Positions 1-64,000 of a DNA stretch of 64,000 bases are shown here, one piece after another. The stretch is taken from contig NC_049988.1 in NCBI RefSeq assembly GCF_000003815.2, positions 1,045,679 to 1,109,678 of the forward strand, written 5' to 3'. The notes under the pieces were generated by a model that made no database searches, had not been told where the DNA came from, and saw only the letters and a list, made by a program, of their open reading frames with translations. Numbering within the stretch: the first letter of the stretch is position 1; every line of letters starts with the position of its first letter. The position numbers and the translations under genes were made by a program. The DNA comes from Branchiostoma floridae. Taxonomy: Eukaryota > Chordata > Leptocardii > Amphioxiformes > Branchiostomatidae.

Positions 1-7
1 TTTTTTA

Positions 8-1675
8 TTGAAGTTTCATCCACGCTGTTGTGTTCCAGACGTCACGACAGCCGTCATGACAACATCACCGCTCGTGACCACCACCATACTACTGACAGAC
101 GCAGGGCCTACTCAAGCCACGGGTACTATATCACAGAATTCAAACACAACAGAGAACGTTTCTATGGCAACAGTCACGGACACTCAGACCGACCACACAA
201 CAGTACTTTCAACCACGATAGCTTCGACTACCATGGCAACAGCATTGGTGACCGCAGCAGACAGCACGACACCAACGTCCAATGTCTCTGAAAGCATGCT
301 AACCACTGTGAACGAGACGGGTATCATGGCAACCACTGTCCCCATGGCAACGTCACCTAGTCCCGTCAACATGACACAGACATCGGCAGTCCACGAAAAT
401 ATGACCTCAACAGAAATGATGTCGTCTACCGCACAACCTACAACCACTACAGGTGCATCATCAACTACAAAGAACCTAGCCACGGATATGATGACGACCA
501 AAGTGATGACGACGACGCAAGCCTCTAATAATACAGGCATGACATCGACAGCAATGCCGACAGGAATGGCTTTAACAACAGAAGAGTCCACCACTATAAC
601 ACCAAAGGTGAATTCCACTGAAGCCTTCAATGCATCTTCAGGGACAACAGAAATGATGGCAACGACAGAATTGATGACGACAGCACCGGTCAGTGAGAAC
701 ACCACAGATATGATGACAACTTCTGTGGTTAATACGACGTCTACAGAAATGAAGACCAACATGACTACACCAGAAATGATAACCAACATGACCAACGCAG
801 AAATGATGACCAACATGAGCACAACAGAAACGATGACGACAGCAGGGGCCAATATGACGACAACCGAAATGATGACGACGACAGAAGCAGAAATGACCAC
901 CCGAGAAAGAATGCCGACAGCAGGTAGCAACATGACCACTACAGAAACAGTGATGACATCAGAAGCCGAAATGACCACAGAAGCAATGGTGAACTCCACA
1001 AAAATGATGACGAACATGACCACCACAGAAATGATGACGAATATGACCACCTCAGAAATGATGACGAACATGACCACCACAGAAATGATGACGAACATGA
1101 CCACCTCAGAAATGATGACGAACATGACCACCACAGAAATGATGACGAACATGACCACCTCAGAAATGATGACGAACATGACCACCACAGAAATGATGAC
1201 CAAGATGACCACAGCAAAAACAATGACGACATCAGAAGCCGAAATGACCACAGCAGCAATGGTGACCTCTACAGAAATTATGACGACACCGCTGACCAAC
1301 ATGACCACTACAGAAATGAAAACAACCCCAGAAGCCAATATGACTACCACAGAAATGATGACTGCACCAGAGGTTAATGNNNNNNNNNNNNNNNNNNNNN
1401 NNNNNNNNNNNNNNNNNNNNNNNNNNNNNNNNNNNNNNNNNNNNNNNNNNNNNNNNNNNNNNNNNNNNNNNNNNNNNNNNNNNNNNGAAACCATGACGAC
1501 ACCACACGTCAATATGACCACCACAGAAATGATGACGCCAGCAGAGACCAACATGACCTCAACGGGAACGATGAACACTCAAACAAATGGAAGGACCACC
1601 ACCGATATGATGACGACCCCAGAAGCCATTATGACCTCCACACAAATGATTACCACCCCCGAAGCCCAATATTGA
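8..1675 (+). CDS. Thr/Met-rich mucin-like repeat exon (partial, open at the window start)
   Basis: One long open frame made almost wholly of Thr, Met, Ser, Ala, Glu and Asn. The first 250 residues are irregular Thr/Ser-rich sequence; from about base 740 it becomes a tandem array of short units of the type MTTTEMMTN, many carrying an N-x-T glycosylation sequon (NMT). Such sequence is expected to be densely O- and N-glycosylated and extracellular. No signal peptide is visible, so the exon probably continues a protein begun upstream of the window. The frame crosses a gap at 1380-1486. It lies just before phase-1 exons of the VioB-like gene and I infer it belongs to that gene, as its extracellular stalk; the splice donor is not visible because the array runs into a second gap. 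Alternative: a separate mucin gene. Confidence 0.65.
   Translation: MKFHPRCCVPDVTTAVMTTSPLVTTTILLTDAGPTQATGTISQNSNTTENVSMATVTDTQTDHTTVLSTTIASTTMATALVTAADSTTPTSNVSESMLTTVNETGIMATTVPMATSPSPVNMTQTSAVHENMTSTEMMSSTAQPTTTTGASSTTKNLATDMMTTKVMTTTQASNNTGMTSTAMPTGMALTTEESTTITPKVNSTEAFNASSGTTEMMATTELMTTAPVSENTTDMMTTSVVNTTSTEMKTNMTTPEMITNMTNAEMMTNMSTTETMTTAGANMTTTEMMTTTEAEMTTRERMPTAGSNMTTTETVMTSEAEMTTEAMVNSTKMMTNMTTTEMMTNMTTSEMMTNMTTTEMMTNMTTSEMMTNMTTTEMMTNMTTSEMMTNMTTTEMMTKMTTAKTMTTSEAEMTTAAMVTSTEIMTTPLTNMTTTEMKTTPEANMTTTEMMTAPEVNXXXXXXXXXXXXXXXXXXXXXXXXXXXXXXXXXXXXETMTTPHVNMTTTEMMTPAETNMTSTGTMNTQTNGRTTTDMMTTPEAIMTSTQMITTPEAQY
1010..1200 (+). repeat. 27-bp coding minisatellite inside the mucin exon
   Basis: Seven or so head-to-tail 27-bp units, each encoding nine residues with the core TTEMMTNM. 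Units alternate strictly between a Thr-Thr-Thr and a Thr-Thr-Ser version (accacc versus acctca), so the true repeat period is 54 bp. Looser 39-bp relatives lie on both sides. Confidence 0.85.
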
Positions 1676-1762
1676 CCCCCACAGAAATTATGAACACCCC
1701 CGGAAGGCAATTTGGACCCCCCCCGAAAGTGGTGACCAACCCGCAAAGCCCAATTTTTACCC
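1640..1762 (+). other. Corrupted end of the mucin repeat array next to a gap
   Basis: The repeat continues past the apparent stop at 1673-1675: three more units of about 36-39 bp can be followed, each ending in a gaagcccaat-like core, but with growing numbers of extra C, T and G bases up to the gap at 1763. Runs such as cccccccc and single-base shifts look like poor base calls at a contig end, so the stop is probably not real. Confidence 0.55.
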
Positions 1763-1862
1763 NNNNNNNNNNNNNNNNNNNNNNNNNNNNNNNNNNNNNN
1801 NNNNNNNNNNNNNNNNNNNNNNNNNNNNNNNNNNNNNNNNNNNNNNNNNNNNNNNNNNNNNN

Positions 1863-2024
1863 ACGTCCTATCCGAGGGACGGCCCTAGGCGAAGCTAGGT
1901 ACTCATTTGCACCTGGGTGAAGCAAGGAAAGTCGTGTAATAATCGGTGGCACATCGTCTGATTCGAACCCAGAACCTCTGGGTTGTGAGTCGAACACCCT
2001 GCCGATAGCGCTCCACGACCCCAC
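1863..2024 (-). mobile_element. tRNA-derived SINE-like repeat
   Basis: Read on the minus strand it has a tRNA-like head with a clear Pol III box B (GGTTCGAATC, at 1960-1970) preceded by a box-A-like stretch near 2015. After the head comes a segment (ACACGACTTTCCTTGCTTC, then CACCCAGGTG) that is shared almost unchanged with the copy at 43081-43262. The 3' end is cut by the gap. It sits between the mucin exon and the first linker exon. Confidence 0.6.
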
Positions 2025-2290
2025 ATTAACTGTCACTCAATGTTCAAGAAGGTTATGTTTTTCAGTATGTGTCGATTTACTCTTGACAACTAGTTTAATA
2101 GAGAAATTGAGTAATTTTAATATAAAAGAATCATTAGCTAATATAATTTCTAAAAATAATGGCGTCGTTTGTACTTAGTTAATAAGAACCATTTTGTACA
2201 CGTCCGTTGTAAAGGATAATATCATTTGGCGAAGGTATCAGACAGAGGAATTCTAGTTTCATCCTTGCAATTTGTTTGGTCTTTTTTCAG

Positions 2291-2374
2291 ATTCGACTAC
2301 AGACCACCACAGCCATGAGCACAGCCTGTACAGCCAGAACCCTCAAAGTGAGCAAGTAGAAGACGACAATGCAG
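2291..2374 (+). CDS. Linker exon 1 of the VioB-like gene
   Basis: Starts after cttttttcag and ends before gtgagg; 84 bp, phase 1 in and out. It encodes a His/Ser/Gln-rich, then acidic, 28-residue linker beginning DSTTDHHSHEH. No domain. Confidence 0.6.
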
Positions 2375-5300
2375 GTGAGGTGAAAGTACCAACATTTGAA
2401 GCAACATTATTTATCATCTTAATGGTGGTGGCAGGAGTTCGGAGGACCAACCTACTGTTCTCAACCCAAAATGTGGCTCTACCCGAGTCTCTGAGAACTG
2501 TGTAGACAGTCATAGATTGGAATGAATTACCACAGCACCTAGTAGGGCCAAGTCAACAAAACACTTCAAAGTTGGGGTAGCCAAGCAGCATGGATGTCCC
2601 AGATGCATCCAGCTGTAAAGCAAAGGGGCCCATGTTCAGTATGGTATTGTATATTATCATCACTATTTTTCGTCGTTCCCATCCACAACTTTTTTGTTTG
2701 TTTAATCGATTCCACCACCTCCGGCCTCTGTTATGNNNNNNNNNNNNNNNNNNNNNNNNNNNNNNNNNNNNNNNNNNNNNNNNNNNNNNNNNNNNNNNNN
2801 NNNNNNNNNNNNNNNNNNNNNNNNNNNNNNNNNNNAAAAAAAGAGAAGCTAGCTTCGGCTAGAGATGTCATCTCGTGCGGGGCATTAAGCAGTGGGCACC
2901 TTATGTTGAAGGAGAGCCACACCTCGACCACCTCACTTGTCAAAACCTCAAAGTTTCGTATTTTAAATTTTGAAAGGGTGATAACCACCTTAATTAAATT
3001 TCAATGAATAAGTAGAAATGATCACGACTCACCTTCCTGAAATGTCGATTGAATATTCAATTTAGGCTCCAATGACGACTTCTGTGAACGTGGCGAGGAC
3101 GAAGTTGAAACTGGACACATCAGCCCCTCTGGTACGTTTTTGCGTTTATTGGTAGGATTCAGTGTACTCTATCAAATTGTGAGGTCAAACATTCATGTAT
3201 TTGGAGATGAGTCATTGTTTTTGTATAAAACGTTCACAGTATGTTACAGATAAATAAAGATTGGCAGTTCTGTCAATAATTAAATATAATAGAAGTTTAT
3301 TTGCAAGTTCGTGCCCGAGGGCTAATTGCAAGTACATGGTATACACATAGTGGCAATGAACAGTCATAAACAATATTCTACTCTAATGCTAGTGTTGGCT
3401 ATTTCTAAACAGGTTGGGTTTGACTTCTTTTTTTGAAAGCAGAGGGAGACTTTTTGTAATTAGTATTACAATTTAGCGCCGAATGGCAGCCGCTCCAGAC
3501 CCTTGCGATTTAGCCCCGCCTATTGTAAACTCCTCACAAATCAGCCCCTGAGCCCTTGACTGCGAAGAACCTATTTTGAATTGATATTTGCAGCATGGTG
3601 GTACAAGTTTGTATCAGTTAAAGGCGGTCTCTAAGCTGATAAGTGACCAATGGGTTGTGGTGCTAACACCGTAAACACTCAAATTAAGAATGACTGAATG
3701 TTGATGACCCTGCCTATAAATGCAATTCCTGCAGCTAAACTTCGTTTGAACTTTGCTGGGAGATTTCTTACTGACGTCTCAACCATCAACAACCAAAGGG
3801 GGAATTTCAACATCAGCACATTTGATCCCAACAGAGAGCCCGGCTGGGACCCAAAAGGAAGCGGAGATTTCCGGTTGGTCGACTGTAGAGTCACAGAAGT
3901 CTGCCTTGCGGACGGACACTGCGGCATGGTGGACCCTATCGTTGGTCAAACGATCATAGGTAATATCAACACTTTCTTTACTGTAATACTTTCTAGTCTT
4001 GGTCCAGCTTTAACAACAATCTGCTTTAACAAGCTCTGACCCATCCTTAAGATTCATCCCTATGGTTGTCAGGATGTACCTAATAGACTCATTAAAAAAC
4101 GACAGTTCAAGGTTGTTAACTGGTGGCCTCAAAAGGGAGTAATGTCATTGTAGGCATGAATACCGAACCGGACGGCATGTACGCAAGTTAATTCCCAACT
4201 CAGTGTTTTTCGACATAAATTTCATGTTAAATACTTTTATATCAGTGTGACCTTGCATCACATCTGCTTTGCGCCTTTCCAACAAAAATGCATAGATGTG
4301 GCTGCTTTAATTATCTAGGCTCAGACAGCACCACTGCAGGCAAGCTGGTGGACCTGGATACAGACAACCAAGAGCAATCTCAGCTCTGGGGCCTCGTGGT
4401 CGGCGTGGACGGCTTCCTGAAGGGGGATTTCGTCCCGCGGTCATTCAACCACATGCACGACGCCTGTGCAGGATTGGACTGCAATACAGTTACCGGGGAT
4501 ACACGTCTCATTGCTGTCTGGGTGTCGATGCTCCAAAACGTGAAGTGGATCGATGATCCTCTAGTAAGACAGTCTGACTTCATACAGCAGGTCATGGCTC
4601 TCCGCTGCATGCCTGGATTTCAGTTGCACGTAAAACTCAACGTCTACAACATGATAGTGGCATCGAAGTCTGAAGACTACCTGTATGGCCGTGTGGTTGG
4701 GACCATATTTGCAGCAGTGTCGAAGCACCCTCTTCCTTATGGTCCGTATAAGAGGATGCTGTGGAGAGATGACGGTGGTCACGTACCGTTCTATGTTGAC
4801 GTCCACACGAAGCAGGTACTGTTGGACTTTGCCAACAGTATGAAGTTCGACATTCAAGGTAACCCCATAGGACCCTCAGGCGGGCCCCTGTATCTTCTTC
4901 AGTACAACGGCACGAAGAGAAGGTGCGAACCTCTCAGCAACGAGGCGTACAACCTGGGAGAAATCAAACTCGGCGGAGACCTGTATGGAAACTACTGGCT
5001 TCAGAGGACTGCGGGGATAATTGCACTTTCAGTAAAACACAAGGCAATTGAAACAATTGGGAACACTCCATTGGCGGTTATCCAACAAAAGTCTCCAACG
5101 CACTGCGAGCCAGTGTTAGAGGAAAGGCAAGATGGCTTGTTCGTTGAGGCCGTCGGCAATCGTGTTGCGCGGAAAGAGCCCAATGATGAATGGAATGTGA
5201 AATTTCGCGCTTTCCAGTTTGGCAGGTCTGCCAAAGGAGTTATCGTCAAAACCAAGCTAATCTGGCCACCAGGTGACTTGAAACCAGCAATAGATATTGT

Positions 5301-7053
5301 CAGTACCAAACCATCCGGGAACGACGGCATTTCTTCTATAACCTTCCGGTCCAGCAATCCGGGGGAACCAAGGAGAGAAGAGCAGCTAGATGGACAGGTC
5401 TACAAATACGACATAACTGCCCAACAAGGAGGTGATCATGAATTCATAGTTCGGGACCTACAGANNNNNNNNNNNNNNNNNNNNNNNNNNNNNNNNNNNN
5501 NNNNNNNNNNNNNNNNNNNNNNNNNNNNNNNNNNNNNNNNNNNNNNNNNNNNNNNNNNNNNNNNCAGAGTACCCCTTCACTCCCGGTAAAGTGACCTGGT
5601 ACGAACATGTCTACCCGATATTCCAACAGTATGCCAACCTCTACCCCGTCATGAAGCCGATTATCAACCTTGCAAGCTACGAGGATGTCACTAAGAAAAT
5701 GAAAATACTGAAACACGTCCTTACTCTCCCCGAAACAAACCCGAATTACATGCCGGTGACCAGGGACCTATCTCCAACAAAGCGGCGAATGATTCTGTCA
5801 TGGTTAGACGACCTGGACCCATCCTCGAACCTCCCACCAATAGGAACGAACACCCACACCTTAGAGGAACTAAAACGGAGCCTCCAGGTAGCTCTTCAGC
5901 TGGAACTAGCGACAATCCCTCCCTATCTGAGCGCGCTGTTCTCAATAAAAGATGGCGAAAACAGAGAGGTGGCCTCAATTATAAAAAGCATTGTTGTCGA
6001 TGAGATGAAACACATGACTCTGGTTTCCAACCTCCTGAACGCGATTGCTGGGGCGCCAAACTTAAACCATCCGTCTATAGTACCGTCCTATCCAAATGCC
6101 CTTCCTGGGGGAGCCAACCCCGGTCTTGTGGTAAAGCTCGCGAGGTGCTCTTTGAACCAGATTCGAACCGTTTTTCAGGGGATTGAGAGACCAGACTGTA
6201 AGATGGTGAATTCTGATGTGTTCCAGTATATTCGCACTCATAGAAAACGTCTCATAAAGTGCAGTGATGACGCACCTACCGGCAATGAGGACACTTGGGC
6301 GGAAATCGATCGACGGTGTAGAGAAACCACGACAAGGCCAGCTACCATCGGTGCGATCTACATCCAACAGATCCTCTGCCCGATGGTCATACTACAGATA
6401 CAAGCACGATTTAGAAACACGACTCTGTTTACAGGTGAAACACGAAGCAGGTAACCAGTGACCAGTGGTTTGGCAAGAAGGACAGTTCCCCATACGCAGT
6501 GTATGATCTTCCCACTGCGGTAGCTGCCATAGTAGACATTGCTACTGAGGGCGAAGGGAGCGATGCTTGTGACCCTTTTGACGAGGAGGACGAGCTGTCA
6601 CACTACTTCAAGTTTGCCGAGGTGGTGCACGGACGGAGGCTGATAGAAACGGACCCAGGCGACGCATCATTGGGACAGTGCTTTGACAACTTTTTTCCAT
6701 GTGATGATGACATGAACTGCACCAAGACTTTTAGCTTCGTTGGGCGACTTGTGCCTTTCTTTGACGACGGTGTCTGGCCGACCATTTCTAACCCACACTC
6801 CGAGAGATACCCGCCAGCATCGCAGGTTCGCAAGTATTCTGACAACTTCAACAAGATCTACACAGGCCTGTTGAAGTGTATCCACGAGACGTTTAACGGA
6901 AACCCGAACAAGATGAAGGACTGTATGGGCATGATGTCGTCATTAACAGCCTGGGGAAAAAAGCTTGTGCGGACGCCAATAGACCCGAATGGGGATCCCG
7001 AGATGGGGCCGAACGCCGCACCAACCTTCGAGTTCTACGGGCCACGTCATTAA
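2291..7053 (+). CDS. VioB-like / ferritin-like domain protein (multi-exon gene)
   Basis: Exons 2291-2374, 3066-3131, 3735-3959 and 4319-7053 join in phase 1 throughout, with AG acceptors and GT donors. From exon 3735 the translation follows bacterial VioB-type proteins (the violacein enzyme making the iminophenyl-pyruvate dimer) from the N-terminal LNF-G segment, through GNYWLQRTAGI and YEHVYP, to the C-terminal ferritin-like domain. Two di-iron-type motifs are visible: LQLE followed by EMKH (6002-6013) and EVVH (6619-6630). The gene ends at a TAA at 7051-7053. A gap (5465-5564) falls in the last exon, and a one-base frame break occurs near 6437-6453. Which reaction it catalyses cannot be told; the family fit is judged by eye. 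The upstream mucin exon suggests an extracellular, mucin-tethered form. Confidence 0.7.
3066..3131 (+). CDS. Linker exon 2 of the VioB-like gene
   Basis: 66 bp between aatttag and gtacgt, phase 1 to 1. It encodes an acidic 22-residue stretch (GSNDDFCERGEDEVE...). Between 2375 and 3065 the intron holds a gap and no other coding signal. Confidence 0.55.
3735..3959 (+). CDS. N-terminal exon of the VioB-like domain
   Basis: 225 bp, from cctgcag to the donor gtaata, phase 1 to 1. It encodes AKLRLNFAGRFLTDVSTIN and then a FDPN...GWDPKGSGDFRL segment. The LNF-GRF start corresponds to the first strand of VioB-type proteins, which normally lies at the extreme N-terminus; here it is preceded by linker and probable mucin sequence. 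Confidence 0.65.
4319..7053 (+). CDS. Main VioB-like exon with the ferritin-like domain
   Basis: Begins after ttatctag in phase 1 (GSDSTTAGKLVDLD). Up to the gap at 5465 it is a long beta-rich region. After the gap the open frame shifts, which means nothing because the gap length is arbitrary. Residues around ASYEDVTKKMK and NYMPVTRDLSPTKRRMIL precede the ferritin-like helices (LEELKRSLQVALQLELATIP; E codon 5903-5905). The tail after EVVHGRRL is Cys-containing and ends GPRH-stop. No intron is needed inside. Confidence 0.65.
6437..6454 (+). pseudogene. One-base frame break in the ferritin-like domain
   Basis: The reading frame carrying ATIGAIYIQQILCPMVILQI ends at TAA 6452-6454. A frame opened by dropping back one base continues with QVTSDQWFGKKDSSPY and runs 200 residues to 7053, including the second ExxH motif. 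Both halves look coding, so one base is missing here. Sequencing error, polymorphism or a decaying gene are all possible; a 16-bp intron is too short to explain it. Confidence 0.7.
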
Positions 7054-7140
7054 GAATCTAAATCAATTCGACTTACAATTGTTAACATTTATGAGCAAGG
7101 AATGACTATTATTGACGACTAGTCAGCCCTAACTATCTAT

Positions 7141-9060
7141 ATGATCTCATTAGCAAAATACATCCGCGGTCGTCTCAGCACCATNNNNNNNNNNNNNNNN
7201 NNNNNNNNNNNNNNNNNNNNNNNNNNNNNNNNNNNNNNNNNNNNNNNNNNNNNNNNNNNNNNNNNNNNNNNNNNNNNNNNNNNNNNNNNNNNNNNNNNNN
7301 NNNNNNNNNNNNNNNNNNNNNNNNNNNNNNNNNNNNNNNNNNNNNNNNNNNNNNNNNNNNNNNNNNNNNNNNNNNNNNNNNNNNNNNNNNNNNNNNNNNN
7401 NNNNNNNNNNNNNNNNNNNNNNNNNNNNNNNNNNNNNNNNNNNNNNNNNNNNNNNNNNNNNNNNNNNNNNNNNNNNNNNNNNNNNNNNNNNNNNNNNNNN
7501 NNNNNNNNNNNNNNNNNNNNNNNNNNNNNNNNNNNNNNNNNNNNNNNNNNNNNNNNNNNNNNNNNNNNNNNNNNNNNNNNNNNNNNNNNNNNNNNNNNNN
7601 NNNNNNNNNNNNNNNNNNNNNNNNNNNNNNNNNNNNNNNNNNNNNNNNNNNNNNNNNNNNNNTCACCATCTCATCGGCACCATAAAACCTTCACCATCTC
7701 ATCAGCACCATAAAACCATCACCATCTCATCGGCACCATAAAACCTTCACCATCTCATCGGCACCATAAAACCATCACCATCTCATCGGCACCATAAAAC
7801 CTTCACCATCTCATCATCACCATAAACCTTCACCATCTTATCGGCACCATAAAACCATCACCATCTCATCAGCACCATAAACCGTCACCATCTCATCAGC
7901 ACCATAAAACCATCACCATCTCATCGGCACCATAAAACCATCACCATCTCATCGGCACCATAAAACCTTCAACATCTTATCGGCACCATAAAACCATCAC
8001 CATCTCATCAGCACCATAAAACCATCACCATCTCATCGGCGCCATAAAACCTTCAACATCTTATCGGCACCATGAAACCTTCACCATCTCATCGGCACCA
8101 TAAAACCTTCAACATCTTATCGGCACCATGAAACCTTCAACATCTCATCGGCACCATAAAACCATCACCATCTCATCGGCACCATAAAACCTTCAACATC
8201 TTATGGGCACCATAAAACCTTCAACATCTCATCAGCACGATAAAAACCATCACCATCTCATCGGCACCAGAAAACCGTCACCATCTCATCAGCACCATAA
8301 AACCATCACCATCTCATCGGCACCATAAAACCTTCAATATCTCATCAGCAATATAAACCATCACAATCTCATCAGCACCATAGACCCTCACCATCTCATC
8401 GGCACCATAAAAGTCATCACCATCTCACCAGCACCATAAAAGTCATCACCATCTCATCAGCTTCATAAACAATCATCATCCCATCANNNNNNNNNNNNNN
8501 NNNNNNNNNNNNNNNNNNNNNNNNNNNNNNNNNNNNNNNNNNNNNNNNNNNNNNNNNNNNNNNNNNNNNNNNNNNNNNNNNNNNNNAGCACCATAAAACC
8601 ATCACCATCTCATCAGCACCATAAACCATCACCCTCTCATCGGCACCATAAAACCTTCAATGTTCATCAGCACCATAGACCCTCACCTTCTCATCGGCCC
8701 ATTAAAAGTCATCACCATCTCACCAGCCCCATAAAAGTCATCACCATCTCATCAGCTTCATAAACAATCATCATCCCATCAGTGCCATTCAATCTTCTCT
8801 ATCTCACCAGCACCATAAAACCATCACCATCTCATCAGCACCATAAACCATCACCCTCTCATTGGCACCATAAACCATCACTATCTCATCAGCACCATAA
8901 AACCATCAACATCTCATCAGTACCATAAACCATCACCATCTCATCAGCATCATAAAACCATCTCATCAGCATCATAAACCAGCACAATCTCATCAGCACC
9001 ATAAACCCTCATCATCTCATCAGCACCATGCAATCATCACCATCTCATTAGCTACCATGA
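7141..9060. repeat. Minisatellite, unit about 26-28 bp
   Basis: Dozens of units of the form accatcaccatctcatcgg followed by caccataaa, with alternating accatc/accttc and cggc/cagc variants. It is interrupted by gaps at 7185-7662 and 8487-8586, both flanked by the same repeat, so the true length is unknown. It decays from about 8750 to 9060. It starts soon after the VioB-like stop codon, so it may lie in the 3' UTR or beyond. Confidence 0.95.
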
Positions 9061-10720
9061 AACCATTGCCGTTTTACCATAAAGATTTTCATTGTCTTTT
9101 AAACCAAAATCACAAAGGCTATCGTCATCACCAGCACCTTTATCAATTATGCTGTAAGGATCATATCCGATTTAATCATCGCAAATGTCCCCTATGAAGC
9201 AAATAGCAGCCATAGTCACACATTGCATCAATTCCCCCTACAATCTATAGTTCACAAAAGACAAGAGGATGAATAAGAATCTTTGTCTTACACTTCATCT
9301 ACCTATTTGAGCACATTAAATATCATACACGTGGATACCAAGTTAGCATTAGGCTTTGCATATCATATGGTGTTACGCAAGCGATGATTTTTCATNNNNN
9401 NNNNNNNNNNNNNNNNNNNNNNNNNNNNNNNNNNNNNNNNNNNNNNNNNNNNNNNNNNNNNNNNNNNNNNNNNNNNNNNNNNNNNNNNNNNNNNNGGTGT
9501 CACGCAAGCGATAATTTAAATCGTAAGTTCTCTATGGATTATTTTCATTTGTTAGCTACACAATAGGGAGACGTAGTATTTTTAAAACTTGTAGCTTTAC
9601 CTGAAGAAGTGAAATCATCTTAGGCAGTATTTCGATGCCCTAACCTAAAACCATAATTGTTCTAAACACAGGCCATGTTGATTTGATTATAGGAATGACA
9701 TCTGCGCGCCCATAATTTTTCATCCATTTCCAAAATAAAGTTTTAGACCACATTGTAAATCGTACAAAGCAGCTCTAAAATGAGCACACATATGCCGTAA
9801 ATTAGAAAATAATATCGGGAAAGGGATATTAAAGTAAATTCCAAAGTCAAGAGGAGAAGATGAGAAAGAACATAAAGGAAGAATCCATTGTTCTGCAAAC
9901 CAAACTCTGTGTGTTTAGTTTTGTTTACCTTCCTGCCCCCTTAGAATTCATAATGAAGGCAACTCATTTTTTTTTGCCAAACTTTGTTTTATTCGCACGC
10001 TTGCACGCAGGTTTAGGGTCCACAGAGGATGCCGTCCATATGATAAAGATAAACATTGCCTTATTTGTATTCAAGTACTAGTATGTTACTGATCAAGCAC
10101 TAATTAAGAACAAAATAAAGCTGCAATTAAGAAAGTAACCCAAGAAAAATCGTCACGAAGCTAATTCTATATCGCCTCATTCGAAAGTACTATATTAATC
10201 TAGGACATGACTGCGTAATAGTCAAGGATTTGAATAGTACATTTTGTATTTACGTAGTAAGCAGAGGAGCAAGCTTGGAGTCAACATAACTATAAAATCT
10301 ATATCAAGTAGAGTTTTCCATTGAGTTTTGTGATATGTTNNNNNNNNNNNNNNNNNNNNNNNNNNNNNNNNNNNNNNNNNNNNNNNNNNNNNNNNNNNNN
10401 NNNNNNNNNNNNNNNNNNNNNNNNNNNNNNNNNNNNNNNGTAGGATTTTAAAGAAATCAAGACAAAATATCAATTTACTGCAATGACTGCTTTGATACTG
10501 GGGCAAATAAAAAATTGTAAAAATGCAGTGTTTTCCTCTTACATGTGTCATGCGCACAGTTACACTCAATTAGAAGAATTGATGATGCGGCACAGTGACA
10601 GTCAAATCAAACTACAAGTGTTTCCCCACCAACTTAATCAAAAGGATTCTCTAGGGTTGGTTTCACAAGAGTGTGTATATTCAAGTCAGCACGAGGTCCT
10701 TATTAGATTATAAAATGCAC
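9061..10720. other. No gene seen
   Basis: AT-rich intergenic DNA with two gaps (9396-9495, 10340-10439). It contains one copy of a dispersed repeat end (aggccatgttgatttgatta, 9663-9682) that recurs at 42162, 44884 and 55942. Short open frames here have no coding character. Confidence 0.6.
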
Positions 10721-10763
10721 AGGTGTACGCTCAAAATGTCAACTTGTTTAAATGCATTGACTT

Positions 10764-12745
10764 ATGCGTGTTGTTGGTGTGTCATTCTGCACTAGGGACA
10801 GGAGCACCAGACTTGTTGGTGTGTTATTCAGCACTAGGGGCAGGTGCACCAGTCTTGTTGGTGTGTCATTCAGCACGAGGGACAGGGGCACTAGTCTTGT
10901 TGGTGTGTCATTCAGCACCAGGGGCAGGGGCACCAGTCTTGTTGGTGTGTCATACAGCACTAGGGAAAGGGGCACCAGTCTTGTTGGTGTGTCATTCAGC
11001 ACCAGGGACAGGGGCACCAGTCTTGTTGGTGTGTCATACAGCACTAGGGAAAGGGGCACCAGTCTTGTTGGTGTGTCATTCAGCACCAGGAACAGGGGCA
11101 CCAGTCTTGTTGGTGTGTCATTCAGCACCAGGGACAGGGACACCAGTCTTGTTGGTGTGTTATTAAGCACCAGGGACAGGGACACCAGTCTTGTTGGTGT
11201 GTTATTAAGCACCAGGGACAGGGACACCAGTCTTGTTGGTGTGTCATTCAGCACTAGGGACAGGGACACCTGTCTTGTTGGTGTGTCATTCAGCACTAGG
11301 GACAGGGACACCTGTCTTGTTGGTGTGTCATTCAGCACCAGGGACAGGGACACCAGTCTTGTTGGTGTGTCATTCAGCACCAGGGACAGGGGCACCATTC
11401 TTGTTGGTGTGTCATTCAGCACTAGGGACAGGGACACTAGTCTTGTTGGTGTATCATTCCGCACTAGGGACAGGGACACTAGTCTTGTTGGTGTGTCATT
11501 CTGCACTAGGGACAGGGGCACCAGCCTTGTTGGTGTGCCATTCAGCACGAGAAACAGGGGCACTAGTCTTGTTGGTGTGTCATTCAGCACCAGGTACAGG
11601 GCACTAGTCTTGTTGGTGTGCCATTCAGCACTAGGGACAGGGACACCTGTCTTGTTGGTGTGTCATTCTGCACTAGGGACAGGAGCACCAGACTTGTTGG
11701 TGTGTTATTCAGCACTAGGGGCTGGTGTACCAGCCTTGTTGGTGTGTTATTCAGCACGAGGGACAGGGGAACTAGTCTTGTTGGTGTGTCATTCAGCACC
11801 AGGGACAGGGCACTAGTCTTGTTGGTGTGTCATTCAGCACTAGGGACAGGGACACCTGTCTTGTTGGTGTGTCATTCAGCACGAGGGACAGGGACACCAG
11901 TCTTGTTGGTGTGTCATTCAGCACTAGGGACAGGGACACCTGTCTTGTTGGTGTGTCATTCAGCACGAGGGACAGGGACACCAGTCTTGTTGGTGTGTCA
12001 TTCAGCACTAGGGACAGGGACACCTGTCTTGTTGGTGTGTCATTCAGCACCAGGGACAGGGACACCAGTCTTGTTGGTGTGTCATTCAGCACTAGGGACA
12101 GGGACACCTGTCTTGTTGGTGTGTCATTCAGCACCAGGGACAGGGGCACCAGTCTTGTTGGTGTGTCATTCAGCATCAGGGACAGGGGCACCAGGCTTGT
12201 TGGTGTGTCATTCAGCATCAGGGACAGGGGCACCAGTCTTGTTGGTGTGTCATTCAGCATCAGCACCAGGGACAGGGTCACCAGTCTTGTTGGTGTGTCA
12301 TTCAGCATCAGGGACAGGGGCACCAGGCTTGTTGGAGTGTCATTCAACATCAAGGACAGGGGCACCAGTCTTGTTGGTGTGTCATACAGCACTAGGCCTA
12401 TAGGGACAGGGACACCAGTCTTGTCGGTGTGTTTGTTATTCAGCACTAGGGACAGGGCACCAGTCTTGTTATGGTGTGTTATTCAGCACGAGGGACAGGG
12501 ACACCAGTCTTGTCGGTGTGTTTGTTATTCAGCACTAGGGACAGGGGGACCAGTCTTGTTGCTGTGTCATTCAGCACCAGGGACAGGGACACCAGTCTTG
12601 TTTGTGTGTCATTCAGCACCAGGGACAGGGGCACCAGTCTTGTTGGTGTGTCATTCAGCACCAGGGACATGGACACCAGTCTTGTCGGTGTGTTTGTTAT
12701 TCAGCACCAGGGACAGGGGCACCAGTCTTGTTGGGTATATTTTAC
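10764..12745. repeat. 42-bp minisatellite, about 47 units
   Basis: Unit gtcttgttggtgtgtcattc followed by agcactagggacagggacacca, 42 bp. Because 42 is divisible by three and the unit lacks stops in several frames, long open frames appear on both strands (VLLVCHSALGTGTP, TSLVGVSFSTRDRD, and VLNDTPTRLVSLSL on the minus strand). There is no start context, splice signal or domain, and the indel at 12250 (six extra bases) and other irregular units near 12390-12560 shift frame, so I read this as non-coding repeat. Confidence 0.93.
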
Positions 12746-12901
12746 AGAGAGGTGTCGCCAGCCTTTCCCCTTAAATGTGGCCGAGGTACCTCCTCAAACA
12801 TAGGAACCCTATTTTACGTCCCATCCAAAAGATACTTTATGACTTTCAACACTTATTTATCTATAATCTCACTCACCTATAATATCAGCACGCATGAACC
12901 C

Positions 12902-13670
12902 AAATACGTTTGAACATGAAGAACATTTATTAAGCACAATATCATGGACACACAGTATACATTGTGGTACAAGTACGCCTGAACCCAAATACGTATACAT
13001 TGTGGTACAAGTACGCCTGAACCCAAATACGTATACATTGTGGTACAAGTACGCCTGAACCCAAATACGTCTACATTGTGGTACAAGTACGCCTGAACCC
13101 AAATACGTATACATACATTGTGGTACAAGTACGCCTGAACCCAAATACGTATACTATACATTGTGGTACAAGTACGCCTGAACCCAAATACGTATACTAT
13201 ACATTGTGGTACAAATACGCCTGAACCCAAATACGTCTACATTGTGGTACAAGTACGCCTGAACCCAAATACGCATACATTGTGGTACAAGTACGCCTGA
13301 ACCCAAATACGTATACTATACATTGTGGTACAAGTACGCCTGAGCCAAAATACTTATATGTTGTGGTACAAGTATGGCCGAGCCAAAATACGTATACATA
13401 GTGGTACAAGTACGCCTCAGCCAAAGTACGTATACATTGTGGTACAAGTACGCCTCAGCCAAAATACGTATACATTGTGGTACAAGTACGCCTGAGCCCA
13501 AATACGTATACATTGTGGTACAAGTATGCCAGAGACCAAATACGTAGCTATTGTGGTACAAGTATGCCTGATCCCAAATACATATACATTGTGGTACAAG
13601 TACGTCTGAGCCCAAATAAGTTTGAACATGAAGAACGGCAATATTGCGGACATACAGTATACATTTTTTT
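12902..13670. repeat. 38-bp minisatellite with repeated borders
   Basis: About 17 units of gtatacattgtggtacaagt plus acgcctgaacccaaatac. Units are nearly identical up to 13340 and diverge (gagccaaaa versions) after that. The array is bounded on both sides by the same non-repeat segment: tttgaacatgaagaac, then an irregular stretch, then ggacacacagtatacat, at 12909-12965 and again at 13620-13666. Confidence 0.9.
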
Positions 13671-14276
13671 TTACATTCACATAGAGCTATATATGTACAG
13701 AGCTTCACACATATGCAAATGTTTTTAGTATTGTGCTTTAAAGGTACTTTAGTGACTAAATTTTGGTATATCTAAAATACTTTAGACTTATCTTTGATGG
13801 ACTTTGATGGACTTTGACTTGTGTGCGTGCAATTCCAATCTTTTGTGCAGTGATTGAAACTCTACTTAAATGTTTTTTCTGCATATGAGGAATAGAATGT
13901 ATTCGTTGCTTTAGCTTTCATTGTAAAGTATATTTCAAGTTGATTTCAATTTTACCAAATTGTCAAATTTGTAGATCACGTAACATGTTTTATGATGAGG
14001 GTAGTGATTTTGTAAATCAAAAAGGTTCATGTGGCTATGTTTGACAGTGTACATGCAAGTTGATTTTGATAAACAACTGAACAATAAAATAAAGTTTCTG
14101 TAGTAAAAAAGAAAGAAAACGGATGAAAAATAAGAAAGATAAAATAGAATATTGGTATTGAATGATATGGGTAATTATCATCATATCTATGGTTATGGTT
14201 AATAAATAATTAGAAATAAAAATAAAAGAGACGAAAAAGATGCTACATGAAAATGTTTCACAGATGGTGCACATGT
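13671..14276. other. No gene seen
   Basis: AT-rich sequence with no splice-bounded open frame and no repeat that I could recognise. Confidence 0.5.
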
Positions 14277-14961
14277 CGCAAACCCACTCCAGTCGGAGAA
14301 GACCAGGCAGTACATCTCCACTTCAGCCGGGGTGGTTCCAGTTTGGTACAAGATCTCCCCACACAGACAGCACACACAAGTCCCTGCAGACTAGTCCTAC
14401 TTCTCCCACTGCTGCAAGCTAGCCTCCTTCACAGCCTTCCACGAGCGCTGGCGGTTATTGCTGGAGAGAGCGCTGATTTGAGATTTTCAACACATGTGCG
14501 AGGTTCTTAAGCCGGGAAGGTGGTGTCTGCGCCCGAGGGGAATAGGGGTAGGGAATGATGAGAATGGGGGTAGGGAATGATGGGAAGGGGGGTAGGGAAT
14601 GATAGGAAAAGAGGTAGGGTAAAGGTAGGGCGCAGACATGACCTTCCCGGCAAAATAACCTGGCCCATATGTTGAAAATTGCGAATCATCGCTCCCCCCA
14701 ATAATAACTGCCAGCGCTCGTGGAAGGCTGTGAAGGAGGCTAGCTACAAGCAGACATGAATGTGGGGTCCAGCGAGGATGGGACAGCCATCGCTCGCTGG
14801 AAGACACAGACATATCTGCAAGATGGTGCAGTGGGAGAGGTTGAAGTAGTCTAGGAGGGCCAAGTGTCTACCGTCTGTGGAGTTGACCCTGCCCGCCCCT
14901 TTCCAACCCCAGCTGCAGTGTAGAATACTGTGTGGTCTGTTTAACTGAAGTGGGTTTGCCA
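14277..14961. mobile_element. Foldback (inverted-repeat) element with 22-bp tandem core
   Basis: The left arm (14277-14534, starting gcaaacccact) is the imperfect inverse of the right arm (14628-14961, ending agtgggtttgc). The most similar block is gctagcctccttcacagcct and the following 30 bases, close to identical between arms. The loop (14535-14627) is a small tandem array of gggtagggaatgatgggaa-type units. No transposase is present, so it is a non-autonomous element. Confidence 0.8.
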
Positions 14962-15180
14962 TGAGTGCACTATCAATCTGTGCTTAAGTCCACATTTTCA
15001 TGTAACATTTGGAAATTAGAATAACGGAAACAATATTTAACAATATTATTGCTGGCTGTACTGTCTGTTGGTGTGGAAAGCTAAATAACTACAAAGTTCT
15101 ATAGGACTCACACATTCAACTAACTGTTATACACAAGTACTGTTACAGTATAGTAGATCAAGAGTAAAATACTACTGTAA

Positions 15181-16040
15181 CAGTGTCTACTTCTGGGGTG
15201 CATCAAAGTCCTGAGGCAGAACCAACTTGTGAATGAAAGTTTTTGATCTAATTTGAAATTGGCCAAGAGTTAGGCGTGTTCTTTTACTGTTATGACTGAA
15301 AGTCCTAATAGGTTCATAAACGGATGTCAGTGTAAAAAAAAGTTCTACAAACTTCACAGAACAGAGTACTGTAGAGAGTTGAACACACTACAGTGTTAGT
15401 ACTCCTGGGGTCCATCAAAGTCCCGAGGCAGAACCAACTTGCAAGTTTTTTATCTAATTTGAATGGCCAAGACTCAAGAGTTAGGCGTGTTATATGACTA
15501 ATGCACTAATAGGGTCATTTTTCTTTCTGATGTGACTGTTCCATCTGACATACACATTGTAATTTGGCATTTTATTTTGGAGTGCATGCTTCACATTGAA
15601 ACTGTTCACAAAGGACATTTTACAAAGAGTGACATTTTAAGATTCTTATGATTTGAACATAAGAATAATTCAAGGACAGTTTGCTCCTAACCTTACCTTT
15701 AACAGAATTTTGTGTTGATGTTGGCATTTTTTCTGGTCCAGGAGTGTATTCTGCATATCCAAACTGTTCACGATTGTCATTTCATGAAGAATGAATCTTT
15801 TTAGAAGATTCTAATCTGATTCGAGTATTATCATTCAATGACCTTTGGTCCCGACTTTTCCATCAACAGAGGTTTGTGTTGATGTTGGCATTTTTTGCTG
15901 GTCCAGGAGTGCATTCTGCACATCAAAACTGTTCACAACGGTCATTTTACGACCAATGAATTTTAAAAATCAGATTCTTCCGATTCGAGCTGCAGAATAA
16001 TTCAAGGAACTTCGGTCCTAACGTTTCCATCAATGTTGAC
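15181..16040. repeat. Nested local tandem duplications
   Basis: Two copies of a 100-bp block (ctggggt-catcaaagtcc, then ggcagaaccaacttg) lie at 15190 and 15403. Three copies of another block of about 150 bp (ggcatttt...ctggtccaggagtg...actgttcacaa...gacat) start near 15565, 15722 and 15882. No coding potential. Confidence 0.75.
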
Positions 16041-16724
16041 AGATCACAACACTCTGTCTCGTATCAAATGGCTGTTATAAAACACCTGAGGGATCAGTTA
16101 CATCTCACCTCTGTAGATACAATGTATAAAAAAGAAGTCTGTGCATTGGTCTAGCACGCACAACTCTCCCATCAGAGTGAGAGTAAAATATGACACTGCA
16201 TGTGGTCCAACCTAATTGTCAGGCTTAATGGGTAAGTCCACATTGCCAAAACACACCCACCCTTAAGGAAATCCCCTCTTTCGGGACACGTAGTCGCTAA
16301 TCGAGAGGTCAACTTAAGGTAATTTACAGTGTGTTGCCGCCACCCTCCAGGAGGCCTCTCTTTGTATTACAGTAAGATATTACTGCTTAAATATTGCACA
16401 AATTAGTTAGAGTTTGTGGCATCTCTGAATTGCAACAACAATTGAAAACCCCCCCGATCTTACTACTAACTGACTAGACAGTCCATAGCACTGATGTTTT
16501 ACGCCGGTTAGATGAAATTTACAGGCCTATATTTCTCCAAGTGTGCTATGGACATTCCTCTAGCCAGACTTGGCCCTGACATCCCTCGTGTGCATGTGGT
16601 TTGATGGTCCCCCTAATTTCTTACTGCAACTTTCAATAACTGTTACAGCAGGATTATACCTGCTAATCTCATTTCAAATCACACACCTTCAGTGGCCAAA
16701 AGCTTGGAATAAATTCATAACTTT
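16041..16724. other. No gene seen
   Basis: Unique-looking sequence downstream of the minus-strand gene. It may include that gene's 3' UTR, but no polyadenylation signal could be placed with confidence. Confidence 0.45.
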
Positions 16725-16960
16725 TTATGTTCTCAATAGATTTCAAAACTGGGAATAAATTCATAACTTTTTTATGTTCTCAATAGATTTCGAAACTGGG
16801 TATAAATTCATAACTTTTTATGTTCTTAATAGATTTACAAAACTTGGAATAAATTCATAACTTTTCATGTTCTCAATAGATTTACAAAACTGGGAATAAA
16901 TTCATAACTTTTTAAGTTCTGTCGGGAATAAATTCATACATAACTTTTTATGTTCTCAAT
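16725..16960. repeat. 45-bp tandem repeat
   Basis: Five to six units of aataaattcataacttttta followed by tgttctcaatagatttcaaaactggg, about 45 bp each, the last ones degenerate. It lies about 140 bp beyond the stop codon of the minus-strand gene and is probably in its 3' flank. Confidence 0.85.
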
Positions 16961-17095
16961 AGATTTCATACAAGTTTTGACCAACCAAGGGAAAATAGAG
17001 TTTTCTAGGGGTTTCCTTGCAAAGTTACCATCTGTGAGTTGTATAGTGTTTATAACCCACATGTACACTGAGGGATGTCAGGGCGACCTGAGGAC

Positions 17096-17257
17096 TTAGT
17101 GTTTGCTGAGAACGGCACCACTGGGACTCTCACAGCGCCGCTTCGGGGCCCGGCTGTCTCTCGTCCTGCGGTGGGATGCTCGCTTCTTGGTCTGCATGTT
17201 CTGTGTTACCATCGCGTTGTCAGACATTGCAGCGACCGGAGGTTTTGGATCCTTCAG
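17096..17257 (-). CDS. Last exon of the 300-aa gene
   Basis: Acceptor CCCATTACCAG, then LKDPKPPVAAMSDN..., a strongly basic tail and TAA at 17096-17098. Phase 0. Confidence 0.75.
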   Translation of the reverse strand: MKDPKPPVAAMSDNAMVTQNMQTKKRASHRRTRDSRAPKRRCESPSGAVLSKH

Positions 17258-20200
17258 CTGGTAATGGGAAAAAGTTAATTGTTGGCTTAGTGACGACTTC
17301 TGTGACAATAAACCATGAAACTTCATTATCTTAATTCGAATTATTCATGACAGATGCAACTGCAAGTGTGTGACTTCCTTGTACAGTAACTGAAATGTGT
17401 TGATTATATTTCAGCCATACCATATATGGTATGGTGAAATATATTGTATTCGTAATGTTTCTTTCTTTCTTTCTTTCTTTCTTTCTCCTGTCAAATCTTC
17501 AAAGCGATTCATCTCCGTCGTTCCGTGACCGAATGACCTGAAATTTGGCACAAGGGTAGAGTGGGTCAATACCGAGGTGCTGTTTTCTCATTTTTTTTAT
17601 ATCTGCCTTTAAAATGATTTTATTGAAGTTTAAAGGTCATGTTTTGACCAAAACGGTATATTGTGGCCCCCTGTGCCCTTGAATTACAATGGAATGACCT
17701 TAAATTTGGTGTAGATAGGCATTAGATAGTTGGTAAAATGATCCAAGTAAAATTTTGGGCATAAACTACTTTAAAATGCTTAATTTCAGCGCTTTTCTGA
17801 GGGGAAATTGGTTTTCTTTCGGCTTCCTGCCGTGAACTCCAGTGACCCCAGAGCCCACACGTGCCAGGTGCCAGCGGTCTGGGGAGAGCGAGAGATAATT
17901 ACTTTATGGACGCCAGCCAATCAGCGACGAGAAAGGCGAATGCTAGTTAATATTCATAAGCGGGGCCTTGCAATCCCGTATATACACAAACAGATGCATA
18001 TTACAGCCTTACAGTGGCCATATGGTCCCCTTTGCCGGGTTTGAAATTGTAGTTTGCGAGGATTTGGAGTTCAGACAGGGTCATTTGAGCGGTAGCGGAC
18101 GGTACGCGTGCATTGAACGTTAGTGTCGATGAATTTACCAACATTCCGCATGGCACTAACAATCATTTTCGGCAGATTTGGACAGGGAAAATTGGACGGC
18201 TTGCGTTTAGTTTTGATACGTAAGTTTGACAGTGGCGAGAATGCATGTATTTTTCCCCGAACAAATGTAGGTACTTCTAGTGTTGTTGTTGTTCTTTTTT
18301 GACGTAAACTTTGTACATTCAAATTGTAAGTAACTTTAAACTGCCAGAGTTTGAGCCCAATAAAACACTCTCAATACCACTGAGTATCACCACTGACCTC
18401 CGAAAAGAAACCCCCGAACAAAGTAGAAACACCTATCCTCCAGGTCTCGCACGCTACGAGCAGGAAATTATAACACTCAGACAAGATTACGTCCGATGGC
18501 TGATTGCATACAAAGTAAAACAATTTAACAGTGGTATGCAGGGGCATATACTTAACAAAGAATTCGAAGGAAAATGAAATATATAGATAAAGCCAAATCA
18601 AGTTAACTTGTTCGTCCTGGGATTTTTCAGAAAAGAAATGAAGCGACAGGGTGGTAAAATTCTTGTAAAATTTCGTCTCCGTTTATGTAATGGCTCATAC
18701 AAAACAAGAAGAAGATTGAAGTTTTTAGCTTGAAAAAAAAACAACAACACTCCTACTACACAGTACCTGCACCTGGCAATTATTAAAACGTATGCCCTAC
18801 TTGCTTAAAAAAAAGTTCACTGCAATAATAAATGCACCCACATCACAAGGAGATTATGACGGTACTTAGACCTAGTTATCGAAGTGGAAATTGTTGAATG
18901 GCGTCATGTAATTTCATGACGAAAATCTTCTGAATGGAAGATGCGTTTTTTTTTCACTCTCGGAAAAATAGCAGCTGCCGCAATTCTAAAAACCAATCAG
19001 TTATGCATAGGCGCTCCTGTGGAAGATTATATTCTTCCATATGGGCCCGGGGCATATTGGGCAAGCTCTGTTTTGACATGGAATCCAATTCACAATATTA
19101 GTTCTCTTTTGGGGATAACTTACATTAAATATTGCATTTTTGCGCAGGGGTGACTTGGAACAGTCCAATGTTGCGTGGGAATGGGTATGGCTGAAATATG
19201 CTGTATTTGCACCCAAGCAAATGTCGGCCTTTCTAGTTTAAAGTGTTAACTGTAAATTTCAAAAAGATCATTCAACGACAACCTACCGCTGGTCTGTCTG
19301 CTGCAGTTCTCTTGCCAGTCAGACTGTGGCGCTGTGGAGCCAGGGATGGCAGCTTTGTGGCTGCGAGGAAGAAAACACGGAAGAGGGATTGTTGATGTGC
19401 AGAAAAAAACTCTAGTTGCAGACCGGTTAACAACACCAAGTCCTCCTTTTTAGATGTCAACAAGCCCTGGGTGTCGTCCAATAAGATAGACTTTAAGGTA
19501 GAAAAATAAGCTAACAACATTATGACCCGAAGCTTTGATTGTTTTGTCTGCTTGCAAATAATGGAAGAAAGAAAAGATTTGACCATGTGCATTAGTTACA
19601 ATTGCATGCTATGCCTTGAGGCTGAAAACAAGAGTACAGATTAGTCAATGTTTTCTATATATACATAAAAAGAAAGTTTAAAAACTCTTACTATTTTTCT
19701 CAGAGTCCAATATGGCAGCTGCTTGCTTCCGTCTGTGAGGGTGGAGCTCTTCCAGCGTTACGTAGACGGTCTCTTCATCCTCGTCAGGATACATCCGGTA
19801 CTGCCTTCTCTCCTCTCCCATCATTCCCTCAGACTTCTGTGCTCCAACCAGGCTAGGCTGTGCGGGCGCTCTACGGGTTGAAGACTTCCTAGACAAGTCC
19901 TCGCCAAACATGGCTGTGGTGCGCGCCATTCGGAGCCGCTGGTGTTCAGGCCTGTATGGCACGGTGTTGAGGTGCTCCTCCTTGAGTTGTTGGAGCTTCT
20001 CCGGGGCACGGACTTTCTTCCCTCGCTTCTTGGATAGCTTTGAGGTGCTGAGGTCCTCCCCAAACATCTGGGTCTGCAGTTTGCGGTGGTACATGCGCTC
20101 AGCGTGCTGGTCCAAGGCTCTGTCCCGCTCCTCTTCTGTGGGAGAGGATCTTGAGTACCTAAGATGGATGTCAAGAAGAGTGTGTTATTTTCACATTCAA

Positions 20201-21115
20201 ATTCGTAAAAGAACCCGCAGCACTTAGCCTAAAGACTAGGGGACCTTCTAGTAATGTGAGTGAATAAAACCATTCCGGCCAAAAGTGGGGTAGGGAATTT
20301 CCCAAGCAGCCTCGTAACCCCAGCTTTGACTAATCAGTCATTGAAGTCAAGCTTGCCTAAGCTTGATGTTTCTGACTTAGGGAGAAGAGATGCTGCTACA
20401 GTTATCACTATGGGCCCCTCTTCATCGTCATGATGGTAACATCAGGCCCAGGGATGAACCCGATTAAAAAAATTGCCAGAAACAGCAAGATGTCATACAA
20501 GATATCAAGGTACAGTCAATAAATACAACAACCTCTGCTGAAGATATTATTACATCTATAAAATTTAAGCAAAAAAAAATCTGGTTTGAATTGTCTCATT
20601 TGGACTATCCAATAAACATATTACTTGCATAGACTCAGAGATAATGCTTGGTGGTCAAAATCTAAGCAATGTGTGAGTCTTTAAAGAGGAAGTAGTTCTG
20701 GCACAACAATGTGCAGAAAATAAAACCAGGAACTATCTGAAAAACAAAATTAAAGCACTGCAGTAAATGATCACATAAGGTAATTACTAATAGATAGTAA
20801 TCCATTAAGCCCTGAGAATGATAGCTGAAAGATTATCAAAACTCTTTCAGATAATATCCTTTGGTTGTGTAGAACCCAGTATATGTAAAATGTCATATAC
20901 TATATAGCTGCTCACCTGTTCTTGTTGTTCATAGGTGGCCTCTGGGGTCTGTGGCGCCTGACTTCTCGGTCCTGACTTGCCTCCTGCTGAAGGTTGCGGG
21001 TTTTCCGCTCCAGAGCCAGTAGTGCCTGGTCGACTGTGTCAGCGTTGGGGGGAGGGGTGGGGGTGCGGTATGACTGATGGGACTCTTGTAGTTCAAGTAA
21101 TCTTCTGTATGCCAT
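17096..21115 (-). CDS. Uncharacterised 300-aa protein, probable ciliary/centrosomal gene
   Basis: Coding exons 21115-20916, 20158-19692, 19360-19287 and 17257-17096 join with matching phases (2, 1, 0) to give exactly 301 codons including the stop. The protein starts MAYRRLLELQESHQSYR, is hydrophilic and basic, and has no membrane segment. A seven-residue motif MFGEDLS occurs twice (about residues 98-104 and 150-156), each followed by a Ser/Lys-rich stretch. An acidic patch (YPDEDEETVYVTLEEL) precedes HPHRRKQAAAIL. The C-terminus is Arg/Lys-rich (KKRASHRRTRD). I do not recognise the family. The promoter region carries an RFX X-box and a CRE, which points to ciliated cells; that is inference. 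Confidence 0.8.
17406..17442. repeat. Near-perfect palindrome
   Basis: Arms ATATTTCA and CCATACCAT pair with their inverses around ATAT; only one bulged G breaks the 37-bp symmetry. A (TTTC)n microsatellite follows at 17457-17486. Confidence 0.8.
17500..19286. other. Intron 4 of the 300-aa gene; no gene seen
   Basis: Large intron without a splice-bounded open frame. Its first part reads like dispersed repeat sequence, but I cannot assign it to a family. Confidence 0.45.
19287..19360 (-). CDS. Exon 4 of the 300-aa gene
   Basis: 74 bp between CCTCGCAG and GTAGGT; encodes TTKLPSLAPQRHSLTGKR and six more residues. Phase 1 to 0. Confidence 0.7.
19692..20158 (-). CDS. Exon 3 of the 300-aa gene
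   Basis: 467 bp between CATCTTAG and GTAAGAG. It carries both MFGEDLS motifs and the acidic patch. Phase 2 in, phase 1 out. Confidence 0.8.
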
Positions 21116-21132
21116 GGTTACTATGTTGGGAT
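20916..21132 (-). CDS. Exon 2 (first coding) of the 300-aa gene
   Basis: Acceptor TTCCAG then 17 bp of 5' UTR and ATG at 21113-21115 in a good context (accATGg). Ends AACAG before GTGAGC, leaving two bases of an Arg codon. Confidence 0.8.
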
Positions 21133-22390
21133 CTGGAATGATGGAACAAAAAATATTGAAGTTTTCATTTCTTAGTTTGACTTTTTAAAATTTCTTCTGT
21201 TTTTCAGGACTTTCAATAAACTTACTTTGAAAAAAATATTCCAGCCTACATGTCTCGTTTTTTCTCCACATTAACAACAGAAAAAAACTGGGACTGGTAG
21301 TTGCAAATTCAAGAACTATGTTTTTATGACAAATTGCAGACATGGCAAAATCTTAATATGGCTTGTCTATATACTGCTCAATGTTGTAGCCTGAGGAGTC
21401 AAATATCTAAAGGCAACTGAAAGAAGGCATTATTGGCTCCACCCTTGAGGTTACACCAAAAAATACAGCAATGCTAAATAACCAAATCTTGATTTGCTTT
21501 CATCTTACATCATCTGGTCCAGTAACGTTAATATCATAATCATTAGGGAAACATAGTCTGTAAGTTGTCCTCTTTTCCTTAAACCAGAAAACCAGTACCT
21601 ACCTTGTCAGAAAACCAACAATTTTAAGGTTAACCTAAGATGTTTTTTCCACAATGTGACGTCTTACACTAAACTATTCTGATCAAGTCAGATATTTTCA
21701 TGTCTTTACAAACGACAAAAGGTAATTGCAGATATGAAAAATGTGTACAAATTATAATTCTTGGAGAGTAGTAGTCTCATTTTGTATCTTTTCAACATGT
21801 CTTGTTGTGACCTGTGCTTAGCCCGGTGTGGCAAAAATGTGCAATACAGGTCTTCATTCATACAAAAATTGTAACAGTTGTATTTTATCATTACTAAATC
21901 ATCGCACTAGAAAAGCGATACCATGGGGGAAAACTACAAGTCTGTACATCGTAACCACTAACAAAAGGATTTGCAGTTTCAAATTATCGTACAGTAGCAA
22001 ATATCATTTATTTCAGTTACTGTTACAGTAGTACTATCTGTAAATAAGGTTCCGCTACATTTCTAAGTGGCGCTTTTTTTAGATAATAAAAATCACCGTA
22101 ACTTTAACTAGAAACTGCTGAGTTGTAGTTGCTGTTGAAGGAAGGATGTATGGTGTGTATCCGGTTAAAATCTACTTAATTCTAGGCTGTCATCACTGTT
22201 AAGGCTTGTTTCTGTCTGTCGACTCTCCGGTGTCAACAGATGCAGTCGTCAAGATGGCGGCTCCTCAGACAGAATCTCTCACGTCAAAGGTCGTCCTTTT
22301 AACGCTGATAACTCCGATTCTGAACAACTTAACCCGCCCCCATGGTGGTGGTAGTTTCAACAATGTCTAAACAATAGTTAGGGAACTTAC
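21133..22390. other. Intron 1 of the 300-aa gene
   Basis: No exon seen on the minus strand. A YY1-like site (CAAGATGGCGGC, 22250-22261) and a short plus-strand open frame starting in it lie near the 5' end. Confidence 0.4.
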
Positions 22391-22470
22391 CGGCGGTTAA
22401 CACGGTGTCTGACTGCTGAAATTGTGAGTTTTAGCGCGAGCACGCCTGCACCTTGCCTGGGTTGTCAAAG
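22391..22470 (-). other. 5' non-coding exon of the 300-aa gene
   Basis: A strong donor (CCGCCG before GTAAGTTCC) ends at 22391, just downstream of the CRE. The upper limit is approximate. The 1.26-kb intron to 21132 has no in-frame ATG requirement. Confidence 0.5.
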
Positions 22471-22480
22471 TATCTAAGTC

Positions 22481-22490
22481 GTGACGTCAC
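22481..22490. promoter_or_regulatory. CRE palindrome
   Basis: Perfect GTGACGTCAC, the full palindromic binding site of CREB/ATF factors, about 90 bp upstream of the first donor of the minus-strand gene. Confidence 0.65.
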
Positions 22491-22508
22491 GATGGTTCGA
22501 ACAATCAG

Positions 22509-22521
22509 GTTGCCTGGAAAC
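22509..22521 (-). promoter_or_regulatory. RFX X-box
   Basis: Minus-strand GTTTCCAGGCAAC fits the X-box consensus RYYNYY-N1-RRNRAC at every position. RFX factors switch on ciliary genes through this site, usually within a few hundred bases of the start, as here. Confidence 0.6.
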
Positions 22522-22522
22522 G

Positions 22523-23698
22523 GGCTCAAGTTACGGTGGATGTAGCTAGTAAACAAACTAATGTGGCAATAAAACAAACAAAATTACACATTATATAAGT
22601 CCGAATTAGTTGAAATGAGAGTATACTAGCTACCATAATATCAATCATCACGGTAATGTGTGCTAAGAGAGTAAAATCTACTCTATTTGTATTTAGAAAA
22701 CTTGTAACTACCATACACGCACACAATTCTGTTCATTGACGACTTATCGTGCTCGCCTGGTGTTTTAACATCCTACACTAGCGACAGAGTTGACATACGG
22801 GACATCAACAGTTAGCCTCGCTCCCCAGGCGTGGGACCAGCGTTCATTTATGACACGACGGGGGACGGTTTCCCTGTCCTTGGTGCTGATTGAATCTCAT
22901 ATAATACTAGTACATACTGGTGCCAGCGTGGTACAGATGGACACAAAACGTTCAATATTAATGGGAGTGTTGAAATTCATTTCTTCGTTTCTGGTTACTT
23001 TTACAAACTCTCTTGACCAATAGCTGTTAAGTTTTCGTTGGTTTTAAACTCTATTTCAACAGGCACACACATAATGCTACTCAACTAGCCTTCATGCTAA
23101 GCATCACACCTGTCAGACATGTAAACAGAACTGTCCTTGGTGCTGAACACTATCCACAAGCAAACATATCTGATCCACACCACACCTTGCAAACATATGG
23201 CATTTAGGCCATACTGATTTGGTCATAAATGGTCACTCTATTTGGCCAAATTCTACTTATAAGTCCAGCGATCTGCGGAACCTGGCAGTGGCAAGAAAAC
23301 AGAAACTATAAAAAACAAAAACAGACACATTTCAAATTTTTTCAGCAAATTAGTTTTCTTTAGTTACACATGGGTTGAAGATACATGTTTATTTTACCGA
23401 CAAAATAGACTTACATCAGTAACTGATCAGAAGTAACATCAGTAACTGATCAGTAGTAGTTGCTGAAAGATTACTGCAACACCAATGCTGAGAGTTCTCT
23501 GCAGTAGTGATATAAAACATTGCATCTCGTAGTGAATCTTGGCTATCTCACTGTCTACATTGTCATTCCAACACTGTAAACGATCTATGTGTTGTAAGGA
23601 GGCAAAAACCTGATTTGACTTCTGCATAAAGCCTGAGTTTGTGAGGACCAATCAGCCAGCATCAAAAAACATTGTCTTCAAACAAAGAATGGTGGTAA
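22523..23698. other. Intergenic DNA upstream of the 300-aa gene; no gene seen
   Basis: AT-rich, without recognisable coding or repeat structure other than short direct repeats near 23412-23450 (acatcagtaactgatcag twice). Confidence 0.45.
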
Positions 23699-23915
23699 CG
23701 CTAGTTCACCTTTATTTGGGGGGTAACCTTTATCCGTTGTATATAACACAAGGGTATTTCGAGATATCAAGTCGACAGACGGTGGTCTCAAACTGTATTA
23801 CATTGAAAAAAAATGCAATTTAAAACCACCGTCCATCAATGTGATGTCCCTAAATATCCTGTTTTTAGGTAGTTCAACGGATATAGGTTACCCCGCGAAT
23901 AAAGGTGAACTAGCG
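23699..23915. mobile_element. MITE with inverted termini CGCTAGTTCACCTTTATT
   Basis: 217-bp element. The left end CGCTAGTTCACCTTTATT and following GGGGTAACC...ATCCGTTG match the inverse of the right end almost base for base, and inner segments (GACGGTGGT) also pair. No coding capacity. Confidence 0.8.
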
Positions 23916-25577
23916 ATAAACCATCTGCCATTCCTGACTACTCACACTTCCAACAGTACACATCTAGACTCTTCAAAATAATTTCATGATGTTGTTTAGC
24001 CAGCAATTCACGAATGAAATACAATTTTGACATTTTGTCGTCTCAACATGTACATAACAAAATACATTTTAAAAAATGAGAATCAACCATTGTCAGCCTG
24101 TTATATACAAGTACATGATGTAACTTTCTGTTGGTTGCAACATAATACAAAACGTAAGCTATGCATTATACTACTACTACTACTGGCCAGATAAATACAT
24201 CATAAGTTTGTGAGGAACAAGAAAATACATGTAAATCGGATTTAACTCCACAGTTCGTACATTGTCAGTGCCCCAAACCATATCATATTCATCATATTGC
24301 ATGCACATGGTGCTATTTCACTCCAGGCCTGTATACTACAACGAAGGCACTTCTACTGCCTAATGTGCTACCATAAAAACATAGGATGAAATCCTACCAA
24401 TGTACAATTTTCAAATCCATGAAAAATATGGATAATTCTTGTATTCACTTCATCTCAGTTCAACAGGGGCCATTTGATGTTAGTTTGTATTTGTACTTAA
24501 TTCAAAAGCATGTTACAATACATATACAAAATGTACTTACAATGTCTTATGCTATTTAATATGTAGGCACACTCATAAGACAAACTTTGCACAAAAGAAT
24601 TTTGCATCCATAAAGTTTAACCCCATAAACATCATGACATCTTTACCAAGTACACGAACAGTAGAATTCCCTCCAAGTACTGTTTGGTATTCAGAAGACT
24701 TGAGTTAGCAGTATGTGAGCAAATAACATTTCATAATCTCGTATTATACATAAATGCAGCCTAAGCCTTCAGAAACGTACCTGTACAAATGTTATGTTTG
24801 GGCACACAATTATGCCTAAAGTTAGGACTATATGAAATATGCCAATGAAATAATAAGTGGCACTGTTACCTATATTGTGATCGTGACAATTGCAACTGTC
24901 ATCGACAAAATCCCAATAACTAATTTTTTTTTTACAAGTTATACAAATGAGATAAATGCATGAATATGTTCTATTATGTGTTATGTTATGTCCCACTTGT
25001 AACACCAGAAGTGGACTAGTTAAGCCACTTGTATTGAGTCAAGGAGGTTAAAAAAAGTTTCTTTAACCTCCCTGATAGAGCACAACACTCCTGAGTTATT
25101 TAAGTTGCCAAATCAGTTTTTTGGTCAATATAAATATATGCAATTCATTGCAGCCCCATTGATAATTTGCAATGAACTTCAGAATGTCACACCCAGGGAG
25201 GGTAGCTATGGCATGAATGCAAACTCTCCAAGTTAAACTTCAAATCTATTGGGTACACCCAGCTTGCACATAGGCACCCGGCACCATTATATCCTTCAGT
25301 GGTGTGCATTCATCAACTTGTAATATCTTAGTACATTTGTAGATTAGAAAATGAATATAATCTTTATATAATCTTCTGTGCAGTCTAATTTTCTCTAAAT
25401 GCCACATGCATCAATAAAGAGACAGAGGTCCGACAAAATTAGTTTTTTCCAGATTCCTCATCCATTTACATATCTCCTTATCCCCTAACTAATCTCACTA
25501 GTTTTGTCTTTGCTCACAGCCACTGTCAAGTAGAGTCCCTTGCCCTCATTACGTGGGCAACTGGATTGACGGGGAAG
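23916..25577. other. Downstream of the ARHGAP gene: probable 3' UTR and intergenic DNA
   Basis: No open frame of interest. The part next to 25578 is likely 3' UTR of the minus-strand RhoGAP gene. A 10-bp stem (GGAGGTTAAA / TTTAACCTCC, 25043-25072) could form a hairpin in it. I could not place a polyadenylation site. Confidence 0.45.
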
Positions 25578-27502
25578 TTATAAGTAAGATTCTATGTCGT
25601 AAAACTTTGCAACATGCTTGGTTAGTTTCTGAGGGTGAGGGTCCTTGGAAGACTTGAAGGTAAATTTTCTATTCTTGAGATCACTCAAGTCCGGAGAGCT
25701 GATTCTTCTCGACCTGCCCTCAAAGTCTATGTCCACTANNNNNNNNNNNNNNNNNNNNNNNNNNNNNNNNNNNNNNNNNNNNNNNNNNNNNNNNNNNNNN
25801 NNNNNNNNNNNNNNNNNNNNNNNNNNNNNNNNNNNNNNACAAAGTATCGAAGGTCAAGTTCGGCGTGCTGTTCCGTAGCCGCTCGCGCTCGATCCAACCC
25901 TGTAGACTCAACTCTCGCGAGGCACACTGCGGCTTCAGTCTCTCCAGTGCTGACACCCTTTTCTCATTGTCTCTCTTGGATTCAGCTGAAAGAAGTGAAT
26001 TCAAACTTCTGTACTCAGGAAAGTCTTTCCCTCCCCCAAGAGTGTGTCTTCGTCTTACAGATTTTCTGTGCCTCCCTCCTTTTATGTCTTCTGTCTCCTT
26101 ACTCTTCAACTTCTTTCTATACCTGCGCGCCTCTTCTGCGTTTCTTGCGATCATTTCTTGGTCAGACATACTGGGACCGTCAACAATATTCCCTTGGGAT
26201 TCAGTCATTCCTTTACTGGCTGAAGTGGTCCTGCTGTGAGAAACGACAGTGTTCATCTGCCTGGATGATCTTCCGACAGATACCTCTACATTTCCCCGTC
26301 TATGCTCGTTGTGTTGCTGACCGGCGATCCTTCCATCTGTCCTGTCATACAGTTTATTTGGCACCTGTGATTTCACATGCTGCATACATATACTTGGATC
26401 ACTGTCTTTTTTGCTGGGAAAATCGTAATCAGGGTCAAGTAACTTCTTCAAGTGATCATCGAAGTTCCCAGCAAAGTCTAGCTCAAGGTTGCTGTCCAAG
26501 TCTGAGTCTTGGTGAGACAGACTGTCCGAAATGTTGTTGCTCCTTTGTCGTTTCTCCTCTCTGGTGTTGAGGGTGTCTGTTAATGAACTGCTAGTGGATC
26601 GCTTGGACTCTAATGTGGCAAAGTTACTCGAGGAGGTGGTGGAGTAGTCAGAAGTGACCGAAGCCACATCTGCCTTTGGATGATTGCCATCTAACCTGGC
26701 AGCCCTGGAGTCAGCAGGGATCCGAGACAGAGACTTTTCAACCCCGTCATCCAACTCGTCATGCTTCTGCGACAGTTCGGCAATCTCTTTAGTGACGTCG
26801 GACAACTTGATGACAATCTGTCTCTGCTGTGCACTGCGGGACAAGATGTCGTTCACTACTTCCTTCCCTCCTTCCTCATTCTCCAAGTCCTTGATTGCCT
26901 GCCTGTGCTGGCGCTCAATGTACTCCTTGTCTGGGATCACCTTGTGCCTCTTGTAGTTCTCTTTCATCTGCCGAGCTCTCGTCTCGAGGTCGTATCTACT
27001 GTAGTAATGTTGACTGAGGGAAAAGGTGGCACGTGACGTCGACCTGCCTGCCACGGGTCTGTGTGTGACAGAATCCTTCCAGTGCGTGTGAGGAGAACTG
27101 GTGTCCCTGGTGAGATCCGGTGAGTATGGCTGGTGTTTACTGACGGCATAGTAATGCATCTTCCTGGAGCTCAGGTTAGAAGTATTGGCGACGCTTCGGT
27201 CTAGCTGCTCTGTTACCTTCGATATCCTGTCCAGCGAACTTTCCGAGTTGTGCCTCGATGGCGTCTTCAGTTCTTCCGTGGGACTGACTTTGACGTCGGA
27301 ACCCTGCATGTTCAAGTTTAATTGCTCACTACTGCTAGACTTGNNNNNNNNNNNNNNNNNNNNNNNNNNNNNNNNNNNNNNNNNNNNNNNNNNNNNNNNN
27401 NNNNNNNNNNNNNNNNNNNNNNNNNNNNNNNNNNNNNNNNNNNGCTGCGCCGACGATGGTCCGCACTATTTCTTGGATGTGGGCGTCTGCCGAGCAAATC
27501 GT
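25578..27502 (-). CDS. ARHGAP21/23: ARHGAP last exon: Ser-rich tail
   Basis: Acceptor CTTACACAG at 27503-27511. Starts [13 protein letters not shown] in phase 0. It contains [19 protein letters not shown], the basic [16 protein letters not shown], and [18 protein letters not shown], which are hallmark tail segments of ARHGAP21/23. Two 100-N gaps hide part. After the gap at 25739 only one frame is open; it ends ...FYDIESYL-stop, a possible class I PDZ ligand. Confidence 0.85.
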
Positions 27503-30500
27503 CTGTGTAAGATAATAGACAGGAGTTATAAAGAAAGTCATCAACGCGGTCAATCAACACTGCTTGATATCACTAGGTTAAACATGAATGTTTGGATAGT
27601 CCAAATACCCGACTTAGTCTAACACAATTAAACTTGAGTAACTTTGAATCTTAAGCTCACGAGAAAAACTGCCTCTTTCCATACTAATCAGAAAAGGGGC
27701 TTTTTGTCAATGAGACCCAGCAATAAGAATAGAACTACCTAGAGCTTTATCATCTTGAACTGTACTTAAAATAAAGGTCTTCTTCATTGATAAGGTTCTT
27801 CATAACGTACAATAAAGGTCTTCTTCATTGATACTGTGATGGATTAAGTAGCTTAGTTTGCCATGTCAAAATCAATATACAGGTACATGTATAATGGTAC
27901 ACCCAAGGCCACCCCACAAACATATCCTTTTTTTTTCTAATTCTATAATTACCAGGTTATCAACCAGGTTAAAAAAGGAGAAATTAACAAAACAAAGACA
28001 AGTTAAGTTTCTTATAACTGGGAGTACAGTGAAGCATTGTTATGTATTTTTTGGTAATGCCTCAAATTATAAAAGGCACCTGCTTTCCAATGGGAACATT
28101 ATGCAATTTTACCATTCTGCCTGATTGAAGATTAACTACATTAAAAACAAATTGGATGCGTAATAGCCAGCAATTACAGATACACAAATTGTGGTCTACT
28201 TGTTGGCAGAGGTAACCTTATCCAGAGGCTAATACAGGCATAGTATTCAGTTTCTCTGCACAAGATTTCATGTACTGTGCAGTCGGAAAACTGGATGAAA
28301 TATACCTGTCATTCATCCACACCGTTATGAGTTGGCTTGCAACAACAAACATAACATAATGAAGTTCATTATGCCTCAGCACTTACAAAGGCAGGGATAT
28401 CTGTGGTCGCCTCCTTTGGTCAATATTGACCATGGTAAATCCTAATTGATATCAGCCCTACAGCGTTGACTATGGCTAAACAGTCCTATACGAGAATGGG
28501 TCATCACAACCACAGTAACGTTGCGGGAATGTTGCAAGCAGTTTATAACGGGACATTTAACGCTACTGGTACTGGTCACGCTATCATAGTCAAACAAGTT
28601 CTAACTTTGATCGTTGGGTGTGGGTTTTAAAACCAGCAAAAGTGTTCTGTTACGAACAGTTGAAACAACACCACACTCACCTTTGGGTCTGCCGAGTTGT
28701 CAGCGGTTGAATCTCCTGTGGAAAACAACAACTTGAGGTGAGTGAAGTTCTGCAAGGACATGTGACCCTCTTAAGGGAATTAAGATTTACCTTTAAATGT
28801 TAAAAAATGGGCCAAGCTTGTAGGGGCAAACAAGACTTACCTGTACAGGGATATGTCACATGAGAATAGATAGTGACAGTACTATGTGTCTTCTACGTGA
28901 CCAGGTGTCAAAGAGGTTATGATGTCACTTATGCATTAGTCTGTGACCAGTTTTTTTAAAGATACGTATGATAATTATATTAATATTTTGGTCATTCTGT
29001 ATCGGGGGGGGGGGGGGGGGGGGGAGGAGGTGTCTAATTTTGGGGCCCCTTCCGTCTTCCTTTGAAATCAGAGAGGGCTGTTTGTGTCTCACATTTTTGT
29101 GACAGGTGGCCCTTGGTGAAGTTGGTCGAAAAATGAAGAAAGTTGATTAAAGCCAGCTACAGGATTATTGCAAAACTGCGGCTGCCTGTTGTATTCGAAT
29201 AACTATAGAAAATTTGTGGATGTCAAGATGTGCAAAATTATGTACAATGTAGTTTCATTGCAGTTGTATGTTACCAAAGTGCTGTATCATCTCTTAACTT
29301 TTAGAAAAAATATTTGTGCATAAAAACTTTGACATCATCCATATGGTCAAAAGGTCATCTTCAGAATTTTGTCATGCCCAGCTGTCAATATTCACTACTA
29401 CTACATTCTTAATTCTATTTGAGAAAACAATGGGGAAGGTCAAAATGCCAATCAAGCCAGGAAGGAAACCTTAAGCACAACTTTTTAACAAAAGAATTAA
29501 ACACGTGCAGACTAGGGCTGCGTACCTAAACATAAAATCAGGTACCGACACAGGTACCAGGCACAGAGGCTTTACATACAGGTACCTGTACCTATACCTG
29601 CACCTGTACCCGAACAAAAATCCCCATTTGAATGAACATTGCGTATAACTATGTGGTCCCTAGAAGTCACTTTGGTCAAGTTTGGTGTCGTAATGAGGTC
29701 AGGAGATGGCTTTGATTTCAAATGTCAGTGTTTCGTTTTACGTCTTTTCCAGTTCTAAAGTTATGTCTTTGTGGTAGGATTTATGCATCTTTCGTCACAA
29801 AATAAGCAAATACTTTTTTTTGGTTTAACGCTATCGGTACTTTGGACTATCGGTACTGCGAGTCCGACGAGTGCCTTTACCTACTTTGGACTTGTACTGA
29901 ATGGATTTTAGCAGTACCGTACTGGTGCAGAGTACCGGTACACAGCCCTAGTACAGACTACTGAATAGGGTAAAACTAAAAGAAAGAAATGAATGCTGAC
30001 TAGTTTGCGACCAGCAGTCGAGCCTGCAGGGGCTGGCTGTGATGGGCGTGGGTGGAAAGACTTGTCTTTGGAAGACTGACGGAGGGATGAGCGGAAGCTG
30101 AAACTGGAGCGTGACGACTGGGTAGAAGGAGCCGCCTCCAGGGCAGGAAGGGCACGAAAGCCTTGGACAGGAGAAGCAAGTGACACAAACACAGAACACA
30201 GGGGGTGGAAGAATGAACACAAGACAGAAGGGGAGGGGGAGAGAAAATACGGAATTAGAGCTCAGAAGGGTGGGAAACAAAATGACAGGCAAAAGTGACA
30301 GAAGAGTACTTCCTGACATGTATCAAGACTTATAAAAACAAACTGATACTTAACATGTGCTTAATGTATAAAAGAGACTTGTTTTCTTGACAGGCGTTTC
30401 TGTTCATGAACATGGAGATCATTAGCATTACATAAATTCGGAAAACAGACTGATCTAAACGCATGACCTGTTGCTAATGTATACGGCAGATGGACATTGA

Positions 30501-33500
30501 CGTATGGCTGATGTATATGGCAGATATACACTGAGCTATGACTGATGTGTGTGCCAGATGGACACTGACCTATGGTTGGTGTGTGTGGCAGATGGACACT
30601 TAGCTATGGCTGATGTGTGTTGCAGATGGACACTGACCTATAATGGATGTGTATGGCAGATGGACACTGACCTACATGTATGGCTGATATGTGTGGCAGA
30701 TGTGCACTGACATATGGCTGATGTATATGGCAGATAGACACGGACCTATGGCTGATGTGTGTTGCAGATGGACACTGACCTATGGCTGATATGTGTGGCA
30801 GATGTGCACTGACATATGGCTGATGTATATGGCAGATAGACACTGACCTATGGCTGATGTGTGTTGCAGATGGACACTGACCTATGGCTGATGTGTGTTG
30901 CAGATGGACACTGACCTATGGTTGATGTGTGTAGCAGACGGACACTAACTTATGGCTTGTGTTAGGGCACATGGACACTGACCAATGACTGATGTATAGT
31001 GCATATAGACACTGACCTAGTGTGGGTTTTGTATAGTGCAGATAGACACTGACCTAGTATGGCTTTTGTATAGTGCAGATAGACACTGACTTAGTGTGGC
31101 TTTTGTATAGTGCAGATAGACACTGACTTACAATGTAGTGTGGCTTTTGTATAGTGCAGATAGACACTGACTTAGTGTGGCTTTTGTATAGTGCAGATAG
31201 ACACTGACTTACAATGTAGTGTGGCNNNNNNNNNNNNNNNNNNNNNNNNNNNNNNNNNNNNNNNNNNNNNNNNNNNNNNNNNNNNNNNNNNNNNNNNNNN
31301 NNNNNNNNNNNNNNNNNNNNNNNNNNNNNNNNNNNNNNNNNNNNTGTGGCTTTTGTATAGTGCAGATAGACACTGACTTAGTGTGGCTTTTCTATAGTGC
31401 AGATAGACACTGACCTAGTATGGCTTTTGTATAGTACAGATAGACACTGACCTAGTATGGCTTTTGTATAGTGCAGATAGACACTGACCTAGTGTGGCTT
31501 TTGTATAGTGCAGATAGACACTGACCTAGTATGGCTTTTGTATAGTACAGATAGACACTGACCTAGTGTGGCTTTTGTATAGTGCAGATAGACACTGACC
31601 TAGTGTGGCTTTTGTATAGTGCAGATAGACACTGACCTAGTATGGCTTTTGTATAGTACAGATAGACACTGACCTAGTGTGGCTTTTGTATAGTGCAGAT
31701 AGACACTGACCTAGTATGGCTTTTGTATAGTACAGATAGACACAGACCTATCGTTGATGTATAAAGCAAATGTATACTGACATATGGCTGATGCACATGT
31801 ACAGAGAAGGTGGACAGACAACACATGGCTGATGTATATAAGGCAGATGTATACTGACCTATGGTTGATGTATAGAGCAAATGTATACTAGCCTATGGCT
31901 GATGCCCATGTCCAGAGAAGATGGACAGACAACACATGTTTGATGTATATTAGGCAGATGTACACTGACCTACTGTAGGGTTGATATGTAGAGCAAATGT
32001 ATACTGACATATGACTGTTGCTGATGTATATAAGACAGATGTACACTGACCTATGGTTGATGACCTGACCTCCACCTCCTCTACACGCCCTCCCCCTCCC
32101 CCGTTCAGTAGCTGGGTGATACTTGTGACAGGGTCGATGTCAGTTGGATCTACTGGGATCTGAAAATAAAACAGAAGATAATTGAACAGGATTATTTTTT
32201 AAGATAAGTAAAAGAGAACATTTACTTCAGACCTATCCCTCAAAAGAGCAAGGGCCAATATTGACTGCACAGCACATTTGACCAGTTGCTGACATCACAT
32301 TTCTGATATAGGCTTTGAGCCAATCAACTTGAGAGGGACCAGAGGACTGGTTGAAAGCTTGTTGGCTGGTACCTCAAGTGACACGGAATACATGTTGTAT
32401 TACACTACATTGTATCAATAGATTGTTGTTATTAACAACAATGTAATTTCATACTTACGGGCTTTCCCTCTACCTCTGGGTCAAAGAACCAGTTCGACTG
32501 AAAAACAATAGGTCATAAATTGAATGATATTATAACCTACATGTATGCATCAGCTCTTTTAAGAGGCTGATAACACATCACACTTTAAGTTTGAATTGTA
32601 CAAAACAGCTGTAAAATGAGCAGATATATGTCATATATTTTAAAACATGCATCAGAAATTTCAAAGTTACAACAGAAGATATGAAAGAAGAAATAAAGAA
32701 TATATTGTTGAAGAATACCAAACATTGCAAGTTAAGTCATTTTGTCAACCATCCTGACCACATAGGCAAACTTTTTTCTGGGAATTTCTTTTCCTGCACA
32801 CTACACTAAGTACGTTAATCACTACAAAATGCACAGATGCAACAATGTCTGACATGGAGGGCAATCTAGTACAGTAGAAGCCACTTGATTGCACAGACCC
32901 CATTTGCCAGTGTATTTCGTGCAATTATCCGAATGGTGCAACAATGCAAAGTTATCTAGCTGGACCGCACCGGTTTGGGATTCCGTGCAGTTAACAGAAG
33001 TGTGCGATTATCCGTTTAACTGGCTTCTAGTGTACATGAAATTAAACATGTCTTACATGTCTGATGATGCTCTCCACTATCCGACACTGGTCCGACATGT
33101 CCTGGATCATGATGGCCATGTTATCCTGGGTCGTCCTCACCAGGGTGGGGCCAAACACGATGGCTAGGTTCCGCACCTCCATCTGTGGGTGGGGAGACAA
33201 GAAGCACACATGAAGGAACATGAATATTGCTGACACAAATACTTGTTTAACAACAAGAATAATTTACTCCTAGATGAAGCTGCTGTATTGTGGGCATATT
33301 TCCTACATGCCTCATATGGACGGCAACTGTCTTGTGTGTGTGTTCCTTCTTCAGGTCTCAACTATTAAAGATTCAAGTGCTAATCTGTTACTAAATCAAG
33401 AATAGTAAATGCCAACATGTTCTGATTGAGTTCAGTCAAAACAGTATAACTGAATACATTTATGAAGGTTAGACATCCAGGTAAACAATATACAATTCAA

Positions 33501-36500
33501 TCTCTACAACTGGGTTAAAAACGGAGAATTACTTCTGGACGTTTCGAGTGACATCCATCACTCTTCTTCAGCTCTTTTCAGTATAACTGAATAAACATAG
33601 ACTTATGCACAAAACATACACCCTTCTGATGTTATTGAACATTGAACATTGAATCTTACAAATAATTTTCTTCCACTGAAGTTCCAGTTCTTGATTCCTG
33701 GTGCTAGATTACAGGTACGTACTTAATGTATATGATCAAGATCAAGTTGCAACTATTTGAGTCTTTACCTTGTTGATGTAAGACTTTGATGCCACTTTCT
33801 TCAGGTGGCCAACTAGGAACTTCAGAGTTTCAAAGTGGTGATCAGGCAATGCATGGACCTGTGAGGAGATAACAACAGTTTTAGTGTTCCATGTGGTTCT
33901 ACAAATACATGTAAAACCTGATGCATGCAAGCACAAACAATCAAATTTAAACTTCTCGTACATAATGGAGTAGTAAGACTCTTCTAGTGTGAACAGTCCA
34001 GTGGGTAGCAGCCCTGCCTCTGTAACTACTGTAGATTAGCTTTGATTTTGATTTCGGCTGTGTTGGTCCCTGACATGCACGCTACCGGAAAGGATTGTAG
34101 TTCTTAGTTAGGACAGGACATTACGCAGTGGTCTGCTGTTTATTGTGCTTGTTGAAAAGAGTTAGAGGAATTTCCCGGTACAATGAACCTGCAAAACTTA
34201 CTACAAAGCATCTGTCTTCTCACGACTAAGTAGGAGAATAGCTCTCCAATGAGTTAACCTCTCACTTTGACTTTTGCGAATGCTTATTGCTGTCATTTCA
34301 GTATTCTCTACTGACTGGAGTACAATGTTGTGTGTCTAACAAACGTACCAGTTCCCGGAGTGACCACATTCTTTTCCTGGAATCCTTGTGTCTGTTTGCA
34401 TCAATAAATCTGCCATACATGTCTGTGGTAAAAAACATCAACAATATCAACATCTGCCTCAGATTCTAGCCATGTTAAACAATGAACTAACACACTAGCT
34501 AACAAGGATAAACAATAATTATCTACAAATGTATATACAAAGTTGTTTCCCTGGTACACAATAGGGGAGGGTATACAAAAATGTATTTTCTTGGTGGACC
34601 AACTAGTATAGATGGGCAAAACACTGTGCAATATTGGTACAATCTGGGATAATATTTAAAAAAAAGCATATACGGCAAAACAGAAGATTTATCTAAGCCA
34701 TCTCTCTCTCTCTTTGTTATTATCACATTCATGACAAATAAATTATAGTGTTTGCCTGTGTGTGTGCCGACTAGACCAACTTGACATTTCCTAAGGGATG
34801 TTCTTAGCTCTCCATGTTACACTAGTCAGGACATTGAAAACAGGGCTCATATCAAGGACACAAGACTAATGATCTGCACAATGAAGGACTTACGGTTGGT
34901 GACCAGTGGATCTGGAAGTTTACGGAAAAAAGACTTCAGGAGAGAGCTGATGATGTTGGTGTCACCCCATTTCTGAAAAGGAGTAAAGTTTTGAAAAAAT
35001 AAAAATTAACATTCAAAATACAATACAGCAACATAAGTTATTTTCTTCTATTGGGGGAGGCAATGTCGGGCAAATGTTTGTGGGTGCCATGGAGGTTTCA
35101 GTAAGTAGTGAATGAAGGTCAGCACCAAAAGTAGTCATTCTACATGGCAGAAATCAGGCCGCTATTGACATTACATGTAGGTGATTTGCAAAGTACTTGT
35201 TCATGTGTGCTGTATGGACTCTCGTAAGGAATCAGCACCATCTGCCCAGAACAGGATTCGTATTCTACATCTTTTGAAACACAACAGCTGAATGAAGGCT
35301 AGAGTTTATGTCATGTGGGTGTTCCCGACCAGTCAACATGGCCCGGGGTTAAAACCTGTATTTCATGGACTTCCATTGAACGATTTGAATGTACATCCCT
35401 TGCCCCACGTTTACTGCTGTTAAAATTTTGAATACTGGATTTGGACTTTAGAAAATAGAATTGATGTTGTTACCATTTTTGTAGGACACCAAATCTTCTC
35501 AACATTTGGCGCATTTTGCATTGAAATGTATGTTTATTTGGGTGGATGTGCCATAAATAAAATACATCAGTGTTGTATTCTGTAAATCACATGAATGTGA
35601 CTGTCACAGTGCAGGTATACGCACTCAAAGAAAAATTATAGTGCACTTTATTTTGTTCTTGCCATGCACCTGATATCCTTTCAATCAGGAAGTGGTGCTG
35701 TGCAGGTAATGTTTTGAAAGTCATTCTAAGCAATTTTCCTAAAAGTAGACCACAGATTTCCATCTAGACTTCTCCCTAACTCACCTCATCGTCCAGGTTG
35801 ATGTTTTCGATGCCTTTGTTGAGCTCCTCCTGAAGGTGAGCCACTCCTGAGGAGTTCCCAGGAATCCTGTAGATGCCGATGACCTCCAGGCCCTTCGCTT
35901 CCACAATCGTGCAACATAGCTCCACAATAAGGGGTACATACTGCAGAAACAACAGGTTACAAGTTCAGAACCTGCAACATAGCTCCACAATAAGGGGTAC
36001 ATACTGCAGAAACAACAGGTTACAAGTTCAGAACCTACAACATAGCTCCACAATAAGGGGTACATACTGCAGAAACAACAAGAGACAAGTTCAGAACCTG
36101 CAACATAGCTCCACAATAAGGGGTACATACTGCAGAAACAACAGGTTACAAGTTCAGAACCTACAACATAGCTCCACAATAAGGGGTACATACTGCAGAA
36201 ACAACAAGAGACAAGTTCAGAACCTGCAACATAGCTCCACAATAAGGGGTACATACTGCAGAAACAACAGGCTACAAGTTCAGAACCTGCAACATAGCTC
36301 CACAATAAGGGGTACATACTGCAGAAACAACAAGTTACAAGTTCAGAACCTGCAACATAGCTCCACAATAAGGGGTACATACTGCAGAAACAACAAGTTA
36401 CAAGTTCAGGACCTGCAACATAGCTCCACAATAAGGGGTACATACTGCAGAAACAACAAGTTACAAGTTCAGAACCTGCAACATAGCTCCACAATAAGGG

Positions 36501-39500
36501 GTACATACTGCAGAAACAACAGGTTACAAGTTCAGAACCTGCAACATAGCTCCACAATAAGGGGTACATACTGCAGAAACAACAGGTTACAAGTTCAGAA
36601 CCTGTGTAGAGCTGTGTGTATTCACAGAGAACCTCATGTTTATCTAATCACTCTACATGCATGTTAGATTTTTCAACCCCATAAACGGGCAAAACAGAAA
36701 AACATAATGATTGTTCTTGCTCATGTGTGTTCTTCTTCTTCTTCTAATCCCTTATCTTTCCAGAAGGCACAAGGCCACCTTAATGGCGTGTGTGTGTGTG
36801 TGTGTGTGTGTGTGCATGTGTGTGTGTGTGTGTTGGGGGAAATTTTCACATAAGATGGGAATTTGGGGCTTCAGGATAGTCAATACAACTACATGTACAG
36901 AATGGTTCGTGCTCAAGGAAATATTCTTGCATCTATCAGCATGTACCTTAAAGTTTATTATTCCAGTAACATAATCATCCCTCTCTCATTAAGAATATAA
37001 CCTTCACAGCTGACACAAAAATTTTCCAAACTGGAAACATGATGATGTACAGTTGTACAGTAAATGCATTTAGGTTTCTGAGAAGGAGAAAATGGACTAT
37101 TCAATGTGGTTTTGAGTTTGTGGTAGCATTATAGTCACATATTTGATGCTTCTATCATGGAAAGACAAACGCCTCTAAGGATGGCAAGTTGTAACCCAAC
37201 TACTTTTGACCCAACAAGGGTGCTATGGAAGGACAGGACAGTTGCCTTCAACACATCATACTTAAATTTTACTTATAATAATACTGTACAATGTATAGCA
37301 CATACTTGTTATCAAATACTTAGACAAGAGGGTATTCAGCAGGCAAAAGACAGAACTTTTTGTAGTGGTTTTGACTTCGCAGTTAAGAGGCTACATATAA
37401 CATAAAACCAGAGTAAACATAAATGCATTTACAGTATCAGACACAGCTATTACAAACCTCGTTGGAACCAGACGGTGTACACTCTTCCAGATGGACCCCA
37501 AACATCCCAATAGGTTCTGGTGATGAGGAGGCCTTGGGACCAAGTTTTCTGAACCACTCCTTCCAATTCTGCTTCGTCTTGACTGATCCAACATAGTCCT
37601 CAGGGCCTGGAGGAGAAAGGAATTATTATTATTATAGAAATGATGTACATATATAACAACATCTGCTCAAGTCACTAGGATGTATTTTCACACTACAGAG
37701 TTGTCAAGTTGGCAGTTTAACATACATTAAGTCGGTGTTGACTCAATCTACTTGGACTAAGTGACTTTTGAACCGTCTTGCTTATAAATATCAGTAATCT
37801 TCCCCTATTTAGCACAAACCAATCAGCGCCCAGATTGCGCTTATTTGCAAAATGGCAGACATACAGTGAACTGCGTGAAGAGCTCAGAAAAACTGTTTGT
37901 TAGAAAAAATAATGTTTCCTTCGCATGTTTCTTTGGTATTCGGTGGTGGCATGGATGGTTTTCCGATAAACAAATGTGAACACAGTAAGTGGGTATACCA
38001 TCCAAGGTTATATGCCATTCCTCCAGTTACTGTAGGTTTAGCACAAGAGACTAGACCAGTTTGACTTATTACAAAAACTCAGATGAACTTTCATGCTTCT
38101 CTATACATGTTTTATTCCTAAACTGAACACAGTGCAGTACGTCTAACATTCAGACAGTAACCAGTATGTTACGTCGATGTAGGTTAGACATCCAGGTAAT
38201 AAGACACGCCAAAAAGTAGGTGTTCCACCCATTTTTGCATATAGATTCATAGTTAGGTCTTAGGATAAAACTGTTCAACTAGATCTCTTTTACATATCAA
38301 TTCACAGCTAGGATATATAAACCCTCTCCAACAAGATCTCTTCAGTGTCACTGACGAAAACTACTGGATAGTAGTTGAAATGTCTGACCGTTTCCAAAAC
38401 CATATCCAGTTGCTTGAGTAACTTGAGTAACTGTACTTTTTGGCCTATGTGAGTTACCTTTGATGGCTTTCCTGAAGGTGGAGGGAGAGGGTTGGGAACC
38501 TTTGGGGCGCCTGGTCAGTCCCCGTAGCTGGATAGTGGGGGAAGGCGCGGCCCGCCCTGTGGCCTGGGGGCTAGGGGAACACAAACAACAACAGTCTGTC
38601 AGTCAAAATGCTCAGGAAAAGTACATTTTTATCAGCATTTACGATGTATACAATGTCATGTATGTGCCCAGCAGGGTAGCCAGCCTGAAATCATTTTCCG
38701 TCCCCTCGATTTTGAATCCTATCAAGCACCCAAGGTGTACAAAAGGTTCAACATTCTTAGTGGGGTCCAGGGTCATGCTCTCCCCCAAAATTTTGAAATC
38801 CAGACCCTGTAAAGCGCTATTTCCTACATTTTGAGATGTAAATTTTGCTAGTAGACTAAGCTGTTCAGTGGCATCTGTTTTGATGAAAAATTACACAAGG
38901 GAGATAGTTTTATCATATCAATACATATTGAATTTTGTCTGTAACAGAGGACAGAATTAGCGAAATTTTTTTTCTGTCCCCAGCTGCAAAATTCTGTCAA
39001 AGAACGGAAGGATGGGTGCTGGCTACACCCCTGGTGCACAGTAGATTATAGAATTTACCATTTCAATGGAACATCCATAACTGGATAGAACTAGGAGGAA
39101 ATAATACACACAAGAAGACACATGCATGAAACAGATGTAGAGATGGATACCTTAAGAAAAGTTTGACAGCACTCCTTACTATTATCCTAGGTCTGAAGAA
39201 GAAAGAAGAAAGGTAAGAGAGGTAAGACTGAATACGTTGCAGGATCAAAGAGTGATACATGCACACTGCAATTCAGTCTGGAGTTACATAACAAGAGCTG
39301 TATCACCCCTCTAACATAGAGTAAAAACACATCCTCCATATCAATTTTGGACTTCCAGATTAATTCAGGAGAATTACTAACCTTCCTCATTTGAAAATCG
39401 ATTAATCAAATGAGTTAACATTTGCAAGTATGGTATATCAAAAGGTAATTAATATCTAGATTGCAATTAGATGTCTCCAGGAACAAAGCAAATTCTGGAG

Positions 39501-42500
39501 AATTTTGGGAACCTGAGCCAGAATTCTGGCTCTGAGCGATACAGAAAGCCAGAATTCTGAGAACCTGAGCCAGAATTCTCAAAAAAATACTTTGTTCCTG
39601 GAGACATCTTATTGCAATTTACATATAAATTACCTTTTAACTTACCATACTTGCAAATATCAACTCATTTGGTTAATCAATTTCGAATGAGCAAGGTTTG
39701 TCTGGAATCAATCTTGAAGTCCAAAATTAATCTGGAGGGTGTTAAAAAAGACTTTTCGAACAATCAAGCGACATAGAAAGCTCGTTAAATGTTGGTAGTT
39801 TTCAACCTCATTGAACAGTGACAATGCACACTGATAATATGCACAAAACATGTGCCATTTATATCAAATGTGCAACTTAACATGAATGGTGATTAATACA
39901 CAATATACTGTCACATCAAATTCTAAAGATAGAGCTTACAAGAATGAAAAGGAGAGAGACAGGATAAGAAATCATACAGGAATCACCAAGTAGACAAAAT
40001 ATGTCCAGTTCTTCTGGTAAGACATTGTTAGTTCTGTGGCTCGTAAGGGGTGAAACTAATCTCCAAGCAGATCCTACAATGGCATAAGATAGTATCAATC
40101 TGGCCAAGGAGTGTAGTCAGCAAAAGGGTGTTCATTTGCCTTGCCTTCATTTCCCGGTAGCAAAACACACCCCTAAGCCGGCTTCACTCCTCTGCCAGCT
40201 TTTGATACCATCTTATGCTACCGTAGGATCTGCTTGGAGATTAGGTGAAACATTATTACCTCCAGGAAAAATGGTTCAGGAAAACAGAATGCTTCTCAAA
40301 ATACCTCTACAAGCAAAACAGAAAGCAGAGGGACACTTACACAACTCTCAGACTAGAAGGGTGCAGGAGGAAAGTCATGGAAGAGAAGGAAAAACAACAC
40401 ATAAGCTAAGGAAAAACAGCAGAATGCAATCTGAATATCTGATATGTACCATTTGATTAAGTTACTTGTAATAATTACGTGTGTAGGTGCTGCGGACAGC
40501 TTAAATCATTGGTGTGTAACATTACTAAATGTACCTACTGGGACAGCTTCAGTCACTGGTGTGTAACATTACTAAGTCAATAAATGTACCAAACTAAACC
40601 TACCGGGACAGCTTGAGTCACTGGTGTAACATAACTAAATGTACCTACTTTGGACAGCTTCAGTCACTGGTGTGTAACATTACTAAACATACCAAACTAA
40701 ACCTACATTGTACAATGTACTACAGACAGCTTGAATCATTGGTGTGTAATATTACTACATGCTAACCTACATGTACATGTATGCTGTGGACAGCTCAGAG
40801 TCACTCAGGTACAATGTACAAATCAGCCCCAGCTGTCATTTAATAATATTCAGTTGCCTATTATTATTCATGACATGAGTGCACTACTATGGCCTGGTTG
40901 TGGCATGTGTTTTTTATCACTTGGCAAGAAGAGAGATCTGACTCACTTCAGAAGATCCCCGTACTGCGTATGTCTCTTCAGGATAAGCTCACGGCTGCCT
41001 ACTGCTTCCTGAGATAAAGGAAAATATCAATCTATGGTTAGAAATCTAAGACAAAATCCTGGAAACAGGATTGATTGATGATGCCTGTCCTGAGGAAATC
41101 TATGTTTCAGGGAATTAGTATTTATGCAGTGGTTTTCACTGAGGACAGAGACATAAATAAACAGTGAAGAAAATGTTACATAATGTATCTTATGTGAAGA
41201 ACATGTGCTTTCATGAGAATCTCAAAACAAAGATGCTAATATTTTCAACTTTTTCCAGTGCTGAATTTTGATCTTTGTGGTAGGAATAACAGGCTTTAGT
41301 AACAGAGTAAGTCAAAATGTTTAACACTTCGGTGTAAGTCTATTATTGTAATTGGTACAAAGTACTGGTACACATCCCTACCCTAAACTGCTTTCAAAAA
41401 AATGGAGCCAGACTTACCTCATCATCCTGTGCAGAGTTGTTCTGGATAGCTGAGATCCAGGACAGCATGTCATCATGGTTCTCAGCCTGGCAAAAGTCAT
41501 ATGAGCAGGATTGGTATCATTAATTACAGGTAACACTATGTACATGTCAGGGCAATATATCTGAATAAGGGATTTCTCAAGCTATCAATTTTTTCTTGTC
41601 CCACTCATTGTTTTAGAGCCCATTTTACATTGAGAGATCTGTCATTTCAAGCTAGCAATATGGCATTTTCATCAGTTTCATGTCAAGAAGTTCAGATCTT
41701 TTTAGACAATGGCGTGTACCAGATATGCTGGAAAAGGGGGAAATGTTCAAGTGTATATGGAGAGAAAACTGAGAACCGTTATCAAGGAAGCTGTCTAAAT
41801 CTAGTGTGCATTCCCCAGTCTACCAGCGCCTCCTAGCAGTCATGAAAGGAAGTGCATGACAGAAGGAAAACTGAAAAACATGCCAGCAAAAAATAATATT
41901 TTTCCCCCCTATACTCTGTTCAGAGGGAAACATGAATATTAAAAAGTACCTACCTGAAACAGATACTCGACACAGTTGACTGTGCTGTGAGTCAACAGCC
42001 TGAACACATTCTTCCTCTTGGTGTAGTCATACGCGATGTCCGGGATGCTCCCCTTTATACTAATGGGGTTCTCATCTCCTACTGCAACAGTCTGGGAACA
42101 GGAAGGTGTCAAGGTCAAGGTCAATACATCACAATTACTGGACTTTTCAACTTCTCTCTTAGGCCATGTTGATTTGATTACATGGAAGACATCTGCGCTT
42201 GCATTTATTTACATCTGTTTCAAACGAAAGTTCTTGACTATACAAAGCAGCTGAAAAATGAGCAAACATAAGCCAGATATTGAAGAAAAAAAATTGGAAA
42301 GCAAAACTAGACGGGGCCGATACCGACTGTCAAGCACCTTTGACCCTTTGGCCTTTGCTGATGTCACACTTCTGGTCCGGATGTGTGACTTAGGCTTTGG
42401 GTCATTTCAACTTGATAAGGATCATACAACTGATCAAAAGCTTGTTGGTAAGCAGTTTATTTTGTGTATGGATAAGGTCTTAAAATTGTAACATACATGT

Positions 42501-45500
42501 GATGGTAAGCAAAATGTTGGAGAATGCCAAAGACAATTCCTAAGACAAGGAAGTTGTGAAACAACAAAAATAAGTTCCTTGCACGACAGGTTATCGAACA
42601 GTAACACCTACCAATGGTCCAGTTCTTCTGTCCTTGCAGACGTACAACATGTGTCCTTTCAACACTGCCCAAGCCTCCTTCCACTTTGCACCGCTTACAC
42701 GCTGCAAGACCCGTACACAAGTTAGTGTTGGGGGTTGCTCTGAGATACATGTAATGTCTAGTGATGCATTCCTGTGTACACATGTTCAGGTTTTCATTTG
42801 TGTTCAGAGGTTCAGGTACAGGTTCAGACTGTTTGCACCCAAACTCACACAGCATAGGTGTTCAAGAAATACATTTTTTGGGTTACTCGCATTTTAGCAT
42901 TAAGATTACGTTCAGTTTGAAGAATATTGAATGCAAATTAGTAAATACAGCAAAGCTCAGCAATTTCTTTTTTTTTTTTCTGGGTCAAATTTCAAAATCT
43001 ATGGAAGGTTTAGATATAGGATGTAGGTAGAGTCAGTGGGTTTTTATTGACTGTGTCTATGGCACGGTATAGGTACTGGCGGAACCCATCCCTCTCTATC
43101 TAACGTCTTTTACCTTCTCAACTAAAGTCAGGTACCCACTCTTACACCCGGGTGGAGTAAGGAAAGTCGTGTAAAGTGCCTTTCCCAAGGGCACAAGATC
43201 AGTAGCATGACAGGATTCAAACCCAGCACCACTGAGTTCTGGGCCTCAAAATACCATGCTGTTAATAGTGTTATACGGCATACAAACCAACTAACTGTTA
43301 AAGTATCTGGTGAAAAATTGCTGAATCCCTTACCTTTCCTTTCTCATTAATGGACAGCCTGTAGTTGAGCCAGCCCTCCTTGATAACATCAGAAGCAGTG
43401 ACGGCCACGGGTGCTGACTCTGAGGACCTTCTCACAGCCAGGCTTTCCTCTGTCGCTTCCTGGATCTTAGGGGTCTGTCAAGAGTAAAGCAGACATCCTT
43501 AATCATTGAGGTGAAGCATGATGCTTTCTCCAGTAGCTAGTAGTACAATGTGGTTTTGTTACGGCTCGTGTGTTTTAGCCAAGCAGACTGAATCAACCCT
43601 AATCTTCTGGATAAGAGTGTTGGGTGCTTTTACGTACAGAGGTTTGACGCTGGAGGCTTATGCCGGTTGCACCCTCATACACAGGGCCGCTGGCTTATGT
43701 CTATGTCATCATCTGAAGTGATGACTACATTCCCTTACAACATGTCTAAGATGGGGCCAACCTTAGGACGGAACACTGCCCTTTGGACAGTCTGAATTAG
43801 ACCCATATGGTTAAGCAGTGGGGTTGAGCTACCAGTTGCACCACTGGGGCATGCCAAAGTCCACATAATGTAATGTGACAAATATACATTTTATCTCTGT
43901 GTCTGTACTAAACATTTTTTTGGGTACACCATGTTAAACATAATATGTTACATTTGCTACAGAACACATCTTCTAACTCTAAATTACAATGATCAATTAC
44001 AAAAAAAAAGAGTTCAAACAAAAGAATTGAAGATAGAAATACAAACTTTCTTTTGACATTCAGAAAAGCAATGGAAATGGAAACTTACATTTTCTCCAAA
44101 GAAACTCTTAAGTTTCCTTATGCTGGGCATCCTTTGTGGAGTGTGATATCTGAAATAAGAAATTCACAACTATAAGTCAAAATTCTACTTGAAATTAACC
44201 TGCAAGCAGAGTCTTAAACATGCACATCTTCAGGCTCTGTTGACACTGTCCATATCACTATGAGCTATAGGGATTGACATTATTTTTGCTTCATTACACT
44301 TTGAGGCCAAAGAAGTAGTTTTTTGGTTTGATTACCTGACTGCACAATGGTGGGTCAACTAAAATATAAGTTTTTTTTACCGAAAGCATTATCTAAGACG
44401 TTATCAAAAATGTCAGTACGCAACTCATATCGAAGACATGCACAAGTGTCAACAGGGCCCTTGCATGTCTGAAAAAACTATTACACATGTATGTGAACAC
44501 TAGCAGGAATGTGGAACAGAGAAAAAAATTATCACGTGTCCAAGTGTTCTAACTTACGGTTCTTTGTCAGTGAACACATCGTCCCCTTCTGGAGTCAGCT
44601 GGTCAGCTTCAGGTGATGTGGCCATCAGGTAGGAGGAGCGGCGTGTGCTGCGCAGCTGGTCAGCACCTGAAACAACAAGTAAGAGCTCACATTATTACAG
44701 ATATTCCACCTGTACAACGCCTCCTGTAGATCTTTGGCATTCAAAGAAATGATTATTGTCAATCAGAAATTGTTTACCAAACTTATACTCACCCAACCCC
44801 TCTTTACAGAAATGGATTATAACAACTTGTAAACACAGCACAAGGCAGTAACCCAGTTTACGTCTACACTTTTGTATACTTGTTAGGCCATGTTGATTCA
44901 ATTATATGGTTGACATCCTAGATGGGAACCCCCAAATCAATGGGAGCTTACAAAGAAAAAACCCCATTTCATGGCAAAATCAGTTGCCTTCATAATGAAA
45001 TATAACTCAGGAAAACACAAAGTATAGTATATCAAAAATTATCATAATTAATATTAATATTCTTCTTGTTCTTTCTTTTATGCTGGAATCAACTTTGGCA
45101 CTCTGCCATAAGTCTCCTTGTTCTGATTTTTTTCATAGCATGTAGCAATAATCTGTCTCGGTGCGATTTACAGTTTGTTAAAAAAATCATTCCTTAAAAT
45201 GGAAACGGATGGTATTATATCATATTTCGATCCTTGTGCAGTTGTCATCCATGTAATGGAATAAAGATGGCCTCATTCTGTATCTAGACAAGAAATGCCC
45301 CAGCTTTTAAATCTAACACAGAGACCAGGAAGGAAGCTCCAGTGAATAGTAACAGGAAGTTTCAGCAACTACACCAGACGTTCTGTCATGCTAGGCCTGC
45401 ATGTACATGTATGTGTGCCGATATCAATTTTTGATAATAACTAGCTAAAAATCATAGACTTGATACATGTATTAGTAGGATGTATTGGGAAATTGGGCAC

Positions 45501-48500
45501 ACCCTAGCAGTCACAAGTTTAAATTCTAACCTATCAACACCAGTTGACTCTCCCTCCTCCTATGAAAGTGTAACCCCGAGGTAGAAAGCCTTGCCCACTT
45601 TAGTCCGTGATGGGGCCCATTGGGGGTATCTATTTTTTTATTGATCATTTTTTCGACTTAAAGCAAATTTTGTATTTAGCAGCTGCTTTGTATGATTTAC
45701 AGCATGGTTGAAAAAGTTTTTTTTTTAAACAGATGAAACTGATGCATCATACTTCTGAAAATCAGTAGGTGAAGTGCTGAGAAAAACAAGGGTGAACTGT
45801 GATCCGAGCTTTGGGGGTTGTGTTCTTCATGCTATAAAAATTTATGAAGACCTAAATGTCAGATGAGGAATTTGTTTGCAGAAACTTAAGAAAGATTAGT
45901 GCAAACCTGGCTTTCAACTGAGCAAGTTGATCTGTACACCTCAGATCACAGTAATTGTCTATATTTATTTTTTTCTTTTCTCTCTCACCTAACATTAACA
46001 ATTGTCGCCTGCAAAGTGATGATCACTATTTTGGAAATTTGGCAGACATTCATGAAAGGCTTAATACTTGTCCTAAAAAGTGTACCTTATTTCTGGGTGA
46101 GGAACAGAACAATATCAACCATCATCAATCCTTACACGTATATGTGAGCTGAAGGACATACCTGAGTTAACATTTTTCTCCCTCAAAACCACCACCGTGT
46201 GATCGTTACTGGTATTGCAGGAAGCTGAGGTGTTGTCAGCTTGAGCAGCAGCAACAGAGCAGGTTACAATGGCCTGAGCATGAGTCCCTGAGCTTAGCTT
46301 GGAAGTCATGTCCATGGGGAGAGCTGCTGCATGCAAATACAAGTTAGTCAGGATTTAAAGTGCAAGCAGGGTTGCTTACGGATTAGTAAGCCATTGACAG
46401 CCATTGTTAACAATGTTGTACATGTACCAATAGCAGCAAGTTTTCACCATATAAAAGTAAGAAAGTGTACCAAGTGAAGGAGTACGTGTAATATGTCTCA
46501 TCCAGTACTTATTAGTCTTTTGTATATATAGTAGATAAGTTTTGTATAGTTCTTATACAAACTGATATCAGACAGTTGTTTATCAATATATCAAAAGGAT
46601 GCATTATACATTTTATCATAGGCATGAATGTGTCAGAATGCCCGAGTAAGGTTTTGCTAGGATAAATTGCAAAAGGGAGCATTGAAAGGGAGCGAAGCAG
46701 AGAGTGAGGGGGTGTGGTGTTTCACGGTGTATAGTTTTAAAATACTTCATAGTACTTAATAAATTTTATTGTACCCACTGGTCCCACATGCATGAAATTT
46801 ATCATTCAGTACTCTACTAATTTCACAAAGTACCTGCTAATTGAATCATACAATCTCAGCAAGTTGCTGCATATAATGTGTCTGACACAGACTGCTGACA
46901 TGTGGCGAAGATGATGATGATGATGACAAGGCCTTACAAAAGTTTGGTTACGATAATATCAAGGGCAATCAGAAAAACTTTATGCGTTATGAACAATTGA
47001 CTGTCTTAGTGTGTTTATCGCACCTCATTCATGCCAAAAATATTCGAGATGAATGAAGTGTTGATACTGAGATACTGACTAGAGTAATATGCTTCTTATC
47101 GCTATTTGTAGCGGATGTAGGTGGCCCTTTTGCGGCGAGAACACAGCTTTGTACTGGTTGTGTAACAGAAAATCCTATGTTCTACCAACCTTTAAATCAT
47201 TTGGGGATGTACCCTTACCTGTTAAGCTGGATGTCAATCCTCCCGAGCTGCTTTTCCTGACGTTCACAGTCAGAGTCTTTTTCAGGTTGGCACCACTGGC
47301 TGTTGTTCTCGCACTACCTGCCTCCATCGCGTGGATGTACGACTCCTTTCTCACTAACGAACTCTTTTTTCCTGACGAATCTTCGTTAGCTGGGACAGAA
47401 ACGGATGCAATCTCTCCGTCTGATGTCACCCGCACCCTGGTCGCGTAGTGGATCCCGGACATGTCCACCTTCTGATCTGACGTCTCTGGTACAAACGTCT
47501 TGGTACCGGTGGATTGGTCAGAGTCCTTCTTACCTTGAAGAGGATATCTCTTAGGTTCCCAGTCCGTGCTATGCCTCTGTATGGTGGGTGTGGAAGCTGT
47601 CTTCTGAACCCTCGTCTCGAACTGTGCAGTCCTGGCTGCGACTGTAGTGGAACTGACGGGTATTCTTTTGGCCGCACTTCTGCTTTCCACATCCACCGAG
47701 GTCTTCCTGCCTATCTCTGGGGTGTACCCTGCTTGTACGTCCAACGACTGTGCCTTGGGGATCTTGATGTGGATAGTCTTTCCCCCCGTCTCCCTTCTCT
47801 CAGTTGTGACTCTAATTCCGGCAGTCGGATCAGATCTTACGCTGGACACGCTCTCTTTGCTGCCATACACTCGCATGCCTTCATCTATCTTGCGAAGAGA
47901 GTGCTGCTTTCTCTCGTCTTTGTCACCGCGTGGACTGCCCCCCCTCCTGTAGTCTCCCAAATGTCTGAGATGTGAAGTTTCTCTGTTACTAGAGTCTGCG
48001 ACTGGCTCCGACGAGGATCGAGAATGATCGGGTTTTAGATGCATAGAACTCCTGTGTGCCCAACGTAGCTCGTTCACAAAGGATGACTCCTCCCTCGCGT
48101 TACTTCCTCCAGCCTCCTGTTTCCTTATATCAGTTTGTGAGCCCATACTTGTCGATTTGGAAGCTGTGGTGTCAGTTACTTCTGAATTTGCAGCCGACCG
48201 TCCGACCGTCGTATCTATGACTGTATTTCCATCCTGTATCCTAAACCGTACCTTCTGTGACAAGGGTGTTCTCCTCTCCTGCGGACTGTACCCTTGAGCT
48301 TCCCCTATTCTCTCAAATCTTTCCACCATTTTGCCCAAAGCCGACTCCGAACTTCTTCGAGAAATCTCACTGTTCGAAGACTTAAAGCGGGCATCGTTTT
48401 TCCCAGCTACGTCCACTGAGGTGGAACTCCCTCCACTGTCCCTACTTCTGATACTGGACAGGGAACCCGTGCTTTCTGCAGCCAAGTCCGAACTTATACT

Positions 48501-51500
48501 TTGCTGCCTAAGAGATGCGTACGAGGCAGACTGCATCCTGGCTAGGCTCTTGTTGGACTGGATGTCCAAACTGGGCGGACTGGGAATCTCCGCGGCGCTG
48601 CCTCGATATGGGTCACGGAAACCGCTGTACGCAGAGTTCTGGTAGGCCTGGTGGGGGAACAGGAAATAGAAATGACAGTTAAAACAATAGTCTACTTTCT
48701 AGCAAGTGCATTTTTAGTGTAACGGGCCACTACGTTGTCATTTGTGACCACCACGCTAAAATGAGGACCACTACATGTATGCTATTTCTCAACATTTACT
48801 TGTTGAACAATGTCAATTAAATATGAAATATGAATCGATATACCATGATATGCCAAATTTACATCCTAGTACATCCAATTTCTTATTATTCTTAGAAAAG
48901 CAGGTCCAAATGATGCCTGGACACATGCCAGGCTGAAAGCCTGCAAATGTCACCCGATCACAGATAAGGTAACCCAGCAATGAACTCTGCAGTTATTACC
49001 AATCCTGGTAGGTGGAGCTGCAACACAAACACACATCCCAGCCAATGGGCACTTGTAACACTAACAGACAAAAGCAACTGATTGGCCAGAAGTAACAGAA
49101 GTGAGAGAATGACTCACCAGCTGTAAGACATCTTCATCTTTAGGCACCACCAACAGCTGTAGGTTCTCTTTACTGTAAGACAAACAAGCATATTGGTTGT
49201 TTCAAACAGACACATCAACGAAGAGTGTTGATTCACACTTCACACAGGTTTGGTCCAAAGTTTCACTTAAGCAGACAAATGCTAGAAGACTTTGCTAATT
49301 GGGAGGGAACTATTTATCAGGATTAGAAATTAAACAAGTTTTCACAAATCTACAGGTTCTATTGGGCAAATATATTGGTAATTGTAACCTCTCAACATTT
49401 TACTGGTCCAAAATTTAAAGTTTAAGATAAGATAAAATAACATAACGACAAGGATAGGCAGCTAGGACTGGGATTGTGATTTATGCAGGTTAGCATACCA
49501 ACATCTACCCAAATCTCACTGGCGTCATCCAGCAACTACAAGGCGACATGTATCAGCAAATGGGCCAATGGCTTTAACCCTGGTTACAGACACATCGAAA
49601 TGTACAGATTCCTCCCAAATCATGCTGATCCCCATGTGACACATATTAGCGGTTATCAGTAAGTCATAAGCCTTACCCAAAAATGATCACAATGATTTGA
49701 ATTTTGGTAGACATTCATAAAAGGCTTTATACTTTACAATTATGCCACAAAATTTAAGTTGCACACCTCGTGAAGACAAGCGTATGGATCACCCCTCATA
49801 TGAGTATACATATAGTCCATAGTGAATTGATATAGTATGTACTTCTCCACAAGTTGTCATACCTTTGCTGTATCAGTGCTATGACTTGAGAGTACGTTTT
49901 CCCTGTCACACTTTCTCCATTTACAGACACGATCCTGTCTCCTGTAGAAATAACAAGTAAAAAAGTGCAGAGTCATTCGCAAGTACAACTTGTACTGTAA
50001 TGCATTTAAGTTTGCTGAGATTCAATTTCGCAGTAGGGGGAGAATGGAGTGTTCAGAGAGTGCTTGATAGCACCTACTGTGCAGTATTGGGAACACAAGC
50101 ACCTTTGCAGACAGCCAGTTGAAAACCATTGACTTGCAACTTGGTAAGGCGTTACAGATGGACAGAACAGCACTTTTGGCTGTAATCTAGTGTCACTGAT
50201 CTAATAATAACAATTATTCTGTCTATCGTATGTGGAGACGTAGCATGATTTCTTTAGAGAAAAGTGGTAGAGATGTATTGGCCTATGAACGAGAAAATTG
50301 CATCAGGACATGACATATATAGTACATTGACAGCCTCATCTTAGGTCAAGCTGTGTTGCATGCCTACCTGTGTTGAGTCCTGCCTGCTGTGCGGGGCCTC
50401 CCTCCTTCACATGCTTCACAAAGATGGTGTCCATGGGCTCCAGATTACTCAGCTTCCCACTCTTCTTCTTCCTGATACCTCCTGTGGAACAAACAGGATC
50501 ATTTTAGGGCCAACACTCTTAACAGTCACCACAAGGATTCTCATCTCACAACATTACAACTTCTCCAAAAACCAGTTACTCAAGCAACTGGATATGATTT
50601 TGGAAATGGTCAGACGTTTCAGACAGCCATCTGGTGTCTTTCGATGGCTGTCTGAAATGCTTGACCGTTTCCAAAGTCATAATCCAGTTGCTTGTCAATG
50701 AGTAACTGGTTTTTGGCGTATCTTATTATCTGGATGTCTAATCTTCATCGACGTATTCCAATTTCTCTTCACTGTTTCTGTGTGTTTCTACCCATGATAT
50801 TTCTACTTTAATCATTTAAATGGGTGTATACACTATGTTAATGCTACAACTCACTAAGAGACTATGTATCATACTATGTATGTATGTATGTATGTCTACT
50901 GACATGAAGATGTGTTTAAACTTTAATAGACATATTGTATATCAGTATAAGCCTTTTTCTTACCTTCAGTATCTTCTGGTGGAGGACCACCTCCTGCTTC
51001 ATACTATACAACAAAATAATAACAGGTTAAAACTACATGTTCCATCATCAAGTATTAAAAAAACTATTATAGAATTCTTGATGAATCTTAAAGGCATGTA
51101 TTGTAGAATTTTTGCACCAAAACTGCAAATCTGAATTTAAAAATCCCCATTTCAGACTGACATATGGAAGTAATTGTCAACATATTTGCCTCATTCTAAT
51201 TATAGGAGCAAAATTTACAAGGCCCTTATCCTGATGCAAAAATTAAAATGTTTCTATATACATTTTGGATATATTTGTCATCATGAAAACTTCATTTCTG
51301 AACTGAACTGAACTTCCAAACGGATTTATCTGAACCAGTCCTAGCAAGGTGGATCTGTAACGGTTTCTAAATACATGTATTATTATTTTGATTGTAAAAT
51401 TAGTTTCTGTTGGGGCAAGTTTGCATTGTGACCATTTTATGACAAACAGATAAAACCAGTTGGAGTTTTGCATCATTTGCATCATTACCCTATGGTAAAC

Positions 51501-54500
51501 AACGTAAAACTAAAAGCAAGTCGCGCCAAGTTCAACATGACCACATTATAAAAGGCATGACTAATGTATTGAGTAGTTCAATAGTCAATGACATGGACTG
51601 CATTATCAACAGTAATGGGCCAATGCATAAAACTAAAACAAAATCACTATAGCTAATTAATTCACCTGTGATTTACAAGTGACAATCCTGCGATTCAGGT
51701 GGTACATTATTGTAATTTGTAGTACTTTGTACAGTAGGTCCTTAGTGAGATTGTGGTACATACCTGTAGATGTTCCTGTACGGCAGAGTCGGGAGGGTAC
51801 ACGATGAAATGACGTAAGGTGAAGCCGAAACCATCCCCACATCTCTTCAGGTTCACTGTCCTGGGGCCAGGCCATGAGGCGGGGTCATCCAGGGATATCG
51901 TCTTCGTACCCGACTGTGGAAAACAGAGAAGTGAATGTGACTGTTTGAAAATTGGTACCCGACTGCAGAGAACAGAGAAGTGAATGTGACTGTTTGAAAA
52001 TTGGTACCCGACTGCAGAGAACAGAGAAGTGAATGTGACTGTTTGAAAATTGGTACCCGACTGCAGAGAACAGAGAAGTGAATGTGACTGTTTGAAAATT
52101 GGTACCCGACTGCAGAGAACAGAGAAGTGAATGTGACTGTTAGAAAATTGGTACCTGACTGCAGAAACAGAGAAGTGAATGTGACTGTTTGAAAATTGGT
52201 ACCTGGCTGTGGAAAAGAGAGAAGTGAATGTGACTGTTCGAAAATTGGTACCCGACTGTGGAAAACAGAGAAGTGAATGTGACTGCTTGAAAATTTGAAA
52301 TTAAGAACTCCTACATTCAAAAGAACTACTGTAAATGGATATAGGTTTGCGGGGATTTAATTTCGCAGTAGCGGGGAAAAAACTTTTTGCAGTGGTTTTA
52401 AGTTTGCGATAGCACCATGCACTGCAGTCTCTTACTGCCATGGAAACATTAAACCACCGTGAAAGTTTCTGCATTTACAGTAATATGTTCTTGTGTTGCA
52501 GAATGGCTGCATAGATTAGAACTTGTTACATATGATAGACAGTTGACATGTCAGGTACGTTTTATGCATGATATTATTGCAAGGGAGCCCAAACCTACAA
52601 CATGTCTTCCTGACATCAAAAGCTATCTGCCACCAAAACGTCAAAACCACAGCATGTCCAGCACAAAATCTACAAAAACCAGAAGCTCTGCTGCAGTGCT
52701 AAGGTCGGTCACCAGGGAGGCCCAAAATCGATCTTGAACTTCTGGCCCACATATCCAATATCACTGATAATATGCTGACAAATTCCCAAAAACACAGACA
52801 CACATACATGCCAAAAACAATACCCTCATTCTTCATGGAGACAAATCCAACCTACATTGTACTTGGAGAAACAAGAGCCTTGAAGAGGCTAAACTGGTCC
52901 ATAAAAACAATAATTATCAAGAAGGACCTGGTTTATAGCCATAAAACAATTGAGTACTGTAAATGCAGAAATGTTCGCAGTTTTTGCGGTTACCAGTTCA
53001 CCACAAATTTAAACCCACCGCAAACATTTTTCCATACCATAGTTTTTGACTACAGTCTATGGTGCTACCGTAAACTTAAAACAAAGCGAAAGCTCCATTT
53101 TCCCGCTAACGCGAAATTAAATTCCCGCGAACTTAAATGCATTTACAGTACTTAAACTCGGATAACCTAAAGGAAATTCTTACTCAACAAACTGTCTTTG
53201 TCTCTCCTTTAAGTCTATCCTTACCCTTCCCTTGGATGTACCATATTTAAATTTGTGCTGAGTGATAACCCAAACAGAAGCCATGCCCAGAGACTTCACA
53301 CTACAGTGCCCTTGAAAATGGTCAAAGCTCCAAGTGACAATGTTCCAAAATGCCATGTGTAGGGAACGGGTTTTCTGCGCGTGGAGAATATGCGCGTGCG
53401 CGTGAAAAATTTGCGCGTGAAAAATAAAGTTCCTGAAATATGTCAGAAAATGTGCAGCAAGGAATTATAAGGCAGAAAAATTTGAACCTATGATATAATT
53501 TCCCATCTGTTACCTGAATTTTGGGTTTGAAAAAACCCTAATTTTTAGATCCCTTGGGAATAGGTTAATTTGCATATTTTGAACATTTCAAAATCACCTA
53601 AATTTGACAGAAATACATGGAAAAATGACTCATATGAGGTTTTATATTGTAAAATGTAACAATTTGAGGCTTTTCTCCATTTAAGAAGCTTCATTTTCTC
53701 TTTTTTGAAGAAGATTGTTTGACGCGCAAATTTCAAGCTTTTTTGCGCGTGAAAACTTAACATTTAAAAATCACTTTAAAATCACTCAGATCGAGATTTT
53801 GTACTCAATAATGCAACAATATGATACTTAATTCCATTTTGTGCCATCTTGTTTGAGCTTTTTAAGTATAAAACTGCAGAAACTTTTTTAATCCCTTGGG
53901 AATCAGCTAATTTGCATAGTGTCACGCGCAGATTTTTCACGCGCAACTTTTCACGCGCAACTTTTTCACGCGCACAAAACTCCATCCCCATGTGTACCCT
54001 GACCTGACTGAAATGACCACATCACATCTTCTGCTATCCTAATTACGCACAATACCTGTAGTTTCTGTTAGAGGATTAGAAAATAGGTCAGACCTCTGAT
54101 TGTGCTGAAGGTCTGTCATGGTTCACAAAAATCCAGTTCTGTCACATCCACAACAACTTACCAACATGGTTCTCCAGCAATTCTTCTCTACCACCGTTCT
54201 ACCACACCATTCAAAACTTCCAACCCTGACATTTCCATTCTGTTGTGGTTTTTACGCCTTGGCAAGTTGGAAACAATGACTTTCTACGTGCACTTTCCTG
54301 CCCCTCCCCACCACTGATGGCTTAGCCAAGTGTCAGATGACACCAGGAGGAACAAACCATTGAATGCATCCAGAAAAAACAATAAGCAAAAGATGTTCTT
54401 CAAACTAATTCTTTATGCTAGCGGTGCTACGCTTTTGTTGAATCATAGAACTCATGACCTGGATTTTACTTAGGATTGTTTGTGTCGTGTCCAAACGAGA

Positions 54501-56870
54501 CAATGTATGTGACATCCCCGTAATGCCACTTGGTTGGTGCGAGCCAGATATTTGGAGAATACAGGAGGTAGGGGTAGGTCTCCACCCTGGGCTATTTTGG
54601 TCAGCTTAGATCCCAAAAGAACATTTTAGCCAAACTTGATCTCCCCAAGCCGGCCTTCCCTTTTGGAGACAGAGATGAATTTTGTCCATCTGTAACTACA
54701 TACATTGTTTATAAATTCTGTTCCAACTGATCGACTGTAGTGTTAGTTCTTTGAAACAATGAAATAACAATGCCATTCTGAGGTCTTCCTGTCCTAAGAG
54801 TTAAGGCATGCTTTAAATTGAAAAGAGATATTACACAGGTCAATCCTGGTATCAATTGTCATACTGTAAATATAGAAATGTTCACATGCTTTTACAATGT
54901 GTGTTTTTAGCAGTGACAACTTCACTGTGGACTTAAAACCGCCAGGAAATTTTTTTCAGTCTTCTCCTTACCAACCCCCTTGTCTAACTAAGCCAAGGAG
55001 GTTGAAAGAGGAATTTGGAGGTGCCTGTTGAAGACACATGAATACTTACAAAGCACAAATTGAACACTGACCAGATCTTTGAACATTGAATACATATAAG
55101 TTAGTAAATCAAAATATGCTACAAATCCAGAGGGTAAATATGGTTATATCAGTCAGTTGATCACTACAGCACTCCCGTGACTTTTGTCTGTCTGTGCCTT
55201 GCCCAGTCACTAATAGTAGTAGGTGGTAGTTATGTCATGTGATTGCATTTTGGTTTGAGCACATGAGAAAGTGTGGAAAAGACTGACAGCACTTGAACAT
55301 AAATTGTTTATTTATAAAAACAACACTTGTGAAGATCAGTATTCAATGAATGGAATTCAATGAACCTAATTGGTATTGTCAGAATTTTGTTATTTCCAAT
55401 GCTTAAATCTCTCAAGCTTTCAAATTCAAACATTGGAAAAATAATCTTCATTAGGGATTTACACCGTAGCCGAGGGCCGCCATAGACTTTCTGCAACGTA
55501 TGATCCACTTGTTCTATATGCATAACATGACGTCACAGAAGCAGTGGATTGTTTATTCCTTGACAGAAAATGGATTTGGACAGTTGGTAAAAATTGGATA
55601 ACTTATATTACTTTCTGAAGTCTAATCTTTTGTTGAAAATTACAATTCAACTTTGACCAATAATATACCAACACAGATGAATTGTCAAGTTGAAACAAAA
55701 AAACAACAACATAGCAATCTAAAGGCGCTAGACTAGAGTTGCCTAAAACATAAAATGTGTAAAATCACAATATGTCAATGTAGCTATCTATGACACATTT
55801 ATCATGGATCATACAAAACATGGCAATCATCAATGGCAGACTTCCAAGAAGTTCCAACATTCAACCATATCATTCCGCAACCTCTCATTAACATAGCAGC
55901 ACTGAGGATGTAATCATACCATAAAAGATAAAGGATTTAAAATGGCCATGTTGATTTGATTATATGGATGACGTGTACTCTGGGGGCGGTTCAACCCCAA
56001 AACTGATGCAAGGAAGCAACAACAAAAGAGAAACCCTTCTGAAAAAAAGGCGATGAAATGTATGATGCACACACGGATGTCATCCATATCATCAAATCAA
56101 TATGGCTGATATGTTAGTAAGTCTATTGTTAGCGGATTGCAGCAACACACATGCTATTATTACTACACACATACACACACAGAACAGACAAGTCTAAAAC
56201 AATTTTCATCAATTTCTTAGCACCAAACCACCCCTGCCAATGAGTACTACAAAATGTACTATAAGTTTGTAGGGAGTTGATTTCACGGTAAGGCAGAAAG
56301 ATAGTGTTCCCCACTTGGTTTTGAGTTCACGACAGTGTTATAGTCACATACTTAAACAAAGTAATGGAAACACCCGGTGTATAACAGTCAGCTAGTTGGA
56401 AAATACCTACTGTAGTACTAACGACTGGGCAAAGATGCTACAGACGGGTAGAACAGTCGCTTTTGGCAGTGATGGTGTGATCTACTGTCGCTGATCTAAT
56501 GCCAGTAATGGTATCTAAGGTTACCCTCTCCATTCGCAACACTTCTTAATAATAAATATGAATTCAATATTCAAAGATTGGGTTCTCGTTCAATTTTGTG
56601 CTTTTTAGTATTCATAAATCTTCGTCATAACAGGCGTCTCCAACATAGCATAAATAGTACAATTTGTATACAGTACAGCACATACTAATGTGCTTATAAA
56701 AGTTGGTAGGCGGGCAGAAGACACAATAAAAAATTTCGCAGTGGTTTTGAGTTTGCTGTGAAGGGGTCACCACGCAAACATAAAACCACAGCGAACATTT
56801 CTGCATGCACAGTAAGTAGTTGTCAGAGTTCCCTTACCTCAGCCCTGCCAGTGTGCCTTGTTCCTGCCAT
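25578..56870 (-). CDS. ARHGAP21/23: Rho GTPase-activating protein, ARHGAP21/23 family (complete, 27 coding exons)
   Basis: Exon chain from ATG 56868-56870 to TAA 25578-25580, each GT/AG bounded, with all phases matching; about 1870 codons counting gaps as printed (human ARHGAP21 is about 1950). Order: [11 protein letters not shown] start; PDZ (residues about 25-155, GFGF loop); 476-residue Ser-rich exon; PH (about 780-890, [26 protein letters not shown]); RhoGAP (about 985-1180) with the arginine finger in GIYRIPGN; long Ser-rich tail with the family's [12 protein letters not shown] and [11 protein letters not shown]-type motifs. The family stimulates GTP hydrolysis by Cdc42/RhoA at Golgi and cell junctions. 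One amphioxus gene would be the pre-duplication ortholog of ARHGAP21 and 23. Unusual: three junction-spanning minisatellites and a 13-nt microexon. Gaps at 25739 and 27344 fall in the last exon. Confidence 0.93.
27761..27836. repeat. Short direct repeat in an ARHGAP intron
   Basis: acaataaaggtcttcttcat followed by tgata occurs twice 40 bp apart. Confidence 0.7.
28681..28715 (-). CDS. ARHGAP21/23: ARHGAP small exon after the RhoGAP domain
   Basis: 35 bp, CCACAG to GTGAGTG; phase 1 to 0; encodes [12 protein letters not shown], like the GD-S-SATSDSTK region of the human protein. Confidence 0.7.
29004..29024 (+). repeat. Run of 21 guanines
   Basis: Uninterrupted G tract followed by aggagg; intronic (C-rich in the ARHGAP transcript). 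Confidence 0.9.
29511..29952. mobile_element. Inverted-repeat element, termini CTAGGGCTGTGTACC
   Basis: The left end ctagggctgcgtacct and the right end ccggtacacagccctag are inverse copies. The interior is rich in ggtacc/gtacct words. A relative lies at 61692-62008 and a half copy near 41352-41385. It sits in an ARHGAP intron. Confidence 0.75.
30470..32050. repeat. Compound minisatellite carrying the 5' splice site of the adjoining exon
   Basis: Family A, about 34 bp (ctatggctgatgtgtgtggc + agatggacactgac), fills 30470-31010 and 31740-32050; family B, about 37 bp (ctagtgtggcttttgtatag + tgcagatagacactgac), fills the middle, with a gap at 31226-31344. Both contain, on the minus strand, TAG/GTCAGTGT, the donor of exon 32051-32159, so about 40 donor-like copies follow the real one. 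Confidence 0.9.
32051..32159 (-). CDS. ARHGAP21/23: ARHGAP exon whose donor starts a minisatellite
   Basis: 109 bp from TTTTCAG; encodes [19 protein letters not shown], a Gly run and [13 protein letters not shown]. The only donor giving the phase 1 needed by the next exon is CATAG/GTCAGTG at 32050, and this same AGGTCAGTG is repeated through the adjoining array. Earlier GT choices at 32070 and 32076 leave the wrong phase. Confidence 0.75.
32459..32497 (-). CDS. ARHGAP21/23: ARHGAP exon
   Basis: 39 bp, TTTTTCAG to GTAAGTA, phase 0; encodes [13 protein letters not shown], matching the DWFF segment at the end of the RhoGAP domain. Confidence 0.85.
32870..33035. mobile_element. MITE next to a RhoGAP exon
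   Basis: Left end gtagaagccacttga, right end ttaactggcttctag are inverse; the interior has gcacagacc/gattatccg words. It ends about 20 bp beyond the donor of exon 33057-33182. Confidence 0.65.
33057..33182 (-). CDS. ARHGAP21/23: ARHGAP RhoGAP exon (C-terminal helices)
   Basis: 126 bp, CCCACAG to GTAAGA; encodes [16 protein letters not shown]..., the conserved NLAxVFGPTL signature of RhoGAP domains, ending VESIIRH. Confidence 0.92.
33769..33858 (-). CDS. ARHGAP21/23: ARHGAP RhoGAP exon
   Basis: 90 bp, CTCACAG to GTAAAG, phase 0; encodes [20 protein letters not shown] and ten more residues, matching LP-HH-ETLKFL of the family. Confidence 0.92.
34349..34422 (-). CDS. ARHGAP21/23: ARHGAP RhoGAP exon
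   Basis: 74 bp, ACCACAG to GTACGT, phase 1 to 0; encodes [20 protein letters not shown] and LREL. Confidence 0.85.
34894..34972 (-). CDS. ARHGAP21/23: ARHGAP RhoGAP exon
   Basis: 79 bp, TTTTCAG to GTAAGT, phase 0 to 1; encodes [20 protein letters not shown] followed by DPLVTN, the conserved LLKxFFRxLPxPL motif. Confidence 0.92.
35785..35940 (-). CDS. ARHGAP21/23: ARHGAP RhoGAP exon with the arginine finger
   Basis: 156 bp, phase 0, donor GTGAGT. Encodes [20 protein letters not shown] then [20 protein letters not shown]. The catalytic arginine of GIYR is at 35866-35868. Its first 30 or so bases together with the CTGCAG acceptor are the unit of the adjoining 63-bp array. Confidence 0.92.
35941..36604. 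repeat. 63-bp minisatellite made of a 3' splice site plus exon start
   Basis: CTGCAG recurs every 63 bp on the minus strand at 35941, 36004, 36067 and so on to 36571 (11 sites). Each is followed by the first 30 or so bases of the RhoGAP exon (TATGTACCCCTTATTGTGGA...). Units differ at one to three bases only. Each decoy copy runs into TGA twelve codons in ([12 protein letters not shown]-stop). Confidence 0.93.
36788..36832 (+). repeat. (TG)n microsatellite
   Basis: About 22 TG units with one CA interruption, intronic. Confidence 0.95.
37458..37606 (-). CDS. ARHGAP21/23: ARHGAP exon, start of the RhoGAP domain
   Basis: 149 bp, CCTCCAG to GTTTGT, phase 1 to 0; encodes [19 protein letters not shown]... 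and MFGVHLEEC, matching the FGV-L--C entry to the domain. Confidence 0.88.
38458..38563 (-). CDS. ARHGAP21/23: ARHGAP Pro/Ser/basic linker exon
   Basis: 106 bp, CCCCCAG to GTAACT, phase 0 to 1; encodes [20 protein letters not shown] and a further Ser-rich stretch ending FRKAIKG. Confidence 0.8.
39180..39192 (-). CDS. ARHGAP21/23: Putative 13-nt ARHGAP microexon
   Basis: ACCTAGGATAATA lies between a pyrimidine-rich acceptor (CTTTCTTCTTCAG) and GTAAGG. The exon before ends in phase 2 and the exon after must start in phase 0; joining them directly gives a TGA. A 3n+1 exon is needed, and this one fits, adding four residues (PRII). Confidence 0.5.
39329..39742. mobile_element. Foldback element in an ARHGAP intron
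   Basis: Arms of about 150 bp (39329-39480 and 39590-39742) pair over most of their length, including tttgcaagtatggta and gatgtctccaggaacaaag. The centre has its own smaller palindromes built from ccagaattct. Confidence 0.8.
40048..40251. mobile_element. MITE with termini GGTGAAACTAATCTCC
   Basis: 204 bp; the left gtgaaactaatctccaagca-gatcctac and right gtaggatc-tgcttggagattaggtgaaac ends are inverse copies over about 65 bp each. Confidence 0.8.
40485..40815. repeat. Tandem repeat of about 50-65 bp
   Basis: Six imperfect units each with ggacagctt-agtcactggtgt-gtaacattactaa and acctac. The last unit is degenerate. Confidence 0.75.
40947..41008 (-). CDS. ARHGAP21/23: ARHGAP exon after the PH domain
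   Basis: 62 bp, TATCTCAG to GTGAGT, phase 0 to 2; encodes [20 protein letters not shown], as in the RDLISRRIKEYNNLM region of the human protein. Confidence 0.85.
41418..41486 (-). CDS. ARHGAP21/23: ARHGAP PH-domain exon (C-terminal helix)
   Basis: 69 bp, TTGCCAG to GTAAGT, phase 0; encodes [20 protein letters not shown] and DDE, with the invariant PH tryptophan in the final helix. Confidence 0.9.
41954..42091 (-). CDS. ARHGAP21/23: ARHGAP PH-domain exon
   Basis: 138 bp, TTCCCAG to GTAGGT, phase 0; encodes [20 protein letters not shown] then [18 protein letters not shown]. Confidence 0.92.
42612..42701 (-). CDS. ARHGAP21/23: ARHGAP PH-domain exon
   Basis: 90 bp, CTTGCAG to GTAGGT, phase 0; encodes [20 protein letters not shown] then [10 protein letters not shown], the second and third strands of the PH fold. 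Confidence 0.9.
43081..43262 (-). mobile_element. tRNA-derived SINE-like repeat, second copy
   Basis: Same family as 1863-2024: box-B-like GGGTTTGAATCC (inverse at 43212-43224) and ACACGACTTTCCTTACTCC then CACCCGGGTG. It also has GTGCCCTTGGGAAAGGCAC, a motif of the kind seen in central domains of several animal SINEs. Confidence 0.6.
43334..43474 (-). CDS. ARHGAP21/23: ARHGAP PH-domain exon (first strand)
   Basis: 141 bp, CTTGACAG to GTAAGG, phase 0; encodes a Ser-rich lead and [19 protein letters not shown], the PH start. Confidence 0.88.
44089..44149 (-). CDS. ARHGAP21/23: ARHGAP exon
   Basis: 61 bp, TATTTCAG to GTAAGT, phase 2 to 0; encodes [20 protein letters not shown]. Confidence 0.8.
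44558..44666 (-). CDS. ARHGAP21/23: ARHGAP exon
   Basis: 109 bp, GTTTCAG to GTAAGT, phase 1 to 2; encodes [20 protein letters not shown] and an acidic stretch. Confidence 0.8.
46162..46323 (-). CDS. ARHGAP21/23: ARHGAP exon
   Basis: 162 bp, GCAGCAG to GTATGT, phase 1 to 1; Thr/Ser/Ala-rich, low conservation expected; could be a cassette exon because skipping it keeps frame. Confidence 0.65.
47219..48647 (-). CDS. ARHGAP21/23: ARHGAP large Ser-rich exon
   Basis: 1429 bp, CCCACCAG to GTAAGG, phase 0 to 1. Starts [20 protein letters not shown]; about 476 residues rich in Ser, Arg and Thr with many R-x-x-S sites, predicted disordered. It corresponds to the long linker between PDZ and PH in ARHGAP21. 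Confidence 0.9.
49118..49172 (-). CDS. ARHGAP21/23: ARHGAP exon, end of PDZ domain
   Basis: 55 bp, TTACAG to GTGAGT, phase 2 to 0; encodes [18 protein letters not shown], as VMPKDEDILQ in human. Confidence 0.9.
49863..49941 (-). CDS. ARHGAP21/23: ARHGAP PDZ exon
   Basis: 79 bp, TTCTACAG to GTATGA, phase 1 to 2; encodes [20 protein letters not shown] then IALIQQ. Confidence 0.92.
50368..50481 (-). CDS. ARHGAP21/23: ARHGAP PDZ exon
   Basis: 114 bp, TTCCACAG to GTAGGC, phase 1 to 1; encodes a basic KKKSGK loop then [20 protein letters not shown]. Confidence 0.92.
50564..50718. mobile_element. Hairpin MITE CCAAAAACCAGTTACT
   Basis: Almost the whole 155 bp folds back: left ccaaaaaccagttactcaag and on to cagacagccatc; right the inverse, ending gagtaactggtttttgg. 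A related stretch is at 38340-38450. The flank tctggatgtctaatcttcat recurs at 33471, 38180 and 62057. Confidence 0.8.
50964..51003 (-). CDS. ARHGAP21/23: ARHGAP PDZ-loop exon
   Basis: 40 bp, TTGTATAG to GTAAGA, phase 0 to 1; encodes [13 protein letters not shown], an insert in the PDZ loop. Confidence 0.75.
51764..51913 (-). CDS. ARHGAP21/23: ARHGAP exon 2, start of PDZ
   Basis: 150 bp, TTCCACAG to GTATGT, phase 0; encodes [20 protein letters not shown] then [24 protein letters not shown] is the PDZ carboxylate-binding loop. The acceptor and first eight exon bases (TCGGGTAC) are repeated in the adjoining array. Confidence 0.93.
51914..52294. repeat. 49-bp minisatellite carrying the PDZ exon's 3' splice site
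   Basis: Eight units with gactg at about 51912, 51961, 52010, 52059, 52108, 52157, 52204 and 52252. On the minus strand each unit reads a pyrimidine tract, TGCAG (or CACAG) and TCGGGTACC, that is the acceptor plus the exon's first eight bases. Confidence 0.93.
52327..52484. mobile_element. TACTGTAAATG-family MITE
   Basis: Starts tactgtaaatgga, ends tgcatttacagtaa; the interior has tttcgcagt and agtggttttaagtttgc, shared with the other copies. Confidence 0.75.
52955..53151. mobile_element. TACTGTAAATG-family MITE, second copy
   Basis: Starts tactgtaaatgcagaaatgt and ends gcatttacagta; inverse termini of about 30 bp. Fragments of the family lie at 37055-37440, 49996-50080, 54863-54960 and 56250-56815. 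Confidence 0.78.
53370..53985. mobile_element. GCGCGTGAAAA-bordered repeat element
   Basis: Left edge has gcgcgtgaaaaatttgcgcg-tgaaaaa; the right edge has the inverse, ttttcacgcgcaacttttca-cgcgc. Internally a block of about 340 bp (atcccttgggaat-agctaatttgcat) is partly duplicated, with another gcgcgtgaaaa in the middle. Confidence 0.7.
55942..56108. mobile_element. MITE with termini GGCCATGTTGATTTGATTATATGG
   Basis: The left end atggccatgttgatttgatt and right end aatcaatatggctgat are inverse, with atggatgac/gtcatccat also pairing. One-ended relatives are at 9663, 42162 and 44884. Confidence 0.75.
56838..56870 (-). CDS. ARHGAP21/23: ARHGAP first coding exon
   Basis: ATG at 56868-56870, then [11 protein letters not shown] and the donor GAG/GTAAGG, phase 0. 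It resembles the human start (MATRRTG...). 5' UTR above 56870 is not delimited. Confidence 0.85.
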
Positions 56871-58947
56871 AGTTGGACCGGTGGCTTCACAGTTCACTTC
56901 TGACGGATGTTTACATCATGGGACAGTTGAAGATTTCCAGACAACATCCACTGATACTGTAGACGGCATGCACAGATTTCTCCTGTCTGTACCAAGCCTG
57001 GCTTCAAATACCACAGATGAAATCAGAATAAAATGTTGTAAAACAACCAATTCCAAACACTTGAAACTGCCAGGTTTCTCCAAGTTCCAATCCCAGAATA
57101 TCCAAGTCTAGTCTGGACGCTTCCGCTCTTCTTGCATATATTATAGATATACAACTCTGTTTGTCGACAGCCTGGTTTGCGAGCTAGATTTGCGTTAGGT
57201 CCATGAAAAGGAACCAAAAGACGCGGTGTTTACCATGATTATGACACAGCTGCGTATGCTGGAGCTACATGACTGCAATGTTCGGAATTTCCATCCTAAG
57301 TTACCGTCTCAGACACCGGAAAACTGGCAGGAATTTGAACCCGCGTTGGTGGATGTTTTCTACGCTAGCTTGGGTGGGACCGCCAGCCCTCCCCACTCCG
57401 ACGGGATCGTAGGTGCCTGGTTCCAGATTGTGCCTCGGGAACGATCCGGTCCCTTTACTGCATCGTTGTGGTGAATGACGCAGTGATGATCCTACATTTG
57501 TAGGTGGAATCTGGACACACAGATGACAGAATATGTTACAGACACGACAACATATCGGGATAGGCTTCGTTTAAGTCGTCCCGAGTATGCAAACAAGATA
57601 TGTAAATAGCATTACGGTCGACATACGGGATAGAAACGGGCAAGTGTTATCGAATAAGGGCAGAATTATGGAACTAGGAAATGATGTCAAAATAATCTGA
57701 TCACAAAATCAGTGTGTGAAGAAGCATGTTAGATACAAAAGCATATCCGTATATGCACCCAATCTCATTAACATATTTTCTGCATATTTGGGATACTTAA
57801 TGAGGCCCTTGCCTAACAGGCCTATAGAGGCAATGTCATTTTTTCCTTGCTACATATGGGTATTGTTCATGTGTTGTTGTAATAAGTGGTAACGTGTTAT
57901 TCAAGAGAGCGTGCTACATAGTACCAATCTGCGGAATAAGATTTATGAACTCTACTCTTCATGCACAAATCTGGGAGATTCATTATTCTCAATGAAAGAA
58001 AAACAGCACGTCGTTTGGAAACACCAGATTCCGCATTTTTTGCTCCAAGGGATGGGAGAAAGTATCGACATATTTGGCAACTGGTTATTCAAAATACCAA
58101 CATTTGCGGTGAGCTGAGTTCATCGTTTCACATTTTGTTCATGATAGGATAGAAACCTGGGCAGTACTGGCGGTTCGTGTGAAGCTCATAGAACTATGGA
58201 CCTGGTAGGGTATTTCTGTTACACTGATTGACCGGTGTTATGCCTACTACCGTTACTACAGGTGACAGACCAGGCCAGGGGAGCAGGGAGGTGTGCACGT
58301 GTGGGGTGGGGGGATAGAAGTAAATTGAGTTGTGTTGAAAATTGAATGATGCTGCAACCCGACGTTGTGTCCTGTTGGTTTGGGCTTGCACTTGTCTATT
58401 TTTCTGACTGTGTGTGTAACTGTTTAATACATGTGTATGTTTGTTTGAATGATGAGTTTGTGTTTTATGCGTGTGACTTGATGTTCCTGTAGTGCAGGTT
58501 CTGCAGGATTCGCCAGAGGGCGCTTCTGTTAGGAGGTAAAGAAGTTGTATTTTAGATTTCATAATCACCCCAATGGCAAAGAAAATAGAGGTATACTAGT
58601 AGTTATACTAGTAGTTTGAAGGTGGCATGACAGTGATGACACCATATTTCGCCAATGGGGATTTAACATGTGAAGTCAAGAGGTTCGACGCGACGAGGTG
58701 GGCTATGCCATTTATTCACATAAACGATAAACATAGGATGATAAACCAGATGTGAGTGTGTTGCGTATGAGTGAATAGGGGTGTGCGTTTCTGGAAATTT
58801 GTGGTCAGCAAACAAATAACATTAAAGAAAATACTCAAATGTTTTTCTGAAATCAGGCAAAAATCAATGCGGGCTGATGTCATCCATGAAACTTACTTGC
58901 TGTGGCCTGATGTTAACATTACAATACATGCTATTCATTTATTTCAG
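56871..58947. other. Region between the divergent ARHGAP and LRRC41 starts
   Basis: It should hold both promoters and 5' UTR exons. The GC-richer stretch at 57170-57480 is the best candidate. A plus-strand 82-codon open frame there (57226-57477, LHDCNVRNFHPKLPSQ...) matches no family I know and may be chance or part of a 5' exon. No clear TATA or donor could be fixed. Confidence 0.35.
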
Positions 58948-59173
58948 ATCTCCGTATAAAACTTGAACAATAGGACCTGGTCCGACCTAAAGTGACCCAG
59001 AATGAAACATCTGGAGACTTTACAGGAAAGATGTCAGGTGCAGGTGGGACACCACCTTGAGTCCTATCCACCTGACATACTGTCCAGGCTACCTGGCACC
59101 TTTGTGGCAGGCATATTACCTCACCTGTGTCAGCATCACCTCAACAACTGTCATGATGATATTCTTCAGACAG
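58948..59173 (+). CDS. LRRC41: LRRC41 exon with BC box
   Basis: Acceptor ttatttcag; 54 bp of 5' UTR, ATG at 59002 (agaATGa); encodes MKHLETLQERCQVQVGHHLE and on to DDILQTG; donor gtgagg, phase 1. Confidence 0.85.
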
Positions 59174-62100
59174 GTGAGGCATGGAAGTAGTGTGGGTACC
59201 TTCGGGTATTGATTAACTTTAACAATCATGAAATAATAGAGCACACGCATTCATCCATTCAAACACACAGAATAACATTTAAAAGAACAAGTTTTCTAAG
59301 GAAACCTAAGGAAAAAATAAGTCTCAAAGTCCAGGGTAACTCACCTCACCTCACCAGGGTAACTGTGCCCACATAATTCCGCATATAAAATGGATGCTAG
59401 GTGTTGTCATTCAATTTTGGTTAGTGAGGGCAGGTGGAATGCACCTTTGGGACTGTAAAAAAAAGAGGTTGCTGGCTAGGGAAGACAGGTTGTTGCTTGG
59501 AAGGGGTCTTAACTACGTAAAAATGGACGGGACTGTTTGAATGTGTCCTCTGACGGCAGGTGGTTGCCTGCGCCAGGTTGTTGCTCGGACTAACATGGGA
59601 GTCTAACTGAGTGAGTTTGAAATTGCGCCTTTTTGCAGTTTTGGGGCTCCACGACAAATTGCTAATTTCTATTTTGTGCAGGTGTTGACCCAAATCCGGT
59701 GTGGCATACCCTCTTTGCAAGTCACTTCAAATGGGAATCCAGAATGATGTTCAGGTACAAGCAGTCATTTATAGCATTTATCTGCTCATTTTGCACCTAA
59801 TTCAGGGCTCGAAATACCACCTGCATATGCACTATAGTGCAGGTGAAATTGGAGCTGTGCAGGTATTTCTGGTGTCTACCTGCACCTAACCTGCACTGGT
59901 CCATGTACTGGGTTTTATACATACATGTCATATGATGTAAGTGTATGTGGATTGTTATTAGCTGCATTGAATGTTACTACCTATAAAGTATAAGAGAAAA
60001 AATAGCAATTGTGGTGCAGGTAAAATTTGTCTGGTGCAGGTAATTTTCAATGTTACCTGCACCAGTGCAGGGATGCAGAAAAAAATATTTCAAGCCTTGT
60101 AATTTATATGACTTTCTGTGTATAGGTTAAAAATCTTTTGGGAAATAAATGAAAATTGATGTGTATGCAAATTGACATGGCCTGATGAGTTTAGTTTATG
60201 ATTCTCATTTAGCAAATTGTTACATGTCTTTTTTTCTTGATTTGTGTCGTCAGACACGTCGTCAGTGAGTGTGTCGTCAGAAGTAGGGTGGAGAAAACCA
60301 TCCCATCAGACGATGTTTGTGATGAAGACAAACCAGACTGGAGACAGCAGTACCTACAGCGGTACTTCCACAAGTTACTGTGGTACAGGTCTCGTCCGCC
60401 CAGACCACAGGAGGACAACCGAGGTATAAATGTGCTGAAACCTTGGTTGTATTTATTCTTTTGCTGAGCTGTATCCCTTTAATAAAACTTTAAAAGAAAG
60501 GACGACAGCAGGGTCTAACTCGCAGTGTGCTTGGGGATTTTGAGGACCTTAAAGCAGTGCATTCCACTGATTAAAGTGTATGGCACAAAAGTCACAAAAG
60601 AGTTTCGAAGGTCTAGACTTGAGTTCATGTTTCTCATAATCTGCTGCAAAATGACAATTTGAATACATGTGCTAACATGGCTGAAAAGTGTTCTGTGTTT
60701 TTGGTGAGCCTCATTCACTTCAAATTCTCAATGTTTGCACTTGGCTTAAATGTAAACTGGGACCTTGTCCTCAATTGACCTCTGTGGTGTTGTGTGAGCA
60801 AAGTTACGGTTAAAGTTGATTTAAAAAAGATTATCAAAGAATTAGACAAATTCGCAGCAAGTTATTACCCGGTAAAGTTATTTAGCTCATTTCAAGGTTA
60901 TTGAAATTTCTGACTGCCATCACAGCTGATTTCGGACCTCGCAATGTGACTTGTGAAGCAAATGTTGACTAACCAAATTTGTGTCCTCTCAAAAGAAGAT
61001 CTTTGTAAGGACGTTAACTATGTGGATCCACCTTTCTCCCTTTCAGAGCCTCTCCTGCTGTCCCCCAGCTGTTCAGACCAGTGTCTCCGTGCTGCCCAGG
61101 ACCTGATGCTGTACGCTCCACATGTCCACAGGCTTCTTCTGTACGACAGTAGGGCCTTCAACTACATACTACAGGACCAGCTTCTGCACAGGTTTGCTCT
61201 CGCTTAAAATGTTCTTCAAATATCAGTAAAGTCACCCTTGGCCCCAGCCCTACAGAAAGTCAGCTGCATCAGGCTAGTATCTTGGTCGATCCACTGGAGT
61301 CAAGACAAAGTTGTGTGCTTAAAAGTCAAGGAGCTCCTGTTGTTGGAAAACAGGAGCTTAATATTTCATCCCATGGGATAATAAAATTGCCAGAAAGTTT
61401 GACAAGTTTGCTGATAGGAATTTGCACATTCTGTCCTCTCTCATACAGACTTTAGCTCACCTCACCTCACCTCACTGGTCCCATAGCCTCACCGGCCAGA
61501 CTTTAACTGCTGTACTCAACCTTGTCTTGACTCCAATTCTTCATATCATACATGCATACATGTATCATGCATGATCGTAGAATTGTCTCCAGTCCTCACA
61601 CACGTATCAATTCAGAGTTTTTGTTTTAAAGCTACTAAATCCTGATGTGTTGTCCTGTCAATGACAAAAGATATCGGAATTGCTGTCTAACCTAGAGCTG
61701 TGTACCTAAAGAAATTTAAGATACAGGTACAGGTACACGAGTTTGGGTACAGGTCTGGACCTGTATCTGTGCCTGACCATTCAAATAATCTTCAATGAGG
61801 ATGGAAGCATGTTTGAACCAATGAAAACGTGTTTGATTGTGGTAGACTCATGATGCAACAAAAATTTGACCGTTACAAGATTGTCGTTTTGTCGATCACT
61901 GGGGTTCAGAGACTGCTATCTTGGATTATTCACAGTAATTTTATCTCTCAAGGTAACCGTCCCCTGCCTGGCTTGCACTCGGTACAGAGCACTGGTACAC
62001 AGCTCTAAACTCTAACCATTTCAAATTTATCTGGTTGCTTATCATCTTATTATACCTGGACATCTAACCTTCATCTACCTATGTTGCAGATGTCTCCTGG

Positions 62101-63492
62101 AAACTGTGTCCCACCTGGAGATCCACTGGTTCCGAGGCCTGCCAGGTGTGGGGACCTTCCTGAGGAGATGTCTGTCGTCTCCAGTTTCCAAGCTGGAGAA
62201 ACTGACCATGCACGGGGTACCCGGGGGAACAGACAGGTGCTAGTAGTGGTTTAGTTCTGTTATTGAAACTTCACAGCTTCTCAACGCCATCCTCCCACGC
62301 GGGAACATCCAACGGCGAAACTGTCTGTCTGGATGTACCCTACTTTCTCAACCGTCACTCTTACTAGTCTTAGTTCCTGACCTCCCTGCGTATAGATTTT
62401 AATGAGCTTACCCTTATGTATGCGAGATCCCTTTAAAAAAATGAAAGGCCTATTTTGTGATTGGCTGACAGCTGGCTTGTGGCGACGCCCACAGAAACTA
62501 AGAGTGACAGTTGAGAAAGTAGGGTACATATCCAGACACTCAGGCGGTTTCACCGTTGGATGTCCCTGCGTAGGAGGATGCGCAGCGCATATATTTCATG
62601 CACTGAATTGAACTGAGAATACAATGGATTGCATTAATTAACTTTTTATTGGTATTTCGAATTAATTATACTTTAACACCTATATACAAGTGTTTACAAA
62701 AATTATCTATTTTGACTATTTGCCTGAATTGTTAACTGTGCAGAACAATACACTTTTCAAACCACAACAGGCTGGTTATTTAAAAATGTTTAGAACAAGC
62801 CTTTGTTGTAACTTAAGTTAGCAAATGTCTGATTAAAAAATGCATGGCCCTATGCCTGTTTTGTAGATTTTAATAAGACATTTGACTCAGTTTGGAAAAA
62901 AGGTCCTTTACTGAAATAAAGTTGGAATAGGAAATTGAGATAGAGAATTTTCACTTTGACTTTTTGATTATCAGGTAAAAACAATAACGATACATATTAA
63001 TTGTACTATCCTTAATAATTTGTTATTTTCTACAGGACAGCAATACAGCTGCTCAGTCTCTGTGCAGGCTTAGAAGCAGAGGCTAACACACCCTGTCTGT
63101 ACTGTAACAACACACGAAAAGACTCATGTGTACACGGAGAGGACTTTTCAGGAGATGACAACATTGATGTTGAACAAGGTGGTATGAAGACAACAATAGG
63201 ACCACATTCATCAAGAATCCCGCCACTACACTCTGATGAAACTTTCCACGAGCAGGACCAAGCTTCGACATCTCATAGGAGAACAGATTCCAGCAACTCT
63301 TTAGATGAAACTGTGACAGACAAGGATGAAAGAACCAGTGACTCTGAGGATCTGTATGACATCGCAGTAGGAGTAGGCTGTAGTACATCTGACCACACAC
63401 AAGTAAATGTGAACTGTTTTGAAGAGGAGCTCCCATTGCTGCCTGGAGACACAGGTTGCAGCTGTACATGCGGAGTCATGCTTGAAAGAAAG
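58948..63492 (+). CDS. LRRC41: LRRC41 (MUF1), 5' part, continues beyond the window
   Basis: Exons 58948-59173 (ATG 59002), 59682-59754, 60254-60423, 61047-61191, 62090-62236 and 63036-63492 join with phases 1, 2, 1, 2, 2 to give 388 codons so far. The start has an elongin BC box TLQERCQVQV (T-L-x3-C-x3-V) followed by a Cul5-box-like region (LPGTFVAGILPHL). Then PNPVWHTLF and DWRQQYLQRYFHKLLW match the human W-R-LW / WRAKFMEAFF region, and LLSLCAGLEA, CLYCNN and SDSEDLYDIAVGVG match the middle of LRRC41. The family is the substrate receptor of a Cullin-5/elongin ubiquitin ligase. The LRR domain would lie past the window. Confidence 0.88.
59682..59754 (+). CDS. LRRC41: LRRC41 exon 3
   Basis: 73 bp, ttgtgcag to gtacaa, phase 1 to 2; encodes VDPNPVWHTLFASHFKWESR and three more residues. 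Confidence 0.85.
60254..60423 (+). CDS. LRRC41: LRRC41 exon 4
   Basis: 170 bp, tcgtcag to gtataa, phase 2 to 1; encodes DEDKPDWRQQYLQRYFHKLL after a charged lead. Two further cag acceptors 12 and 27 bases downstream share the phase and could give in-frame shorter forms. Confidence 0.82.
61047..61191 (+). CDS. LRRC41: LRRC41 exon 5
   Basis: 145 bp, cctttcag to gtttgc, phase 1 to 2; encodes EPLLLSPSCSDQCLRAAQDL then HVHRLLLYDSRAFNYIL, leucine-rich. Confidence 0.82.
61692..62008. mobile_element. Inverted-repeat element, CTAGAGCTGTGTACC termini
   Basis: Left ctagagctgtgtaccta, right actggtacacagctcta; same family as 29511-29952. In LRRC41 intron 5. Confidence 0.72.
62090..62236 (+). CDS. LRRC41: LRRC41 exon 6
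   Basis: 147 bp, tgttgcag to gtgcta, phase 2 to 2; encodes CLLETVSHLEIHWFRGLPGV and KLEKLTMHGVPGG. The acceptor abuts a dispersed-repeat end. Confidence 0.82.
63036..63492 (+). CDS. LRRC41: LRRC41 exon 7
   Basis: Acceptor tctacag; encodes TAIQLLSLCAGLEAEANTPC, a Cys pair (CLYC), then a disordered acidic/Ser region and SEDLYDIAVGVG. I end it at the donor AAAG/GTATGG in phase 0; if unspliced the frame stops at 63559-63561. Confidence 0.75.
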
Positions 63493-63643
63493 GTATGGAC
63501 AAGAAAAGAATCTTTCAAATGTAGATATATGTTTGAACTACATAGAGCAATCACAAACTAAAGATAAGAATCCGCATTCAGAAACTGAACGTAGAAGTCA
63601 GTAGATGATAGTAAAATTTGTTGTTTGGTGGTTACCTCAGTTA

Positions 63644-63780
63644 TTGAGCTAATGAAGGAATGGGTTCTAGAGCACTCGTTCGATGACAACAGGCCCTCCC
63701 ACAAGTAGACAAAGGGCATTTCGGGTGTTGGAACGCCTGTTCGAATGAGCGCTTGAACCCATTCATTACTTTGCTCATAT
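63644..63780. mobile_element. Short inverted-repeat element
   Basis: The left ttgagctaatgaaggaatgg-gttc and right gaaccca-ttcattactttgctca are inverse over about 50 bp. Beyond it, 63865-63935, a 40-bp unit (gagaagcgat-tatata-agtgtataat) is duplicated. Confidence 0.65.
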
Positions 63781-64000
63781 GTAGGGACCAATCAGCGCCA
63801 TCGTTCAAAATTTGGACGATTCCAGACGTTAATGTGGTCGAGGATCCCAGACAGAACAGCAGAGAAGCGATATATACAGTGTATAATGAATGTCGGAGCG
63901 AGAAGCGACTGTATATAGTGTATAATAAACGCCAGAGTGAACTACTTTCTGGATGGTACCCAGGTTAACTACGTAGCACAATCACAAAGATAAGAATCTG

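Follow-up and report, generated by a model that had tools for sequence, protein, structure and literature searches.

Three minisatellites in the window, a 64,000-nucleotide stretch of the Branchiostoma floridae genome, lie at exon edges of one predicted ARHGAP21-like (RhoGAP) gene and are further examples of mirages, a class of array already known in amphioxus. They are most probably explained by frequent minisatellite birth in this genome combined with tolerance of the products, and by no device of the host gene.

Three arrays at exon edges of one predicted gene

The initial annotation had placed minisatellites at the edges of exons 51764-51913, 35785-35940 and 32051-32159, two at acceptors and one at a donor, with units of 49, 63 and 34/37 bp. 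TRF and inspection by eye confirmed three arrays at these places, and TRF and splice-site scores agreed with the unit lengths and the types of site (Table 1). TRF gave no further array of unit length at least 10 bp a score of 100 or more between positions 20,000 and 52,295; nine arrays lie within 744-16920. The host gene was described by a 20-exon list assembled from several predictions, in which 42600-42690 and 37450-37600 have estimated limits. Exon lists are approximate because the chained gene model is wrong in places, cutting exon 35785-35940 for instance.

Table 1 Features of the host gene (window positions) and junction arrays of the comparison sample (L numbers)
Feature	Positions	Strand	Description
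Array 1, minisatellite spanning acceptor	51906..52295	-	TRF, 49 bp x 8.0, score 661
ARHGAP21-like exon, start of PDZ region	51764..51913	-	Phases 0/0; acceptor within array 1; gene finder
Array 2, minisatellite spanning acceptor	35910..36604	-	TRF, 63 bp x 11.0, score 1299
First RhoGAP exon	35785..35940	-	Phases 0/0; acceptor within array 2; Pfam PF00620, E 2.1e-9
Exon with end of RhoGAP domain	33057..33182	-	Pfam PF00620, E 0.0011, below curated cut-off
Exon 3' of RhoGAP domain	32051..32159	-	Donor AG/GTCAGT at 32051, trailing phase 1; gene finder and phase fit
Array 3, 34/37 bp minisatellite from donor onward	30464..32051	-	TRF to 32028, remainder by eye
Predicted next exon	28681..28715	-	Lead 2, fits donor 32051; gene-finder prediction only
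L003, donor of RhoGAP exon			94 bp unit, 4 donors; RhoGAP E 6.8e-5, below curated cut-off
L006, two acceptors of a single RALBP1-like gene			Units of 34 and 157 bp
L007/L012, acceptor			44 bp unit, 3 copies
L034, donor			31 bp unit, 10 copies
L036, acceptor of PAS exon			104 bp unit, 2 copies
L048, acceptor			99 bp unit, 5 copies

By TRF limits, array 1 overlaps its exon by 8 nt and array 2 by 31 nt. The array 1 exon matched PDB 2yuy_A (ARHGAP21) in a homology search (E 3e-12) and had no match of its own in a Pfam search. The array 2 exon was also among the matches of a genome-wide RhoGAP search, which gave a match at 33745-33885 for the exon preceding 33057-33182. Each array 2 unit carries 31 nt resembling the start of its exon, that is, RhoGAP coding sequence. 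In genome searches with the two units, only the arrays' own loci appeared among the matches listed (four for array 1, six for array 2).

Array 3 is less regular. Within 30464-32028, TRF reported several overlapping rows of 34, 37, 44, 81 and 111 bp, including 34 bp x 16.2 and 37 bp x 11.0, and an assembly gap occupies 31226-31344. By eye, the repeat does not stop at 32028 but crosses the donor and takes in some 12 nt of exon 32051-32159, for which a Pfam search returned no match.

Were the true exon edges elsewhere, the arrays would be ordinary intronic repeats near exons. Two observations favour this reading. For array 3 the gene finder chose another donor, 32070 (phase 0), which lies 19 bp upstream of 32051 (phase 1) and has a slightly higher score (3.5 versus 2.9), and the exon preceding array 2 has a weak donor (37458, score -0.1). 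Against it, the homology-supported exons overlap arrays 1 and 2, and coding sequence lies in the array 2 units themselves. The edge at array 3 is less certain than the other two. Our choice there is 32051, since the exon predicted to follow scores better with lead 2 (16.9) than with lead 0 (13.7), and lead 2 requires phase 1, with which 32051 agrees and 32070 does not. We also favour 32051 because the lead-2 reading of that exon seems to resemble human ARHGAP21. Misplaced edges are, in our judgement, a very improbable explanation.

The units are unrelated in sequence. Compared with shuffles, similarity was no different for pairs 1-3 (0.60) and 2-3 (0.22) and marginal for pair 1-2 (0.023), whose visible common stretch is a TTCTGCAG-type acceptor. 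The proposal that the arrays had independent origins, each being separately founded, is supported.

Copied splice sites and their probable tolerance

The claim that every unit carries the splice site of its edge was borne out for two arrays. All eight array 1 units have an in-register acceptor (seven of them extra; scores 5.6-7.4, the real one 5.6), as do all 11 units of array 2 (ten extra; scores 2.5-5.4, the real one 2.5). It failed for array 3, where 21 AG/GTCAGT donors (20 extra, all scoring 2.9) were found at 41 core anchors, some of them doubled inside one unit.

We infer that each array was founded when a small tandem duplication (about 34 to 63 bp) crossed an exon edge by chance, and that its later growth was due to unequal exchange or slippage. 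With an acceptor or donor duplicated in this way, one intact splice site would remain beside the intact exon, and the extra copies would join the intron and be spliced out while the exon-proximal site is used. Because extra copies would be removed through the proximal site, such arrays could survive, each ending a few bases inside its exon.

The copies might instead be used, or be under selection, as alternative exons or regulatory decoy sites. Their scores are no lower than those of the real sites, and the frame would stay open for two of the seven extra array 1 acceptors, adding 147 and 342 nt, and for the first extra array 3 donor, adding 81 nt. Most extra sites would nevertheless stop the reading frame if used: all ten in array 2 (stop at codon 12), five of seven in array 1 and 19 of 20 in array 3, which we counted in favour of tolerance. 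Selection is also poorly reflected in array 3, where conservation of the donor core barely exceeds that of the remaining unit positions (0.91 versus 0.85; 0.96 versus 0.95) in an alignment anchored on that very core. Conservation is comparatively low at the G at -1, which is retained in 62% of aligned 34-mers (n = 8) and 79% of 37-mers (n = 14). We give little credence to use or selection of the copies; the arrays are probably neutral for the gene.

Junction arrays elsewhere and the question of seeding

The initial annotation considered chance placement of three such arrays unlikely. All three host-gene arrays lie at an edge, which under uniform founding has P ~3e-4, a value to be read in the light of the gene having been chosen because of the pattern. 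A comparison sample of sequence drawn irrespective of arrays held 218 predicted exon edges, the exons being self-predicted, and seven junction arrays were accepted there by eye (3.2%, CI 1.3-6.5%; Table 1). At this rate, a gene with about 44 edges would contain at least three junction arrays with P 0.17, or 0.05 when the rate is based on the four homology-backed cases, and the argument from improbability is not supported in the form given. The exons of L007, L034 and L048, three of the seven independent cases, lacked homology support, and in the 34-bp array of L006 a good acceptor is present in the last copy only. One further array (L021) ends ~10 bp short of an acceptor and was left out of the count.

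A kinesin gene outside the comparison sample, chosen since its domain-table rows looked repeated, also has a junction array, with a 151 bp unit. Read by eye, domain tables gave one place with repeated partial exons among 134 kinesin matches and none among 142 myosin or 41 RhoGAP matches, a reading that detects only units with ~25 or more coding residues and in which only the best candidates were scored. The small comparison sample suggests that junction arrays are common in the amphioxus genome.

The initial annotation also suggested that splice junctions seed tandem duplication. Active seeding could work, for example, by way of polypyrimidine tracts, stalled forks or R-loops at exon edges, and would make arrays form more often there than in other places. 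In a collapsed-array test at three thresholds, which superseded earlier exon-mask tests, the gene finder gave 9, 9 and 7 edge arrays outside the window versus 5.10, 4.46 and 3.95 expected (P 0.075, 0.038 and 0.106). The excess reached nominal significance at one threshold and not at the other two, and arrays accepted by eye outside the window (7, 7 and 5) gave P 0.25, 0.16 and 0.36. The gene-finder counts include two C3 arrays (L038) that were rejected by eye because they are situated in repetitive coding-like sequence. With the window included, the counts were 11 versus 5.61 (P 0.014), 10 versus 4.95 (P 0.016) and 8 versus 4.30 (P 0.050); the window's own contribution (2, 1 and 1) is an undercount: array 3 escaped the gene finder at every threshold and also in a separate run, and array 1 did so at two of the three thresholds. 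The exon-mask test, at other thresholds and with the window included, had given four observed versus 1.10 and 0.89 expected (P 0.024 and 0.013); the doubtful C3 arrays account for two of these four.

Motif counts, in which the control was a built-in backwards pattern and overlapping matches were counted, not arrays, point in both directions. TTTCNNCAGG occurring three times at 30-60 bp spacing was found 84 times versus 8 backwards, as seeding would predict, but in the sequence analysed a lone TTTCNNCAGG already outnumbers its backwards counterpart roughly fourfold (25 versus 6). TTTTYYCAG (28 versus 35) and AGGTAAGT (100 versus 83) showed no clear excess over their backwards patterns, and many AGGTAAGT matches have an equal length of ~110 bp and are spread over many contigs. 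CAGGTRAG was found 5271 times versus 24, and looks like a repeat core, not a set of donors, because the T that often comes next in real donors is rare in these matches (AGGTAAGT, only 100); CAGGTAAG gave 1586 versus 10. Since repeat families and repeat cores dominate, these counts leave seeding unsettled. Arrays may have some preference for junctions, given that all three host-gene arrays lie at edges and the gene finder gave 9 versus 4.46; seeding of duplications at splice junctions remains a hypothesis that we consider unlikely next to frequent birth and tolerance.

It is conceivable, if rather doubtful, that minisatellites are born about twice as often at exon edges as elsewhere, with a few per cent of edges bearing an array and thousands of genes having competing splice sites. 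If so, the arrays would amount to a natural series of mutants for studying splice-site choice, and would be a constant source from which new introns and exons could arise. Should 1-6% of edges carry arrays, the genome would provide many natural tests of how the spliceosome selects one site when as many as 20 identical ones lie side by side, and of whether introns are often gained by tandem duplication.

Relation to known systems

A minisatellite giving several donor sites has been the subject of a study whose first author is reportedly Turri. Array 3 is akin to that minisatellite in carrying several donor sites; the title of the study, cited in PMC2572611, indicates that the transcript there makes use of the donors. 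The available parts of PMC3087553, PMC4974935 and PMC2812944 describe intron gain by tandem genomic duplication, in which splice signals are likewise copied within a gene, and tandem repeats altering human gene structure, again through tandem duplication of splice signals. Unlike in intron gain, no new intron or exon was seen here, and the duplicated edge remains a single edge.

The closest counterparts are the mirages, and the link drawn in the initial annotation to such arrays at an amphioxus Adh gene proved sound: the parts of PMC3087553 and PMC3902484 available to us name mirages in Adh3, TnC, the globins BflGb6 and BflGb9, and PGBD5. As there, the tandem units span an exon-intron boundary, many with a splice signal, and both acceptor-side and donor-side cases exist. 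The present arrays have tandem units of minisatellite size that span the boundary, which for array 3 depends on the phase of its edge, and a splice signal in many units. Reported mirage units measure 10-72 bp in Adh3, 150-160 bp in globins, and 60 and 108 bp in PGBD5 (PMC3087553, PMC3902484, as far as available), lengths that bracket those of our three arrays. Splicing of Adh3 and globin mRNA is described as undisturbed by the repeats in the portion of PMC3087553 available. For some known mirages, normal splicing is backed by RNA and length instability is recorded, whereas the present arrays are known from one assembly's sequence. They differ from the mirages described so far in these sources in their number, with three in one gene here and two reported in PGBD5.

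Three minisatellites in an ARHGAP21-like gene

An ARHGAP21-like gene on the minus strand of the window carries minisatellites at three exon edges, as the initial annotation had claimed: they lie at exons 51764-51913, 35785-35940 and 32051-32159 (arrays 1, 2 and 3), the third being joined to its exon by eye. In gene-strand orientation, the last 8 nt of array 1 and the last 31 nt of array 2 are exon sequence; array 3 begins at 32028 by TRF, and by eye its repeat also covers the donor and extends some 12 nt into the exon. Because an assembly gap (window 31226-31344) interrupts array 3, its copy number in the assembly may differ from the true one. No further array with units of at least 10 bp reached a TRF score of 100 within window 20,000-52,295, the next-ranked (23413-23458) scoring 85. 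Window 744-16920 holds nine merged TRF arrays of score at least 100, some adjoining assembly gaps; in an exon-edge scan, which also overlooked array 3, none of the nine coincided with a predicted exon edge.

Junction arrays in the window (1-3) and in other stretches of the same genome (L handles)
Array or stretch	Position	Gene strand or edge	Repeat or exon evidence
Array 1	51906-52295	minus-strand gene	TRF, 49 bp x 8.0
Array 2	35910-36604	minus-strand gene	TRF, 63 bp x 11.0
Array 3	30464-32028	minus-strand gene	TRF rows of 34, 37, 44, 81, 111 bp
L003	2737-3071	donor	Pfam RhoGAP E 6.8e-5, under cut-off
L006	1443-1539	acceptor	RhoGAP E 9.7e-19
L006	2740-3121	acceptor	RalA-binding protein 1, PDB 2mbg_A, E 1.5e-11
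L007	2765-2894	acceptor	same locus as L012; exon without homology support
L034	9351-9663	donor	exon without homology support
L036	4707-4900	acceptor	PAS_3 E 1.1e-8
L048	5454-5945	acceptor	exon without homology support

Of the three window exons, the first matches ARHGAP21 (PDB 2yuy_A, E = 3e-12), and Pfam assigns the second to the beginning of the RhoGAP domain (E = 2.1e-9); a genome-wide RhoGAP search (513,431,437 bases, 431 contigs) found matches at two places in the gene, window 35794-35934 and 33745-33885. The third exon has donor candidates at 32070 (score 3.5, phase 0) and 32051 (score 2.9, phase 1). We prefer 32051 because the predicted following exon, 28681-28715, scores higher with lead 2 (16.9 vs 13.7 with lead 0), which requires phase 1; the lead-2 reading presumably resembles human ARHGAP21. 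The predicted donor at 32051 is held with some doubt and is the least certain of the three edges.

The units had been called unrelated, which stands for pairs 1-3 and 2-3 (similarity not above shuffles); pair 1-2 is marginal (0.023 vs shuffles), and its visible common stretch is the acceptor motif. Genome searches with the units of arrays 1 and 2 gave at least four and at least six matches, all those listed lying within the respective array.

Splice-site copies

Splice sites were scored with a home-made simple position matrix built on consensus frequencies. Array 1 contains eight in-register acceptors (scores 5.6-7.4; real acceptor 5.6) and array 2 eleven (2.5-5.4; real acceptor 2.5), whereas array 3 has the donor AG/GTCAGT (score 2.9; the real donor is one among them) at 21 of 41 core anchors, with a variable G at -1, so that the claim of a splice site in every unit applies to arrays 1 and 2 only. 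Translated onward from a phase-0 start, all ten extra acceptors of array 2 lead to a stop at codon 12. Five of the seven extra in-register acceptors of array 1 also lead to a stop, the other two leaving an open frame; of the 20 extra donors in array 3, only the first (+81 nt) keeps the frame open, the other 19 running into a stop. Regular use of most copies would thus be expected to damage the product, and therefore either the exon-proximal site would win or the losses would be tolerated.

Donor-like cores were counted over the whole genome as overlapping matches, not arrays, with the backwards pattern as built-in control. Three CAGGTRAG copies at 28-58 bp spacing gave 5271 matches vs 24, CAGGTAAG 1586 vs 10, and AGGTAAGT just 100 vs 83. 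CAGGTRAG looks like a strikingly frequent minisatellite core, donor-like but rarely with the donor's T. CAGGTGAG occurs within arrays of L006 and of another stretch, L018 (24 bp x 44). On numerous contigs, many AGGTAAGT triples share one total length, about 110 bp, a pattern suggestive of an array carried by a single dispersed element.

Frequency of arrays at exon edges

Comparison sequence was chosen blind to arrays and comprised RhoGAP loci (the best 30 of 41 RhoGAP matches plus 1.5 kb per side, merged into 24 stretches, 82,190 bp) together with four blocks of 50 kb placed at round coordinates. Its exons are predictions of our own trained exon finder, which at score threshold 15 returned 58 and 51 exons, with 218 edges. 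Seven junction arrays were accepted by eye, the exon being backed by homology in four and not in three, giving rates of 3.2% (7/218, CI 1.3-6.5%) or, for homology-backed cases only, 1.8% (4/218, CI 0.5-4.6%). Three edge arrays in one gene had been judged unlikely by chance; at these rates, at least three would fall in a gene of 44 edges (an estimate from predicted exons) with P = 0.167 or 0.047, and given this rough edge rate the finding is unsurprising or mildly surprising. The RALBP1-like gene of L006 has two acceptor-side arrays at most 1.7 kb apart, and multiple junction arrays per gene are therefore not peculiar to the window. An eighth case, chosen for its repeated-looking table rows and left out of the rate, precedes a kinesin motor exon (Kinesin, E = 5.1e-20) at 189-603 of L052 (G000:C2:31967400-31968330): its 151-bp units (2.7 copies) include three in-register acceptor copies and repeat a large share of the exon's 5' part.

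Arrays may also prefer exon edges, possibly twofold. After each array of score at least 100 had been collapsed to roughly a single unit, random placements of that unit, excluding those lying entirely within an exon, gave the number expected to cover an exon edge. At threshold 15, edge arrays numbered 4 vs 2.29 expected in the RhoGAP loci (n = 10 arrays), 5 vs 2.17 in the blocks (n = 24) and 1 vs 0.49 in the window (n = 10), where the finder overlooked arrays 1 and 3. The total was 10 vs 4.95 (P = 0.016), compared with 11 vs 5.61 (P = 0.014) at threshold 12 and 8 vs 4.30 (P = 0.050) at threshold 18. With the window excluded, P was 0.075 at threshold 12, 0.038 at 15 and 0.106 at 18, and with only arrays accepted by eye counted, 0.25, 0.16 and 0.36 in the same order. 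For the ARHGAP21-like gene itself, 3/3 arrays at edges corresponds to P ~3e-4, calculated after the fact.

Relation to known mirages

The paper on amphioxus Adh is reportedly that of Canestro et al. (2002), and IFI6 is said to contain a minisatellite with multiple donor sites. Among the titles listed by literature searches, largely outside subscription journals, none concerned a mirage in an ARHGAP gene or offered a genome-wide mirage rate. Mirages are tandem arrays whose unit spans an exon-intron boundary, a class named from amphioxus; one account reports two in PGBD5 and cites troponin C as well (PMC3902484). The junction arrays of the ARHGAP21-like gene are real and are members of this known class, to which we add a rough rate of edge arrays and additional examples.
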